A DNA stretch of 64,000 nt from Norana najaformis. Its lineage: Eukaryota > Annelida > Clitellata > Crassiclitellata > Hormogastridae. The notes below the pieces were generated by a model. That model was given only the letters and a program-made list of their open reading frames with translations, made no database searches and was not told where the DNA came from. Shown here one piece after another: positions 1 through 64,000 of the stretch (position 1 is the stretch's first letter; every line of letters begins with the position of its first letter). The DNA lies in the NCBI GenBank assembly GCA_964023275.1, contig OZ029914.1:51538530-51602529 (forward strand), read 5' to 3'. Position numbers and translations under genes: made by a program.

Positions 1-273
1 TTGACATGGTTTGCGTATGTTAGAATAAGCGTTTGTGTTGACTAACGCGATTACTTACTTAAGATACATGGCCGGCTTAGGGCGTTTAAACTAACCAAAA
101 TAGCAAGGCCAGCATAGGCTCTAAAATGTACTAATTACGGGGAACAATGAACGGGTTTCTGAACCATTTTTACGGGGGATCAACGCGGAGGTTGATAAAT
201 TATTTTATTCGCAATTTGTCAAAGTTTGCGGGTCATTTCGAAGGAGATTTCAAATCGATGTTTCGATTGCCAG

Positions 274-343
274 CCAATCGGGATTTTGCTTGGGGAATTT
301 TCGGCCAATGGCGGCACGTTGCCATTGGAAGCTGCCAGCCAAT
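274..343. promoter_or_regulatory. Cluster of CCAAT boxes with inverted arms (copy 1; repeated near 1654-1723)
   Basis: CCAAT occurs at 274-278, 305-309 and 339-343, with ATTGG at 324-328. Two pairs form inverted repeats: cgattg with caatcg around 264-280, and ccaatgg with ccattgg around 305-328. The whole block is repeated 1,380 bases downstream. NF-Y-bound promoters often carry spaced CCAAT boxes, so this could be the promoter of a mobile element. No downstream gene supports it, so the functional reading is weak. Confidence 0.25.
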
Positions 344-1119
344 AAGGAGGCGCAGAGGACGTAACTCCTTATCATCAGTAAACAAGTAGCAGACGATGCT
401 CTCAACGAAGGACGCTGAAACCACGGATAATGTGGGCGAAAGATGCAGACGACACTTTAGGCCAACCGTTTGACGATATCGATTTGCGGCGAAAACCGTT
501 GGAGAAGTTCAGTTCACGGCTGGATTTTGGGCAGGAAGGTCCGAGTTACAATTCAGCGTGACTCCGAGAAATCAGTGATCAGTTGCGTACTTGACTAGTC
601 GAACTGTGTTCTCGAATAATGGGCATACAAAGGCTCATGTGTTACGGGTTCTTCACCTGTGTTGCGGTTGCGAACTGACCTAGTGTTCGTCAAGAAACTA
701 ATGTCTGGAAGTTTGGATTAATTCCATGTGAATGCTTCGAAACGGACTTAGCGGTACGAGTTGAAAGTCTTCGACTCTACGGTGCAACCACATCTCGTCA
801 AGGAACATTCCTTCGGACGATAACGATCGAATCGCGTGGATTCTCATCCTTGAACAGCAAGGATTTCGCTCACAATACCTTCTACGAAAGACTTTTATCC
901 AATGGTCTACGAGGTACGTTGGCGTAGTGAAAGAATCGCTTAAACAGAGACAGCCAGTGGTGAGTGATAATCTTACCATACTACATCGAGACAATCTCAC
1001 TGCAACTTACAGTGAAACTGTTCAGACTTCATCAGTCAGTACACGGGGAAAAATGGCCATCCAAGCTTGTGGGTGGGTAGTGCTAAAGATCTACTAGAAC
1101 TATTCTAGGTGAAAGGGCT

Positions 1120-1380
1120 TTTCCGGTTGCCGGACCAAAAACTTTGGAACTCCCTCTCTGTGTCCGTTCGTTCACTCCCTCTCTGTGTCTGTTCGTTCTG
1201 CGCCGTCGCTTCTATCATTTCGTTCTCAGGTTAAAACTTACCTGTTTCAAATTGCTTATGCACCATTGGCGGCCTCTGTCGTGTGGACTATCTTCTGGAT
1301 TGTAGACTGAATCTATATATGTTCTCGCTATGTTAATCAAATTTCAATTGATTTTGCTATTGTATGAACTATGTGTATAA
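1120..1380 (+). mobile_element. 3' end of a decayed non-LTR retrotransposon (CR1/L2/jockey-like ORF2 tail)
   Basis: At about 1133-1310 the + strand reads DQKLWNSLSVSVRS and then, after a frame slip, VKTYLFQIAYAP, ending in a stop at 1308-1310. The order 'LWNSLP...IR' followed by 'FK..LKT.LF' is the classic C-terminal end of ORF2 in CR1-, L2- and jockey-like LINEs. The body of the reverse transcriptase is absent. The same 84-bp tail recurs at 2755-2838, where the match stops before the terminator codon. Confidence 0.65.
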
Positions 1381-2754
1381 TTGACATGGTTTGCGTATGT
1401 TAGAATAAGCGTTTGTGTTGACTAACGCGATTACTTACTTAAGATACATGGCCGGCTTAGGGCGTTTAAACTAACCAAAATAGCAAGGCCAGCATAGGCT
1501 CTAAAATGTACTAATTACGGGGAACAATGAACGGGTTTCTGAACCATTTTTACGGGGGATCAACGCGGAGGTTGATAAATTATTTTATTCGCAATTTGTC
1601 AAAGTTTGCGGGTCATTTCGAAGGAGATTTCAAATCGATGTTTCGATTGCCAGCCAATCGGGATTTTGCTTGGGGAATTTTCGGCCAATGGCGGCACGTT
1701 GCCATTGGAAGCTGCCAGCCAATAAGGAGGCGCAGAGGGACGTAACTCCTTATCATCAGTAAACAAGTAGCAGACGATGCTCTCAACGAAGGACGCTGAA
1801 ACCACGGATAATGTGGGCGAAAGATGCAGACGACACTTTAGGCCAACCGTTTGACGATATCGATTTGCGGCGAAAACCGTTGGAGAAGTTCAGTTCACGG
1901 CTGGATTTTGGGCAGGAAGGTCCGAGTTACAATTCAGCGTGACTCCGAGAAATCAGTGATCAGTTGCGTACTTGACTAGTCGAACTGTGTTCTCGAATAA
2001 TGGGCATACAAAGGCTCATGTGTTACGGGTTCTTCACCTGTGTTGCGGTTGCGAACTGACCTAGTGTTCGTCAAGAAACTAATGTCTGGAAGTTTGGATT
2101 AATTCCATGTGAATGCTTCGAAACGGACTTAGCGGTACGAGTTGAAAGTCTTCGACTCTACGGTGCAACCACATCTCGTCAAGGAACATTCCTTCGGACG
2201 ATAACGATCGAATCGCGTGGATTCTCATCCTTGAACAGCAAGGATTTCGCTCAACAATACCTTCTACGAAAGACTTTTATCCAATGGTCTACGAGGTAGC
2301 GTTGGCGTAGTGAAAGAATCGCTTAAACAGAGACAGCCAGTGGTGAGTGATAATCTTACCATACTACATCGAGACAATCTCACTGCAACTTACAGTGAAA
2401 CTGTTCAGACTTCATCAGTCAGTACACGGGGAAAAATGGCCATCCAAGCTTGTGGGTGGGTAGTGCTAAAGATCTAGGCTTGATAAGAAGCTGGCCTTAA
2501 TTAAGCATTAATTAAGTTATTGAACTTTATAATATATTGATTGATTTGCAACAAGTGACTTTGTTCATTCTTATTCAATCAGACATTATAATACAAGATG
2601 GTAGTGGAAAAACTACGAGCTATTGTAATATAATTACAATTTCCGCTAGATATTGCATGTTGATTTGAGTCTGACCTATAATTATCATATCAGGAGACAA
2701 AACCCCAATTAACATGTATATCTACCTACAGCCTAAACAAGCTTGTAGGTAACC

Positions 2755-2838
2755 ATTTCGTTCTCAGGTTAAAACTTACCTGTTTCAAATTGCTTATGCA
2801 CCATTGGCGGCCTCTGTCGTGTGGACTATCTTCTGGAT
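2755..2838 (+). mobile_element. Second copy of the LINE C-terminal tail
   Basis: These 84 bases match 1218-1301 almost exactly and encode the same 'KTYLFQIAY' tail. Homology ends abruptly at 2839. The 278 bases before it (2477-2754) are unrelated to the corresponding part of the first copy, so the unit was rearranged there. 2839-3110 holds no gene I can support. Confidence 0.6.
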
Positions 2839-3110
2839 AATGATCTTATTGCGGTTTGGTTTTGGTGCGCCACCGGTTAATGCCTCGTGCATTAGACACC
2901 GACGCGTAAGAAGTTACTAATTACAGTTACAATTACAATATATATAACTGAACTGTCTGTAGTGAGTTTTAAGAAGCCTTAGTGGCGATTTGTGAAGGGT
3001 AAGTGACAAGATAATTAAAATTTTCATGACTTTCATAAAAATTCAAACAGCAAACAAGTTTTTTGACAAATTCAAACTTTGATTTGCTATGATATAACTC
3101 TATGTTTCGG

Positions 3111-3905
3111 GACAAGGTCCAGTGTGTTCGTGCAACAGGGTCAATTTCTCAACCAGCGTTGTTTTGTGTTGCAGTGTCATTTATGCCGATAACACTTACA
3201 ATCCAATTCCTGCAGTTATGACATGGTATCGTGATGGTATTTACTATACAACTGATACGCCTACAAGGGCCAACTGGGTTCTATATGTCTGGGTTTCAAA
3301 TTCAACCATTACGGTCCATGACAACGCGAACTATAAATGCGTTCAGATATTTGGCCAAGCAACGTCAATTCAGGAAAATATTGCAACGAACGCGCCGGAG
3401 TTTAATCAGAATTGCATACCACCTAGTAAGTTTAGAGACAATTAATTTCACCATTTCAAGGTGTAAGTGGTGTAATAGTAAAGAAAGAAATTGGTTGTTC
3501 TTCTAAAGATAGAGTTGGGTTTCAGTTCTGAATGGTCGTAAGATATTGTTTAGGAGATACTAAATTTTCTCTGCTCATCCCGATTGAAGTGAGATGCTTG
3601 TCTATAGCCCCATCACTTTAAGATGTCAGATAATGATGGAACGTTAAAGAATCGAATTAGATTAACTGAATGAATGATTTCCTATAATTATCTAACTTTG
3701 TTGACAAACAGCATCACATTAATATGATTTTAAATATCTGCATTTTCCTATTTGATTATTCAGTGTTTGACAAACGGTTTTTCTTTCTCAATCTGTTTAG
3801 TTTCTCAATCTGATGCGCTTCTCAATTCCTGCAAACTCCTATTGTTCCAGCACCTCCAGACCCCCGAACAGCAATGACTTTGCAATCACAACCGAATAGG
3901 AGTAC
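3111..3905 (+). pseudogene. 3' remnant of an Ig-mucin paralogue (gene 0): type-B Ig exon plus stalk relic
   Basis: 3111-3425 aligns in full with the last type-B Ig exon of gene 1 (35752-36081) and keeps an open phase-1 frame of 105 codons. It retains the core Ig residues: Cys in LCCSVIYAD, Trp in VMTWYRDG and the Tyr-x-Cys of YKCVQ, followed by the family signature NAPEFNQNC. A good donor (gtaagt) follows. The acceptor that reads tttcag in gene 1 reads tttcgg here, so splicing as in gene 1 should fail. At about 3807-3905 the homologue of the stalk exon (37130-37240) is recognisable from 'QFLQTPIVPAPPDP', but its frame relative to the acceptor is disrupted and a stop lies just before it. No upstream exons are present. 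I read it as a truncated pseudogene of a third cluster member. Confidence 0.7.
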
Positions 3906-4684
3906 CAACCCTCGGCAGAACAACAAACGTTCTTCTTCTGAGATGTTTGTACATTAGTTTAGAGCGTCTTTAACGCTGGTCTGCATGCGTAGAGTTTAAG
4001 CTTCACAACTCAGCTTCCACTGAGAGCAGATATACTTGAACCCACATTAAGCTGAATAATACAAGTTCTTATTTTAGGAATATTTTAAAGCTGTTCTGTT
4101 AAACCCAAATGAATGTCTTTTCAATCGAACTCGAAAATCCCAGAAAAGATATGAAATTTGCAAAAGGTTGCATAGTTGCATAATAGTTTCGTTGACTGAC
4201 ATCACCAATCTATATGAACCTTAGGTCAACAATTTATTGATGTATCAGGATATTCGTTAATCATTTCTTTGAACAATTGTTTTCTAATCAGACTTATTTA
4301 AAAGTAAATAATAAATCATCATTACCACTTTCAAGTTTAGGCACAACCTGGAACTGAATCTTATTTATGAAGAATAACTTCACCCCAGCCTATTGTACTA
4401 CAGTAGGAGTCTAAGATGGCCACTTCTAACACAAATTCTGAACACTATGATAGTGTTTATATTAGAAAAAAACTACTTTCAAAACGATTTACGCAGATTA
4501 ATGGAAATTTAACGGCCTCTAAACATCACGTCAACATGCCCGGGATTTTTGTATGGACTCAACTATACGCCGGGTAGCCATAAACAACATTACAAAGCTA
4601 TTACAATTATACATTCACACTTATTTTCCTAAAATGTATCTATCCATGCTACTTTCTAATTGTCATTGAAAGTTTAATCCTTTA
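3906..4684. other. Non-coding; decayed copy of the gene 1 3' region
   Basis: About 3930-4620 resembles 38380-39130 downstream of the gene 1 stalk exon. Shared stretches include 'ttcttctgaga' followed by a block ending 'gctgaataat'. This supports the 3.1-4.6 kb segment as the tail of a third tandem gene. No exon is recognisable. Confidence 0.55.
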
Positions 4685-5110
4685 GCCCCCAACAATAGGT
4701 TAATTAAGCACGCTGATGACATTTACCTTCTTATACCATCTTGTACTAGCTTGCTAGTCCAGGCTGAACTGCGCCGTGTTACCCTTCGGGCGGCTACGTG
4801 CAACTTAAAACTCATCATAAAAAGGCATGTGAAATGACAATTCACGGGCCAAGAATGAGAAATCAGCAAATAATTTTACCTAATGTGGTTCCCGGTTTAA
4901 CCAGGGTACCAGATATGACAATACTGGGTGTTACCCTATCAAGTATGTTAAGTTGCATGTACGTCATCCCTCTGAGTTCATATTCTCCGCAGTAACATCG
5001 GGCTATTGAAAAAACTCAGCCTGCAATTCAGCCGCGCTCTGACTCCGCCACTGCCTTTAGTCGGGTGGTGCCAGTCCAAAGCCTAGATAAATGAGGCGAG
5101 CGACGCTAAT
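4685..5110 (+). mobile_element. Decayed LINE reverse transcriptase fragment with HADD box
   Basis: The + strand reads 'RLIKHADDIYLLIPS', matching the catalytic box C (normally YADD) and its context in CR1/L2/jockey-like reverse transcriptases. Downstream are 'MTILGVTLSS' and a relic of the segment before the thumb. The usual Tyr of YADD is His. Frameshifts and stops make it non-functional. A short stretch (tacgtgcaacttaaaactca) is repeated at about 5411, so the element is internally rearranged. Confidence 0.65.
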
Positions 5111-6879
5111 CATCTTAGTCATGATACAGCGTCGTAATACAGAGACTACAGACAGCCGCACATTGCCAATCTGCATGTAAATGCGAACCTTTCAACCAAA
5201 GGTGCGCAAATATGGACTAATCGTCACAACTGTCGTAGTAGTTCCAAAGTTTAACGACATCTTATGACATCAAAGGCCGTTGACGTCGCCCTCCTCCTTT
5301 ATCCAGTCTTGGAACTGGCACTACCCAATTAAAGGCAGTGGCAGTATTGAAACTGAACATCGTTGTAGTGTCATCAGTGCTCTTGCCATAACTTTTGAAC
5401 GTTTCTGTGCTACGTGCAACTTAAAACTCATCATAAAAAGGCATGCGAAATGGTCAAAATTAAAGGGTCAGGCAGATAGGCAGTGGGACGGCTAAGGTAG
5501 ATTGTTTGGAATTGGAGCTGTAAAATAAGGGACAGAGGAGGAATCAGACTAGAACTTGCGGAAGAAGAGTATTTTCAGTTTCAAATAAATGACAAATTCT
5601 GTCATGTGGGCCAAAGCTGGACTAACGGCTGTCCTGATCGCTTTTAGTCCAGAAGTAGATGTAAAAGGCGAGTTTAAATTCCCTGGTGTTCTTTTGCCTT
5701 CTGCATGTGGCCAACAGAAGCCTTGATCGCCTGCGCCGCCTTCTCCAGCCATAGTTCTGGGACCTTTTGTCTCTGCGTCGAGGCTTCGAACCCTAGTGTC
5801 ATGCAATAATTATGGACAACTAATAAACTGAAAGAAAGGTCATCCCAAAAAGACCTCCTCAAAGTGCCTCCGATATCTAATGCTAACAGAGGGGTAAAAC
5901 TAAGCCCTGTGAGATAACGAAATATACCGGTGTCAATGCTAGCTATCCAATCCTATTGCCACCACCATAATCATCATCTCACCCGTCAGGAATGACTGTG
6001 CAATTTTGGAATAGCACAGTAGACCTACGATTCCATATGACTTATCTATAACACAGCTGACTCGACGACGCTACGAAGTCAAGTAAGGAACGTCAATGAT
6101 TACCTAAACAAGTTAATTGCTATACTTTGTTCATAGACCTCTTAAGAAACGTAATCCCGTAACATCAAGGTCCTTTTCTGGCTGAAGCACAGTCTTTACT
6201 CCTCACATCCAAACAATGCATATTTTTAGCCTCACAACTTACAGTGGCAACGATGTACCTGAGCCGAGAGAATGGAAGGCTTGGCGGGTTGTCAACCAAC
6301 CAAGAACTAATCGACCTTGCTTGTGTTGTCTTAATTTTACTGCGCTTGCTAGTATCGTATCCATATCGCAAAATATCCATTTTACACTATTACATGCAAA
6401 AATGTATATAAATCTGTCTTGTATTGTTTGAAGCACAACTACCGCTATTAGCGTGTATAGCCTGTCTTTCCACTAACTGTAAATGGTATAAACCTATTCA
6501 GATGTCTGGACTTCTTCCCTCGAATGATTCTGTGAGATGTTTACATTCACGAGTCAGACAACTTCGTCTACATATTAAGGTTGTTTTGCAAGAATGTAAC
6601 AACATAGGCGTCTTCAGATGGTTCTGTTGTTTGTGCAAGCTACGCCTACAGTACAATGGGAGAGCATAACAAAGATGTCAATGTTCGACTCCGTTATGTA
6701 TGATTTTTAGCCCAAGATCTCAATACACATAAAGAGCTGTTTACACAAAATGTAGTCTCTTTAGGTGTTCTCTTCTAAGGTGACAAAATCCTTAATCCCA
6801 ACCATAATAATAACGGAGCTACCATCGGAATCATTGTGGGTCTGGTTTCAGGCTGATTTCTTTGCTGGTTTTCTATTAC
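5111..6879. other. No gene supported
   Basis: This stretch has only short, isolated frames with no recognisable domain on either strand, apart from the 5.41-5.45 kb echo of the LINE fragment upstream. It probably consists of decayed repeats between gene 0 and gene 1. Confidence 0.4.
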
Positions 6880-7670
6880 AGTTGGCGCTGATCCTTTTTC
6901 TTTAAAAGGCGCAGAATAAATTGGGAAGTGAAATTTATAACGGATTTTGCGTGCATAAACTCTTAAGATGGAATTTGAAGTGGTTTTCATTTCCTATTAT
7001 AATTTTCTGAAAACCTTCGAAGTTAAAAAATCGCCCTTAAAATTACTTTGTTGTACAATGGCGCTGTGTAAATCGCCTTCTTTATATGACACTGCGCTGA
7101 TATTAATACTGTGGGTTCTTATGCGTTGGTGAATCTTAGGCCTATGCATCGCATGCTCCGCTGGTTCCATACAATGTGCTGAGGCGTTAGCCTTAATATT
7201 ACATGTTATGCTTGTAGGTTATGATTTATGCGTTTGATGTAGTATTTTAGTTTTAAGCACAATTATGTGTGGATAGATGGCGCCTGTATGAATTATCTGA
7301 GTAGGCATTTTTCTTTGATGGTCTTCCCTTATAAGTGAATGACTTCTAATGAGCCCATGCCTACTACTGCAAACAGCATCAACAGATGGCGCATCAAAAC
7401 CAGGTCAAACGTCAATTGAATTGGTGAATAAACCTTTTAAAGAGATCGAACTCTCAAATGAAGATTGAAGTTTTGTGATTTATGCCAGCAACGGAAAATC
7501 TCATCGATACAGAATAGTCCTGGTTGTAGCTGTTAGAAGTTAAGGTCATCACTGGATTCAATTGAGTATTGGCGCGACTCGGTATCAAGGACTGGTTTTC
7601 GGTTAAATAATTTGTTATAATGCAATTAAAGTATTTTTTTTTACTTTAATTGCATTTTAATTAAAGTATT

Positions 7671-8757
7671 GACAGCGTGTGGCAACAGGGGCTGTGGAGA
7701 GTGATGAGGAATTATGGAATACCGGAGGAGTTAGTTGAGCTACTGGAAGACCTATACAGCAAGACGATAAGCGCAGTAAGAGTAGATGGGGAACTGACGG
7801 AATGGTTTCGAGTAAATGTGGGAGTAAGACAGGGCTGCGGGCTGTCCCCATACCTGTTCAACCTAATTTTAGAGGCAATGATGAACATAGCGTTGGATAA
7901 CACGGAAATAGGAGTAAGAATCAGCGGGGAAATAATCAACAACTTAAGGTTTGCGGACGATATAGATCTACTGGCGGAAAGTGAGGACAAGCTGCAGGAA
8001 CTAACGACCAGGGTTCATGAAAGCAGCAAAAGGTTCGGACTCAAGATTAATGCAGAAAAAACCAAAACAATGACAATAGGAAAGAAAAAAGAGAAGATAA
8101 ACATCAGACTGGGAGGAGAGGAGCTAGAACAGGTTAAAGAGTTTGTATACCTTGGAGGCGTAATAACAGAAGATGCGGAGTCGACAAAGGACATCAGGAA
8201 AAGGATAGGACTAGCGTCTGCAATGTTCGGAAAGCTAAGGAAACTATGGAGATTAGGCAACATATCAATCAAAACAAAAATTAAGCTGTATGAGACACTG
8301 GTGATACCCGTCCTCCTGTATGGAGCAGAGACATGGTGTGTAAAAAGGGAAGACGAGAGGAGACTGCTGGCGGCGGAAATGGGATGGCTGCGAGGACTGC
8401 TAAATAGATCAAGAAGAGAAAAAATACGAAATGAAACGACACGAGAAGAACTGGGGCAGAAGGACACAATAGTGGACAGAATAGGGAGGAGGAGACTCAC
8501 ATGGTACGGACACGTGATCAGGATGGAGAATGAAAGAATGCCAGCAAAGGCGCTGCACGGAGAGGTGGAAGGAGTGAGGAGCAGAGGAAGGCCGAGAAAG
8601 AAATGGATAGACAATGTACTGCAGGACATAAAAGCCCGAGGATGGGAAATGCGAGAGGCGATAGACCTGGCCAGGGATCGACCGAAATGGAGAAGTTTTG
8701 TTAGAGCCTCATCGTCGGTGAAAACTTGACGGAGGAGAAAAAGAAGAGAAGAAAAAG
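7671..8757 (+). mobile_element. 5'-truncated young non-LTR retrotransposon with target-site duplication
   Basis: The insertion carries the open C-terminal half of a reverse transcriptase and a very short 3' end of A/G-rich bases (gaaaaagaagag type). The 12-mer aattaaagtatt flanks it at 7659-7670 and 8758-8769, as expected for target-primed reverse transcription. The homologous flank of gene 2 (about 47870) lacks the element. A third copy of the 12-mer at 7624-7635 and an inverted ctttaattg next to it make a small palindrome at the 5' junction. The short 3' end suggests an RTE-like element, but the clade is not certain. Confidence 0.85.
7677..8729 (+). CDS. Reverse transcriptase C-terminal fragment (ORF2 of a non-LTR element)
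   Basis: The 350 codons are open without interruption and end in TGA. They begin inside the reverse transcriptase domain (the GTG at 7677 is not a true start; the frame is already open at the truncation point, 7671). Visible motifs in order are RQGCGLSPYLFNL near residue 51, the catalytic FADDIDLL near 91, GLKINAEKTKTM near 121, the 'FVYLGGVI' block near 155, and 'LYGAETW' near 215. The C-terminal 'RRRLTWYGHVIRM' and 'GRPRKKW' segment is typical of many invertebrate endonuclease/reverse transcriptase LINEs. The apurinic endonuclease and the fingers of the polymerase are missing, so the copy is dead on arrival. Its intact frame says it is recent. Confidence 0.9.
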   Translation: MWQQGLWRVMRNYGIPEELVELLEDLYSKTISAVRVDGELTEWFRVNVGVRQGCGLSPYLFNLILEAMMNIALDNTEIGVRISGEIINNLRFADDIDLLAESEDKLQELTTRVHESSKRFGLKINAEKTKTMTIGKKKEKINIRLGGEELEQVKEFVYLGGVITEDAESTKDIRKRIGLASAMFGKLRKLWRLGNISIKTKIKLYETLVIPVLLYGAETWCVKREDERRLLAAEMGWLRGLLNRSRREKIRNETTREELGQKDTIVDRIGRRRLTWYGHVIRMENERMPAKALHGEVEGVRSRGRPRKKWIDNVLQDIKARGWEMREAIDLARDRPKWRSFVRASSSVKT

Positions 8758-11700
8758 AATTAAAGTATTAGCTGTGGAGCCAATGGAAAGCTCCAAACAA
8801 AGATGGATTTTTTGTTATTTATAGTTTATTTACCAAAGAAATTTGGGGCTTTCTAAAGTTTTTTGTGCCTTTGGATATTTTTATAAAAGTAACAAGCGAA
8901 TTGCAGACTAGCGAATACACGACAATATATTGGCCAAGACGACACATGTGTACATATGGGTGTAGTTTGTGTTTACGTATAGAATGATCCTCTTAACTGG
9001 TGTGTCCGTGTGTGTCAATTGTTCACCATTCCTTTCTACCAAACAACGAGTTATTTAATGCACCAGAGATATAAAGTTGGGTGTGTGAATCGGTCTAATA
9101 GGCTTTGACTATGTTACAGTATAGGAAGAATGACAAATACCCTTTCTGGATGACTCGAGTTGACTGCTCGCTGCTCATTCGGATGCCACAGGCTGTAAGC
9201 TGACAGCGCGTTCCTCCTGGTAGGATTCTATTCACAGGAGTTAGTGTAGCATGGGCGAAGAGGGACGATTGGGCGTTTGCTGAACTTGCTATCAACAACA
9301 AAGGCAGAAATGATGCATAAATTTTCTTGTTGTCTGCTCGATGGGGGTAGACGATGTGTACGTTATCAGCCCACCCATCTCAACTGTCACCGTAAACAAA
9401 GCGTAAAGAAATTCAACTTATAGAGGTCAGCGCCTCAAAGGAATTCTGCTCCTCAGTTTCATGTTTGAACGCCCCACGGCATGATGATGATAATGTAATG
9501 TAAATCTTGGAAATTCTGAGCGCTAAATAAAAGTTGCTTCAGGAAGAACTGCTTATTCACCGGCGCTGTAGTAAACCAAGTCCTCAACAGCCAGGTTGTT
9601 TGGTCACTTCAGGTCCCAGGTCAGAATCTGGGGTTGGCAGGAGGAGCAGCTTGTCGCTAATGTGAAAGACTGATGACGATGATGATGCTGATAATGATGA
9701 TGATGATAATGATGATAACGGTAATGATGTTTCACAAGTGACTGACATGATACTTTCGCAATCTGTTGCTTTATAATTTCTTATTTTACTCTCTAACTCT
9801 GTTGCCTTTTTGACAACCGATCCGAACCTTAGAAAATCTATACTTCTTTTATTTCGCATACGTATGTTGCCTGAGAGATTGCAATCGAGTAATACCTGTA
9901 TATGGCATTTAGATCTAAATACGGGAATACGTAAAAGCAGGGTAGAGGCCATGTGATCGCTATAGAAAAAAACGCGTAGATTTACATATACATTTACAAG
10001 AGGCCCTCTACAGGCGTGGCTAGGTTCAGCCCGTGTTAAAAATGGGTCACGAAATAGAAAAGGACAAAAGTTTCTTTGTCCACTTGCTTTGAATGCTTTG
10101 GAAAGACCAGAATAATGGCAGCAATTGATAAACATGTTTTGTAACTAGACTTACTTAGCGATGTGTCCAAGTAAACTATTCACCGATATTATTCAGTTTG
10201 TTTTTCTGTTCTTTGTCTCACTGACTCGTTCTTTACAAGTCTTCAAGAATACATTCTTACGCGTCGATAAAGTAAAATTATTGCCAGCATTGACTAATGC
10301 CCCTTTTGCGTTTGCAGAATAGACATAAGCCTAATTAACAACAAGCATGACTCTTTCTCCTAAAAAGAAAATTACTATCAACCAAATTTTTCTTTTATAT
10401 TATTTCAAATGACCATCTATCGACAATTCCAATTCTCAATTCTGGCTATTTGGACAATCGCAATTAGAAATTGAAATAGCGCCGGTACAAGGAAACTAAT
10501 CAGATGAATTCTGTAAGACAGCCTAAAAATGTGAAATGCTTTAAATAAAATGAAGTTCATCATTTAGCAAGCAATGCTCAGATAAGTAAGTAAGAAAGTA
10601 AGCAAGTAAGACATTTGTTAATACGACATATATCCGTCGGCTGAGCGAGAAATCATAGGGGTAACTAGAAAAGATAACTAGAAAATTCACAAGTTGTGGG
10701 TTTCGCATGAACATTGAACCTAACCAACGAAATGCCATTCAAAGTCAAAAGGTGATGCCGTGTTCAGTGTCCTGAACTGCGTTGTACAAAGGACGAGGAA
10801 GATGACCTTGTAAATAATTATTACTATTTCGGAAAGTATTTCACAAAAGTATTTCACAAAATATTGTTTAAGAAACATGCAGGACCAACTAATAATCACG
10901 ATATAAATTTAAATTTTGCATGAATCCTAACAGAAGAAAATGTCTGCATTTGAACAGTGTTACCACTAACTTTGCATAATAAATCTTCGAACTACACAAA
11001 AACAATTTCAGCTTATCTTTGTATATCTGTTAGATAGCATCGTTATAGCGCCTTTGAAGGTTTTTTAAAGGCGCTACATAAGTGTTCAGATAAATAAGTT
11101 TAAAACAAATGTAGATCAGCAATTAGCTTATTCCACAATTTAGTCAAAGAAGAGGCGCATATTTTCGATCACAATCTTCCCTTAACGGAAAGCTATTTAA
11201 ATCGGAAGAACCATAGAAAGAGATTTTTGTTCAACTCGAATACTGAACTCAATTTCTTGATGTGGATCCGTTAACAAAACATCAAACGGTAACCAGTATT
11301 GTGTGTATTAGCCACTACTTTTACACGCAATTTAATGGTACAGAAAATGCGATAAAAATAGAAAAGTCCTAAATCATCTCGGAGCATCACAACAATGCAG
11401 AGCAATGACTGGCCTGTCCGTCGTTTGTAAATATTAAGGAGCTTCTGCCATTAACTTATGCGTGAACACCTCACGAGCAGCGCAGACGATTTACAGCCCT
11501 CTGGTAAAATGCAGTTTAGTTAAGTACAGTTAATTTAAAGTGTTATTCCGAAGGTAATCTTTCTGTGTTGATGATACTCTAACACAATTTGGGTCTGATG
11601 TCTGTTAATATACAGACTTAGAGAAAATGAAGCAAATTATGGCACTTAACAGAGTGTGATTAATCACGAGCAGAGAGCAGTAGGCAGAATAAGCGTTTCC

Positions 11701-11928
11701 GGATATGGATTTGCTTAATATTTTACATTTAGTCGATGCTAGCTGCTATAGCGTTGTGTTCGTTTGCAAAAGCGTCCATTGATACAAAACAAGGACTTTG
11801 GGAAGATAATTGTGTCTGTAGGTCTGTTATATAATTGTTTTTGCTTCTGACTAACAACTTTACAACTGCGTCTTAGGACGAAAAAGACTTTGACAATCGG
11901 AACGTGAAACCTGTCGTCAACTCCGCGC

Positions 11929-11948
11929 CTCATTCGCTAATCCTCTCG
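11929..11948 (+). promoter_or_regulatory. Conserved 20-bp block upstream of the gene 1 start
   Basis: ctcattcgctaatcctctcg lies 56-75 bases before the first possible ATG and matches the gene 2 flank at 52263-52282 at 19 of 20 positions. Flanking sequence on both sides is less similar. This suggests a promoter or 5'UTR element. An A/T-rich tttatattt at 11951-11959 could be a TATA box, but it is not conserved in gene 2. Confidence 0.35.
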
Positions 11949-12012
11949 TTTTTATATTTGTTCCGTGACAGGAATCTGACGACGAAACCATTCGTCACAG
12001 AGGATGCTCAGC

Positions 12013-12085
12013 ATGGCAGATCGAAAGAGAAATTCATTGTTAACGATAGCAACTCTTCTGTTAATATTAACTTCTGTCGGAAAAG
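12013..12085 (+). CDS. Gene 1, exon 1: signal peptide
   Basis: The exon encodes MADRKRN followed by a hydrophobic stretch (LLTIATLLLILTSV) and ends GK plus one base, a typical secretory signal peptide of about 24 residues. The donor is gtaagt at 12086 and the exit phase is 1. The paralogous exon at 52348-52420 has the same length (73 nt) and nearly the same protein. An in-frame upstream ATG at 12004 (ATG CTC AGC ATG) would add three residues; gene 2 also has an in-frame upstream ATG, so either start is possible. The start was chosen on the shared MADR. Confidence 0.8.
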
Positions 12086-13281
12086 GTAAGTAGAGTTAAT
12101 CTATTGTCGCCCAAAGAGGCATTTTAAACCGATAGGCCTAAATGTTTGAGTGTTGCTAGTTTTATGAAAGATGATTGCTTATCCGGCGTAACTTGTATAA
12201 TAGTATAATGTTATCGTTGTCTGGGTCTAATCGGTTTAGGACTAACTTCACCTAAAACGAAACACACAAATAGGTCAATATGCCGATCCATTCGAAAGTG
12301 TTTAACATAAGGAAAGGTAGATTAATCCCTTGTTTGCCCCATATCTCTTTCTATAGCAGTTTTCAGAAGCAAATGTTCCTTGAGCTGCGGATATAATTAT
12401 GTATGCTGAATCTCACACATACACACTTTGACATGGGAAAGGGTGCTGCCACCGATGGTGAGGTATAGCGGCTTTAGTGCAGGTAGGGCGAGAAGGCGAA
12501 AAACACCAAGTGTTTTCAAACCGCTATTTTATATCTAAAAGACATATGCACTTGTTAACACGTTCATTGACCATCGACTAACGAGGAATCGTGTACATGC
12601 GGAAGAGAAATAGACGTAGCATTTAGAAAGATGACCAGGATAATTATGGAGTAGCCGGGAATTAACAGAGAAAACAAAGGCAGCTTATATGAGATGATGC
12701 AACCCATTTCCTCTTATTGATCGAAATGCTACACACTGAAACAGCTAGATGAGACAAGAATTCCTAGGAAACAAATGATTTGGCTTGGAAACTTGCAAGG
12801 TTCTCTATATTATTAACCGGTTTTCCTTCAATCTGCCAATAGATGCTGAACTATCCAACAGCTGCCTCATAATCGCTTCCAGCTTACAACTACGCTCTCT
12901 CCTTGGTCTGACCTGCCCAAGATTCTGTCCTAGAACTGAAACTGACATTAGCAACCTGTCTCTAGCAGATTTGATGCTTAAATTATATTTCGGGCATAAC
13001 CTCTCAAGGCTTGCTGCTTGGCTTTCTGTTCTTCATTGCTAGGTCTCAGTTGATTATTTGCGACCGTCCTCGTCATCATCAACATCATAGTCATCGTCGT
13101 CGTCGTAATCATTCAACTGGTGATAGGCTAAGCATTACCTCACACTAAATGACTAGAGAATCATTCTGTATATTATATATTAATCGCAAAATGACTTACA
13201 AAACTCAATTTTGTGGGGATTTTTGGATTCAGTATTGCAAGCCCTATGGCACTGTAAACAGAGACGTTTGTTTTCATGCAG
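12086..13281 (+). other. Gene 1 intron 1
   Basis: GT-AG intron ending in ttttcatgcag. It holds a TCATCG/CGTCGT simple repeat at about 13063-13115 that is also present before the gene 2 exon (53835-53875). No exon or gene is seen inside; the remainder aligns only patchily with 52421-54038. Confidence 0.6.
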
Positions 13282-13611
13282 GTACATACCAGGATTGCGC
13301 AGCGTTCATGAGAAATATCGCTGTTTACGAGGGAACACTGGATACGCTGTTCAACTGTGCAGCTGGACCCAACGCCTCGGCGTGGGAGGTTAGACCGGCT
13401 TCAGCCGCGTCTACAGCTTATCAAATCACCAACTATGACGACACTGTTAAACCTACTTTAACTGGACTCTACGCATTTAACCAATCCGGTCTAACTGTAC
13501 GCACCGCTACTACAAAGAATACCACAGACGGTCCAATTTCTACTGCAGGATTATACAGAGTGAAATTTCAAGGCACCACCAACATGACTGGTGCCAAATT
13601 AGTTGTCATCC
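13282..13611 (+). CDS. Gene 1, exon 2: Ig-like domain A1
   Basis: This 110-codon exon, phase 1 to phase 1, begins G-TYQDC and ends GAKLVVIR before a gtaagt donor. The fold is read from NIAVYEG (A'-B turn), Trp35 in 'SAWEV', 'QSGLTVR', and the F-G region 'ISTAGLYRVKF...GAKLVVIR'. Unusually, Cys is at residue 6 and at residue 26 in the B strand, while the F strand (GLYRVKF) lacks the Cys found in A2-A4. N-glycosylation sequons are present (NAS, NQS, NTT, NMT). It is the membrane-distal domain of the protein. Its N-terminal half differs most from gene 2. Confidence 0.85.
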
Positions 13612-14726
13612 GTAAGTAAAATAAGTTTAATATACGGTTAGATTGGAACATAATATCTAGGCTGAGGCCTGCGCAATGCTGATGGTCTTTGAAATTGAAA
13701 GATTTGACTCCACTAATATGCCTGCTAATATAATAAAATTAATTTCTTTCCCTTGAAATAAAAAGCGCATGAGCGCCATATATGAGATTCGACTAAAATA
13801 TTTCGGTTGAATATTTGCGATTTGAAAAGTCGCAATATCAAGTAAATCGCCGTAGAATAAATATATATATATATATATATTGCATGAATACTACACTTTG
13901 ATCTTAGCCAAAAGGCCGAGAAGCGACTGACCCCTCCCCTAGGAAGGATTAATTCCAGCCAGAAGGAAGAAGAATATTGCATGGACATTCGCATGTTCAA
14001 GAGAGATCGGTAGACACACTTCCAGTTGCGTCGGTGACATGTTTAGTCGAGCGTGCAGTAGCTGGAGGAAAATTGAGGTGGCATTGTATATCGAGAACAA
14101 GGAGGTAAAGTCCTTAAAGAGCAGGCAATCTTTGCAACATCATAAGCCCCAGCGGGTCTGAAGCGCAACCCTGGAAAACCAACGCATTTTAAGCACTTAG
14201 TATGAACTGAGCACAAATGTACAACATTTGATTCTCTGTATTGATGTTCGCATCTATCGGCAGAGGAAAATTGAGAGTCATCATATGAGAGGTAGTTGAT
14301 ACCTAAAACATCGAATTGGATCTTCACGAATTCTAAGAGTTATAAGCGTGATGTTATGGTTTTAACCTTGGCCTCATGGTTTCAGGAACAAGGACGTCCA
14401 GCCAGCTACGCCTAGAATACACCCAGAGAGCCGCCAGTTAGATACTTTAAGGGTATTTCTTATCCATTTAAATTCTGTTCATAAGCTCTTTTGATAGGCT
14501 GGCATGGAGCTGATGACATTAAGTAAACGAATCACATTAGGACTTGTGATAAAAAAGAATTAGTCTTTGCGGCATCCAAACACTGCAGTTTCAGAAAGAA
14601 GCGTCAGCTTAAAAGCCTAAATGAACACTTATGAACACATTGAACAAATATGAACTTTCTTAAAGTTAAGAGCGGCAGATATATTTTCTTTACTATGATA
14701 TTTTTCGGATCATTTGATTTTTGCAG
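13612..14726 (+). other. Gene 1 intron 2
   Basis: GT-AG intron with an (AT)n tract at 13859-13880, a U2 snRNA fragment next to it, and a stretch around 14060-14400 ('ctggaggaaaattgaggtg') that recurs at about 54787 in the gene 2 intron and in part at 15381. No coding content is recognised. Confidence 0.6.
13888..13926 (-). pseudogene. U2 snRNA 5'-end fragment
   Basis: Read on the - strand from 13926, the sequence matches about the first 38 nt of U2 snRNA, including TCGCTTCTCGGCCTTTTGG and the branch-point recognition GTAGTA. One extra A sits in the 'GATCAAG' stretch. The match stops at the AT microsatellite, so the Sm site and 3' stem-loops are absent. It is a truncated retropseudogene, or the U2-derived head of a SINE. 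The gene 2 intron lacks it, so it arrived after the genes separated. Confidence 0.8.
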
Positions 14727-15044
14727 GTTCTGGTCCGATCTGTTTTTGCAATCAGTTTTCATCTACCGGCGTAAACTTATCATGCACCATAACTTATGCA
14801 GATCATCCAATCACTCCGATAATTCCACTCATGAACTGTACAGCCAATGGACAGTCGTATACGAATGCTACATCACAAAAGACCGCTGTTACTCCCAACG
14901 TAAACAACTACACATTGACCATAACGGTTAACAGCAGCGTACTCGCGGCCTACGATTGCACCGTGACGTTATCTTCACCAAAAAATACCGCTCTATATCC
15001 ATATATTGCAAAGAATGCGCCTGACTTCAACGCAACCTTTACAG
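14727..15044 (+). CDS. Gene 1, exon 3: Ig-like domain B1
   Basis: 106 codons, phase 1-1, acceptor ttttgcag and donor gtaagt. It starts (R)SGPICFC and contains Cys20 (LSCTITYAD), the 'TITVNSS' E strand, and the F-strand YDC, then the family mark AKNAPDF. At the position where other B domains have the core Ig Trp (residue 38, in 'MTW'), B1 has Cys (LMNCTANGQ). It also lacks the terminal 'C-S-T-P-C' pair. Sequons are abundant (NCT, NAT, NYT, NSS, NAT). It pairs with A1 as the outermost two-domain unit. Confidence 0.85.
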
Positions 15045-15704
15045 GTAAGTGCGATTCAAACGGTCTTAAATACTGTGGCCTCTTATACGCTGGGTAATTG
15101 TGTACCAAATGTGATTAAGTAAATTACTGGCACTGGTATCTACTAGCAGATGTAAGTCTCCTGTAGTTTAATATACCTAAGCAGAATTAATATAAATTTA
15201 TTAAAATAGGGGTCAATAGCCACTCAAATATATATATATATTGTGATACGTTTGCTTAATGTCCCTATACGTACATACATATATATAGAAACAAACCATA
15301 TATATATGTATATATGTATATATATATATATGTATATATATATGTATATATATATATATATATAGGGACAAACCAGTGAACATTTGGAAAATTGAGGTGG
15401 TCATGACAGTAACAGCAGCTATGTCCACGTCATCACCCAGCATACAGGATTTGCCCCGATTATAGTTTAGCACGGCGGAGAACCCTATAGACAATTGAAT
15501 TCACGACTCGATATCAATCAGAATGCGAAGTCTAAGAAATGTCAACAATTCTTCATCCTCAAACAAAGCACATAGAATTTCAATGATCATTTGTATTTCC
15601 TCTGGCAATACTTCATATTATGTAACTGTAAAACTATGATAGCCTAATATAGATATAAAAATTCAACACAAATGCAACAACTATGTCCTGAATGATTTAT
15701 TTAG
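15045..15704 (+). other. Gene 1 intron 3 with AT microsatellites and an inverted repeat
   Basis: Long (AT)n and (ATGT)n tracts fill 15226-15362. They are enclosed by tgtccctata at 15260-15269 and its inverse tatagggaca at 15361-15370, a small hairpin or MITE-like structure. No exon is seen. Confidence 0.6.
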
Positions 15705-15914
15705 TTTGCCAACAGCCCACAACCATTGCGCCATCAACTACCAAAACTACAACTACGCAGCCACCAACGACAACAACTAAGCCGTTGACGACATCTATTC
15801 AGCAACCAACGACAACTCAGCTGTCGTCTACAACCACTCAGGGAACGACTACAATGATCAATCCATCGAGAACTTCTCCGCCAGTGGAAACTTCTTTGCC
15901 AACAACAATTTCAC
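15705..15914 (+). CDS. Gene 1, exon 4: Thr/Pro-rich spacer T1
   Basis: 70 codons, phase 1-1, beginning (V)CQQPTTIAPSTT and rich in Thr, Pro and Gln, a mucin-like O-glycosylation segment between Ig pairs. Its last ~150 nt, starting around 15760, match the end of the much longer spacer at 23310-24383, including the unusual 'RTSPPVETSLPTTIS' tail. This shared tail marks the edge of the large tandem duplication. Confidence 0.8.
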
Positions 15915-16929
15915 GTAAGTTAAAGCAACCAAAGTAAAATTATTCATCCAGTCCATTGCCTGCTATTGTACCTACTAATGGTTGATCTCTCTAATTTATG
16001 AAAGCAGTGGTGTAATTCATTTTTGAAGTTCGCTTGGCATTATTTTACAAGGACTGTTCTAAAATTGTCTGTCTGCGATTTCGTGCAAAATCCCTTTATC
16101 TCCATGTTAGTTAGCTTGTCAGTTTCAAAAATTCAACTTCTAACGTAAATGGTTATGATTGCTACGGGACAACGTCCTCTTTTCTATTCTGCCTAACAGC
16201 CGTCCTGCCTACGACTGCATTTCAAAGCCTTTAAACCCGTTTTACTACTTACTGAGTTTTACTACTTACTTACATTCGTTCACTCTTATTTCCTTGCCGA
16301 ATTCTCAATTCAAAATCATTATGCGCGAAAACCTCACTTCTGTGGAATTCTGTACCAAGACAGGGTAAGGCTTCCTTTGCCTCTTGTTGCATGCTCTTGG
16401 CAATGGTTGAATATTTGAGTCAATATTTCCATGTCTAAGTTCCAGGCAGAACACTCCCACTTATTATATACAGTAGCCCGGTGTTCTTTACTTTTGACCT
16501 CTTGAATGTCAACTGTATTTTTAAAATTTATTAGCCAAAATAATGCTCCTTTCAGTAAACGTTTTACTAAAGTTCAACGAAACTATATGCAGATGGCAAT
16601 GAATCTAATTGATTCAAAGTCCGCAACAAAGAATATTGAAGATTCTTTCAAGTAACCATAGTAATACTTTCTCAACCATCCTATGCTTTGTTCTAAAACG
16701 TACTGGCTCTCTGTTCTCAAAGACACAAAATGTTCATCATGAAATTTCGCACCATTACATAAACAACATGAATTACGTATTACGCAAACAATTCTAGTAC
16801 CAAAACGAACAGATTTTTTCCTGTAAATATTATTTCGTAAATTAAAGCTCAGCAGCGCTTTTCTTTGCTTCTACGTGCAGATCGTTTACCGACCCTACCA
16901 AATATTTCTGTTTAAAGAGCTTCTACAAA

Positions 16930-17215
16930 AGTGTTTCGTTGAGAATTTTATGCTCACAGTTTACTAATATGTCTAAATTCATGTCACCAAAGCTCATACT
17001 AAAGATCGCTCGTCGGTACTTCTCGTGCTTCAGACCCTCCGACAGGAACAGCCTGCCTGTAAACATTCGTTCATTACCAAATTGTTTCACTCAACATTCA
17101 TTTTCTACTCGACTTTTGACGCACTTGTTTAGATCGGTAGGACAGCCGTGTGACTAGTACTTTTGGGAGGTGCTTGAAAGGCGCTGTATAGTTGTCTGTT
17201 ACATTACATTGCATT
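16930..17215 (+). mobile_element. LINE 3'-end remnant with ATTAC-repeat tail
   Basis: The + strand encodes 'FSCFRPSDRNSLPVNIRSL' (a variant of the LWNSLP-IR motif) and then 'LLTHLF', the C-terminal end of a CR1/L2-like ORF2. After a stop comes 'ggcgctgtatag' and a short ATTAC/ATTGC-type repeat tail (about 17199-17218). A second copy at 25412-25580 is truncated before the tail. Confidence 0.6.
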
Positions 17216-17401
17216 ACAGTACATCGCTGAAGAACTCTAGCTTTATTCTCGACGAGCATAATTTAGGGTTATAGTTATAATTTTAATCGGCCGTTACAAC
17301 TAAAACATGAGATCTGATATCCGAAATTCAAAGACTAATGAGCAAATTGATTGCTATCCGAAAGTAAACTATGTTCACAACATATTTCGATTATGGCGAA
17401 G

Positions 17402-17884
17402 CTGAATGTGAAAACCCTAACCCTAACCACTATACGAACAACGACGACAACAACACCGTCCACTACAATCACCACGCCACTAAATGCCAACACATCACCG
17501 CCCACGACTGCGAGTACGCCCACAACGACGCCATCATCACCGTTAGCAACGACCACTACGCCAACAGCGACCACCACAACACCCCCGAGCACCCAAACTG
17601 TACCAACGACGACCAAGACACCAACTACCAGTACCGCTACACCAAAGGCTACCATCTCAACTTTGCCTACGACCGCAATAGTTTTTCCATCTAGCGCTAC
17701 AACTCCGTCAAAGAAGGTTACGTATCCATCCTCATGCATTACTTCTCTACTGCCTACAACTAGTCCTTTACCGACCGCAACCACTCTGCCAACGCAAACC
17801 TTTTTGGGAATCTTTACATCTACATTTATTCCAATTACAGGGACGACGGCTCAACCTACTAGAAATTCTGAAAGAACATTGTAG
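17402..17884 (+). other. Orphan Thr/Pro-rich open frame in intron 4
   Basis: An open frame of about 160 codons is rich in Thr, Pro and Ala (for example 'TTTTTTPSTTITTP'), begins next to a telomere-like ccctaaccctaacc (17414-17427), and ends at TAG. Its best acceptor (ag at 17400-17401) gives phase 0, not the phase 1 of every other spacer, and there is no donor. Unit 2 lacks most of it: the junction joins 17108-like to 17812-like sequence at about 25581. It may be a decayed spacer exon, an alternative terminal exon, or just a simple repeat. Confidence 0.3.
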
Positions 17885-17989
17885 TAACTAGCTTCAAATT
17901 TACATTGCGATTGAAAATGTAAGATATGGTTGTTTAACTCAATGTTTGGTTGCGAGAAATACTCTCCTTTTTCAATCACCTTTGGTGGA

Positions 17990-18950
17990 AGACATTATAA
18001 AAAAAATTGACAAATGTCAATCCGGAACTTTGCCATTCATTAAATTCTTTGCTTGTCCAGCAATTCAGTTTAAAATTTTGCCCAACCCTTTCCAAGCGTG
18101 TTGTACTCAATATCAAGACGTCCCATTCGGCAAAATATTACAATTCGCACCACGTTACAATGTTGGATAAATGCATCTCCGTATTGCATGACTGGGTGTC
18201 TTAAAGCCGACTTTGTTTTAACATGAGCAAAACTGAGATTCTTTTGTATGCCCATCTCGGATCAAAATTGCCGATCATTCCTATTTTCCTGTAAGGTATA
18301 CAGATTCTGTAAGTGCTTCAAGTTTGTGACCTAGGTGTGACTCTTGATTTCAGATTGACACTTGAATCTCATGTGACCAACATCACACGTTACTTTTATC
18401 TCAAGCAACTTCGACCTATTCGTCGGTCTTGTAATCTTGAGGTTACCCATACTTTGGCCGCTCACTTGTCCTATCATGCTTAGACTACTGCAATTCAATA
18501 CTCAGTTCTCTTTTTCATCGTCTTTAAACTTCTTCCAACCAGTTTTACGTGCAGCTGCTCCTCTTGTTCTTCAGCTTCCTCCAAGATATCGGTGTACAGA
18601 CTTAAATCTTCAATATTACGTTTTGTTATCTTTTCCAACTCGGGCCCAGCTTACAGTTGTATTCTTGTCTACCAGACGCATCAATATCAAATAAAGAAAT
18701 ACTTATCTGACCTATGCGTTCAACTCACACTGAATTCAATCAGAACAAAATTAAGAGCAGTCTCCTCTGGACAACTACTGTATGGTCCATCTTGTCAAAA
18801 TAAACGTCTGGTTTCAGTGCCTTTTCACATGTTGGTCCACATCTACAGAACTCAATATCATCAGCACCTCGGGACTCTTCACTTTAAGTTATTTTATTTT
18901 ACAAACAATTCAAGACAACTTTTTCCAGCAATCCTCGCCTTGAAGTGAAT
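17990..18950 (+). mobile_element. Decayed LINE reverse transcriptase C-terminal segment, unit 1
   Basis: The sequence reads 'LGVTLDFRLTLESHVTNITR' and 'LKQLRPIRRSC' near 18330-18430, followed in another frame by 'SCLDYCNSIL' near 18470-18510. This is the conserved region after the catalytic boxes in CR1/L2/jockey LINEs. Several frameshifts and stops are present. Nearly identical copies lie at 25760-26718, and a shorter related piece at 61375-61690 in gene 2 intron 4. Confidence 0.65.
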
Positions 18951-19210
18951 TCACAAATTAGCGCGTTACAAGTATCTCCTCAATAGAAGTGATTAATAAT
19001 TTCCAATGACCTGTGGAAAATGTGTAATGAAAATGTGTAATGCTTCAAACTTGCTCGTTCCAAATGTGGTATAGGCATGACTCATTGAATTGTAAGAACT
19101 GTCAACACCCTTCACAATTTAACTCCTGTGCCTTATTTGTGATATAAATTAGAGAAATTATTTATAAAAATAAATTCATGAAAATGTAAAAAATTTCGTT
19201 TTGCTTTTAG

Positions 19211-19516
19211 CTGTCAAATGTTCAGAGAATATGCAGAATGTCAAGAATATAGCCGTTTATGAGGGACAACTCAATACGATAATGAATCTATCATCTGACC
19301 CACAAGACGTACGGTGGAGTTTTTATCCAACTTCTGATGAGTTAAGCAATTACTTTGTCACGGAATATCCCCAGCTCTACGAAGTTAACCAGACCGGTCT
19401 AATAATAAAGCAAGCGGTAACGACTGACAATGTTTATGGGATATCAACGTCTGGGTTGTACATCGCACAATGTGCTAACAATACGAACAGGACGGGCGCC
19501 AAGTTGCTAGTCGTTC
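19211..19516 (+). CDS. Gene 1, exon 5: Ig-like domain A2 (unit 1)
   Basis: 102 codons, phase 1-1, acceptor gcttttag, donor gtaagt. It starts (P)VKCSENMQNVKNIAVYEG, has Trp in 'VRWSFYP', 'QTGLIIKQ', and ends 'GLYIAQCANNTNRTGAKLLVVR'. The disulfide is expected between the N-terminal Cys and the F-strand Cys, because the B strand (IMNLSS) has none. It is identical in protein to 26979-27284 and differs at only a few residues from gene 2 (61940-62245). Confidence 0.85.
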
Positions 19517-19689
19517 GTAAGTTCTTCAACTACTATTTCTTGTGTTTTGTGTTTCTAGAGTTATAATGATTTTGAGTAATGTGGTTGTTAAGACTATTAA
19601 TTATAATTAAATTGATAAACGCCTTTCCAAAACTGCTCATTATTACATTCGTAAGCGTTTAGCAAACGAGCCAGAAAATCACTCGGTGC

Positions 19690-19850
19690 AAAATCATTTA
19701 TCGCTGACTGGAGTCTACTACTCAAATTATACCGGTCTAATAATCCTGAAAATAATTGAGAATGGATATCCGATCTCAACTCCAGGATATACATCGCATA
19801 ATTTGCGAACACAACAATAGTACAGGAAGCAAGCTTCTTGTCGTCAGTGA
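19690..19850 (+). pseudogene. Relic type-A Ig exon between A2 and B2 (unit 1)
   Basis: Translation recovers 'LTGVYYSNYTGLIIL' and 'ENGYPISTPGY', then a frameshifted 'QASCRQ' before gtgagt. This matches the second half of a type-A domain such as A3 (ELYYSNRSGLIIR, TENGQPMSTAGLY). The first half and acceptor are lost and stops follow. Copies sit at the same place in unit 2 and in gene 2, so an extra A domain decayed before those duplications. Confidence 0.65.
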
Positions 19851-20058
19851 GTAATTTAACTACACGTATTTGATTTTCGATATCAAACCTTCAGAAAGAC
19901 ATTGTAAGATGGTAAGGGTTAAAACTAACCCTAACCCGAAGAGGAAATGTGCGGTTTCATATGAGAGGCACCTCATGTGTTCACATAAATGACAAATACA
20001 GTTAAGCTTCTTTCATTTGCAATTATTAGGTAAATATTTTATATTGTGTGCCTAACAG

Positions 20059-20379
20059 GCAGTGGTCCAATGTGTTCGTGCAATGCGACTTCCTCAACCA
20101 ACGTTCAGCTCACGTGCAGTGTGGTATATGCCGATGCCACCCTCCATCCGATCAATGCTATCATGACGTGGGTAATCAATGGCGTCGTTTACACTACGGA
20201 CACGCCTCAAAGGACGAGGATTGATCCGTATGTGTACGAATCAACATCAACAATTGCAGTAGATAGCAGCGTTGCCGATACCTATGAATGTCTACTGACT
20301 TTCAGTCCAACGACGGACATCCAGTATGCATTCATCGCAACGAATGCTCCGGAGTTTAACGCATCCTGCTCAACGCCAT
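20059..20379 (+). CDS. Gene 1, exon 6: Ig-like domain B2 (unit 1)
   Basis: 107 codons, phase 1-1, acceptor cctaacag, donor gtgagt. It begins (R)SGPMCSC. Canonical Ig features are Cys20 (QLTCSVVYAD), Trp38 (IMTWVINGVVY), and D-x-x-x-A-D-T-Y-E-C ending at Cys78. It closes with ATNAPEFNASCSTPC, which adds two further Cys next to the spacer. Sequons NAT and NAS are present. It is identical in protein to 27827-28147. Confidence 0.85.
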
Positions 20380-20968
20380 GTGAGTCTGTCTTCTAAATCG
20401 CGGAGAGGCAAATTTTGAAAGAATAAACACAATGTCTACAGATTTCTCTTTTATCACATCAATCATATATGAATTTTTAAAACTATGTAATGTTATGCAA
20501 TCTGTACGTTACCAAAGGATCATGATAGATGACTGTCGATTATGGCAAATATGCCACAGACAAAAAATGCTTGATTTGTCATTGTTTGTGACTTCCGATA
20601 AATTAGGAAATACATACATGTCTTCCTCTAATTGAATGTTATTCTAGTAATTTTTTATCATATTTTGGTTACTATTCATGCAGTCCTGCAAATCTCTAAC
20701 ATTTAAATCGTGTGAAGCAAGGTTGGATGGCTATTTCAGCTCTTGCCAAACACTGATACTGATTGATTTTTGACAGAAGAAGTGCAACTCAGTAGAAGAG
20801 AATGCGACATAAGTGGCTTTATGTGTTAGCCTGAGCTTGAATCACAACGGCAGAGGCAAAGAACTGAGTCCCTGCATATTCCCTTCCATTTGAACATGTT
20901 GAAGTTTTCATAGTTCTCTTATACTCATTCGAAATATTGACGTACATTTAAGCAATGTACTTGTTTAG
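20380..20968 (+). other. Gene 1 intron after B2
   Basis: GT-AG intron of 589 bp with no coding content, ending cttgtttag. The same sequence, moderately diverged, follows every B2 and B3 exon, which shows that B2 and B3 descend from one duplicated module. Confidence 0.55.
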
Positions 20969-21034
20969 TTTGCGTGAACAAGACTACTGTGCAACCGACA
21001 ACCACTCAACCACCAACGACGACCACACAACCAA
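20969..21034 (+). CDS. Gene 1, exon 7: short Thr/Pro spacer T2
   Basis: 22 codons, phase 1-1: (F)CVNKTTVQPTTTQPPTTTTQ. It is the minimal form of the spacer. Longer relatives at 23310, 31080, 33749 and 63689 share the N-T-T-V-Q-P-T-T-T-Q-P-P head and, except the 23310 one, the final codon before the gtaa donor. The short length shows how far the repeat array can contract or expand. Confidence 0.75.
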
Positions 21035-21908
21035 GTAATTTGCAATTTACCCGCCGAAATTTGCGCCAATCTAATTTAAATTCAGAATAAGAAAGGTAGC
21101 GAACTGTGGAAAATTGGGAGCTTTGAATCTCAAAAAATAGAAGAACTACATCACTGATTAACTTCGAATTTTGCATGTCTCTTTAAAATTACTGCGTTCA
21201 TTGGGGAGCGACCGCTTTACCTGTGACGCCTGACCAATGCCGATCATCAACACAGAATGCTCATTTTTCACATGTTTTGGATTACATTGCAGCCCAATCG
21301 CCTGTTTTATAACAATTGCTTCTCATTGCACGCCTTTGGATTATGGCCAAGGTTTACGAAAGTTTGGGATATTATGCTTAACAAAATAATTTCGATTGCA
21401 TCGCCTCAAAAAGATGTCTCCGTGGTAGGGTCTTAGATTTTCTAACGTAGTCTCTAAACTTTCAGTCCTTCTTTCAGAATTCCCCTTCGTTCACCGCATG
21501 TTCATGACTTCGGTGCCTTAACTTTAAACTGCTCTTTCAGTAGGCCTTCACATGTATTGATTTGATTTTACAGCATCAAATTCTTGATTCCAACTTACTT
21601 TCAAACAGCTTTTAAATTAGTTTGCGCATTCTTATCTTCCTAGACTGTTTCTTTGAAGATAAAACTAATACAAACTATTTGTGAGGCTGTTGTCGGTTTC
21701 AGGTGTTGTTTGCTAAAATATTTCTCTTGCAGGTATGTCTATAGCAACTCTTGAACTCTTTGGCCGGCGTTGCCATTTGCAGAGTTAGAGACCTGAGTGG
21801 TTGATCCTATCACTTGTATTATTAATCGATCATCATCAGTAATCTACAGGCAATCATCAAAATCTGAAATGAATTGTCATACAGATTTATCCTACGGTTT
21901 TATTACAG
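21035..21908 (+). other. Gene 1 intron before A3
   Basis: GT-AG intron of 874 bp without recognisable content. Copies follow at 28803-29676 and 31470-32342. A related start of the same intron follows the last exon in the window (63797 onward). Confidence 0.55.
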
Positions 21909-22226
21909 GTTACTGTTCTCCGAATCTGGAGAACATTGCTGTTTACGAGGGACAACTCGATGTAATAATGAATGTGACAGCTAACCCTCCCAATGTAAAG
22001 TGGAAGGTTTATCCAACGTCGAATGAGTTAGGCGGGAACGATATCACAACTGCTGACGGCACAGTAGATCAATCCCTGGCGGAACTCTACTACAGTAATC
22101 GGAGCGGTCTAATAATACGAAATTCGACAACAACTGAAAACGGACAACCGATGTCAACGGCTGGGTTGTACATCGCACAATGTGCTGGCAATACGAACAA
22201 GACGGGCGCCAAGCTTCTCGTCGTGC
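21909..22226 (+). CDS. Gene 1, exon 8: Ig-like domain A3 (unit 1)
   Basis: 106 codons, phase 1-1, acceptor tattacag, donor gtaagt. Motifs are Cys3 (SYCSPNLE), ENIAVYEGQLD, Trp32 (VKWKVYP), RSGLIIRNSTT, and 'MSTAGLYIAQC' with Cys92, then GAKLLVVR. Cys3 and Cys92 are the likely disulfide. Sequons are NVT, NRS, NST and NKT. It lies 161 bp before its partner B3. It is protein-identical in unit 2 and nearly so at 32343. Confidence 0.85.
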
Positions 22227-22387
22227 GTAAGTAATTCAAGCGCATCTTCATTCTATTTTGTGTATTAAACAAAATTGTCGAAATAAAGATGTAATGTGAC
22301 TTTGACATAAAGAGGCGTACGATTACGCTCTCGTGAACTCGTTTTGGAACCCAATACTTGCTTGTGTTATGTATTTATGTCATACAG

Positions 22388-22711
22388 GCAGTGGTCCACA
22401 ATGTTCATGCAGTCCCGACAATTCCTCTACCAACGTCAACCTGTCATGCAGTGTCGCTTACGCCGATAGCATCTACCATCCGATCCCTGCTGTTATGACC
22501 TGGATAGTCAACGGAGCATATTACACAACGGATACACCTGCTCGGAGTAAGACGGACGGATACGTGTTCGTGGCAACATCAACCATTACAGTTGATGGCA
22601 GCGTTGTCAGTAATTATCAATGTATACTGACATTTGGTGCACCAACAGATATTCAATTTCAATACATCGCGAACAACGCACCGGAGTTTAACGAATCTTG
22701 CTCGACGCCAT
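22388..22711 (+). CDS. Gene 1, exon 9: Ig-like domain B3 (unit 1)
   Basis: 108 codons, phase 1-1, acceptor catacag, donor gtgagt. It contains 'CSCSPDNSSTNVNLSCSVAY', the Trp of AVMTWIVNGAYY, 'STITVDGS', the F-strand NYQC, then ANNAPEFNESCSTPC. It resembles B2 throughout. The A3-B3 intron is only 161 bp, the shortest in the gene, so the pair moves as a unit. Confidence 0.85.
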
Positions 22712-23309
22712 GTGAGTATTTTTTCTATATCGCGGAGAGGCAAATTTTGAAAGAATAAAGACAATGTCTACAGATTTCTCTTTTATCACATCAATCATAT
22801 ATGAATTTTTAAAACTATTTAATCCGATATAATCTGTACGTTGCCATCGGATCGTGATGGATGACTGTCGATTATGGCAAATATGCCACAAACAAAATGA
22901 TTGATTTGTCATAGTTTGTGTCGTCCGATAAATCAGGAAATGGATAAATACCTTCTTCTAATTCGTTGTCATTTTATTAAATCTTTTACCATATTTTGGT
23001 TACTATTCATGCAGTCCTGCATATCTCTAACATTTAAATCGTGTGAAGCAAGGTTGCTCGGCTATTTTTCGCTCTTGTCAAACACTGACAGTGATTGATT
23101 TGTGATAGAAGTGTAACTCAGTAGAAGAGAATGCGACATATGTGGCTTCATGTGTAAGCTTGAGCTTGAGTCACAACGGCAGAGACAAAGAACTGAGTCT
23201 CTGTATAATCCCTTCTATTTGAACCTGTTGAAGTTTTCATAGTTCTCTTATATTCATTGGAAAATATTGACGTACTGTGTGACTCTTTTAAAGCAATGTA
23301 CTTGTTTAG
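22712..23309 (+). other. Gene 1 intron after B3
   Basis: GT-AG intron of 598 bp, similar to the intron after B2. No gene or exon is recognised. Confidence 0.5.
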
Positions 23310-24383
23310 TTTGCTTGAACAATACTACTGTGCAACCGACAACCACTCAACCACCAACGACGAGCGGAACACAGCCAATCACTACCACCACGGCAATATC
23401 GACGACCACACCATCGTCAACCACCACCACCATGCCACCAACAACGACTTCTCAAGCGACAACCATTACAACTCAGCGACCAATGACAACGACTAAACCC
23501 TCAACAACCACCACTCAACTCCCAACTACTATTACTCAGCCTCCAACCACAACGGCAAAGCCTCCATCAACGACTACAAAACCTCTCCCTACTACTACAC
23601 AGTCACCAACGACTACAAGTAAAGCTCCAACAACGACTTCTCAATCATCGACTACTACTACTCAGTCAGTAACGACAACGACTAAACCTCCAACAACGAC
23701 TGCTCAACCCGCAACTACTACTACTCAGCCACCTACAACAACAACTAAGTCTCCAACAACGACTACCCAATACCCATCTACTACTCAGCCACCTACAACA
23801 ACAACAAAGCCTCCAACAACGACTACAAAACCTCCAACAACAACTACTCAGCCACCAACCACAACGACTAAGCTTCCAACAACGACCACTCAACCTCCAA
23901 TTACTACTACGAAGCCACCAACGACAACGACTAAGGTTCCAACAACGACTACTCCACCTCCAACTACTACTACTCAACCACCAACGACAACGAGTAAACC
24001 CCCAACAACGACCACTCAACCTCTGACTACAACTCTTCAGCCACCAACCACAACAATTAAACCTCCAACAACGACTACTCAACCTCCTCCTACTACTACT
24101 CAGCCAATAACGACAACAATTGTACCGCCAACAACGACTTCTCAGCCTACAACTATTACTACTCAACCACCAACGACAACAACAAAGTCTCCAACAACGA
24201 CTTCTCAACCTTCAACTACTACTACTCAGCCACCAACGACAACAACTATGCCGTTGACGACATCTATTCAGCAACCAACGACAACTCAGCTGTCGTCTAC
24301 AACCACTCAGGGAACGACTACAATGATCAATCCATCGAGAACTTCTCCGCCAGTGGAAACTTCTTTGCCAACAACAATTTCAC
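23310..24383 (+). CDS. Gene 1, exon 10: long Thr/Pro/Gln spacer T3
   Basis: 358 codons, phase 1-1. The head is (F)CLNNTTVQPTTTQPPTTSG; the body is dozens of PPTTTTQ / PPTTTTK-type repeats, and the tail is shared with T1 (INPSRTSPPVETSLPTTIS). It is mucin-like: expected to be heavily O-glycosylated and extended, holding Ig pairs apart. The tail being that of T1 and the head that of the B3-linked spacers shows it is a fusion made by recombination between two spacer exons. The long - strand frame across it is a by-product of the repeat. Confidence 0.85.
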
Positions 24384-26978
24384 GTAAGTTAAAGCAACCA
24401 AAGTAAAATTATTCATCCAGTCCATTGCCTGCTATTGTACCTACTAATGGTTGATCTCTCAAATTTATGAAAGCAGTGGTGTAATTCATTTTTAAAGTTC
24501 GCTTGGCATTATTTTACAAGGACTGTTCTAAAATTGTCTGTCTGCGATTTCGTGCAAAATCCCTTTATCTCCATGTTAGTTAGCTTGTCAGTTTCAAAAA
24601 TTCAACTTCTAACGTAAATGGTTATGAATGCTACGGGACAATGTCCTCCTTTCTATTCTGCCTAACAGCTGTCCTGCCTACGACTGCATTTCAAAGCCTT
24701 TAAACCCGTTTTACTACTTACTGAGTTTTACTACTTACTTACATTCGTTCACTCTTATTTTCCTTGCCGAATTCTCAATTCAAAATCATTATGCGCGAAA
24801 ACCTCACTTCTGTGGAATTCTGTACCAAGACAGGGTAAGGCTTCCTTTGCCTCTTGTTGCACAGTCTTGACAATGGTTGAATATTTGAGTCAATATTTCC
24901 ATGTCTAAGTTCCAGGCAGAACACTCCCACTTATTATATACAGTAGCCCGGTGTTCTTTACTTTTGACCTCTTGAATGTCAACTGTACTTTTAAAATTTA
25001 TTAGCCAAAATAATGCGCCATTTAATTTTACATTTTACTAAAATTTAACGAAACTATATGCAGATGGCAATGAATCTAATTGATTCAAAGTCCGCAACAA
25101 AGAATATTGAAGATTCTTTCAAGTAACCATAGTAATACTTTCTCAACCATCCTATGCTTTGTTCTAAAACGTACTGGCTCTCTGTTCTCAAAGACACAAA
25201 ATGTTCATCATGAAATTTCGCAGCATTGCATGAACAACATGAATTACGTATTACGCAAACAATTCTAGTACCAAATCAAACAGATATTTTATCCTGTAAA
25301 TATTATTTCGTAAAATGAAGCTCAGCAGCGCTTTTCTTTGCTTCTACGTGCAGATCGTTTACCGACCCTACCAAATATTTCTGTTTAAAGAGCTTCTACA
25401 AAAGCGTTTCGTTGAGAATTTTTTGCTCACAGTTTACTAATATGTCTAAATTCATGTCACCAAAGCTCATACTAAAGATCGCTCGTCGGAACTTCTCGTG
25501 CTTCGGACCCTCCGACTGGAACAGCCTGTATTTAAACATTCGTTCATTACCAAATTGTTTCACTCAACATTCATTTTCTACTTTACATCTACATTTATTC
25601 CAATTGCAGGGACGACGGCTCAACCTACTAGAAATTCTGAAAGAACATTGTAGTAACTAGCTTCAAATTTACATTGCGATTGAAAATGTAAGATATGGTT
25701 GTTTAACTCAATGTTTGGTTGCGAGAAATACTCTCCTTTTTCAATCACCTTTGGTGGAAGACATTATAAAAAAAATTGACAAATGTCAATCCGGAACTTT
25801 GCCATTCATTAAATTCTTTGCTTGTCCAGCAATTCAGTTTAAAATTTTGCCCAACCCTTTCCAAGCGTGTTGTACTCAATATCAAGATGTCCCATTCGGC
25901 AAAATATTACAATTCGCACCACGTTACAATGTTGGGTAAATGCATCTCCGTATTGCATGACTGGGTGTCTTAAAGCCGACTTTGTTTTAACATGAGCAAA
26001 ACTGAGATTTTTTTGTATGCCCATCTCAGATCAAAATTGCCGATCATTCCTATTTTCCTGTAAGGTATACAGATTCTGTAAGTGCTTCAAGTTCGTGACC
26101 TAGGTGTTGCTCCTGATTCCAGATTGACACTAGAATCTCATGTGACCAACATCACACGTTACTTTTACCTCAAGCAACTTCGACCTATTCGTCGGTCTTG
26201 TAATCTTGAGGTTACCCATACTTTGGCCGCTCACTTGTCCTATCATGCTTAGACTACTGCAATTCAATACTCAGTTCTCTTTTTCATCGTCTTTAAACTT
26301 CTTCCAACCAGTTTTACGTGCAGCTGCTCCTCTTTTTCTTCAGTTTCCTCCAAGATATCGGTGTACAGACTTAAATCTTCAATATTACGTTGGTTATCTT
26401 TTCCAACTCGGGCCCAGCTTACAGTTGTATTCTTGTCTACCAGACGCTTCAATGTCAAATAAAGAAATACTTATCTGACCTATGCGTTCAACTCACACTG
26501 AATTCAATCAGAACAAAATTAAGAACAGTCTCCTCTGGACAACTACTGTATGGTCCATCTTGTCAAAATAAACGTCTGGTTTCAGTGCCTTTTCACATGT
26601 TGGTCCACATCTACAGAACTCAATATCATCAGCATCTCGGGACTCTTCACTTTAAGTTATTTTATTTTACAAACAATTCAAGACAACTTTTTCCAGCAAT
26701 CCTCGCCTTGAAGTGAATTCACAAATTAGCGCGTTACAAGTATCTCCTCAATAGAAGTGATTAATAATTTCCAATGACCTGTGGAAAATGTGTAATGAAA
26801 ATGTGTAATGCTTCAAACTTGCTCGTTCCAAATGTGGTATAGGCATGACTCATTGAATTGTAAGAACTGTCAACACCCTTCACAATTTAACCCCTGTGCC
26901 TTATTTGTGATATAAATTAGAGAAATTATTTATAAAAATAAATTCATGAAAATGTAAAAAATTTCGTTTTGCTTTTAG
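24384..26978 (+). other. Gene 1 intron after T3 (unit 2 copy of intron 4)
   Basis: This repeats 15915-19210 with about 700 bp missing at about 25581. It carries LINE tail at about 25404-25580 and the decayed LINE reverse transcriptase at about 25760-26718. No other content is seen. Confidence 0.65.
25404..26718 (+). mobile_element. LINE remnants, unit 2 copy
   Basis: The tail 'FSCFGPSDWNSLYLNIRSL' (closer to the ancestral WNSLP than unit 1) is at 25490-25560, and the later segment with 'LESHVTNITR' and 'LKQLRPIRRSC' is at about 26130-26200. Both are broken by stops. Retained Trp here but Arg in unit 1 shows the LINE decayed further after the duplication. Confidence 0.6.
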
Positions 26979-27284
26979 CTGTCAAATGTTCAGAGAATAT
27001 GCAGAATGTCAAGAATATAGCCGTTTATGAGGGACAACTCAATACAATAATGAATCTATCATCTGACCCACAAGACGTACGGTGGAGTTTTTATCCAACT
27101 TCTGATGAGTTAAGCAATTACTTTGTCACGGAATATCCTCAGCTCTACGAAGTTAACCAGACCGGTCTAATAATAAAGCAAGCGGTAACGACTGACAATG
27201 TTTATGGGATATCAACGTCTGGGTTGTACATCGCACAATGTGCTAACAATACGAACAGGACGGGCGCCAAGTTGCTAGTCGTTC
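26979..27284 (+). CDS. Gene 1, exon 11: Ig-like domain A2' (unit 2)
   Basis: 102 codons, phase 1-1. It has the same protein sequence as exon 5; I see only synonymous changes (for example cccc/cctc at 'EYPQ'). Borders are gcttttag and gtaagt. See exon 5 for domain details. Confidence 0.85.
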
Positions 27285-27457
27285 GTAAGTTCTTCAACTA
27301 CTATTTCTTGTGTTTTGTGTTTCTAGAGTTATAATGATTTTGAGTAATGTGGTTGTTAAGACTATTAATTATAATTAAATTGATAAACGCCTTTCCAAAA
27401 CTGCTCATTATTACATTCGCAAGCGTTTAGCAAACGAGCCAGAAAATCACTCGCTGC

Positions 27458-27618
27458 AAAATCACTTATCGCTGACTGGAGTCTACTACTCAAATTATAC
27501 CGGTCTAATAATCCTGAAAACAATTGAGAATTGATATCCGATCTCAACTCCAGGATATACATCGCATAATTTGCGAACACAACAATAGTACAGGAAGCAA
27601 GCTTCTTGTCGTCAGTGA
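27458..27618 (+). pseudogene. Relic type-A Ig exon (unit 2)
   Basis: Copy of the relic at 19690-19850 with a few substitutions. It keeps 'LTGVYYSNYTGLIIL' in part and the same frameshift before gtgagt. Confidence 0.65.
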
Positions 27619-27826
27619 GTAATTTAACTACACGTATTTGATTTTCGATATCAAACCTTCAGAAAGACATTGTAAGATGGTAAGGGTTAAAACTAACCCT
27701 AACCCGAAGAGGAAATGTGCGGTTTCATATGAGAGGCACCTCATGTGTTCACATAAATGACAAATACAGTTAAGCTTCTTTCATTTGCAATTATTAGGTA
27801 AATATTTTATATTGTGTGCCTAACAG

Positions 27827-28147
27827 GCAGTGGTCCAATGTGTTCGTGCAATGCGACTTCCTCAACCAACGTTCAGCTCACGTGCAGTGTGGTATATGCC
27901 GATGCCACCCTCCATCCGATCAATGCTATCATGACGTGGGTAATCAATGGCGTCGTTTACACTACGGACACGCCTCAAAGGACGAGGATTGATCCGTATG
28001 TGTACGAATCAACATCAACAATTGCAGTAGATAGCAGCGTTGCCGATACCTATGAATGTCTACTGACTTTCAGTCCAACGACGGACATCCAGTATGCATT
28101 CATCGCAACGAATGCTCCGGAGTTTAACGCATCCTGCTCAACGCCAT
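27827..28147 (+). CDS. Gene 1, exon 12: Ig-like domain B2' (unit 2)
   Basis: 107 codons, phase 1-1, protein-identical to exon 6 with the same cctaacag acceptor and gtgagt donor. Core residues Cys20, Trp38 and Cys78 are present. The following intron 28148-28736 holds nothing recognisable. Confidence 0.85.
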
Positions 28148-28736
28148 GTGAGTCTGTCTTCTAAATCGCGGAGAGGCAAATTTTGAAAGAATAAACACAA
28201 TGTCTACAGATTTCTCTTTTATCACATCAATCATATATGAATTTTTAAAACTATGTAATGTTATGCAATCTGTACGTTACCAAAGGATCATGATAGATGA
28301 CTGTCGATTATGGCAAATATGCCACAGACAAAAAATGCTTGATTTGTCATTGTTTGTGACTTCCGATAAATTAGGAAATACATACATGTCTTCCTCTAAT
28401 TGAATGTTATTCTAGTAATTTTTTATCATATTTTGGTTACTATTCATGCAGTCCTGCAAATCTCTAACATTTAAATCGTGTGAAGCAAGGTTGGATGGCT
28501 ATTTCAGCTCTTGCCAAACACTGATACTGATTGATTTTTGACAGAAGAAGTGCAACTCAGTAGAAGAGAATGCGACATAAGTGGCTTTATGTGTTAGCCT
28601 GAGCTTGAATCACAACGGCAGAGGCAAAGAACTGAGTCCCTGCATATTCCCTTCCATTTGAACATGTTGAAGTTTTCATAGTTCTCTTATACTCATTCGA
28701 AATATTGACGTACATTTAAGCAATGTACTTGTTTAG

Positions 28737-28802
28737 TTTGCGTGAACAAGACTACTGTGCAACCGACAACCACTCAACCACCAACGACGACCACACAACC
28801 AA
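28737..28802 (+). CDS. Gene 1, exon 13: short Thr/Pro spacer T2' (unit 2)
   Basis: 22 codons, identical to exon 7, phase 1-1. The following intron 28803-29676 is the copy of 21035-21908. Confidence 0.75.
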
Positions 28803-29676
28803 GTAATTTGCAATTTACCCGCCGAAATTTGCGCCAATCTAATTTAAATTCAGAATAAGAAAGGTAGCGAACTGTGGAAAATTGGGAGCTTTGAATCTCA
28901 AAAAATAGAAGAACTACATCACTGATTAACTTCGAATTTTGCATGTCTCTTTAAAATTACTGCGTTCATTGGGGAGCGACCGCTTTACCTGTGACGCCTG
29001 ACCAATGCCGATCATCAACACAGAATGCTCATTTTTCACATGTTTTGGATTACATTGCAGCCCAATCGCCTGTTTTATAACAATTGCTTCTCATTGCACA
29101 CTTTTGAATTATGGCCAAGGTTTACGAAAGTTTGGGATATTATGCTTAACAAAATAATTTCGATTGCATCGCCTCAAAAAGATGTCTCCGTGGTAGGGTC
29201 TTAGATTTTCTAACGTAGTCTCTAAACTTTCAGTCCTTCTTTCAGAATTCTCCTTCGTTCACCGCATGTTCATGACTTCGGTGCCTTAACTTTAAACTGC
29301 TCTTTCAGTAGGCCTTCACATGTATTGATTTGATTTTACAGCATCAAATTCTTGATTCCAACTTACTTTCAAACAGCTTTTAAATTAGTTTGCGCATTCT
29401 TATCTTCCTAGACTGTTTCTTTGAAGATAAAACTAATACAAACTATTTGTGAGGCTGTTGTCGGTTTCAGGTGTTGTTTGCTAAAATATTTCTCTTGCAG
29501 GTATGTCTATAGCAACTCTTGAACTCTTTGGCCGGCGTTGCCATTTGCAGAGTTAGAGACCTGAGTGGTTGATCCTATCACTTGTATTATTAATCGATCA
29601 TCATCAGTAATCTACAGGCAATCATCAAAATCTGAAATAAATTGTCATACAGATTTATCCTACGGTTTTATTACAG

Positions 29677-29994
29677 GTTACTGTTCTCCGAATCTGGAGA
29701 ACATTGCGGTTTACGAGGGACAACTCGATGTAATAATGAATGTGACAGCTAACCCTCCCAATGTAAAGTGGAAGGTTTATCCAACGTCGAATGAGTTAGG
29801 CGGGAACGATATCACAACTGCTGACGGCACAGTAGATCAATCCCTGGCGGAACTCTACTACAGTAATCGGAGCGGTCTAATAATACGAAATTCGACAACA
29901 ACTGAAAATGGACAACCGATGTCAACGGCTGGGTTGTACATCGCACAATGTGCTGGCAATACGAACAAGACGGGCGCCAAGCTTCTCGTCGTGC
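29677..29994 (+). CDS. Gene 1, exon 14: Ig-like domain A3' (unit 2)
   Basis: 106 codons, phase 1-1, protein-identical to exon 8. It is separated from B3' by the same 161-bp intron. Confidence 0.85.
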
Positions 29995-30155
29995 GTAAGT
30001 AATTCAAGCGCATCTTCATTCTATTTTGTGTATTAAACAAAATTGTCGAAATAAAGATGTAATGTGACTTTGACATAAAGAGGCGTACGATTACGCTCTC
30101 GTGAACTCGTTTTGGAACCCAATACTTGCTTGTGTTATGTATTTATGTCATACAG

Positions 30156-30479
30156 GCAGTGGTCCACAATGTTCATGCAGTCCCGACAATTCCTCTACCA
30201 ACGTCAACCTGTCATGCAGTGTCGCTTACGCCGATAGCATCTACCATCCGATCCCTGCTGTTATGACCTGGATAGTCAACGGAGCATATTACACAACGGA
30301 TACACCTGCTCGGAGTAAGACGGACGGATACGTGTTCGTGGCAACCTCAACCATTACAGTTGATGGCAGCGTTGTCAGTAATTATCAATGTATACTGACA
30401 TTTGGTGCACCAACGGATATTCAATTTCAATACATCGCGAACAACGCACCGGAGTTTAACGAATCTTGCTCGACGCCAT
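30156..30479 (+). CDS. Gene 1, exon 15: Ig-like domain B3' (unit 2)
   Basis: 108 codons, phase 1-1, protein-identical to exon 9, with silent changes only. The following 600-bp intron (30480-31079) holds no recognised feature. Confidence 0.85.
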
Positions 30480-31079
30480 GTGAGTATTTTTTCTATATCG
30501 CGGAGAGGCAAATTTTGAAAGAATAAAGACAATGTCTACAGATTTCTCTTTTATCACATCAATCATATATGAATTTTTAAAACTATTTAATCCTATATAA
30601 TCTGTACGTTGCCATCGGATCATGATAGATGACTGTCGATTATGGCAAATATGCCACAAACAAAATGATTGATTTGTCATAGTTTGTGTCGTCCGATAAA
30701 TCAGGAAATGGATAAATGCCTTCTTCTAATTCGTTGTCATTTTATTAAATCTTTTACCATATTTTGGTTACTATTCATGCAGTCCTGCATATCTCTAACA
30801 TTTAAATCGTGTGAAGCATGATTTTATGGCTATTTGAGCTCTTGTCAAACACTGACAGTGATTGACTTTTGATAGAAGAAGTGTAACTCAGTAGAAGAGA
30901 ATGCGAAATATGTGGCTTCATGTGTAAGCTTGAGCTTGAGTCACAACGGCAGAGACAAAGAACCGAGTCTCTGTGTAATCCCTTCTATTTGAACCTGTTG
31001 AAGTTTTCATAGCTCACTTATATTCATTGGAAAATATTGACGTACTGTGTGACTCTTTTAAAGCAATGTACTTGTTTAG

Positions 31080-31469
31080 TTTGCGTAAACAATACTACTG
31101 TGCAACCGACAACCACTCAACCACCAACGACGACCGGAACACAGCCAATCACTACGCCACCATTGACGACGACAACAGCACTTACCGCTACCACTACGCC
31201 ACCAGCGACCACCACAACATCGCCTACCACTACCACTAAGCCAGCAACGATGATGACAACATCACTAACCACCACCATTAAACCACCAGTTACGACCCCT
31301 CCATCGCCAACCACTACCACTAGGCCACCAACGACGACAACACCATCGCCAACCACTCTGCCACCAGCGACGAGCACACCATTGCCAACCACCACCACTA
31401 AGTCTCCAACAACGACCACAACACCGCCCTCGACTACCACTCAACTGCCATCCTTGACCACGGAACCAA
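31080..31469 (+). CDS. Gene 1, exon 16: Thr/Pro spacer T4
   Basis: 130 codons, phase 1-1, head (F)CVNNTTVQPTTTQPPTTTG, then TTTTxP-type repeats with Ala and Ser, ending LTTEP plus one base at a gtaaat donor. The head matches T3, but the body and tail differ completely, so this exon marks the right edge of the large duplication. Confidence 0.8.
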
Positions 31470-32342
31470 GTAAATTGCAATTTAACAGCCGATATTTACG
31501 CCAATCTAATTTAAATTTAGAACGATAAAAGGTAACGAACTGAGGAAAATTGGGAGCTTTGAATCTCAATAAATAGGTGATCTATATCACTGATTAACTT
31601 CAAATTTCGCATGTCTCTTTAAAATTACGGCGTTTATTTCGGAACGACCGCTTTACCTGTGACGCCCGACCAATGCCGATCATCAACACAGAATGCTCAT
31701 TTTTCACATATTTCGGATTACATTGCAGCCCACTCGCCTGTTTTATAACAATTGCTTCTCATTCCACGCCTTTGGATTATGGCCAAGTTTTTGCGAAAGC
31801 TTGGGATATTATGCTTAACAAAAGAATTTCGATTGCATCGACTCAGGAAGATGCCTCAAGATTTGTGAGATTTGTGCTGTAGTCTCTAAACTTTCATTCC
31901 CTCTTTCAGAATTCCCCTTCGTTCACCGCATATTCATGACTTTTGTGCCTTAATTTTAAACTGCTCTTTCAGTAGGCCTTCACATGTATTGATTTGTTTT
32001 TACAGCATCAAATTCTTGATTCCAACTTACTTTCAAACAGCTTTTAAATTAGTTTGCGCATTCTTATCTTCCTAAACCGTTTCTTTGAAGATAAAACTAA
32101 TACAAACTATTTGTGAGGCTGTTGTCGTTTTCAGGTGTTGTTTGCTAAAATATTTCTCTTGCAGGTATGTCTATAGCAACTCTTGATGAACTCTTTGGCC
32201 GGCGTTGCCATTTGCAGAGTTAGAGACCTGAGTGGTTGATTCTATCACTTGTATCATTAATCGATCATCATCAATAATCTACAGGCAATCATCAGAATCT
32301 GAAATGAATTGTCATACACTTTATCCTAGGGTTTTATTACAG
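31470..32342 (+). other. Gene 1 intron before A3''
   Basis: Copy of the 21035-21908 intron, more diverged than the unit 2 copy. It begins the 2.67-kb third partial repeat (about 31470-33830). Confidence 0.6.
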
Positions 32343-32660
32343 GTTACTGTTTCCCGAATCTGGAGAACATTGCGGTTTACGAGGGACAACTCGATGTAAT
32401 AATGAATGTGACAGCCAACTCTCCCAATGTAAAGTGGAAGGTTTATCCAACGTCGAATGAGTTAGGCGGGAACGATATCACAACTGCTGACGGCACAGTA
32501 GATCAATCCCTGGCGGAACTCTACTACAGTAATCGGAGCGGTCTAATAATACGAAATTCGACAACAACTGAAAATGGACAACCGATGTCAACGGCTGGGT
32601 TGTACATCGCACAATGTGCTGGCAATACGAACAAGACGGGCGCCAAGCTTCTTGTCGTGC
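32343..32660 (+). CDS. Gene 1, exon 17: Ig-like domain A3''
   Basis: 106 codons, phase 1-1. It differs from A3 at two places I can see (SYCFP for SYCSP and NVTANSP for NVTANPP). All core residues (Cys3, Trp32, Cys92) are kept. Confidence 0.85.
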
Positions 32661-32821
32661 GTAAGTAATTCAAGCGCATCTTCATTCTATTTTGTGTATT
32701 AAACAAAATTGTCGAAATTAAGATGTAATGTCGCTTTGACATAAAGAGGCGTACGATTACGCTCTCGTGAACTCGTTCTGGAACCCATTACTTGCTTGTA
32801 TTATATATTTATGTCATACAG

Positions 32822-33145
32822 GCAGTGGTCCACAATGTTCATGCAGTCCCGACAATTCCTCTACCAACGTCAACCTGTCATGCAGTGTCGCTTACGCCGA
32901 TAGCATCTACCATCCGATCCCTGCTGTTATGACCTGGATAGTCAACGGAGCATATTACACAACGGATACACCTGCTCGGAGTAAGACGGACGGATACGTG
33001 TTCGTGGCAACTTCAACCATTACAGTTGATGGCAGCGTTGTCAGTAATTATCAATGTATACTGACATTTGGTGCACCAACGGATATTCAATTTCAATACA
33101 TCGTGAACAACGCACCGGAGTTTAACGAATCTTGCTCGACGCCAT
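32822..33145 (+). CDS. Gene 1, exon 18: Ig-like domain B3''
   Basis: 108 codons, phase 1-1, differing from B3 by one visible residue (IVNNAPEF for IANNAPEF). Cys20, the 'MTW' Trp, and the NYQC Cys are present. The following intron 33146-33748 is the usual post-B intron. Confidence 0.85.
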
Positions 33146-33748
33146 GTGAGTGTTTCTCTATATCGCGGAGAGGCAAATTTTGAAAGAATAAAGACAATGT
33201 CTACAGATTTCTCTTTTATCACATAAATCATATATGAATTTTTTGAAACTATTTAATCCTATATAATCTGTACGTTGCCATCGGATCATGATAGATGACT
33301 GTCGATTATGGCAAATATGCCACAAACAAAATGATTCATTTGTCATAGTTTGTGTCGTTCGATAAATCAGGAAATGGATAAATGCCTTCTTCTAATTCGT
33401 TGTCATTTTATTAAATCTTTTACCATATTTTGGTTACTATTCATGCAGTCCTGCAAATCTCTAACATTTAAATCGTGTGAAGCAAGGTTGCACGGCTATT
33501 TTTGCTTCTTGTCAAACACTGACAGTGATTGATTTGTGATAGAAGTGTAACTCAGTAGAAGAGAATGCGACATATGTGGCTTTATATGTAAGCTTGAGAT
33601 TGAGTGAAAACGGCTGAGGCACAGAACTGAGTCTCTGTATAATCCCTTCTATTTGAACCTGTTGAAGTTTTCATAGTTCTCTTATATTCATTGGAAAATA
33701 TTGACGTAGTGTGTGACTCTTTTAAAGCAATGTACAGTACTTGTTTAG

Positions 33749-33934
33749 TTTGCGTGAACAATACTACTGTGCAACCGACAACCACTCAACCACCAACGAC
33801 GACCGGAACACAGCCAATCACTACGCCACCAACGACGACCACACCATTGCCAACCACCACCACTAAGCCACCAACCACGACCACAACACCTCCCACGACT
33901 ACCACTACGCCACCAACGTCGACCATAGTACCAA
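33749..33934 (+). CDS. Gene 1, exon 19: Thr/Pro spacer T5
   Basis: 62 codons, phase 1-1, head as in T4, then PPTTTTT-type repeats, ending TSTIVP plus one base before gtaatt. The start of the following intron still resembles that after T2, but similarity is lost after about 33960. Confidence 0.8.
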
Positions 33935-34924
33935 GTAATTTGCAATTTATAAGCCGAAAATTTAAAACTATGTAATCCTTTGTAATCTGTGCGTTGACGG
34001 CGGATCATAATAGATGACTGACGATCATGGCAAATATGTCACAGAGAAAATGGTTGATTTGTTTTTGTTTTTGTCGTCCGATAAATTAGAGAATGGGTAC
34101 ATCCCTTCATCTAGTTGCGGAGAAACTAGAGTTATGGGTGTTAACTGTCCGTGAGTGACTGAGAGACATCTGCAAATGCAGAGTTCACTAATTCCTATCG
34201 TGAATTTTTCCCCATTTTTGTATTTCTCCGCAAAAAGACAACAGTATGTAACATATTACATTAACAACATTCATGTGGGATACAAAAGGCTGTCCCAGAA
34301 AGAACCATGTTCCGCTTATTAGGGACGCCTATGTCATATGAAATGCTATTTGAAATGGCAAATAATCCACTTAAAAGGCCTATGGTCCACGTGTACTTGA
34401 ACAAACAAAACCTTTGTAGCAAGAACAAAAAAGTTAACTAACAGTATGAAGTTATTCACATGAATTCACTTTTTGAGTTCATTCAAATATGCGCGTATAT
34501 AATGTTTAAGTAATTGTATATTGGGCAGAGTACGAATGTCGTGAATGCGTTTAGTGTATTTGGGTTCAACCACAAACATTGAGTTCATTCCAGACGTTAA
34601 CAGTACAACTAGTGAAGAAATATTTACGGGTGTTAATACTTAGTTATCAATTCGTTATATATAACCTCTAATGTTTGAAATTTCCAAATGTCATTACCCA
34701 TTTGTCATTTAAGTATTGTTTGTCGTTCAAACTAGACCGGTAAAGACTTTCAGAAAAGGTAAGAACTATAAAGAGCGAGAAAGAGAACAATCAAGAATTC
34801 TGACAGAGAGATTATTTATGTATGTCCGGTTTTCTGAAAAACCATATCTGCCGTTTTGAACTTGATAATAAATTGCAGGAAATGAACTGATGGGATTTTT
34901 AACCACAATTCCTTTTTATTCCAG
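33935..34924 (+). other. Gene 1 intron before A4
   Basis: 990-bp intron. 33960-34100 contains a displaced copy of the post-B intron sequence (the stretch with 'gatgactg' and 'atggcaaatatg'). The remainder has no recognisable content. The acceptor is tttattccag. Confidence 0.55.
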
Positions 34925-35254
34925 GTTCGATTGCTCCATGTACGGCGACGCTCAAGAACATCGCCGTTTATGAGGGAGATCAGAATACATTAATATATTT
35001 TCCAGCTGACCCTAACGGCGTTCAGTACACGGTTACTCCAACCGCGGATGAGATTCAAGAATACACAATAGTAAATTATGACGGCACAGTAGATCCTTCA
35101 CTGGCGGGAGACTATGCAATCAATTCGTCCGGTTTAACAATAATTAACGCAACAACAACGGCTGAAAATGGACATCCGATATCAACGGCTGGGTTGTACA
35201 AGGTACAATGCGCCGGCCAAACCGAAAGACAAGGTTTCAAAGTTCTTGTCGTGC
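34925..35254 (+). CDS. Gene 1, exon 20: Ig-like domain A4
   Basis: 110 codons, phase 1-1. It starts (S)SIAPCTATLKNIAVYEGDQ, has 'NSSGLTII' and ends 'ISTAGLYKVQCAG...FKVLVVR'. The pattern matches A2/A3 (N-terminal Cys plus F-strand Cys), but the core Trp position reads Tyr ('VQYTVTP'). It is the most diverged A domain of gene 1 and the one nearest the membrane. Confidence 0.85.
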
Positions 35255-35751
35255 GTAAGTAATTCGATTCCCTACGGCCAATCTTTTGCCGTCCTTGTGA
35301 CTCTTCATATTAGTATTTATCAACTCAGTTTTTTGAGAAATGATTTAAAGCATCGACACTTACTGTATTACGTGAGTGTCTTCGGACATTGTTCCTTTGA
35401 CATATCAGACATCTTAGTATCGACAATATTGTCGATTGAAACCAGCTCAGTAGCTCAATCTAGGTTTTATTCAGTTAAATCTATAGGTTAAACCTGAAAG
35501 GATCAATATCATTTGTGAGGCTGTAACACGTTCAACATGGCGCTATTGATCTCGTAAGGCGTATCTTTGTATGCAACTGAAGTGTATACTGTGTCGATGA
35601 GAACCATGAAAAGCGATTTGTTAAGCGACGATAAAGGCAAACGATCAAATAGTTATTAATTGCATAACTTTTATTAAACAAATTTCAATAACCAAATAAA
35701 TTACTTCGGCAAACTCAGGCATATAACTGTTAGGCTTTGTCGATGTTTCAG
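35255..35751 (+). other. Gene 1 intron between A4 and B4
   Basis: 497-bp GT-AG intron without recognised content, ending gatgtttcag. Confidence 0.5.
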
Positions 35752-36081
35752 GGCAAGGTCCAACATGTAACCCTACGTGCAGGCAGCCCAGTTCATCAAC
35801 GAGCGCTGAGTTGTCGTGCAGTGTCATTTATGCTGATAGCACTTACGATCCTATCCCTGCAGTTATGACATGGTATCGTGATGGTGTGTTCTATGCAAAT
35901 TCTACACCTACAAGAGCCAGATATGACCCATTTGTCTTCATTTCTACATCAAACATTACAGTGAATGATACCACGCAAGCGACCTACGAATGCGTTCAGA
36001 CATTTGGCGAAACAACGCTACGTCAGTCTGGTGACATTGCGACGAACGCGCCAGCGTTTAATCAGAGTTGCTCAATATCGC
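35752..36081 (+). CDS. Gene 1, exon 21: Ig-like domain B4
   Basis: 110 codons, phase 1-1. Features are 'GPTCNPTCRQ', the B-strand Cys in ELSCSVIYAD, the Trp of VMTWYRDGVFY, the F-strand 'TYECVQTF', and TNAPAFNQSCS. It is the last Ig domain found before the stalk. Its closest relative in the window is the gene 0 relic at 3111-3425, which fixes that relic as the 3' end of a sister gene. Confidence 0.85.
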
Positions 36082-37129
36082 GTGAGTTTAGAGTCAATTA
36101 ATTCCACCATTTCAAGGATTTGGTCTTGCTATAGTGAAAAAAAGTTGATTGTACTTTCAAAGATTGCGTTGAGTTTCAGTTCTGAATTCTCGTAAGGAAT
36201 TCTTCAGAAGATATCTTTTCTCACCTCATCCCGAGTTAAGTAAGATACATGGGCATAGCTCAATCACTCTACGATGTATCAGGTAACAGTAGAATTTGGT
36301 TAAAGATCACGCCTGAATTGCTTAATGAATGATTTCCTTTAATTATTAAGCTTCCTGACAAAAAGTATCATCAGTGAATTGACCACTGTCCACTAAATAA
36401 TATCATACAACTCGGAGGTCCAAACAACATAAATTCCACTTTAAAATTGTAGAGCTCTTGAAATATTCTGGCAATTAAAAATGTTTTTAACCAAGTATTT
36501 TCTCCAGTATTTTGGCATCGATCTAGTTGCTTGACATCTATTTTAAGCATGAGGATTTTTAAAATTTTATTTGGGTGTGTTCATTGTCCAAATAATTAAA
36601 TGTCTGAATGTGAAATGTTGCTCTTGCGCATTATGCTACTTTTCTTAATTGCGAGAACTTGGATTATCGCTGAGTAATTACTGCCTAGAAACTATTTGAC
36701 ATCAAAAACTTGATAATTTGTCACTAAGCATTTGTTGAAAATAAAAGACACGTGATATCTTCGTATAATTAATAGGACCGTCAAGCGCTCCGGTTATAAG
36801 ACATACATCACAGGAATGAAACTCTTATTACAGTATGACTTTCTAATTCAAGGAATTGATTTGACCCACCGCGATATATCGCCAGGCATCCTGATTGCAT
36901 TGTTGTTAGTTATCAGTATTATAAGCATGTTTAGATGTGCGTGTTATGGGCTAAGAAAAGCATGAGACACATTAAAGACAGTTTCTCGCCCTTATGCCAT
37001 AGCATAAGAGTGTTTATGGAGTATTTCAGTTATTGTAGCTTCGGAACGCTGCGAGATTTTAAAATGTCTGCATGTTCCAATTTGATTTTCAATATTTGAC
37101 AATTGCGTTTCTTTTCTAAATTTCTTTAG
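36082..37129 (+). other. Gene 1 intron before the stalk exon
   Basis: 1,048-bp intron. The first ~250 bp and the last part align with 3426-3800 of the gene 0 relic. No exon is seen. The acceptor is tttctttag. Confidence 0.55.
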
Positions 37130-37240
37130 CCTGTGCAGCCGCTGCTCAATTCCTGCAGCTTCCAGTTGTTCCAGCACCTCAAGACCCCACATCGACAACG
37201 AACTTCCAATCACAACCGGTCGCTTCTTCGACCACAAGAG
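37130..37240 (+). CDS. Gene 1, exon 22: Pro/Gln/Thr stalk
   Basis: 37 codons, phase 1-1, (P)CAAAAQFLQLPVVPAPQDP then 'TSTTNFQSQPVASSTTR', donor gtcagt. It occupies the place of a spacer but is not a simple repeat, and is likely a membrane-proximal stalk. Gene 0 keeps a broken homologue. What follows it in the transcript is not resolved: the candidate membrane exon at 43360 needs entry phase 2, so at least one exon between is missing from my model. Confidence 0.65.
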
Positions 37241-40200
37241 GTCAGTTTTGCCATCTGGTTATTCACTCCGCCATGCTGATTATATAGATACAGTGCAGGT
37301 GGTCTTTGCAACCAGTAAGTAAACATCAGTTTATTTGTCAGATTAGTGTTATTTTAGTTTGCGTTTCAGTTGAAAGATCACCCACAGCAACAAAGTTACA
37401 CTTTTTAGAGCAAATCAGGTCAATTTCACATGGTTCCATCCGATTTAGCACAATGTAGACCGATTTCAAAGCCAGAGCTTTATTAAAGCGTTGGCTGACT
37501 GTGAGGCATTATTCTGACGCAGTGAAATGCGAAACCTTTATTGCAGCACGAACTCTATGGTATACTCACCACTTAAATGAATATTGAGCGCAATCTCTAA
37601 TATGTGTTCTGTTCTGGAATTGGTTTTGAAGATTCTGCTCTGACGACTTTGGAAATTGTACTGATTGTTGTTTTCGGATGTTCGCTTTCTGACCGGTCTA
37701 GCCTTCATTGTTTGGTGTTGTCGGTTCTGTTCTAGAGGGAAGCAGTTTAGATTTAGACGCTTTCATTGGTAAATATGATTTAAACACGTCATCACTTATC
37801 ATAAGAATATCAGTTGTTTTCCTAGTATATGACTTATTATTTTGAGTGGAAGCTAAATAAAAGCAGTTGCACCAGTTGCAATCATTGTGGACGTTTTCGC
37901 TATTCACTCTCTCCCGTAACATATTAAGAGTAAAAGAAGAATTTCGTACCATAATGCAATAAACATGATTAAAACTAGCATGCTCTAAAACCTACTGAAA
38001 AAGCCCTATGACAAGAATTTCTGCACTTTTAATTATTATCAGTGGCCCTTTTGGATGTCACCTATGACACAAAATCTCGAATTTCTTGACATTGTGTTGC
38101 GAAAACGATGCATCGTATTTGTATGAGCATCTCCTAAGAAGCAGTTACGCTACATAATAGTTTCTATTTTTTGTCGGTAGGAATAGCCGTGAGAGTTTTG
38201 ATTCCTACAGTGCATGGGATTACAGTTTGGAAAGAAGACAGAGACTCCAAATGCCAATAAATCGTTCTTGGATGTTATCTTCCAATTCCTTTAATTCGCA
38301 TGAAATGCCGTACGACTTTCGCTTCCCTCGAACAGATCTTCGGCTGAAATTTCGTTACACGCGTCCTTGGGTTTAGGCAGAACAAGAGCACTAACGACTA
38401 ACACTAAACAGAACAAATGTTCTTCTGAGATTTTTGCACATTAGCTTAGAACATCGTCTTTAACGCGGGTCTGTAGATATATAAGGTTAAAGCTTGAAAC
38501 CTCAGCTTCCACTTATAGCAGATGAATTTAATAACGCATTGTGCTGAATAATAAATAATAAATTCTAAGGATAATAATTTTTTTAAAGTTATTCTGTTAA
38601 GCCTAAATGATTGTCTGCTCACAGAAACTTGAAGCCACCAAAAGAGACATGGTATACGAGAAAGGTGATATAGTTGCATATGGTTTTGTATCGTTGGCCG
38701 ACATTGCCAGTTTTATTAACCATAATCCGACACTTTAATGATAATCAGGATATTCTTTGTTGATTTGTTTGAACATCTGTTTTACAGCCAGCTTTCTTGA
38801 TTAATAAAGACTCGACATTTGCACACGTATTTTATCAGTTCCACGTTCAAGCCTAGCTTTTAACAGAGGCTTATTTATCAGAAATAACTTTACAGCAGCC
38901 TACAGTCGGACTCCACGTAGACCACATCAGACACAAATTGCGACCATAATAATAGTTCAATTTAGAAGAAGTTAATTTAAAACTGATTTACCCAAGACAG
39001 ATGAATTAAACGTAGCAGCAAGCTGTAGAAAGAAGATTTATTTCATGAACACAGTGGCCTTTAAACAGGTAAAGATCACACAGCTTCTGGATTTAACGTG
39101 TCTTTTCGTGGCTTTAACGGTTATAAAATTCACATTTATTTTCCTAAAACTTGTAATTATACCTTTATTATTAGATTCTTAACATAGCTGTGTGAATTAT
39201 ATCTGCATTCTCATCCAAAAGCCATAGACCTAGGACTATAGGTACTTTATTATTTAACGTGTAACTTACTAGAATATAATTTTTCTCTTGTCTGGTTGGA
39301 TGAACATAGCACAATTAGTGGCACCCATTAAACGAGAATTTCAGTGATGATTTGTGATCTGACAACCGTGGACATCACGTGTGAATGGATCTGCAAACAA
39401 TGGCATGACTTGTTCGCTCGACGCCCAAATTAATGTTTTTTAATCAAAAGAGCGAACAGTGTTGACGAAATCCTTTGGCGTTTCAGTGCGAGTCTTTCGG
39501 ATGCATTTCACGCATGCAAAGTAATGCAACGAGCATAATCGAGGAAGAACTGTTTCAACGGTATCCCTTTCATTCAAATTTTGTGGGTTTAAGCGGGTTT
39601 CACTGTGCTTGGACCTTGAAATAGTCATTTAAGCAAGCATAATTTGACATATACGATGCCTTTTGAGTCCATATTCAGCATGCTACTAGTCCTTTTAGAC
39701 GCTAAGGCAGCCTTTGAGGTGGTGGTGTATAATCATGGATCATCATATGTTACACACATGCACACACATACACATATATATTTATTTATTTATACCATAG
39801 GATTATGCGGATCTCTAATAGCGTTCCATTTATTGTCTGTGAAATAAAATTCGCCATCCGGGATCTTAGTGTAGTACTAAATGAAAAAGTTTAAGTCTAT
39901 AAATGGTCGTTCATGCCAATGCTTTCGGCAAATTCTGGGTCACGTTTCTCTTTGTTTCAATATGAATCGATAGCCAACCAACTTGGCGTTTCAAAGCTGC
40001 AATCTCTATGTAATGAGTTAAAATAAAATATAGAGTCCATTGTCAGCTTTGTCTAATGCCGCACTCAACGATAGAGACTGACTGTGGATGTGATGATTGA
40101 ACCAAATATATCGAAGTTTTCTTTCAGAATGGCTGTACGAATAAAGTCGAAGGCACATTGCTTACCAGGGAATGAGTAAATGAGGTCACGAGCCTCAGTC

Positions 40201-42100
40201 AGAGTTGGTGATTCCTCGCTCAGTCGATGGACACTGGCGTGTTAACAATTGCACTACTTACTTACTTGGACTAGGCTGAGAAGCAGTGAAGAAAATTTAG
40301 GGTATGAGAGGCTATCGGAGGAAGGAACGTTGGAAAACGTGAGTCTTAGAGTCTTGATGTTATCAGGAAAGAAGGGTAAGATCCTGTCGGCAACAGACGA
40401 ATGTATTGAAGGGTGACGGTAAGTTATGCCCTGCATATAAATATCAAGGAGTTTTGTGTGGTGTCGGCACATTTGAAACCCGAGAGCTCGATGGCTTTTT
40501 TAGCCTTAGGCTGTGTGTTATTGTCATAAACTGAAATGTCAATAGCGAACCAAAAAAATTCCTACCAGTTACAGTCAAGACCATCTATAAGAGAATCCCG
40601 GTAGATGGCCGTTCCCTTCCCTGAGGTCCCCCCAAACAACGAGTGAGACTCACAGTTCCGGAGACCGAAAAAACGAGTTTCCGTCGTGATGAGCGGACGC
40701 CGGGTGGCAGAGATGTTCTGACTCCCCTTGCGTCTCTCTGAGTAAGGGTCTGGTTCCTCGTTTATTTGGTTTTTAACCCCGTTTGAGGATGTGGGGCGAG
40801 TTCTGGAAAAGCCTTCTCGTCTGCACTGTAGGCGTCGTCCTTCCAGAGGGCTCTTACATCAAGGTGGCGACCAGCGACATCACCAACTGGAATTCGACAG
40901 CTTCGAGCTCTAAAGTCCTCGACTCACCACATTCGACTTCCTCCAACACCCACTTCGTCGTAGTTTTGTCCTACCGCTCGTCCAGCGACCTACAGGACGA
41001 GTATTACCTGCCCCGTTGTCCGGTGACCATCAACGACTTTCTTCACTGAAGTCTGTGAACGGATTCTCCTGTTTGAAAGAACCGTTCCCCTTAAATCATT
41101 GTCTAGACGACGACGACAACGCCTCGTGACCTTTACCATCCGTCTTGGACCTCACGGCCACCGATGACCAACGACCCAACAAATTTATCACAAGTCATCT
41201 CTAGTCCAGTCACCTAAACATCGAAATATAAGCCTATACTTCTGAATATATAGATATATAGATAACGCCCTATTTCCTTTAACTATAACTACACGGGCAA
41301 ATCGTGTCACCAGACGAGAAAAGTAGGTGGACTTTGTCTACAGGATGAAATATTCGCATAATACTTTGGGTTTTAGTCACCTCAAAACTGCAGACGGGTT
41401 GAGACAAACACTTATTAACTAACTAACTTACTGAAATATTCAAACGTCGCTCGGCTAATCTCCGAAAAATAACTACCCCAGGAAAAACATCAGTGATTAA
41501 TTTTACTAAGCAAGTGTCACATTCCAATATATACATATATATACGTCCACTATATATATATATATATACGTCCACTGAAGAAGAGACCTTTCTCTATTGT
41601 GCGTTTATGTATTAGCCTGTAGATATTCTTTTCAGTACGTCTAACTCCAGCAAACTGGAACTGTTCAATGTTCAATCCCGTTGCTTTGTAATGACTGCGA
41701 ATTAAAATTTGTGGGACGCAATCTTCTGAAGCTAAAGACGCATAGCAGGCTTTAACTGTTAAGCGTTTCTATAGTGTATCATCAGCTTACGTCTGAGGTG
41801 TAAACTGCTGATCTTAAGGATAATAATCCTACATTTGACGTTAGGCTAACTCAGTTGCTTTCACTTTGCTAACCCTAACCCTAACCCTATTTCAACAGAA
41901 AAGGCAAGTACCAGCTTGTCAATTCCAGCTCGAGGTGACAGCAACTTTAAAACTATTTATTCAAACCCGTCGTTTTTGCGGTGTATGCTAACAGTCATTT
42001 AACAATGCAAAATGTTTTTGGATATCTGAAAAAGAGTGCGAGGACTTTTCATTGTGCCTCTCAGACCTGAAAACGCTTATAGCGTCACTTTAGAAATGTT
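37241..42100 (+). other. Gene 1 3' region, long intron or intergenic
   Basis: No exon could be supported. 38380-39130 resembles the tail of the gene 0 relic (3930-4620). 40600-41170 is a GC-richer block described separately. A telomere-like ctaaccctaaccctaaccct lies at 41870-41889. AT repeats occur at 41530-41570. Confidence 0.45.
40600..41170. other. GC-richer block with an 88-codon open frame (40783-41049, +)
   Basis: Base composition shifts from the AT-rich surroundings to clearly higher GC. An open frame (GEFWKSLLVCTVGVVLPEG..., ending TGA at 41047-41049) runs through it. I recognise no domain. It could be part of a foreign or mobile element, or a decayed exon. Coding status is unproven. 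Confidence 0.3.
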
Positions 42101-42159
42101 CAAGCATCAAATGGGGATCGCTGGCAACAGGAGTCAACACGCATGTTGCAATCCGAACT

Positions 42160-42300
42160 GAATCCGGTCGATACTCAATAATATTGTTCTCTACAGAGAA
42201 AACGAAGCAGCAATCCACAACAAAGGCTCATGACCTCGCTTAAATGAAATCCTACAGAGATAAATTTAGCCTTAAGTTAGTTGTCTACCGTAAGTCTTAA
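42160..42300 (+). pseudogene. Relic type-A Ig exon, 3' half
   Basis: Frames around here recover 'ESGRYSIILFSTEKT' and, at the end, 'LKLVVYR' followed by gtaagt. This matches the order SGLIIR...TEN...AKLLVVR plus donor of type-A exons. Stops and frameshifts are present. Confidence 0.5.
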
Positions 42301-42409
42301 AACTACTTCTTTTCTTGATATCATGTATGCAGACAAAGTGACAAAACAATAACATTTACGCTTCAGTGTTGACCTAGTTGATGTCACGAAGCATAACATA
42401 CGCCGTTCA

Positions 42410-42615
42410 TAAACTTTCACCCAAGTAAACCCATTACAATAATGACAGCAGATGGTCAGGTCATCAGTAACGACACGGTCCTACTAAGCAAATATGCTTT
42501 CGTCGCTACATCGACCACAGTAATAACGACTATAGTTCCTATTAGTGTAAATCAGTTTTTCCACACCGACTGATATTTCGCTTAAATACATTGCAATCAA
42601 TAATCCATATTGAAG
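42410..42615 (+). pseudogene. Relic type-B Ig exon
   Basis: Translation gives 'PITIMTADGQVISNDTVL', 'KYAFVATSTT' and, after a frameshift, 'FSTPTDISLKYIAINNPY'. These align with B3 (PIPAVMTWIVNGAYYTTDTP, GYVFVATSTIT, FGAPTDIQFQYIANNAPEF). It is broken and lacks the core Trp and F-strand Cys. With the relic at 42160 it forms a dead A-B pair beyond the last live one. Confidence 0.6.
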
Positions 42616-43359
42616 AAGTTTTCTGTCACTTCAGTTTGATCCACCTAACTAACGATAGAATAAATGTCTAAGGCCATTTAAGTATATTTATGCAGCGCAT
42701 TATAGTAACTCCCAAAGAATTAAGGATCATTCTTTGAATTAATCCACTTTAGATGTACATGCAAAACACTAAGGGGTCTAAGTTGAGATCTGAACCACCA
42801 ACCATTTTGCATACTTAGGTCAGAATGCAAATCCATACACAGAGTGGGGTCAAACGAGCCATATTCACATGGTTTGGCCAAAGAGTTTTACCAGTAGGTG
42901 AGCCAAAGAAATTAAGAGAGACCTCCACGGGTTCTCTGATCGCTTCCAAACTTCTTAGAACAGAGATAGGAGAGTTGCATTGACACTCTGGACTGACGAC
43001 AGCCGAAAGCAGCGTTGGCTGCACAGTGTACCCGGTTACTCTCACCGATTGGCACTTTTCGGGCTAATGGTAGAATGCACCGCACCTGAATATTCCTCAT
43101 TTTCCTCATGCTTCCATATATCTTGGGCAGGTCAGGCATTCACCAAAATATAAAGAACGAAGATCTCTCCTTTGCAGACGGTCAACTCCAGAGACCTTGG
43201 AATGCCACTGCATCACAGAATCCAACCTTTCTTGTTTATGACATTTGCGCCAGATGCTTCTATACTGACAGCAACTGGTGTTGAATGTTATGTCGTGAGA
43301 CACAATTCAGACCATCCTACTTTTCCTCAGTGAAACTAAATTCTGACTTTTTGACACAG

Positions 43360-43509
43360 GTGCCGGGACTGTAAAGTCGGTCTGTTGAAGCCAGAGATTA
43401 TACTCGATGCCATCTTAACATGCCTTCTGGCGGCCACTGCTGTCCTCGGCTTCTGCTGCTGGTGCCTTGCATACTTCTGCCCTCTATACTTAACAGACAC
43501 AAGACCTCG
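43360..43509 (+). CDS. Candidate transmembrane exon of gene 1
   Basis: Acceptor tttttgacacag and donor ggtaaat enclose 150 nt that are open only in phase 2 (one base to finish a codon, then 49 codons). The product is CRDCKVGLLKPEIILDAI followed by a 20-plus-residue hydrophobic stretch (LTCLLAATAVLGFCCWCLAY) and FCPLYLTDTRPR, a good single-pass helix flanked by Cys residues that could be palmitoylated. The stalk exon ends in phase 1, so a linking exon (phase 1 to 2) is required or this belongs to another transcript. No cytoplasmic exon was found before the transposon at 44252. Confidence 0.45.
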
Positions 43510-43611
43510 GTAAATTCTCATTCTGTCTAAGCAGATTTCTAAGACGCTTTGTTTAGTTTTCAAGCAGATATAATTACAAAAGATTCATAATTACAGCATT
43601 CCATTCACTAC

Positions 43612-43960
43612 TTTAATCTAATCTAATCTAATGACTTCTATAGCGCAGTTATCCTAATGCCCAAGGCATCAGTCGACGGTCGTTTCAAGTGATAATCATA
43701 ATCCATTGGAGAAGCCATGTCGAATTTCTATAAGTCAGAGAAACCAGAAGCTATTGTAAGGTGGTAAACAAGTTTTAAAAGGTGAATTTTTAGATATTAA
43801 TGATATAAAAAGAACTGACAAAATGAACTGAACAGGGCAGTGAATTTGAAGGATTTAGACCAGCGCTCCAGAAGGCCCGAAACCCCAACACTGTGCGGGT
43901 ACTGTACACAGCAAGAGTCATTATAACATTTGTCACTAAAATATTTAAATACTGTAATAT
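43612..43960 (-). mobile_element. LINE 3'-end remnant with ATTAG-repeat tail
   Basis: On the - strand this is the degraded ORF2 end ('VGVSGLLERWSKS', a variant of the WNSLP motif) followed by the element's 3' region and an (ATTAG)n tail, seen on + as ctaatctaatctaat at 43616-43630. It aligns with 50225-50710 and in part with 53063-53150. Confidence 0.55.
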
Positions 43961-44251
43961 ATTGTGATTTATAATATATTTTAAAATCCTCTGTTAAACA
44001 GAACGTAAACAAGAGATCATGTGTCAGAAGCACCTGCTTCAATCAAGACATGCATTTCTCATTGCTTCCGCGCGTGGTGCAATTCCGCAATTTCGAAAGA
44101 GTGCCATGTTTTGTGAAAGCCGTATGCACAGAAGTACATTTCTTTACGTCAACTATGCTCAATCCCTTCCTATAATTTAGGTGCCAGGCGTGTCATGATT
44201 TGAGCCAACCCGATATTTAAATGGAATTAATTTCATGAGTGATATGGGTCT

Positions 44252-46236
44252 GGGTGGTCCTTAAAAGTGAAAGTTGGAAACTTGGAAGTCTTACCCCTTT
44301 GTGTTGTTGCTTGTGTTAAGAAAAAAATTTTATAATTTTTTGGGGCTGATTGGATATTTTAAAAGGGTGCCACAAGCTGCTAGTTCTAATTAACTGTGGA
44401 ATGTACGTGTAAGTAAAATTCGCATTCACCGTTAACGTAATTTCTTCAGCAAGAAGTCATATACCTTGTAAGATATACTGCTATTAATAGGTAATAAGTT
44501 ATTTATTATAACAAGAAACTGTAAACTCCCTAACTGACTACATACAAAATAGATTTAAAAGAAATTCGTGCTGTAACACAATACGCAGTCTGCTGAGAGA
44601 TTTACAACCAAAAACTCATTGATATTTGCTACAGTCGTGAGTTCATAGTTATTGTTTGCTTCGGTGCATTTGGATACTTTTGCCGATGTTGTTCCACTAA
44701 CTGTAGTAGGAACTGTTTTTGGTCCTCATTCTTTGTGAGAATACTGTTGAAATTCTGCATCAGCACAACTCCACTTTCTGCACAGTCGTGGACGACCTTC
44801 ATTGTTCGAACAAACTCTATGGCGCCTTGGTAGTCAGGCCCTTTTCACATTCGAGTGGATCAACTAACAGAAACTCTGTTGGAAGATTCAACCCTTCAAA
44901 GAAACGGCTTGAAGATTTGGTTACGAAGTTAGAAACAGTCTTTTCGCAGATAGATGTTGCAGCACCCTCAAGAGTTATCCGTTTCGGAGGGTGCTCTGAA
45001 CCTTCTTTTTCCAAGGCCTTCACCATCTCGCGCTTGACTGAAACACAGATGTCAGGGTCAAAAACTGACAGCGATATAAGCGTTTCACTCAGGTACCAAA
45101 GGTGTCTTGAAAAAGCACTGCTAGTCGCTTTGGAGATAGCTTTGTCTCCATAATTAAGAAGCTTGGTGATGAAGGCCAAGTCGTTGGCAGGAGCTGCTGC
45201 TGCAAGCACAGCCAGAAACCAGTAGCGGACATAAACCTTGACTGCAAACATAGCAAATCTCTGAATACCAGCTTGCTCACGTTTACTCATGACAAACTGT
45301 GCTTGAAATAGATTTATTTTGATTGCATAGATTACACGAGCCATCCACCTAGCTCGATGGAGTGCTCCTGGCTGCATGAACCGGATTCCTCTTGCAGGGA
45401 TGCCACCAAGGTAGATGATTGTCAGTTCTAACAGCTCCCGATAGTCCTCACGTGCCTGTATCAACTGCTTTTTGCAAAACACTATAATATCTCCATTGGC
45501 TGCCACGCAATCACCAAGAGCTGTGTACTGTTCATTGTCTATAAATTGCCATTGTTGCTTAAACAGCAGAATGTTAGGACCAGTTGACTGCATGTCACAT
45601 GCATCAAAAGCCTTTCCTGCAACAATTTCCATTATGTGATGGTGGCATGCAAGGTCAAGTAAGTTTCTCCCTATCTTTGACTCGATGAGTGTACAAGCTC
45701 CAAGACTAATGCATGTTGCTACAGGTTGTATCAAATGACATTGCCTGAACGTGTTCTTTGATGTTCCAGTCTTCCAAACAGTCAACCACTGCTTCTGCCA
45801 TTGCCTCACTTGTTCGGCTGGCAGCTTGGGAACACCAAGCAGTTTTGTTATCCAGCTCCAGAAATAATCACTGGTAACCTTTCAACTTTGTCGCCTCTAG
45901 ATAATTCAGATAAAATGTTACCGACCCAGTGGACCGTTAGTGGAATCTGATGATTGAACGATTGTTTAATGTTGGATGCAATGCGCCTCCTTGTGCTTAT
46001 AAATTAACTTCAAACTATTAACTAACATCAGTTACCTGTTTTCCATCCGCAAGGGACTATGTCAACTTGCTGCAGAGTGCAACAGGAACTTCATGATCAG
46101 TGTGGCACCTCTTAATCATGTCATAACATTAAACTTTTCTCAGTTTCAGTTCTTTTTTTATAACATAAAACAATATTCAGGGGTAAGAAATTTAAAAGGT
46201 GCCCATTAATTTTTTCATGCCATATAAGGACCACCC
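44252..46236 (-). mobile_element. DNA transposon with terminal inverted repeats
   Basis: The left end starts gggtggtccttaaaag. The right end, read in reverse, starts gggtggtccttatatg, so at least 12 bases (GGGTGGTCCTTA) form terminal inverted repeats. 'tcttacccc' also recurs near both ends in inverted orientation. 'atatgggt' lies just outside each end and may be the target duplication, though spacing is not exact. The 1,985-bp element carries one transposase-like frame on the - strand. It sits between the gene 1 membrane exon and the gene 2 flank. Confidence 0.7.
44817..45809 (-). pseudogene. Transposase-like protein, frameshifted near its C-terminus
   Basis: 330 codons are open from an ATG at 45809. 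Recognisable segments are LLDLACHHHIMEIVAG near residue 55, 'YRELLELTIIYLGG' near 125, 'GALHRARWMARVIYAIKI' near 150, and 'FSRHLWYLSETLISLSVFD' near 238. These match a family of uncharacterised, transposon-borne proteins I recall from arthropod, cnidarian and mollusc genomes; I cannot name its superfamily. Past a one-base slip near 44838 the expected C-terminal continues in another frame ('FVRTMKVVHDCAESGV', 'EDQKQFLLQLVEQHR') to about 44640. The frame also extends upstream of the ATG ('FWSWITKLLGVPKLPAEQ'), so the real start may be earlier or spliced. The + strand frame over the same bases is a shadow. Confidence 0.65.
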
Positions 46237-46369
46237 TAATATGGGTGTGTTACTTCTTAGAGAGGTTTGCCTGCAAACCCGTCTAGTTTCGGAGAGTTGG
46301 AAGTCAGCCTAAAAGCCCCTCCAATTATGTAGATAAGTTATATACAGCGAGGGCGTGAACGTGTAGATA

Positions 46370-46514
46370 TTCAGTGAACCGTGCCAGTCTCAGGGCAGTA
46401 TCATTTCCTTGACTGAACATAGCCCAAAGGCCATTATGCACATTCAGTGAACCGTGCCAGTCTCAGGGGGGTATCATTTCCTTGACTGAACAAGCCCAAA
46501 GGCCACTATGCACA
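46370..46514. repeat. Two tandem copies of a 73-bp unit
   Basis: ttcagtgaaccgtgccagtc begins at 46370 and again at 46443; the copies differ by a few substitutions and small indels. An AG-rich (GAGAGACA)n tract follows at 46773-46830. No gene is seen from 46237 to 47100. Confidence 0.8.
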
Positions 46515-49500
46515 TCCAGACCACGTCACAATTCTAACAGGCTCGGCATACTGATCATTGTGATCGTAGATTCTACAATTCTAAAACTCTGCTTAGAAGT
46601 CAAACGCAGGGCACCACCTCATTCAAGACAAGACAGAGAGGTTGTTCAAAGTTACCGTAAACAAACAAAATCCGGTTTTAGAAAAAGCTGACAATGATGG
46701 GAACAGAACAGCTCTTTTAGTCAAATCTAACAGAAACCGAGAATATCTGTTGGGTGACGTAAACGTAGTTTTGGAGAGAGAGACAGAGAGAGAGAGAGAC
46801 AGAAGAGAGACAGATAGACAGAGAGAGACTTATTCCGGATAGAATGGATATTTATGTGGCTAAAGTTTATAGTTTCAAGATGGCAAGGACTGGCGTTTAG
46901 CTCAATATCGTCAGAAAGAAGTAGCAGACGGCAAACAGAATGAGAAAAAAGCTTGTGGGTATATTGGACATGGCGAGCCTGTCAAGGGAAATTGAATAGC
47001 CATCAGTCCGATGAAATAAGGTGGAAATGACGGTGAAATAAAACCAAGCAGTTTAGATTTGGCTTAAAAGTGACTACTTTGTGCGCTTTTCTCTTTCATT
47101 TTGCCTTGATCCCGTTTGCATTAAAACACGAAGAAAAAATTGAAGCAAAATTTATAATGGAATTCATATGGAAATATTTTTAAGATGAATTCGAACTGGT
47201 TTTCGTATTTGCCTGAGAATACCTGAAAACCTTTGAAGCTAGTACATCGCCCTTGAAATTACTTTACGATGCTGTATAAGTCGTCTTCTTTATGCTACAT
47301 GCACATTGAAATTAATGGTGTCGGTTCTTCCGCGCCAGAGAATCGTGGACCGCTGCATCGCATGCTCCGTCGGTTCCATACAATATGCAAGGGCAGTTAT
47401 GTTGACGTCGACGCTCGTGTAGGGTATGATGTATGCGTATAATATAGCACACAGTTCATTTATTTCACACAGTTGTGTGCGCATAAGTGGCACCTATATG
47501 ATTTATTTGAGTGGGCGTGTTTCTTTGCTGGTCTTGCTTAGTAAGCAAATAACTTCTAATGTGTCCATGCCTAATGTAAACGGCATCAACAGATGTCGCA
47601 TCAGAACCAGGCCAAACGTCGGACCAAATGGTGAATTAACCTTTTGAAAGAGATCGAAGTATCAGATGAATATTTAGATGAGATCGTCAGCTGACCCCAA
47701 CTCGTGAATATGAAGAGGTGAAAGTTTCAAGTTTTATACCAGCAACGGAAAATCTCATAGACACAAAACAGTTGTAGCCATTAGAAATTAAGACCATCGT
47801 GAGATTCAGTTGAGTATTGTCGAGATTTTTCAGCAAGGGTTGGTTTTAGGTGAAATAATTGGTCATAATGCAATCAGAGTGGTAGCAGGCTGACAATAAA
47901 CGCGAAATGAATGCTAAGAGGAGCCAATGAGGAGCTTCTATCACATGAGGATTTCTCATTATTTAAGTGAAGTTTAAAGTATGTCCCATATATCACAAGT
48001 GAGACGTCGGGGAGGCGCTTAGCTCCTTTTCGAAGCCTTTGAGTCGGCTACGGACGATCCCCAAGGTCCTGGACATGGGGCCAGTGCATCGTAGGACTTG
48101 TCGTTTACTTCACAGCTTACGCCGGTACCAAATTATCCTGCTTGGTGACAGAGGCACGTGTGTGCAAATAACTTGGGTTGTTACGCGGAGTCTAACCCGC
48201 CACCGCATGATGATTGACCAAACGCGTTACCAATAGAGCATCGTGCCCCACCATTTAATTATTTTGCATGTATTATTACTTTGGCCAATGAATTCAGAGC
48301 TTCTAAAGTTTTGTGCATTTGACTTTTCATACAAGTAACAAGCGAAATGCAGTAGTCCAGAAGACCGGCTACACAACAAAACACTGGCCAAGAAGGTGCG
48401 GTTTACATATATAAATATTACTATATTTTATGTGGTAAATAAGTGAGATCCTCTTGGTTTGGGTGTGTGAGTTGTTGACCATTTCTGTCTACCACACCAC
48501 GAGTTATTTAATACGCCCGCGTTATATAGTTTGGATGTCTGCGTTGGCCTAGAGGCATCGACTGTGCAACAATATAGAAAGTATGATAAATGATTGTCTC
48601 TTGATGACTGGAGTTGACTGCTCATTCTGATGTCGCAAGATGTAAGGGCCATCGAGTCACTCTTGAATGATTCAATTCGAAACAGTTAGTGGAGCATGGA
48701 CGACGGCATGGACAGCTAGGCGTCAGCTCAACTTGTCTGTCAACAATGATAAGAAAAGAGAACCTATAAATTTTTATTTCTATAATATGAAATGTTCGTT
48801 GGGCGTAGACGATGTGCACGTCATGCGCCCATCCCATATCAACCGCATCCGTAAACAAAATGAAAGGAAATTCAACGCGTAGACGTCATGGCCTCGTACA
48901 CCCATAGGAATTCTGCTCATCCGTCATGGACTGATGTCTGAACGCCCACCGCATGATAATCATAACGATAACCTAATGCAAATCTTCGAAATTTCTGAGC
49001 GCCACACGTAAGCGACGTCAATGAGACCAGTTTATTCACTGGGGTTATAGCGAACCAAGTGGGTTGTGGGGCACGGTAGGTTAGAGCGCTCGGCTTGTAA
49101 TGTGGAGAGTACGGATACTGTGTAGGTAACTTGAGCAAGTCCTTCACTCACAATTGCTTCTCGCATTAGATTCGTATTTAGTGACCTTGGCCGCATAATA
49201 AATACAAATAATAATAAAAAAGATATTAATAATAGTTCAGGTGCCAGGTCAAAATCCGAGGGTAGTCAGGTAGACGACGACGACGACGACGATGATGATG
49301 ATGATGCTCTATACGTGACTGGCGTGTGCATGTTTGCAATCTTTAACCTTCTTATTCCTCATTTGACTCTAACTCTGTTGCCATTTTCGACAATCATTGA
49401 AAACCTTCGAAAATAAATATTCTTTTATTCTGCATTTATGTGTTGCCTAACAGTGTGCGAATAGGACCTGCGTTTGCCATCAAGATTTCAACATGACAGT

Positions 49501-50224
49501 ACAGTACATATAGGGTTGCGAGTTTTGGCCTTTTTAAAAATGTGCAACAACATACAAAAGACACGAGCTTCTTCGTTCATTTGCTCTGAATGCTGTGAAA
49601 AGATTTGAGTAATAGCAGCAAAAGAATAAACATGTTTTGTAAATGAGCCTAGTTTATGATATCCAACCGAATGTATTCAGTTGTTTTTCTGCTCTTTGTC
49701 CGACTGATTCATTCTTTTCGAGAATACTTTCCTTTCATGTCGATGATATGACAAAAATTACTGCCATCAGTGACTAATACCCCTTTTGCCGTTTGCAGCC
49801 TAATTAACAATAAATTTGACTCTTTCTCTACAAACGAATGTTGATATCTACCAAATTTTCGTTTCGTGTTCTTTTAAATGACCATAAGTCAACTATTTCA
49901 ATTCAGGCTATTAAAAGATTTTAAGTAGAAATAGCTAGCTTAAATAATGTTAAAAGACATTAACAAAAGAAAGTCCATCAGTTAGCAAAGTAATGTTCAG
50001 AGTCATAGATGGTGGACTCCCACTCGCACAAAGAGCCCAACCACCGGAATCTCATCAGAAGTTGACAGATGCTCAATGCTCCTGGCCTTCGTTGCAGGGA
50101 AGATAATGGAGATGGCTTCATGCCAATAATCATTTATACTGTAATTCTAAGTTGTTGCCTGCCAGCTGTTTATGAAAATGATTTCTTTTCTCCTTTATTC
50201 GATTTATTTTTTAAACAGATTTTA

Positions 50225-50710
50225 CAGGCGCAGATCTAATCTATTGACTTCTATAGCGCCATCATCATAATGCTCAATAGTCACTTCAAGTGAAAGCGTA
50301 AACAATATAATAATCTATATAATAAATAGATTATGTCGAATTCTTATAGGTCAGAGAAACTATGCTAGGCAACGGTGGGTAAGGAAATTTAGACAGGTGA
50401 GTCTGAAGTTTAGACCTTAATGAATTCACAGACGAATTGAACATGGCAGCGAATTCCATAGCCTTGGACCAGCAACTGAGAACGCTCTAACACTGTTCTG
50501 GTACGAGGGACTACAAGAGTTATAGTGTTGATTGGTCGAGTGCAGTGTTTGTTTGTATGACGGTGGAGCATGGAACACAGATAGGTCGACTGATTCAAGT
50601 GTAGTACTTTGTGAGCTAGATGGGTAACCTGTGTAACAAATGCAATATTGGTGCAATATGCTGATACTTATGTGTTTTATGGCTCTGGCCAGAGAGTTTT
50701 GAACCATTAG
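50225..50710 (-). mobile_element. LINE 3'-end remnant
   Basis: On the - strand the frame reads 'FSVAGPRLWNSLPCSIRL' near 50430-50490, a clear CR1/L2-like ORF2 C-terminus, followed toward lower coordinates by the 3' region and a short ATTAG-type end (gatctaatctat at 50232 on +). It belongs to the same family as 43612-43960. Confidence 0.65.
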
Positions 50711-52262
50711 CAGTTTGTGCAGATCTATATTTTTGATGCCAATGAGAAGTGAGTTAAAATAGTTAAGCCTGCTGGAAACTTATGCATTGACTAGTGGCAG
50801 CTTAAGACAGTATAAGGCAATTGAGATCTGATTCTACGAATATCACGTATATCAATTGAGCTGATTTGCATATGGCGCCAGCATGATTAGTTTAATGGCA
50901 TAGTGGAGTCAAATTATATGCCAAGACTGCGTGCGTATTCAGTACGATTGACAAACTAGATGCCAAACTGAATATATGTGAGGTGATAAAATTTACGGAG
51001 TTGTTGGCTTGAGCATAGAAGAAGAAATTCGGTTCTTAATTAAAAGATTCAGTGGAAGCTTATTACTAGCCACTCAAGACTGAATGAACATCACCAAAAA
51101 GGGAAGCAAGTAGTTGAAGAGCAGGATTAGACGTCCGAACAGAAGTGAACCCAGTGCAGAACCTAATGAATGACCACAGTTCAAGACACTAGGCGCAGAA
51201 GTGAGTTGGTTATACTGACTGACTGAGTACGAAGGTGCAGGTAAGATGCAAGCAACGGAGAGCGGACGGAAAGACCAAACCAGTGTTCGAGGCGATGAAG
51301 GCGTAAGCATTTGACCACGGAATAAAAACAAGGGAGATATGTGCATTCTAAAAGCAAGATAGCTAAGTAACATGACTGTTCTGGCTGATGCACAAAAAGC
51401 GTTTTTAGCTGATCTTTTAGATCTGTGAAATACTCTCGTTCCAGAACCTTTGAGATGCTCAATAACGGCGCTATAAAATATTCAGATACATACATTAAAA
51501 CAAATGAAGATCTCCAGTTAACTTATTCTAACCTACTTTTCTAGTCAAGGAAAAGGAGCACGTATTTCGTCATAAACTTCTTTTAACCGAAGACCATTCA
51601 AATTAGAAGTATGATAAAAAGAGAATTTTGTTCAACTCGAATACTGAACTCAATTTCTTGGCATCCGTTAACAAAAAGATCAAAAGCTGGCCAGTATTGT
51701 GTGTATAGACCAATACTTCTACGCCCAGTTTAATGGTTGAAAGCACGCGTTATAAATAACGAAGTATAAACTCATCTGAGAACAGCGCATTCAATGCAGA
51801 GCAGTGACTGGCTTGTCGGTTGCTTCTGCCATTAACTGATGCGTAAACATTCGAGCAGCGCAGACGATTGACAGCGTTTGGGTAAAATGTAGTTTAGTCA
51901 AATTGATACTCCGAAGATAAACTTTCTGCGCTGATACAGTTCCTAGTGGCTATTAACATTTAGACATAGAGGCAGTGAAGCATATTATGTCATCTGAGAG
52001 GGTGTGTTTTAGCAAAAGCGGAGAGCAGGAGGCATTTACGGATAATGCTTAGCTTATTACCAGCTTACTTTTTTACGATCAGTCGATACCAACAGCTGCT
52101 CGTTTGCAAGAGCGTCAACAGGTTCAAAATAGGGATTTTGGAAGAATAAACTGCCGTCCTACTAGTAATTTTATTTACCTTTGAGTAACAACTTTGCGAA
52201 TACGTCTGAGGACGACAATTTGCTGACAATAGGATCGTTCAACCCGTCGTACAACTTCACAC

Positions 52263-52282
52263 CTCATTCGGTAATCCTCTCG
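52263..52282 (+). promoter_or_regulatory. Conserved 20-bp block upstream of the gene 2 start
   Basis: Counterpart of 11929-11948, ctcattcggtaatcctctcg, 53 bases before the first in-frame ATG. Its conservation in a diverged flank suggests a promoter or 5'UTR role. Confidence 0.35.
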
Positions 52283-52347
52283 ACTGTTGTTTGTGCACAG
52301 TGATAGGATTGTGACGTGGAAACAAATTGCTACAGATGTTTCTTACC

Positions 52348-52420
52348 ATGGCTGATCGAAGCAGAAACTCATTGTTAACAACAGCAACTATTTTGTTAAT
52401 ATTTGCTTCTGTCGGAAAAG
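52348..52420 (+). CDS. Gene 2, exon 1: signal peptide
   Basis: 73 nt, exit phase 1, donor gtacgt. It encodes MADRSRNSLLTTATILLIF and ends SVGK, a close match to gene 1 exon 1 with a normal secretory signal core. An in-frame ATG at 52336 would add MFLT. It starts a second complete copy of the gene that continues past the window. Confidence 0.8.
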
Positions 52421-52746
52421 GTACGTACAGTTAATCTGCTGCCATCCACAATGACAGCTTAAACTTATCGGCCTAACTTTTTAACGTTTGCTGGTTATAT
52501 ACCGCGTGATTTTTATAATATTCATATACTACCACTGTCTGAAACTAATTTCAACAAAAATTAAACAAGCAAAAGCCACTATGCCGCGCTTATAATAGTA
52601 TTATATATAGAAGATGATGATTATTCCACGTTTCTCACTACAGCAGTTATCATAAGTATATGATCTTTAAGCTACGGATATAATTTTGTCGACTTGATGA
52701 TACACTTTGACGTGTGTGTATGTATATATATATATATATATATAGT

Positions 52747-52815
52747 GATCCGTAATCCGAACCTTATGCTAATATATATATATAAGCATAAGGTTCGGTT
52801 TACGGATTACGGATC
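52747..52815. repeat. Imperfect palindrome (hairpin)
   Basis: gatccgtaatccgaacctta (from 52747) is mirrored by taaggttcgg...ggattacggatc (to 52815). The arms are 24 and 31 bases, differing by a 7-base insertion in the right arm, with an AT-rich loop of 14 bases. An (AT)n tract precedes it. It could be a short MITE or a foldback repeat. Confidence 0.8.
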
Positions 52816-53062
52816 AACACAGAGAAAATTAAAAATAATGTAATAATGTTTAGCGAAAGAGAAAATTAAGAAACTGTTTAGCGAAACAGAGACAAGTAGA
52901 TACAAAATAGCGGTTTGAAAACACCCCATGTTTTTCGCTCTCACGCGCACCTCTTCTAAGCCGTCACCACCAAGCCGCGCCTCCCAGCCTCTTTATCATG
53001 TACACGGCAAGACAAAATTATACTCAGGGACGGCTAACCTCCATGAACCGGAGGCATAGTTG

Positions 53063-53150
53063 ATCTAATCTAATCTAAATACTTCTATAACGCCGTGATC
53101 ATAATGCCCAAGGCATCAGTCGATAGTTGCTTCAGTGAATGCAAACTCAT
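53063..53150 (-). mobile_element. Short LINE 3'-tail fragment
   Basis: gatctaatctaatctaa followed by 'acttctata' and 'ataatgcccaaggcatcagt' matches 43616-43675 and 50232-50290. It represents only the extreme 3' end of the LINE family with ATTAG repeats. Confidence 0.5.
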
Positions 53151-54038
53151 CCCTTATTTCAACTGAGAAAGACCGAATAGGAGAGAGGCAGAGAGAGGGA
53201 AACAAAACGGGAGAGACAGAATGGGAGAGGCAGAGAGAGTGAGAAATAGAATTCGTCAGCACTAAACCTATTACGTCAGCGCTATTATCATCTACTAGAC
53301 ATGGATAACGTATCTGTTAACATATCCGATGTTCATCGACGAAACGAAAAATCCTAGACATGCCGAAAAGTAATAGACGTGGCATTTAGAAAGATGAACA
53401 GGACTACTATGAAGAAGCCAGTCAACCAAAATACTTAAAACCAGTCTTTATTTCTCAGACACACATCATTAAATCACAGTCACCTGATTGCCTTTCGTTG
53501 ATCATACCTAGAACTGTTTTGGCGACTCTGCTTTTTCTGCTTTTCGCAACGTTCCTTTTACTTAATAAACGAAAATCTTCATCTTGTCCTGGATCCGAAT
53601 ATACACCAATCTACGATTTCCTCATAATTGCTTCCCACCTGATCACCCCACGCTCTCTTCTCGGCCTGATCCACCAGCAATCTACATGAAACCGGGAACT
53701 GAAACTGACATTAATAACATGTTTCTTGCAGACTTCATTTTAAATAACATTATCGGAAGAACATCTCTAGGCTCTCTACTTGGCTCTTGGTTCTTCATTT
53801 TTCATTGTCTCAGTTGATCATTTGTCATTGTAGTCGTCGTCATTATCGTCATCATCATCATCATTATCATCATTCTACTGGTGGTAGGCTAAGCATTATC
53901 TTGCACTTAAATGACTAGAGAATCATTTTCTATCTAATAAAATATTGCAAATGGTTTTTAAAACACGTAATGCTGTGGCAGAATTTCAGATAATAACCTC
54001 TGTAACATCTGTAAACAGAATCGTTTGTTTTTATGCAG

Positions 54039-54365
54039 GTACATATCAGGAATGCGTGACGTCCCTAAGAAATATCGTCGTTTATGAAGGAACAATGAAT
54101 ACGATGTTTGCCTGTTCAGTTGAACCCAACGTCTCGGCGTGGGAGGTTAGACCGGCTTCAATCGCGTCTACAGCTTATCAAATCACCAAATATGACGACA
54201 CTGTTAATCCTACTTTAACTGGACTCTACACATTTAGCCAATCCGGTCTAACTGTACGCACCGCTACTACGAAGAATACAACAGACGGTCCAATTTCTAC
54301 TGCAGGATTATACAAAGTGCTTTTTGGCACCACCAACAAGATTGGTGCCAAATTTGTTGTTATCC
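54039..54365 (+). CDS. Gene 2, exon 2: Ig-like domain A1
   Basis: 109 codons, phase 1-1, acceptor ttttatgcag, donor gtaagt. Like gene 1 A1 it has Cys in TYQEC and a second in the B strand (MFACSVE) and no F-strand Cys (GLYKVLF). The half from SAWEVRPAS to ISTAGLY is nearly identical to gene 1, while the first ~30 residues differ at many positions. Confidence 0.85.
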
Positions 54366-55548
54366 GTAAGTAAAATAAGTTTATTACTTACATGCATTTC
54401 TGTTGTAAAAGAGCTGAGAATGAGGTGAGATTGGAATATATACTGAGGATGAGGTGAGATCGGAATAATGGCGAGCATGAACGCAGAAACATTGCTGTTG
54501 GTTTTTGAAGTTGAAAGGCACTTTACAATTGGCCAGACACCATGCTAAAATTAATTTCCTTCTTTTGAAATAGCAAGAGCATCTGCGTGATATGTGAGAT
54601 TCAAATGAAAATTGTTGGCCAACTGTTTGCTATTTAAGTCGCAAGATTAAATCACTGGTTATATATAATATATACAGTATATGTGGCATGGAAATCAGTC
54701 TGCTCTGGACAATAGAAAGTTGAGGGGTAGAGAACTTAGACACTTCAAGGAGGGTAGGCGACATTATTAATCGGGGGTCCAGTATCTGGAGGAAAATTGA
54801 GGTGATTTGGGATGTCAAGCGCTCAGACGTGAAGCCTCTAATGAGTAGGGAATCTGGGAAGCGTCAAAAGCTTCCACCGGTGCCCACGGCGCATCCCGGG
54901 AACCAACGCAATTGTCTTGCACTTGTTATAAATTTGAGCACACGTGTGTGACATTGACTACTGTGTACTGGATTATAGCCATATCCATCGGCAGAACAAA
55001 GTCGAGTCATATTTCAAAGGGTAAACCTAATACAATAAATCTGATCTTCACGAATTCCGACACTAATGAGGATGAACTTAGGGTTTCCGACTCCAAGGAC
55101 GTCCGGCCAGCGACGCCATTAGACGCTTCCAGTGGTGCAGCCAGTTAGATATACTAACGGCCACATGGGTTTGTCATAGACCATTTACAAAGCTATCAAG
55201 AACTTTCGATCTGATGTTGGTGAAAATAGTCCTTCCAAGGGTCACTGACTGAGTTGTATTGAAACTGCATTTGTCCTCCCTTCCACATACAATCATGACT
55301 CTACCTTTATCTCTTTCTCACTACATTTGAATCCTGTTCACATGCTGGTATCTGAGCAGTTGGTCTGAGGCTGGTGGGCTTTAAAAAGAAGAATCTAAAT
55401 AGAACTTGTGATTAAAAATGTGTCAAAGCAGCGCCAGTGTGAGATATCTATTACATACACCTTCATCAAATTAAAGGCTTTTAAATTACGATTCTCAAAT
55501 TTTATGACAACTATAATACTACTGTTTTGAGATATTGATTTCTTGCAG
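54366..55548 (+). other. Gene 2 intron 2
   Basis: 1,183 bp. It holds a small imperfect repeat (gaggtgagat) at 54422-54470 and the 'ctggaggaaaattgaggtg' segment shared with gene 1 intron 2. The U2 fragment of gene 1 is absent. Confidence 0.55.
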
Positions 55549-55866
55549 GTTCTGGTCCGATCTGTACCTGCGATCAGTCGGTTTCCGATGCCGTCACATT
55601 AACATGTACAGTCACTTATGCAGATCATCCAATCATTCCGATAAATCCAATCATGAACTGTACAGCCAATGGTCAGTTTTACACAAATTCTACATCCAGC
55701 AAGACCCCGATTACTCCAAACGTGTACAATTATACACTGACGATCACGGTTAATAGCAGTGTTCCAGCCACCTATGATTGTGCAGTGACATTTGCTTCAC
55801 CAGTATACAACAGTCTATACCCCTATATGGCAAAGAATGCGCCTGACTTCAGGGAAAACTTTGCAG
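55549..55866 (+). CDS. Gene 2, exon 3: Ig-like domain B1
   Basis: 106 codons, phase 1-1, acceptor ttcttgcag, donor gtgagc. It starts (R)SGPICTCDQ, with Cys in TLTCTVTYAD and YDC. As in gene 1 the core Trp is replaced by Cys (IMNCTANGQ). NAPDF is retained, and the spacer-proximal Cys pair is missing. Confidence 0.85.
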
Positions 55867-56393
55867 GTGAGCGCGATTAAAACTGTGCTAATTTATATCG
55901 CCATTTTTACTTTAATTAATAAAACTTTTTTGTTCTTGCACATCGCTAAGCTCGTAATTCGCTGCTTCGTCTGCAGTTAGTAGGTAAGACTTTGTTAGCA
56001 CGATATGTATCCATAGCCTGAGCGATGAATCCTAGGTTCAGCCTATTCGTGCCCTTTAATATTCGAAAGTTTTACAGTCATCGTTGATTTTCTTGTGTAC
56101 TACACTCCAGGTCATTTTCTGCATAGTCCAAGCTACAGCGCTAAACTTACGGTCCCACTTCATTAATTTATTGTTGCTTCGTTACGCCACGATATACTAA
56201 CAAAATGCTTCGATTTCTCTTGCGGAAAAGATAAACATGTCAGCCGCACATATTAGGTTAAAGAGCCTCAGCTTCAAACAAAATTTAAGTCCACTTGAAA
56301 CTACGAGGTTAGATTCAGAAGTTTTTGAAAGAGAAAAATTAAATTATGGAATGCGATAAAAATTTCAATTATTGATTATGTTCTGACTTTCAG
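55867..56393 (+). other. Gene 2 intron 3
   Basis: 527-bp GT-AG intron, no feature recognised, acceptor ttctgactttcag. Confidence 0.5.
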
Positions 56394-59300
56394 TTTGCGA
56401 ACTACCAACAACAACGTCGCAAACAACGACATCAACTCAACCAACAACTACAACAACCTCGTTAACGACAAAAACAACGCACCCAACGACGACGACAATG
56501 AACCCAACGACGACAAATACGCCATCAACCACGACCACAACACCGCCCACGACTAAAACTACGCCACCAACCACGACCACAACATCGCCCACGACTAAAA
56601 CAACGCCAACAACGACGACCACAACACCACCCACGACAACCACGACGCCACCAACGACGACCACAACACCGCCCACGACAACCACGACGCCACCAACCAC
56701 GACCACAACACCGCCCACGACAACCACGACGCCACCAACCACTACCACAACACCGCCCACGACAACCACTACGCCACCAACCACGACCACAACACCGCCG
56801 ACGACTACCACAACGCCACCAACCACGACCACAACACCGACCACGGCTACCACTACGCCACCAACCACGACCATAACACCGCCCACGACTACCACTACGC
56901 CAACAACGACGACCACAACACCGCCCACGACTACCACTACGCCACCAACGACGACCACAACACCGCCCACGACTACCACTACGCCACTAACCACGACCAC
57001 AACACCGCCCACGACTACCACTACGCCACCAACCACGACCACAACACCGCCCACGACTACCACTACGCCACCAACCACGACCACAACACCACCCACGACT
57101 ACCACGACGCCAACAACCACGACCACAACATCGCCCACGACTACCACAACACCAACAACGACTATCACGACGTCACCAACGACGACCACAACATCGCCCA
57201 CGACTACCACAACACCACCCACGACTATCACGACGTCACCAACGACGACCACAACACCGCCCACGACTACCACAACGCCAACAACGACGACCACAACACC
57301 GACAACGACTACCACAACGCCACCAACCACAACCACAACACGGCCCACGACAACCACTACGCCAACAACCACGACCACAACACCGCCCACGACTACCACT
57401 TCACCACCAACCACGACCACAACACCGCCAACGACAACCACTACGCCAACAACGACGACCACAACACTGACCACGACTACCACTACGCCAACAACGACGA
57501 CCACAATACCGCCCAAGACAACCACTACGCTATCAACCACGCCTACCACACCGCCCACGACTACCACGACGCCACCCACCACGACCACAACACCGCCCAC
57601 AACTACCACAACGCCAACAACGACGACCACAACACCGCCCACGACTACCACTACGCCACCAACCACGACCACAACACCGCCCACGACTACCACTACGCCA
57701 CCAACCACGACCACAACACCGCCCACGACTACCACTACGCCACCAACGACGACCACAACACCGCCCACGACTACCACTTCGCCACCAACGACGATCACAA
57801 CACCGCCCACGACTACCACTACGCCACCAACCACGACCACAACACCGCCCACGACCACAATACCGCCCAAGAAAACCACTACGCCACCAACCACGACCAC
57901 AACACCGCCCACGACTACCACAACGCCAACAACGACGACCACAACACCGACCACGACTACCACTACGCCACCAACCACGACCACACCACCGCCCACGACT
58001 ACCACTACGCCATCAACCACGACCACAACACCACCCACGACTACCACTACGCCACCAACGACGACCACAACACCGCCCACGACTACCACAACGCCAACAA
58101 CCACTACCACAACACCGCCCACGACTACCACGACGCCACCAACCACTACCACAACACCGCCCTCGACTACCACAACACCGCCCACGACTACCACTTCGCC
58201 ACCAACCACGACCACAACACCGCCCACGACAACCACTACGCCACCAACGACGACCACAACACCGCCCACGACTACCACAACGCCAACAACGACGACCACA
58301 ACACCGACCACGACTACCACTACGCCACCAACCACGACCACACCACCGCCCACGACTACCACAACGCCATCAACCACGACCACAACACCGCCCACGACAA
58401 CCACGACGCCACCAACGACGACCACAACACCGCCCACGACTACCACGACGCCAACAACCACGACCACAACACCGCCCACGACTACCACGATGCCACCAAC
58501 CACTACCACAACACCGCCCACGACTACCACGACGCCACCAACCACTACCACAACACCGCCCACGACTACCACAACACCGCCCACGACTACCACGACGCCA
58601 CCAACCACTACCACAACACCGCACACGACTACCACAACACCGCCCACGACTACCACAACGCCACCAACCATGACCACAACACCGTCCACGACTACCACTA
58701 CGCCACCAACCACGACCACAACACCGCCCACGACTACCACTACGCCACCAACCACGACCACAGCACCGCCCACGACTACCACTTCCCAACTAACCACGAC
58801 CGCAACACCGCCCACGACTACCACTACGCCACCAACCACGACCACAACACCGCCCACGACTACCACTACGCCACCAACGACGACCACAACACCGCCCACG
58901 ACTACCACTACGCCACCAACCACGACCACAGCACCGCCCACGACTACCACTTCCCAACTAACCACGACCGCAACACCGCCCACGACTACCACTACGCCAC
59001 CAACTACGACCGTAACACCACCCACGAATACCACTACGCCACCAACCACGACCACAATACCGCCCACGACTACCACAACGCCAACAACGACGACCACAAC
59101 ACGCCCAACCACTGCCACTACGCCACCAACCACGACCACAACACCGTCAACGACTACCACTACGCCACCAACGACGACCACAACACCGCCCACGACTACC
59201 ACTACGCCACCAACGACGACCACAACACCGCCCACGACTACCACAACGCCACCAACCATGACCACAACACCGCCCACGACTACCACAACGCCACCGACCA

Positions 59301-61292
59301 AGACCACAACACCGCCCACGACTACCACTACGCCACCAACCACGACCACAACACCGCCCACGACAACCACTACGCCACCAACGACGACCACAACACCGCC
59401 CGCGACTACCACAATTCCAACAACGACGACCACAACACCGACCACGACTACCACTACGCCACCAACCACGACCATACCACCGCCCACGACTACCACGACG
59501 CCACCAACGACGACCACAACACCGCCCACGACTACCACGACGCCAACAACCACGACCACAACACCGCCCACGACTACCACGACGCCACCAACCACTACCA
59601 CAACACCGCCCACGACTACCACAACGCCACCAACCACTACCACAACACCGCCCACGACTACCACAACACCGCCCACGACTACCACAACGCCACCAACCAC
59701 GACCACAACACCGCTCACGACTACCACTACGCCACCAACCACGACCACAACACCGTCCACGACTACCACTACGCCACCAACCACGACCACAACACCGACC
59801 ACGACTACCGCACCTCCAGGACCGACGACCACAACACCGCCCACGACTACCACTACGCCACCAACCACGACCACAGCACCGCCCACGACTACCACTTCCC
59901 ATCTAACCACGACCGCAACACCGCCCACGACTACCACTACGCCACCAACCACGACCACAACACCGACCACGACTACTACACCTCCAGGACCGACGACCAC
60001 AACACCGCCCACGACTACCACTAAGCCACCAACCACGACCACAGCACCGCCCACGACTACCACTTCCCAACTAACCACGACCGCAACACCGCCCACGACT
60101 ACCACTACGCCACCAACTACGACCGTAACACCACCCACGAATACCACTACGCCACCAACAACGACCACAATACCGCCCACGACAACCACAACGCCAACAA
60201 CGACGACCACAACACGCCCAACCACTGCCACTACGCCACCAACCACGACCACAACACCGTCAACGACTACCACAACGCCACCAACCACGACCACAACACC
60301 GTCCACGACTACCACTACGCCACCAACCACGACCACAACACCGACCACGACTACCACACCTCCAGGACCGACGACCACAACACCACCCACGACTACCACT
60401 ACGCCACCAACCACGACCACAGCACCGCCCACGACTACCACTACGCCACCAACCACGACAACAACACCGCCCACGACTACCACTACGCCACCAACTACGA
60501 CCGTAACACCACCCACGAATACCACTACGCCACCAACAACGACCACAATACCGCCCACGACTACCACAACGCCAACAACGACGACCACAACACGCCCAAC
60601 CACTGCCACTACGCCACCAACCACGACCACAACACCGTCAACGATTACCACTACGCCAACAACGACGACCGTAACACCGCCCACGACTACCACTACGCCA
60701 CCAACCACTGCCACCACACCGCCCACGACTACCACTACGGCACCAACCACGACCATAACACCGCCCACGACTACCATTACGCCACCAACGACGACCACAA
60801 CACCGCACACGACTACCACTACGCCACCAACCACGACCACAACACCGTCCACGACTACCACTGTGCGAACAACGACGACCATAACACCCCCCACGACTAC
60901 CACTACGCCACCAACCATGACCACAACACCGCCCACGACTGCCACACCCCCAGGACCGACGACCACAACAACGCCCAAGACTACCACTACGCCACCAACC
61001 ACGACCACAACACGGTCAACGACTGCCACTTCCCAACTAACCACGACCGCAACACCGCCCACGACTACCACAACGCCACCAACCACGACCACAACACCGT
61101 CCACATCTTCCACAACGCCACCAACGACGACCACAACACCGACGACGACTACCACTACGCCACCAACGACGACCACAACACCGCCCACGGCTCCCGCTAC
61201 GCCACCATCCACGACCACAACACCGCCCACGACTACCACTACGCCACCAACCACGACCACAACACTGCCTGCGACTACCATTACCCCTCCAG
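56394..61292 (+). CDS. Gene 2, exon 4: giant Thr/Pro mucin spacer
   Basis: A single exon of 4,899 nt (1,633 codons, exact phase 1-1) opens (V)CELPTTTSQTTT and then consists almost entirely of 21-nt units coding PPTTTTT, with Ser, Lys, Arg, Ile, Ala and Met substitutions. Distinct blocks (PPGPTTTTPP, SQLTTTATPP, TVTPPTNTTTPP, TRPTTATTPP) recur in its second half and show higher-order duplication. No stop occurs despite the length, arguing for selection on the frame. The expected product is a densely O-glycosylated rod between the outer Ig pair and A2. The equally long - strand frame (Val/Gly-rich) is a mirror of the repeat and is not a gene. Array length in a draft assembly may be inaccurate. 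Confidence 0.85.
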
Positions 61293-61939
61293 GTATTCAT
61301 CTTCTATTCTTCGGCATACTCTAAGATCTCGACTTGCAGACTTTATAACTTTATTACTACGGTGGTTGTCTTTTTCAGCTCGGGTCCATTTTAAAGTTGT
61401 ATTCTTGTCTACAATACCCTTCATTCTCAAATAACGAGAATCCCATCTGATCTCTTCGTTCAAATCAGACTTAAGCCAACCAAGACAAAATTAAGATCGG
61501 TCTGTTATGGTCAAGTGTTTGCTCCTTGTTATCAAAATGGAGGTCTGGTTTCAGTACCTTTTCAGATGTGTTTGCACATCTTTGGGACTCAATACCACTA
61601 GCATCTCGGGGCCTTTCACTCTCAGTTATTTTATTTTAGAAACTATTCTGGGCACATCTTTTTCCAGCGTCCCGCGCTTTGAAGTGAATTAAAATATTTG
61701 CGCGAAACAAGTATCTCCTTACTAGTGTTAATTTTCTTTGAGCTGTTTAAAATGGGTAATGAAAATGTGTAATGCTTTAAACTTTCTTGTTCTCAATGTT
61801 GTGTAAGCATGACACATTGAATTGTAAGAACTGTCAATAGCCTTCACAGTTTAACTCCTGGGTCTTACCTTTATCAGAAATAAAAAAATATAATTATAAA
61901 TATAAATTCACAAAGTAAAGGAATTTGTTTTTCTTTCAG
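61293..61939 (+). other. Gene 2 intron 4 with LINE relic
   Basis: 61375-61690 matches 18640-18950 of gene 1 intron 4 (the last part of the decayed LINE). The rest of the large gene 1 intron is missing, so this 647-bp intron is either the ancestral short form or a deletion. Acceptor ttctttcag. Confidence 0.6.
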
Positions 61940-62245
61940 TTGTCAAGTGTTCAGAGAATATGCAGAATGTCAGGAATATAGCCGTTTATGAGGGACAACT
62001 CAATACAATAATGAATCTATCTTCTGACCCACAAGACGTATGGTGGAGGGTTTATCCAACTTCTGATGAGTTAAGCAATTACTTTGTCACGGAATATCCT
62101 CAGCTCTACGAAGTTAACCAGACCGGTCTAATAATAAAGCACGCGGTAACGACTGACAATGTTTATGGGATATCAACGTCTGGGTTGTACATCGCTCAAT
62201 GCGCTAACAATACGAACAGGACGGGCGCCAAGTTACTAGTCGTTC
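61940..62245 (+). CDS. Gene 2, exon 5: Ig-like domain A2
   Basis: 102 codons, phase 1-1. It differs from gene 1 A2 at about four residues (VRNIA, DVWWRVYP, KHAVTT). Flanking intron sequence is also very similar, unlike the A1-B1 region. Core N-terminal Cys and F-strand Cys (IAQC) are present. Confidence 0.85.
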
Positions 62246-62429
62246 GTAAGTTCTTCGACTAACATCTCTTGTGTTTTGTATTTCTAGAGTTAAAAAGATT
62301 TTGGATAATCTGGTTGTTTAGACTCCAAATTAGAATTTAATTCATAAACGCCTTTCCATAACTGCTCATTACTACATTCGTAAGGGTTTAGCAAACGAGC
62401 TAGAAAATCACTCGCTGTAAAATGATTTA

Positions 62430-62580
62430 TCGTTGACTGGAGTCTACTTCTCAAATTATACCGGTCTAATAATCCTGAAAACAACTGAGAATGGATATCC
62501 GATCTCAATTCCAGGATATACATCGCATAATTTGCGAATACAACAATAGTACAGGAGCCAAGCTTCTTGTCGTCAGTGAG
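62430..62580 (+). pseudogene. Relic type-A Ig exon in gene 2
   Basis: Same relic, same place as 19690-19850, with the same disruption before gtgagt. It lies inside the intron between A2 and B2. Confidence 0.6.
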
Positions 62581-62785
62581 TAATTTAACTAAACGTATTT
62601 GATGTTCGATATCAAACCTTCAGAAAGACATTGTAAGATGGTAAGGTTTAAATTAACCCTAACCCGAAGAGGAAATGTGCGGTTTCATATGCGAGGCAAC
62701 TCATGGGTTTACATAAATGCCAATGCAGTTAAGCTTCTTTCATTTACAATTATTAGGTAAATATTTTATATTGTGTGCCTAACAG

Positions 62786-63106
62786 GCAGTGGTCCGATGT
62801 GTTCATGCAATGCGACTTCCTCAACCAACGTTCAGCTCACGTGCAGTGTAGTATATGCCGATGCCACCCTCCATCCGATCAATGCTATTATGACGTGGGT
62901 AATCAATGGCGTCGTTTACACTACGGACATGCCTCAAAGGACGAGGATTGATCCGTATGTGTACGAATCAACATCAACAATTGCAGTAGATAGCAGCATT
63001 GTCGATACCTATGAATGTCTACTGACTTTCAGTCCAACGACTGACATCCAGTATTCATTCATCGCAACGAATGCTCCGGAGTTTAATGCATCCTGCTCAA
63101 CAACAT
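62786..63106 (+). CDS. Gene 2, exon 6: Ig-like domain B2
   Basis: 107 codons, phase 1-1, almost identical to gene 1 B2 (changes at TTDMP, DSSIVDTYEC, IQYSFI and STTC). Cys20, Trp38 and Cys78 are conserved. Acceptor cctaacag, donor gtgagt. Confidence 0.85.
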
Positions 63107-63688
63107 GTGAGTGTTTTTCTATATCGCGGAGAAGCATAATTTAAAAGAAAAGAGACAATGTCTAGATTTCTGTTTTATCACATCAAGAATGCGTGAATTT
63201 GTAAAACTATCCAATCCTATGGTCTCAGTACGTTGCCAGCGAATATATGAGTAATAATAATGGCAAATATGCCACAGAAACAATACTTGAGTTGTCATTA
63301 TGTCGTCCGATAAATCGAGCAATACATACATGTTCTGCTCTAATTGAATGTAATTTTAATAAATCTTTTATCATATTCTGGTTAGTAGACATACACAACT
63401 GCGTAGCTGTTACATTTTGAATCGTGTGAGGCTGTATGACTCTTTAATCTCTTGCCAAAACCCTAATTGTGATTGTTTTTTTAATAGACGAAGTGCAACT
63501 ATGTAGAAGAGAATGTGACAGGAGTAGGTTTATGCATAAACTTGAACTTGTGTCACAACGGCAGAGTTAGTGAACTGAGACTCTGTATAACCACTTCCAT
63601 TTGAACATGTTGAAGTAATCGGAGTGCTCTTATATTCATTTAAAATATTAACGTAATGCATGACTTAAAAAACAATGTATTTTTTTAG
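63107..63688 (+). other. Gene 2 intron after B2
   Basis: 582-bp intron homologous to 20380-20968, with no other content. Confidence 0.5.
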
Positions 63689-63796
63689 TTTGCGTGAACA
63701 AGACTACTGTGCAACTGACAACCACTCAACCACCAACGACGACCACAGAACCGCCCACGACTACCACTACGCCACCAACGATGACCACGGAACCAA
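63689..63796 (+). CDS. Gene 2, exon 7: Thr/Pro spacer
   Basis: 36 codons, phase 1-1, head (F)CVNKTTVQLTTTQPP, ending TMTTEP plus one base at gtaaat. It is longer than its gene 1 counterpart T2 (22 codons). The next exon (expected A3-like) lies beyond the right edge; 63797-64000 is the start of the homologous intron. Confidence 0.75.
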
Positions 63797-64000
63797 GTAA
63801 ATTTCGATTTAACAGCCGATATTTGCGCCAATCTAATTTAAATTTAGAATAAGAAAAGGCAACGAAATGCAGAAAATTGGGAGCTTTGAATCTGAATAAA
63901 TAGGAGATCTACATCACAGATTAACTTTAAATTTTGCATGTCTCCTTAAAATTACTGCGTTCATTTCAGAGCGACCGCTTTACTTGTGACGCCTGACCAA

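Follow-up and report, generated by a model that had tools for sequence, protein, structure and literature searches.

The genes that lie head to tail in this stretch of earthworm DNA (Norana najaformis) raise the question of what kind of protein they encode and whether such proteins could act in recognition or immunity. A preliminary description had proposed three copies of one plan, built from an Ig-like A domain, an Ig-like B domain and a Thr/Pro spacer, and had suggested a receptor role. The window (the whole stretch of 64,000 nucleotides that was analysed) belongs to an extensive tandem gene cluster close to the end of a chromosome of this annelid, and the products predicted from the cluster are membrane proteins with repeated Ig-like domain pairs on mucin stalks.

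Layout of the cluster and gene models

The proposed three-copy, head-to-tail layout is borne out by tblastn exons that are all on the + strand (Table 1): a 3′ gene remnant, a second copy at 12,013-38,376 with seven A-B pairs and a frameshift in its membrane exon, and a third copy that starts at 52,348 and whose last exon ends at 75,461 in window-continued coordinates, 11.5 kb past the window. The remnant has no A exon before its B exon in the window and no tail match in 3.4-12 kb. The cassette plan is likewise recovered, as tblastn finds nine full A exons, three partial A relics and ten B exons in the window (counts that leave out three further rows with E values of 0.019-0.3), and a Thr/Pro exon follows eight of the ten B exons. 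Two B exons are exceptions: the orphan at 3,110, with a linker-like stretch downstream, and the last one of copy 2, which precedes a short linker exon. A Thr/Pro-rich frame at 17,420-17,884 was dropped from the model of copy 2, since it has no in-phase splice sites.

Table 1. Exons and exon relics of the three gene copies, in window positions
Feature	Positions	Strand	Basis or remark
Copy 1 (3′ gene remnant), orphan B exon	3110..3424	+	59% identity to 35.7-kb B exon
Copy 2, signal-peptide exon (MADRKRNSLLTIATLLLILTSVGKG)	12013..12085	+	phase-1 end
Module 1 A exon, class I (first position)	13282..13611	+	tblastn
Module 1 B exon	14727..15044	+	tblastn
Module 1 Thr/Pro spacer exon, 70 aa	15705..15914	+	holds one duplication edge
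Module 2 A exon, class II	19211..19516	+	tblastn
Partial A relic, between module 2 A and B	19701..19787	+	similar relics at 27,469-27,555 and 62,424-62,516
Module 2 B exon	20059..20379	+	tblastn
Module 2 Thr/Pro spacer exon, 22 aa	20969..21034	+	
Module 3 A exon, class II	21909..22226	+	tblastn
Module 3 B exon	22388..22711	+	tblastn
Module 3 hybrid Thr/Pro spacer exon, 358 aa	23310..24383	+	left part resembles 31.1-kb exon, right part 15.7-kb exon
Module 4 A exon, copy of module 2	26979..27284	+	tblastn
Module 4 B exon	27827..28147	+	tblastn
Module 4 Thr/Pro spacer exon, 22 aa	28737..28802	+	
Module 5 A exon, copy of module 3	29677..29994	+	tblastn
Module 5 B exon	30156..30479	+	tblastn
Module 5 Thr/Pro spacer exon, 130 aa	31080..31469	+	two duplication edges inside
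Module 6 A exon	32343..32660	+	tblastn
Module 6 B exon	32822..33145	+	tblastn
Module 6 Thr/Pro spacer exon, 62 aa	33749..33934	+	
Module 7 A exon, class III (last position)	34925..35254	+	tblastn
Module 7 B exon	35752..36081	+	tblastn
Short Ala/Pro/Gln linker exon, before membrane exon	37130..37240	+	
Transmembrane exon, type TM1	37632..37768	+	frameshifted vs intact paralogs, internal stop
Cytoplasmic tail exon CY1	38181..38376	+	open, terminal stop; dN/dS 0.18-0.19 to two paralogs compared
Relic of second-type transmembrane exon (TM2)	43370..43520	+	frame lost (by eye on alignment)
Copy 3, signal-peptide exon	52348..52420	+	
Module 1 A exon, class I	54039..54365	+	tblastn
Module 1 B exon	55549..55866	+	tblastn
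Module 1 giant Thr/Pro exon, 1,633 aa	56394..61292	+	21-bp repeats
Module 2 A exon, class II	61940..62245	+	tblastn
Module 2 B exon	62786..63106	+	tblastn
Module 2 Thr/Pro spacer exon, 36 aa	63689..63796	+	gene continues past window

The cluster goes beyond chance, because the genome holds 91 A and 88 B matches and contig C2 carries nearly all of them. Among the A matches, 73 are full-length and stop-free (55 within C2:51.04-51.72 Mb, 54 on one strand). Additionally, the position classes correspond to clades (class II in 11 of 11, class III in 9 of 9 and a 40-Mb group in 5 of 5).

In the sequence models, a gene opens with a signal-peptide exon, continues with one to seven A-B modules and their Thr/Pro exons, and closes with a transmembrane exon followed by a short tail. 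The complete models of g3 (the gene that starts at 52,348, copy 3), g4 and g6 have 18, 15 and 6 exons and encode 3,156, 1,905 and 468 aa, respectively; the splice sites are canonical (GT-AG), and each model is one open frame whose only stop is at its end. By a lenient criterion, phase-1 ends are found at the acceptors of 72/72 tested module exons and at the donors of 70/72, and the donor gtaagt is present in all nine A exons of the window. As nearly all the tested module exons have such ends, the gain, loss or skipping of a module would leave the reading frame intact.

A type I membrane receptor was taken to have a signal peptide, an ectodomain, one transmembrane helix and a cytoplasmic tail. 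By sequence and hydropathy, g3 and g4 combine them in one frame and g6 does so less strongly, as the hydrophobic segment has a Kyte-Doolittle 19-residue mean of 3.52 in g3 and 3.41 in g4 (strong) and of 1.99 in g6 (moderate). The membrane exon that the preliminary description called possible is real, at 37,632, but frameshifted in copy 2. The signal-peptide exon occurs in seven copies in the window and its right flank, and the two tail queries (CY1 and CY2) have matches in this cluster only. No canonical ITIM or ITAM was seen by eye in the tail.

Identity of the A and B domains

No Pfam model reached its cut-off in a scan of A and B copies. B appears weakly Ig-like. Below the threshold, C1-set matched 3 of 17 B copies (best E 0.016) and Ig_3 one of them (E 0.0068), with unrelated families also appearing at E values of 0.03-0.14. 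Against PDB sequences, the B profile matched PD-L1 with a best whole-sequence E of 0.0088 and a best-domain E of 1.2, and the profile match of B with eight Ig exons taken from this genome gave a local P of 4.1e-05 and a global P of 0.4. In a PF00047 profile search of the genome, no member of the window is listed among the 150 of 1,317 candidates that were scored.

By contrast, A appears to resemble Ig domains in motif alone, its pair of cysteines being relocated. The motif looked for consists of a strand-B Cys, a strand-C Trp and YxC in strand F. Both canonical cysteines are found in one of 47 A copies, while 42 of the 47 have exactly one linker cysteine and one domain cysteine. It has to be considered that A is an unrelated domain whose Ig-like spacing arose by chance, B alone being Ig-like. 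Such an origin would agree with the Pfam scan of 17 A copies and the search of PDB sequences with the A profile, neither of which gave an Ig match, and with a local P of 0.015 for A against the Ig profile, hardly better than the 0.034 for A against B, a pair taken as unrelated. We nonetheless consider it rather unlikely, as the tryptophan is kept in 44 of 47 A copies and a divergent A copy in L025 carries Cys-Trp-AGxYxC in Ig order, an arrangement found in 2 of 20,000 shuffles with a motif picked after seeing the sequence.

Splice-consistent models, genome counts and substitution patterns (see below) uphold the gene plan, tandem order, diversification and membrane nature of the original interpretation, while its "Ig" label fares more modestly, B being supported by sub-threshold Ig hits and by its local match with the eight genomic Ig exons, and A mainly by motif.

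Mucin repeats and cassette duplication

Copy 2 contains two internal duplications, whose outer edges fall within Thr/Pro exons in 8/8 cases, although these exons fill 8.7% of the interval; the eight edges represent two events, not eight, and BLAST can extend through repeats. The inner join, located near 17.1-17.8 kb, lies outside the spacer exons, as do the left edges (18,567 and 26,328) of the block shared with copy 3. Because all the outer edges are inside Thr/Pro exons, the repeats that encode the mucin stretches look like the points at which crossing over multiplies the cassette, and the pattern is consistent with unequal crossing over between them. Spacer length varies between paralogs, from about 20 aa up to the giant exon of copy 3, whose open frame (56,390-61,306, 1,639 residues) is 67.5% Thr and 24.2% Pro. 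The long arrays of 21-bp Thr/Pro coding repeats, with their variation in length between paralogs, resemble the coding tandem repeats of polymorphic mucins, but the repeats of the worm separate Ig-like cassettes and coincide with the edges of cassette duplications.

Candidate function and relation to known systems

We give about even chances to the explanation that the cluster is a tandem family under rapid evolution, encoding type I membrane proteins in which A-B heads on mucin stalks bind a variable ligand and the tail is more constrained. In this model, O-glycosylated rods would hold the A-B heads off the cell, the heads would bind the variable ligand, and the tail would anchor the protein or signal. 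A repertoire could then derive from the numbers of genes and of modules, from the length of the stalks and from the divergence of the A domain. With less confidence, the ligand may be non-self (a microbe, a parasite or foreign worm tissue), and the expressing cells may be coelomocytes or epithelia. A recognition or immune receptor role, as originally suggested, fits these predicted proteins as a candidate. The frameshift in the main gene of the window, the frequency of relic exons and the lack of a visible ITIM or ITAM in the tail were counted against this explanation.

With regard to substitutions, the tail has dN/dS values of 0.19, 0.18 and 0.50 in three gene pairs, versus 1.00, 0.97 and 1.10 for the first-position A exons of the same pairs. 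The gap from the tail is smaller for last-position A exons (0.74, 0.45 and 0.71), and Fisher tests of nonsynonymous and synonymous counts against the tail gave p < 0.05 in one of ten comparisons, uncorrected; the contrast between tail and A is, consequently, weak. Genome-wide, at dS 0.1-0.3, the median dN/dS is 0.829 for A (76 pairs) versus 0.465 for B (48 pairs). Nonsynonymous change in predicted loops was raised at p < 0.05 in three of 12 class-by-loop tests, with synonymous change also raised in two of these three, and loop hypervariability was set aside as proof of positive selection. In any case, a dN/dS near 1 can equally reflect relaxed constraint.

Relaxed constraint of the first A exons would also be compatible with a surface-coat or gel mucin family, where long Thr/Pro stalks would be central, A-B pairs would serve as knobs for adhesion or cross-linking in epidermal mucus, cuticle or cocoon, and both expansion and divergence would be mostly neutral. 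One spacer, of 1,633 aa, in which Thr and Pro together make up about 92%, and the linker and domain cysteines shared by most A exons, which could be used for cross-linking, suit such a family. However, the transmembrane segment and the low tail dN/dS (0.18-0.19) in two of three pairs argue for membrane proteins with a tail function, and spacers of about 20 aa indicate that a long mucin is not essential. We regard a coat or gel function as possible, but doubtful.

Reproductive proteins typically show rapid divergence, tandem copies and length-variable repeats, and these genes would fit that description if, in a hermaphrodite, they acted in recognition between gametes or mates and owed their diversity to sexual conflict and not to defence. 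The Pfam scans of A and B copies contained no gamete-protein family, and the data neither single out reproduction nor speak against it; we consider this origin improbable. Finally, an old family that is largely non-functional and persists as decaying tandem copies would account for the membrane-exon frameshift, the partial A relics, the 18 of 91 A matches that are partial or have stops, and the stops in four of six CY2 matches (that of g7 included), but it is very improbable given 73 intact A matches, three complete open genes and six CY1 tail matches that are all free of stops.

Returning to a family of binding heads on stalks, several known systems share parts of its plan. The vertebrate TIM (HAVCR) family and MAdCAM-1 consist of one or more Ig domains, a Thr-rich mucin stalk, a transmembrane helix and a short tail, as in the worm models, but in the latter the Ig pair is repeated up to seven times with stalks of up to 1,633 aa in between. 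TIM proteins have a single N-terminal IgV domain with extra conserved disulfides, while the worm proteins have an A-B pair, repeated in the ectodomain of g2-g4, with another cysteine pattern; the names TIM (HAVCR) and MAdCAM-1 were absent from the matches to PDB sequences. Genes of the Hydractinia allorecognition complex (Alr) are in tandem and follow a type I membrane plan, a likeness in clustering and architecture at the level of description. In contrast to these cnidarian genes, the worm cluster has long Thr/Pro mucin exons between repeated Ig pairs, which to our knowledge Alr does not have. In Hydractinia, Alr is described as an IgSF gene cluster of 41 members with unusual features (PMC11999971).

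Closer in phylogeny, the gastropod FREPs are also lophotrochozoan, diversified and equipped with Ig-type domains, which are N-terminal IgSF domains in a soluble protein that ends in a fibrinogen domain (PMC12074976). By contrast, g3, g4 and g6 end in membrane and tail exons, and no fibrinogen exon is present in the gene models, which hold only the exon types searched for. The same source presents arthropod Dscam as a large membrane protein of the IgSF whose Ig exons are numerous and homologous (PMC12074976), features that the worm genes resemble. Dscam, however, chooses one exon variant at each of several positions, whereas the worm modules are serial and, in the models, join in frame. Dscam also has fibronectin type III domains. 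Among the papers listed in full-text literature searches, which covered few subscription papers, none describes an earthworm Ig-mucin family.

Earthworms are reported to reject allografts (PMC2248247, PMC13295531). This cluster might be the polymorphic locus behind graft rejection, with individuals varying in gene number, A-B modules and stalk length through unequal crossing over at the Thr/Pro repeats, which would act as a germline generator of diversity; we hold this for a long shot. More generally, a tandem family of modular membrane proteins in which the tail is constrained and the head changes fast would provide a concrete list of candidates, and the coincidence of cassette-duplication edges with mucin-coding repeats suggests how a disordered stalk may drive the expansion of the domains that it carries.

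Modules and genes of the cluster

The repeated unit of this locus is a module in which two Ig-like domain exons, A and B, are followed by a Thr/Pro exon (the spacer); in multi-module genes, a short linker exon replaces the Thr/Pro exon of the final module. The repeated cassette reported in the preliminary description is borne out in the window by ten B exons and by nine complete A exons plus three partial A relics; identity to the reference copies is 42-99% for A and 39-64% for B (seven exons of each aligned). The ends of the module exons tested are in phase 1 at 72/72 acceptors and 70/72 donors, by a lenient criterion under which any in-phase AG or GT nearby was counted, and all nine A exons of the window have the donor gtaagt. 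Additionally, a signal-peptide exon of the MADRxRNSLLT...SVGKG type occurs seven times in the window and its right flank.

Four genes were modelled by splicing exons with a script, including only the exon types looked for: copies 2 and 3 (g2 and g3) and, beyond the window, g4 and g6. Their spacers measure from 21 to 1,633 aa. The g3 frame reads 3,156 aa to a single terminal stop, 1,916 aa of them in spacers, and the gene does run off the window edge, as had been described. The hydropathy peak is 3.52 in g3 and 3.41 in g4, but no more than 1.99 in g6. Copy 1, previously seen as a broken 3′ end, is indeed a remnant. For copy 2, the earlier reading of a near-complete gene with a possible membrane exon stands as to the gene and the presence of that exon, but the exon has a frameshift compared with its counterparts in g3 and g4; the gene reads through 2,255 aa until a stop within that exon, and the product as assembled would lack a proper membrane span. 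Because the tail exon of g2 has kept an open, conserved frame, the lesion is probably of recent date, a polymorphism or an error in the assembly.

Features of the locus (window coordinates; "continued" marks the same numbering past the right edge)
Feature	Position	Description
Signal-peptide exons	12,013 and 52,348	the two occurrences inside the window
g2 (copy 2), main window gene	12,013-38,376	24 exons, seven A-B pairs
g3 (copy 3)	52,348 to 75,461 (continued)	18 exons, five A-B pairs, one transmembrane exon, tail
g4		15 exons, 1,905 aa, four A-B pairs, open to terminal stop
g6		6 exons, 468 aa, one A-B pair, open to terminal stop
Duplicate in g2	24,214-25,582	matches 15,745-17,109 at 97%
Duplicate in g2	25,581-31,204	matches 17,812-23,440 at 98.6%
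Duplicate in g2	31,431-33,881	matches 20,996-23,448 at 94%
Hybrid exon	23,310-24,383	joins two spacer types
Direct duplication	1-1093 and 1381-2476	~1.1 kb, 99.7% identity, left edge
Retroelement remnant	7665-8729 (+)	open 354-aa frame with an RVT_1 reverse-transcriptase domain (E 2.1e-20); lies between copies 1 and 2
U2 snRNA-like sequence	13801-13927 (-)	51.3 bits (gathering 46), in the intron that separates A and B in module 1; may be a retro-copy
Open frame	44817-45881 (-)	354 aa, between copies 2 and 3; nothing in Pfam matches at E 0.01 or below
B-like exon	255870-256187 (continued)	more distant copy, near contig end (fetched locus L032)

Growth of the genes and their tails

Self-comparison of the window points to two duplications within g2, all eight outer edges of which fall in spacer exons, sequences that make up 1,992 of 22,800 bp. 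Three more edges, of a related block (28,764-31,249 / 33,918), are also in spacer exons. Outside spacers are the inner join (near 17.1-17.8 kb), where the copies differ by an indel, and the left edges (18,567 and 26,328) of a block shared with copy 3. From the duplication edges in spacers and the hybrid spacer exon, the simplest account is that cassettes would multiply via unequal crossing over within the Thr/Pro coding repeats. This account is a good one but falls short of proof, because there are only two events and alignments may creep within repeats.

The genes end in two types of transmembrane (TM) and cytoplasmic (CY) exons: TM1 and CY1 in the multi-module g2-g4, and TM2 and CY2 in the single-module g6, with TM2-like exons also alignable in the cluster genes g5 and g7. 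By eye, a TPY[DE][FY]R[FL]P-like stretch is common to both tail types. Behind TM1/CY1 there are decayed exons of the second type, TM2 in g2 and g4 and CY2 in g3 and g4, which suggests an origin of multi-module genes in which a unit with inner (class II) and last-module (class III) A exons came to lie upstream of a single-module gene's tail. Each CY type has six genome matches, all on contig OZ029914.1 (C2) at 51.23-51.71 Mb; none of the CY1 matches contains stops, and four of the CY2 matches do, one of them, at 51,705,659, being full length.

Family extent and genome setting

The assembly comprises 608 Mb in 17 contigs, and the window, C2:51,538,530-51,602,529 on the forward strand, is some 200 kb short of the contig end at 51,800,131; window G+C is about 40%, the giant Thr/Pro exon excluded. 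That the source animal is an annelid is supported by 29 genome matches to the erythrocruorin-linker family, whose best exon gave E 1.4e-54 against haemoglobin linker L1 of PDB 2gtl (Lumbricus terrestris) and a weaker 5.2e-46 against PDB 4u8u (Glossoscolex). Many erythrocruorin-linker-like matches stand in tandem at C5:36.7-36.9 Mb. Two sites on contig C15, at 412 and 571 kb, carry COX1-like fragments that contain stops under the standard code and probably represent mitochondrial DNA copied into the nucleus.

With an E cut-off of 0.1, the genome holds at least 91 A and at least 88 B matches. Among the former, 73 of the 91 are free of stops over at least 98 of 100 residues; 55 of these intact matches lie in C2:51.04-51.72 Mb (54 on the forward strand), and the others are found on C2 at 36.2-36.85 Mb (six), 40.2-40.4 Mb (seven), 41.4 Mb (two) and 42.3 Mb (one) and on C6 (two). 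At C2:51.202-51.222 Mb, the first part of which was fetched as locus L034, there is a tandem A-B array with a unit of 2,239 bp and, by eye, spacers of only about 20 aa. Past L034 position 1,417, no differences were found at one-unit offset over the 9 kb compared; such identity could reflect recent amplification or an assembly artefact. Further groups of Ig domain matches, among 150 scored, are at C2:10.3-12.8, C15:22.5-23.7, C3:5.39-5.58, C1:63.62-63.64, C13:15.23-15.29, C8:33.09-33.11 and C7:27.21-27.24 Mb.

Domain identity, divergence and likely role

No sensible Pfam match was obtained with 17 A copies, and the Ig matches of B were below threshold, alongside unrelated matches that were equally weak. 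Weak matches of the B profile to PD-L1 chains had E 0.0088 over the whole sequence and 1.2 for the best domain. In comparison with a small profile built from eight Ig exons of the same genome, B gave P 4.1e-05 in local and 0.4 in global mode, and A gave 0.015 and 0.032; the local value of A means little, because A against B, between which no relatedness was detectable, already reaches P 0.034 in local profile comparison. The strand-C Trp is present in 44/47 A exons, and 42/47 have exactly one linker cysteine and one domain cysteine. Both canonical Ig cysteines are found in only one of the 47, a divergent copy in fetched locus L025 without the linker cysteine, whose Cys-Trp-AGxYxC order, a motif picked after the sequence was seen, occurred in 2 of 20,000 shuffles. 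With moderate confidence, A may be regarded as an Ig domain with a moved disulfide.

For g2-g3, g2-g4 and g3-g4, respectively, dN/dS was 1.00, 0.97 and 1.10 in first-position A exons, 0.30, 0.33 and 0.42 in first B exons, 0.74, 0.45 and 0.71 in last A exons, and 0.19, 0.18 and 0.50 in tails; it was 0.66 in the last B exon (g2-g3 only). Tests of exons against the tail gave p below 0.05 in only one of ten. Predicted loops outpace the framework in several classes, with permutation p below 0.05 in only 3 of 12 tests, in two of which the synonymous rate is likewise raised. Synonymous distances differ among exons of one gene pair, which suggests exchange between gene copies. Clades were recovered for class II (11/11, support 0.80), class III (9/9, 1.0) and the A copies near 40 Mb of C2 (5/5, 0.94); first-module A exons (class I) form no clade, as, under the chosen rooting, 13 of the 14 group together and one stands apart.

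A recognition receptor family would fit the combination of a membrane helix and a conserved tail with a variable head, borne on a presumably glycosylated stalk, and with a history of repeated duplication. The nearest working analogies are Hydractinia Alr and, among vertebrates, TIM or MAdCAM-1, relatedness to which is supported by no test here. Allograft rejection in earthworms has been reviewed as having weak specificity and short memory, and the review text covered here names no receptor for it (PMC2248247, PMC13295531). Candidate roles of the family include such graft rejection, defence, mucus and reproduction. Searches of the open full-text literature listed no description of an Ig-mucin family like this one, which does not prove its absence elsewhere. 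The locus would represent an expanded recognition-type cluster of the Ig superfamily (IgSF), and its new aspect, compared with known IgSF clusters, would be the serial Ig-mucin cassettes together with Thr/Pro coding repeats as likely crossover sites.
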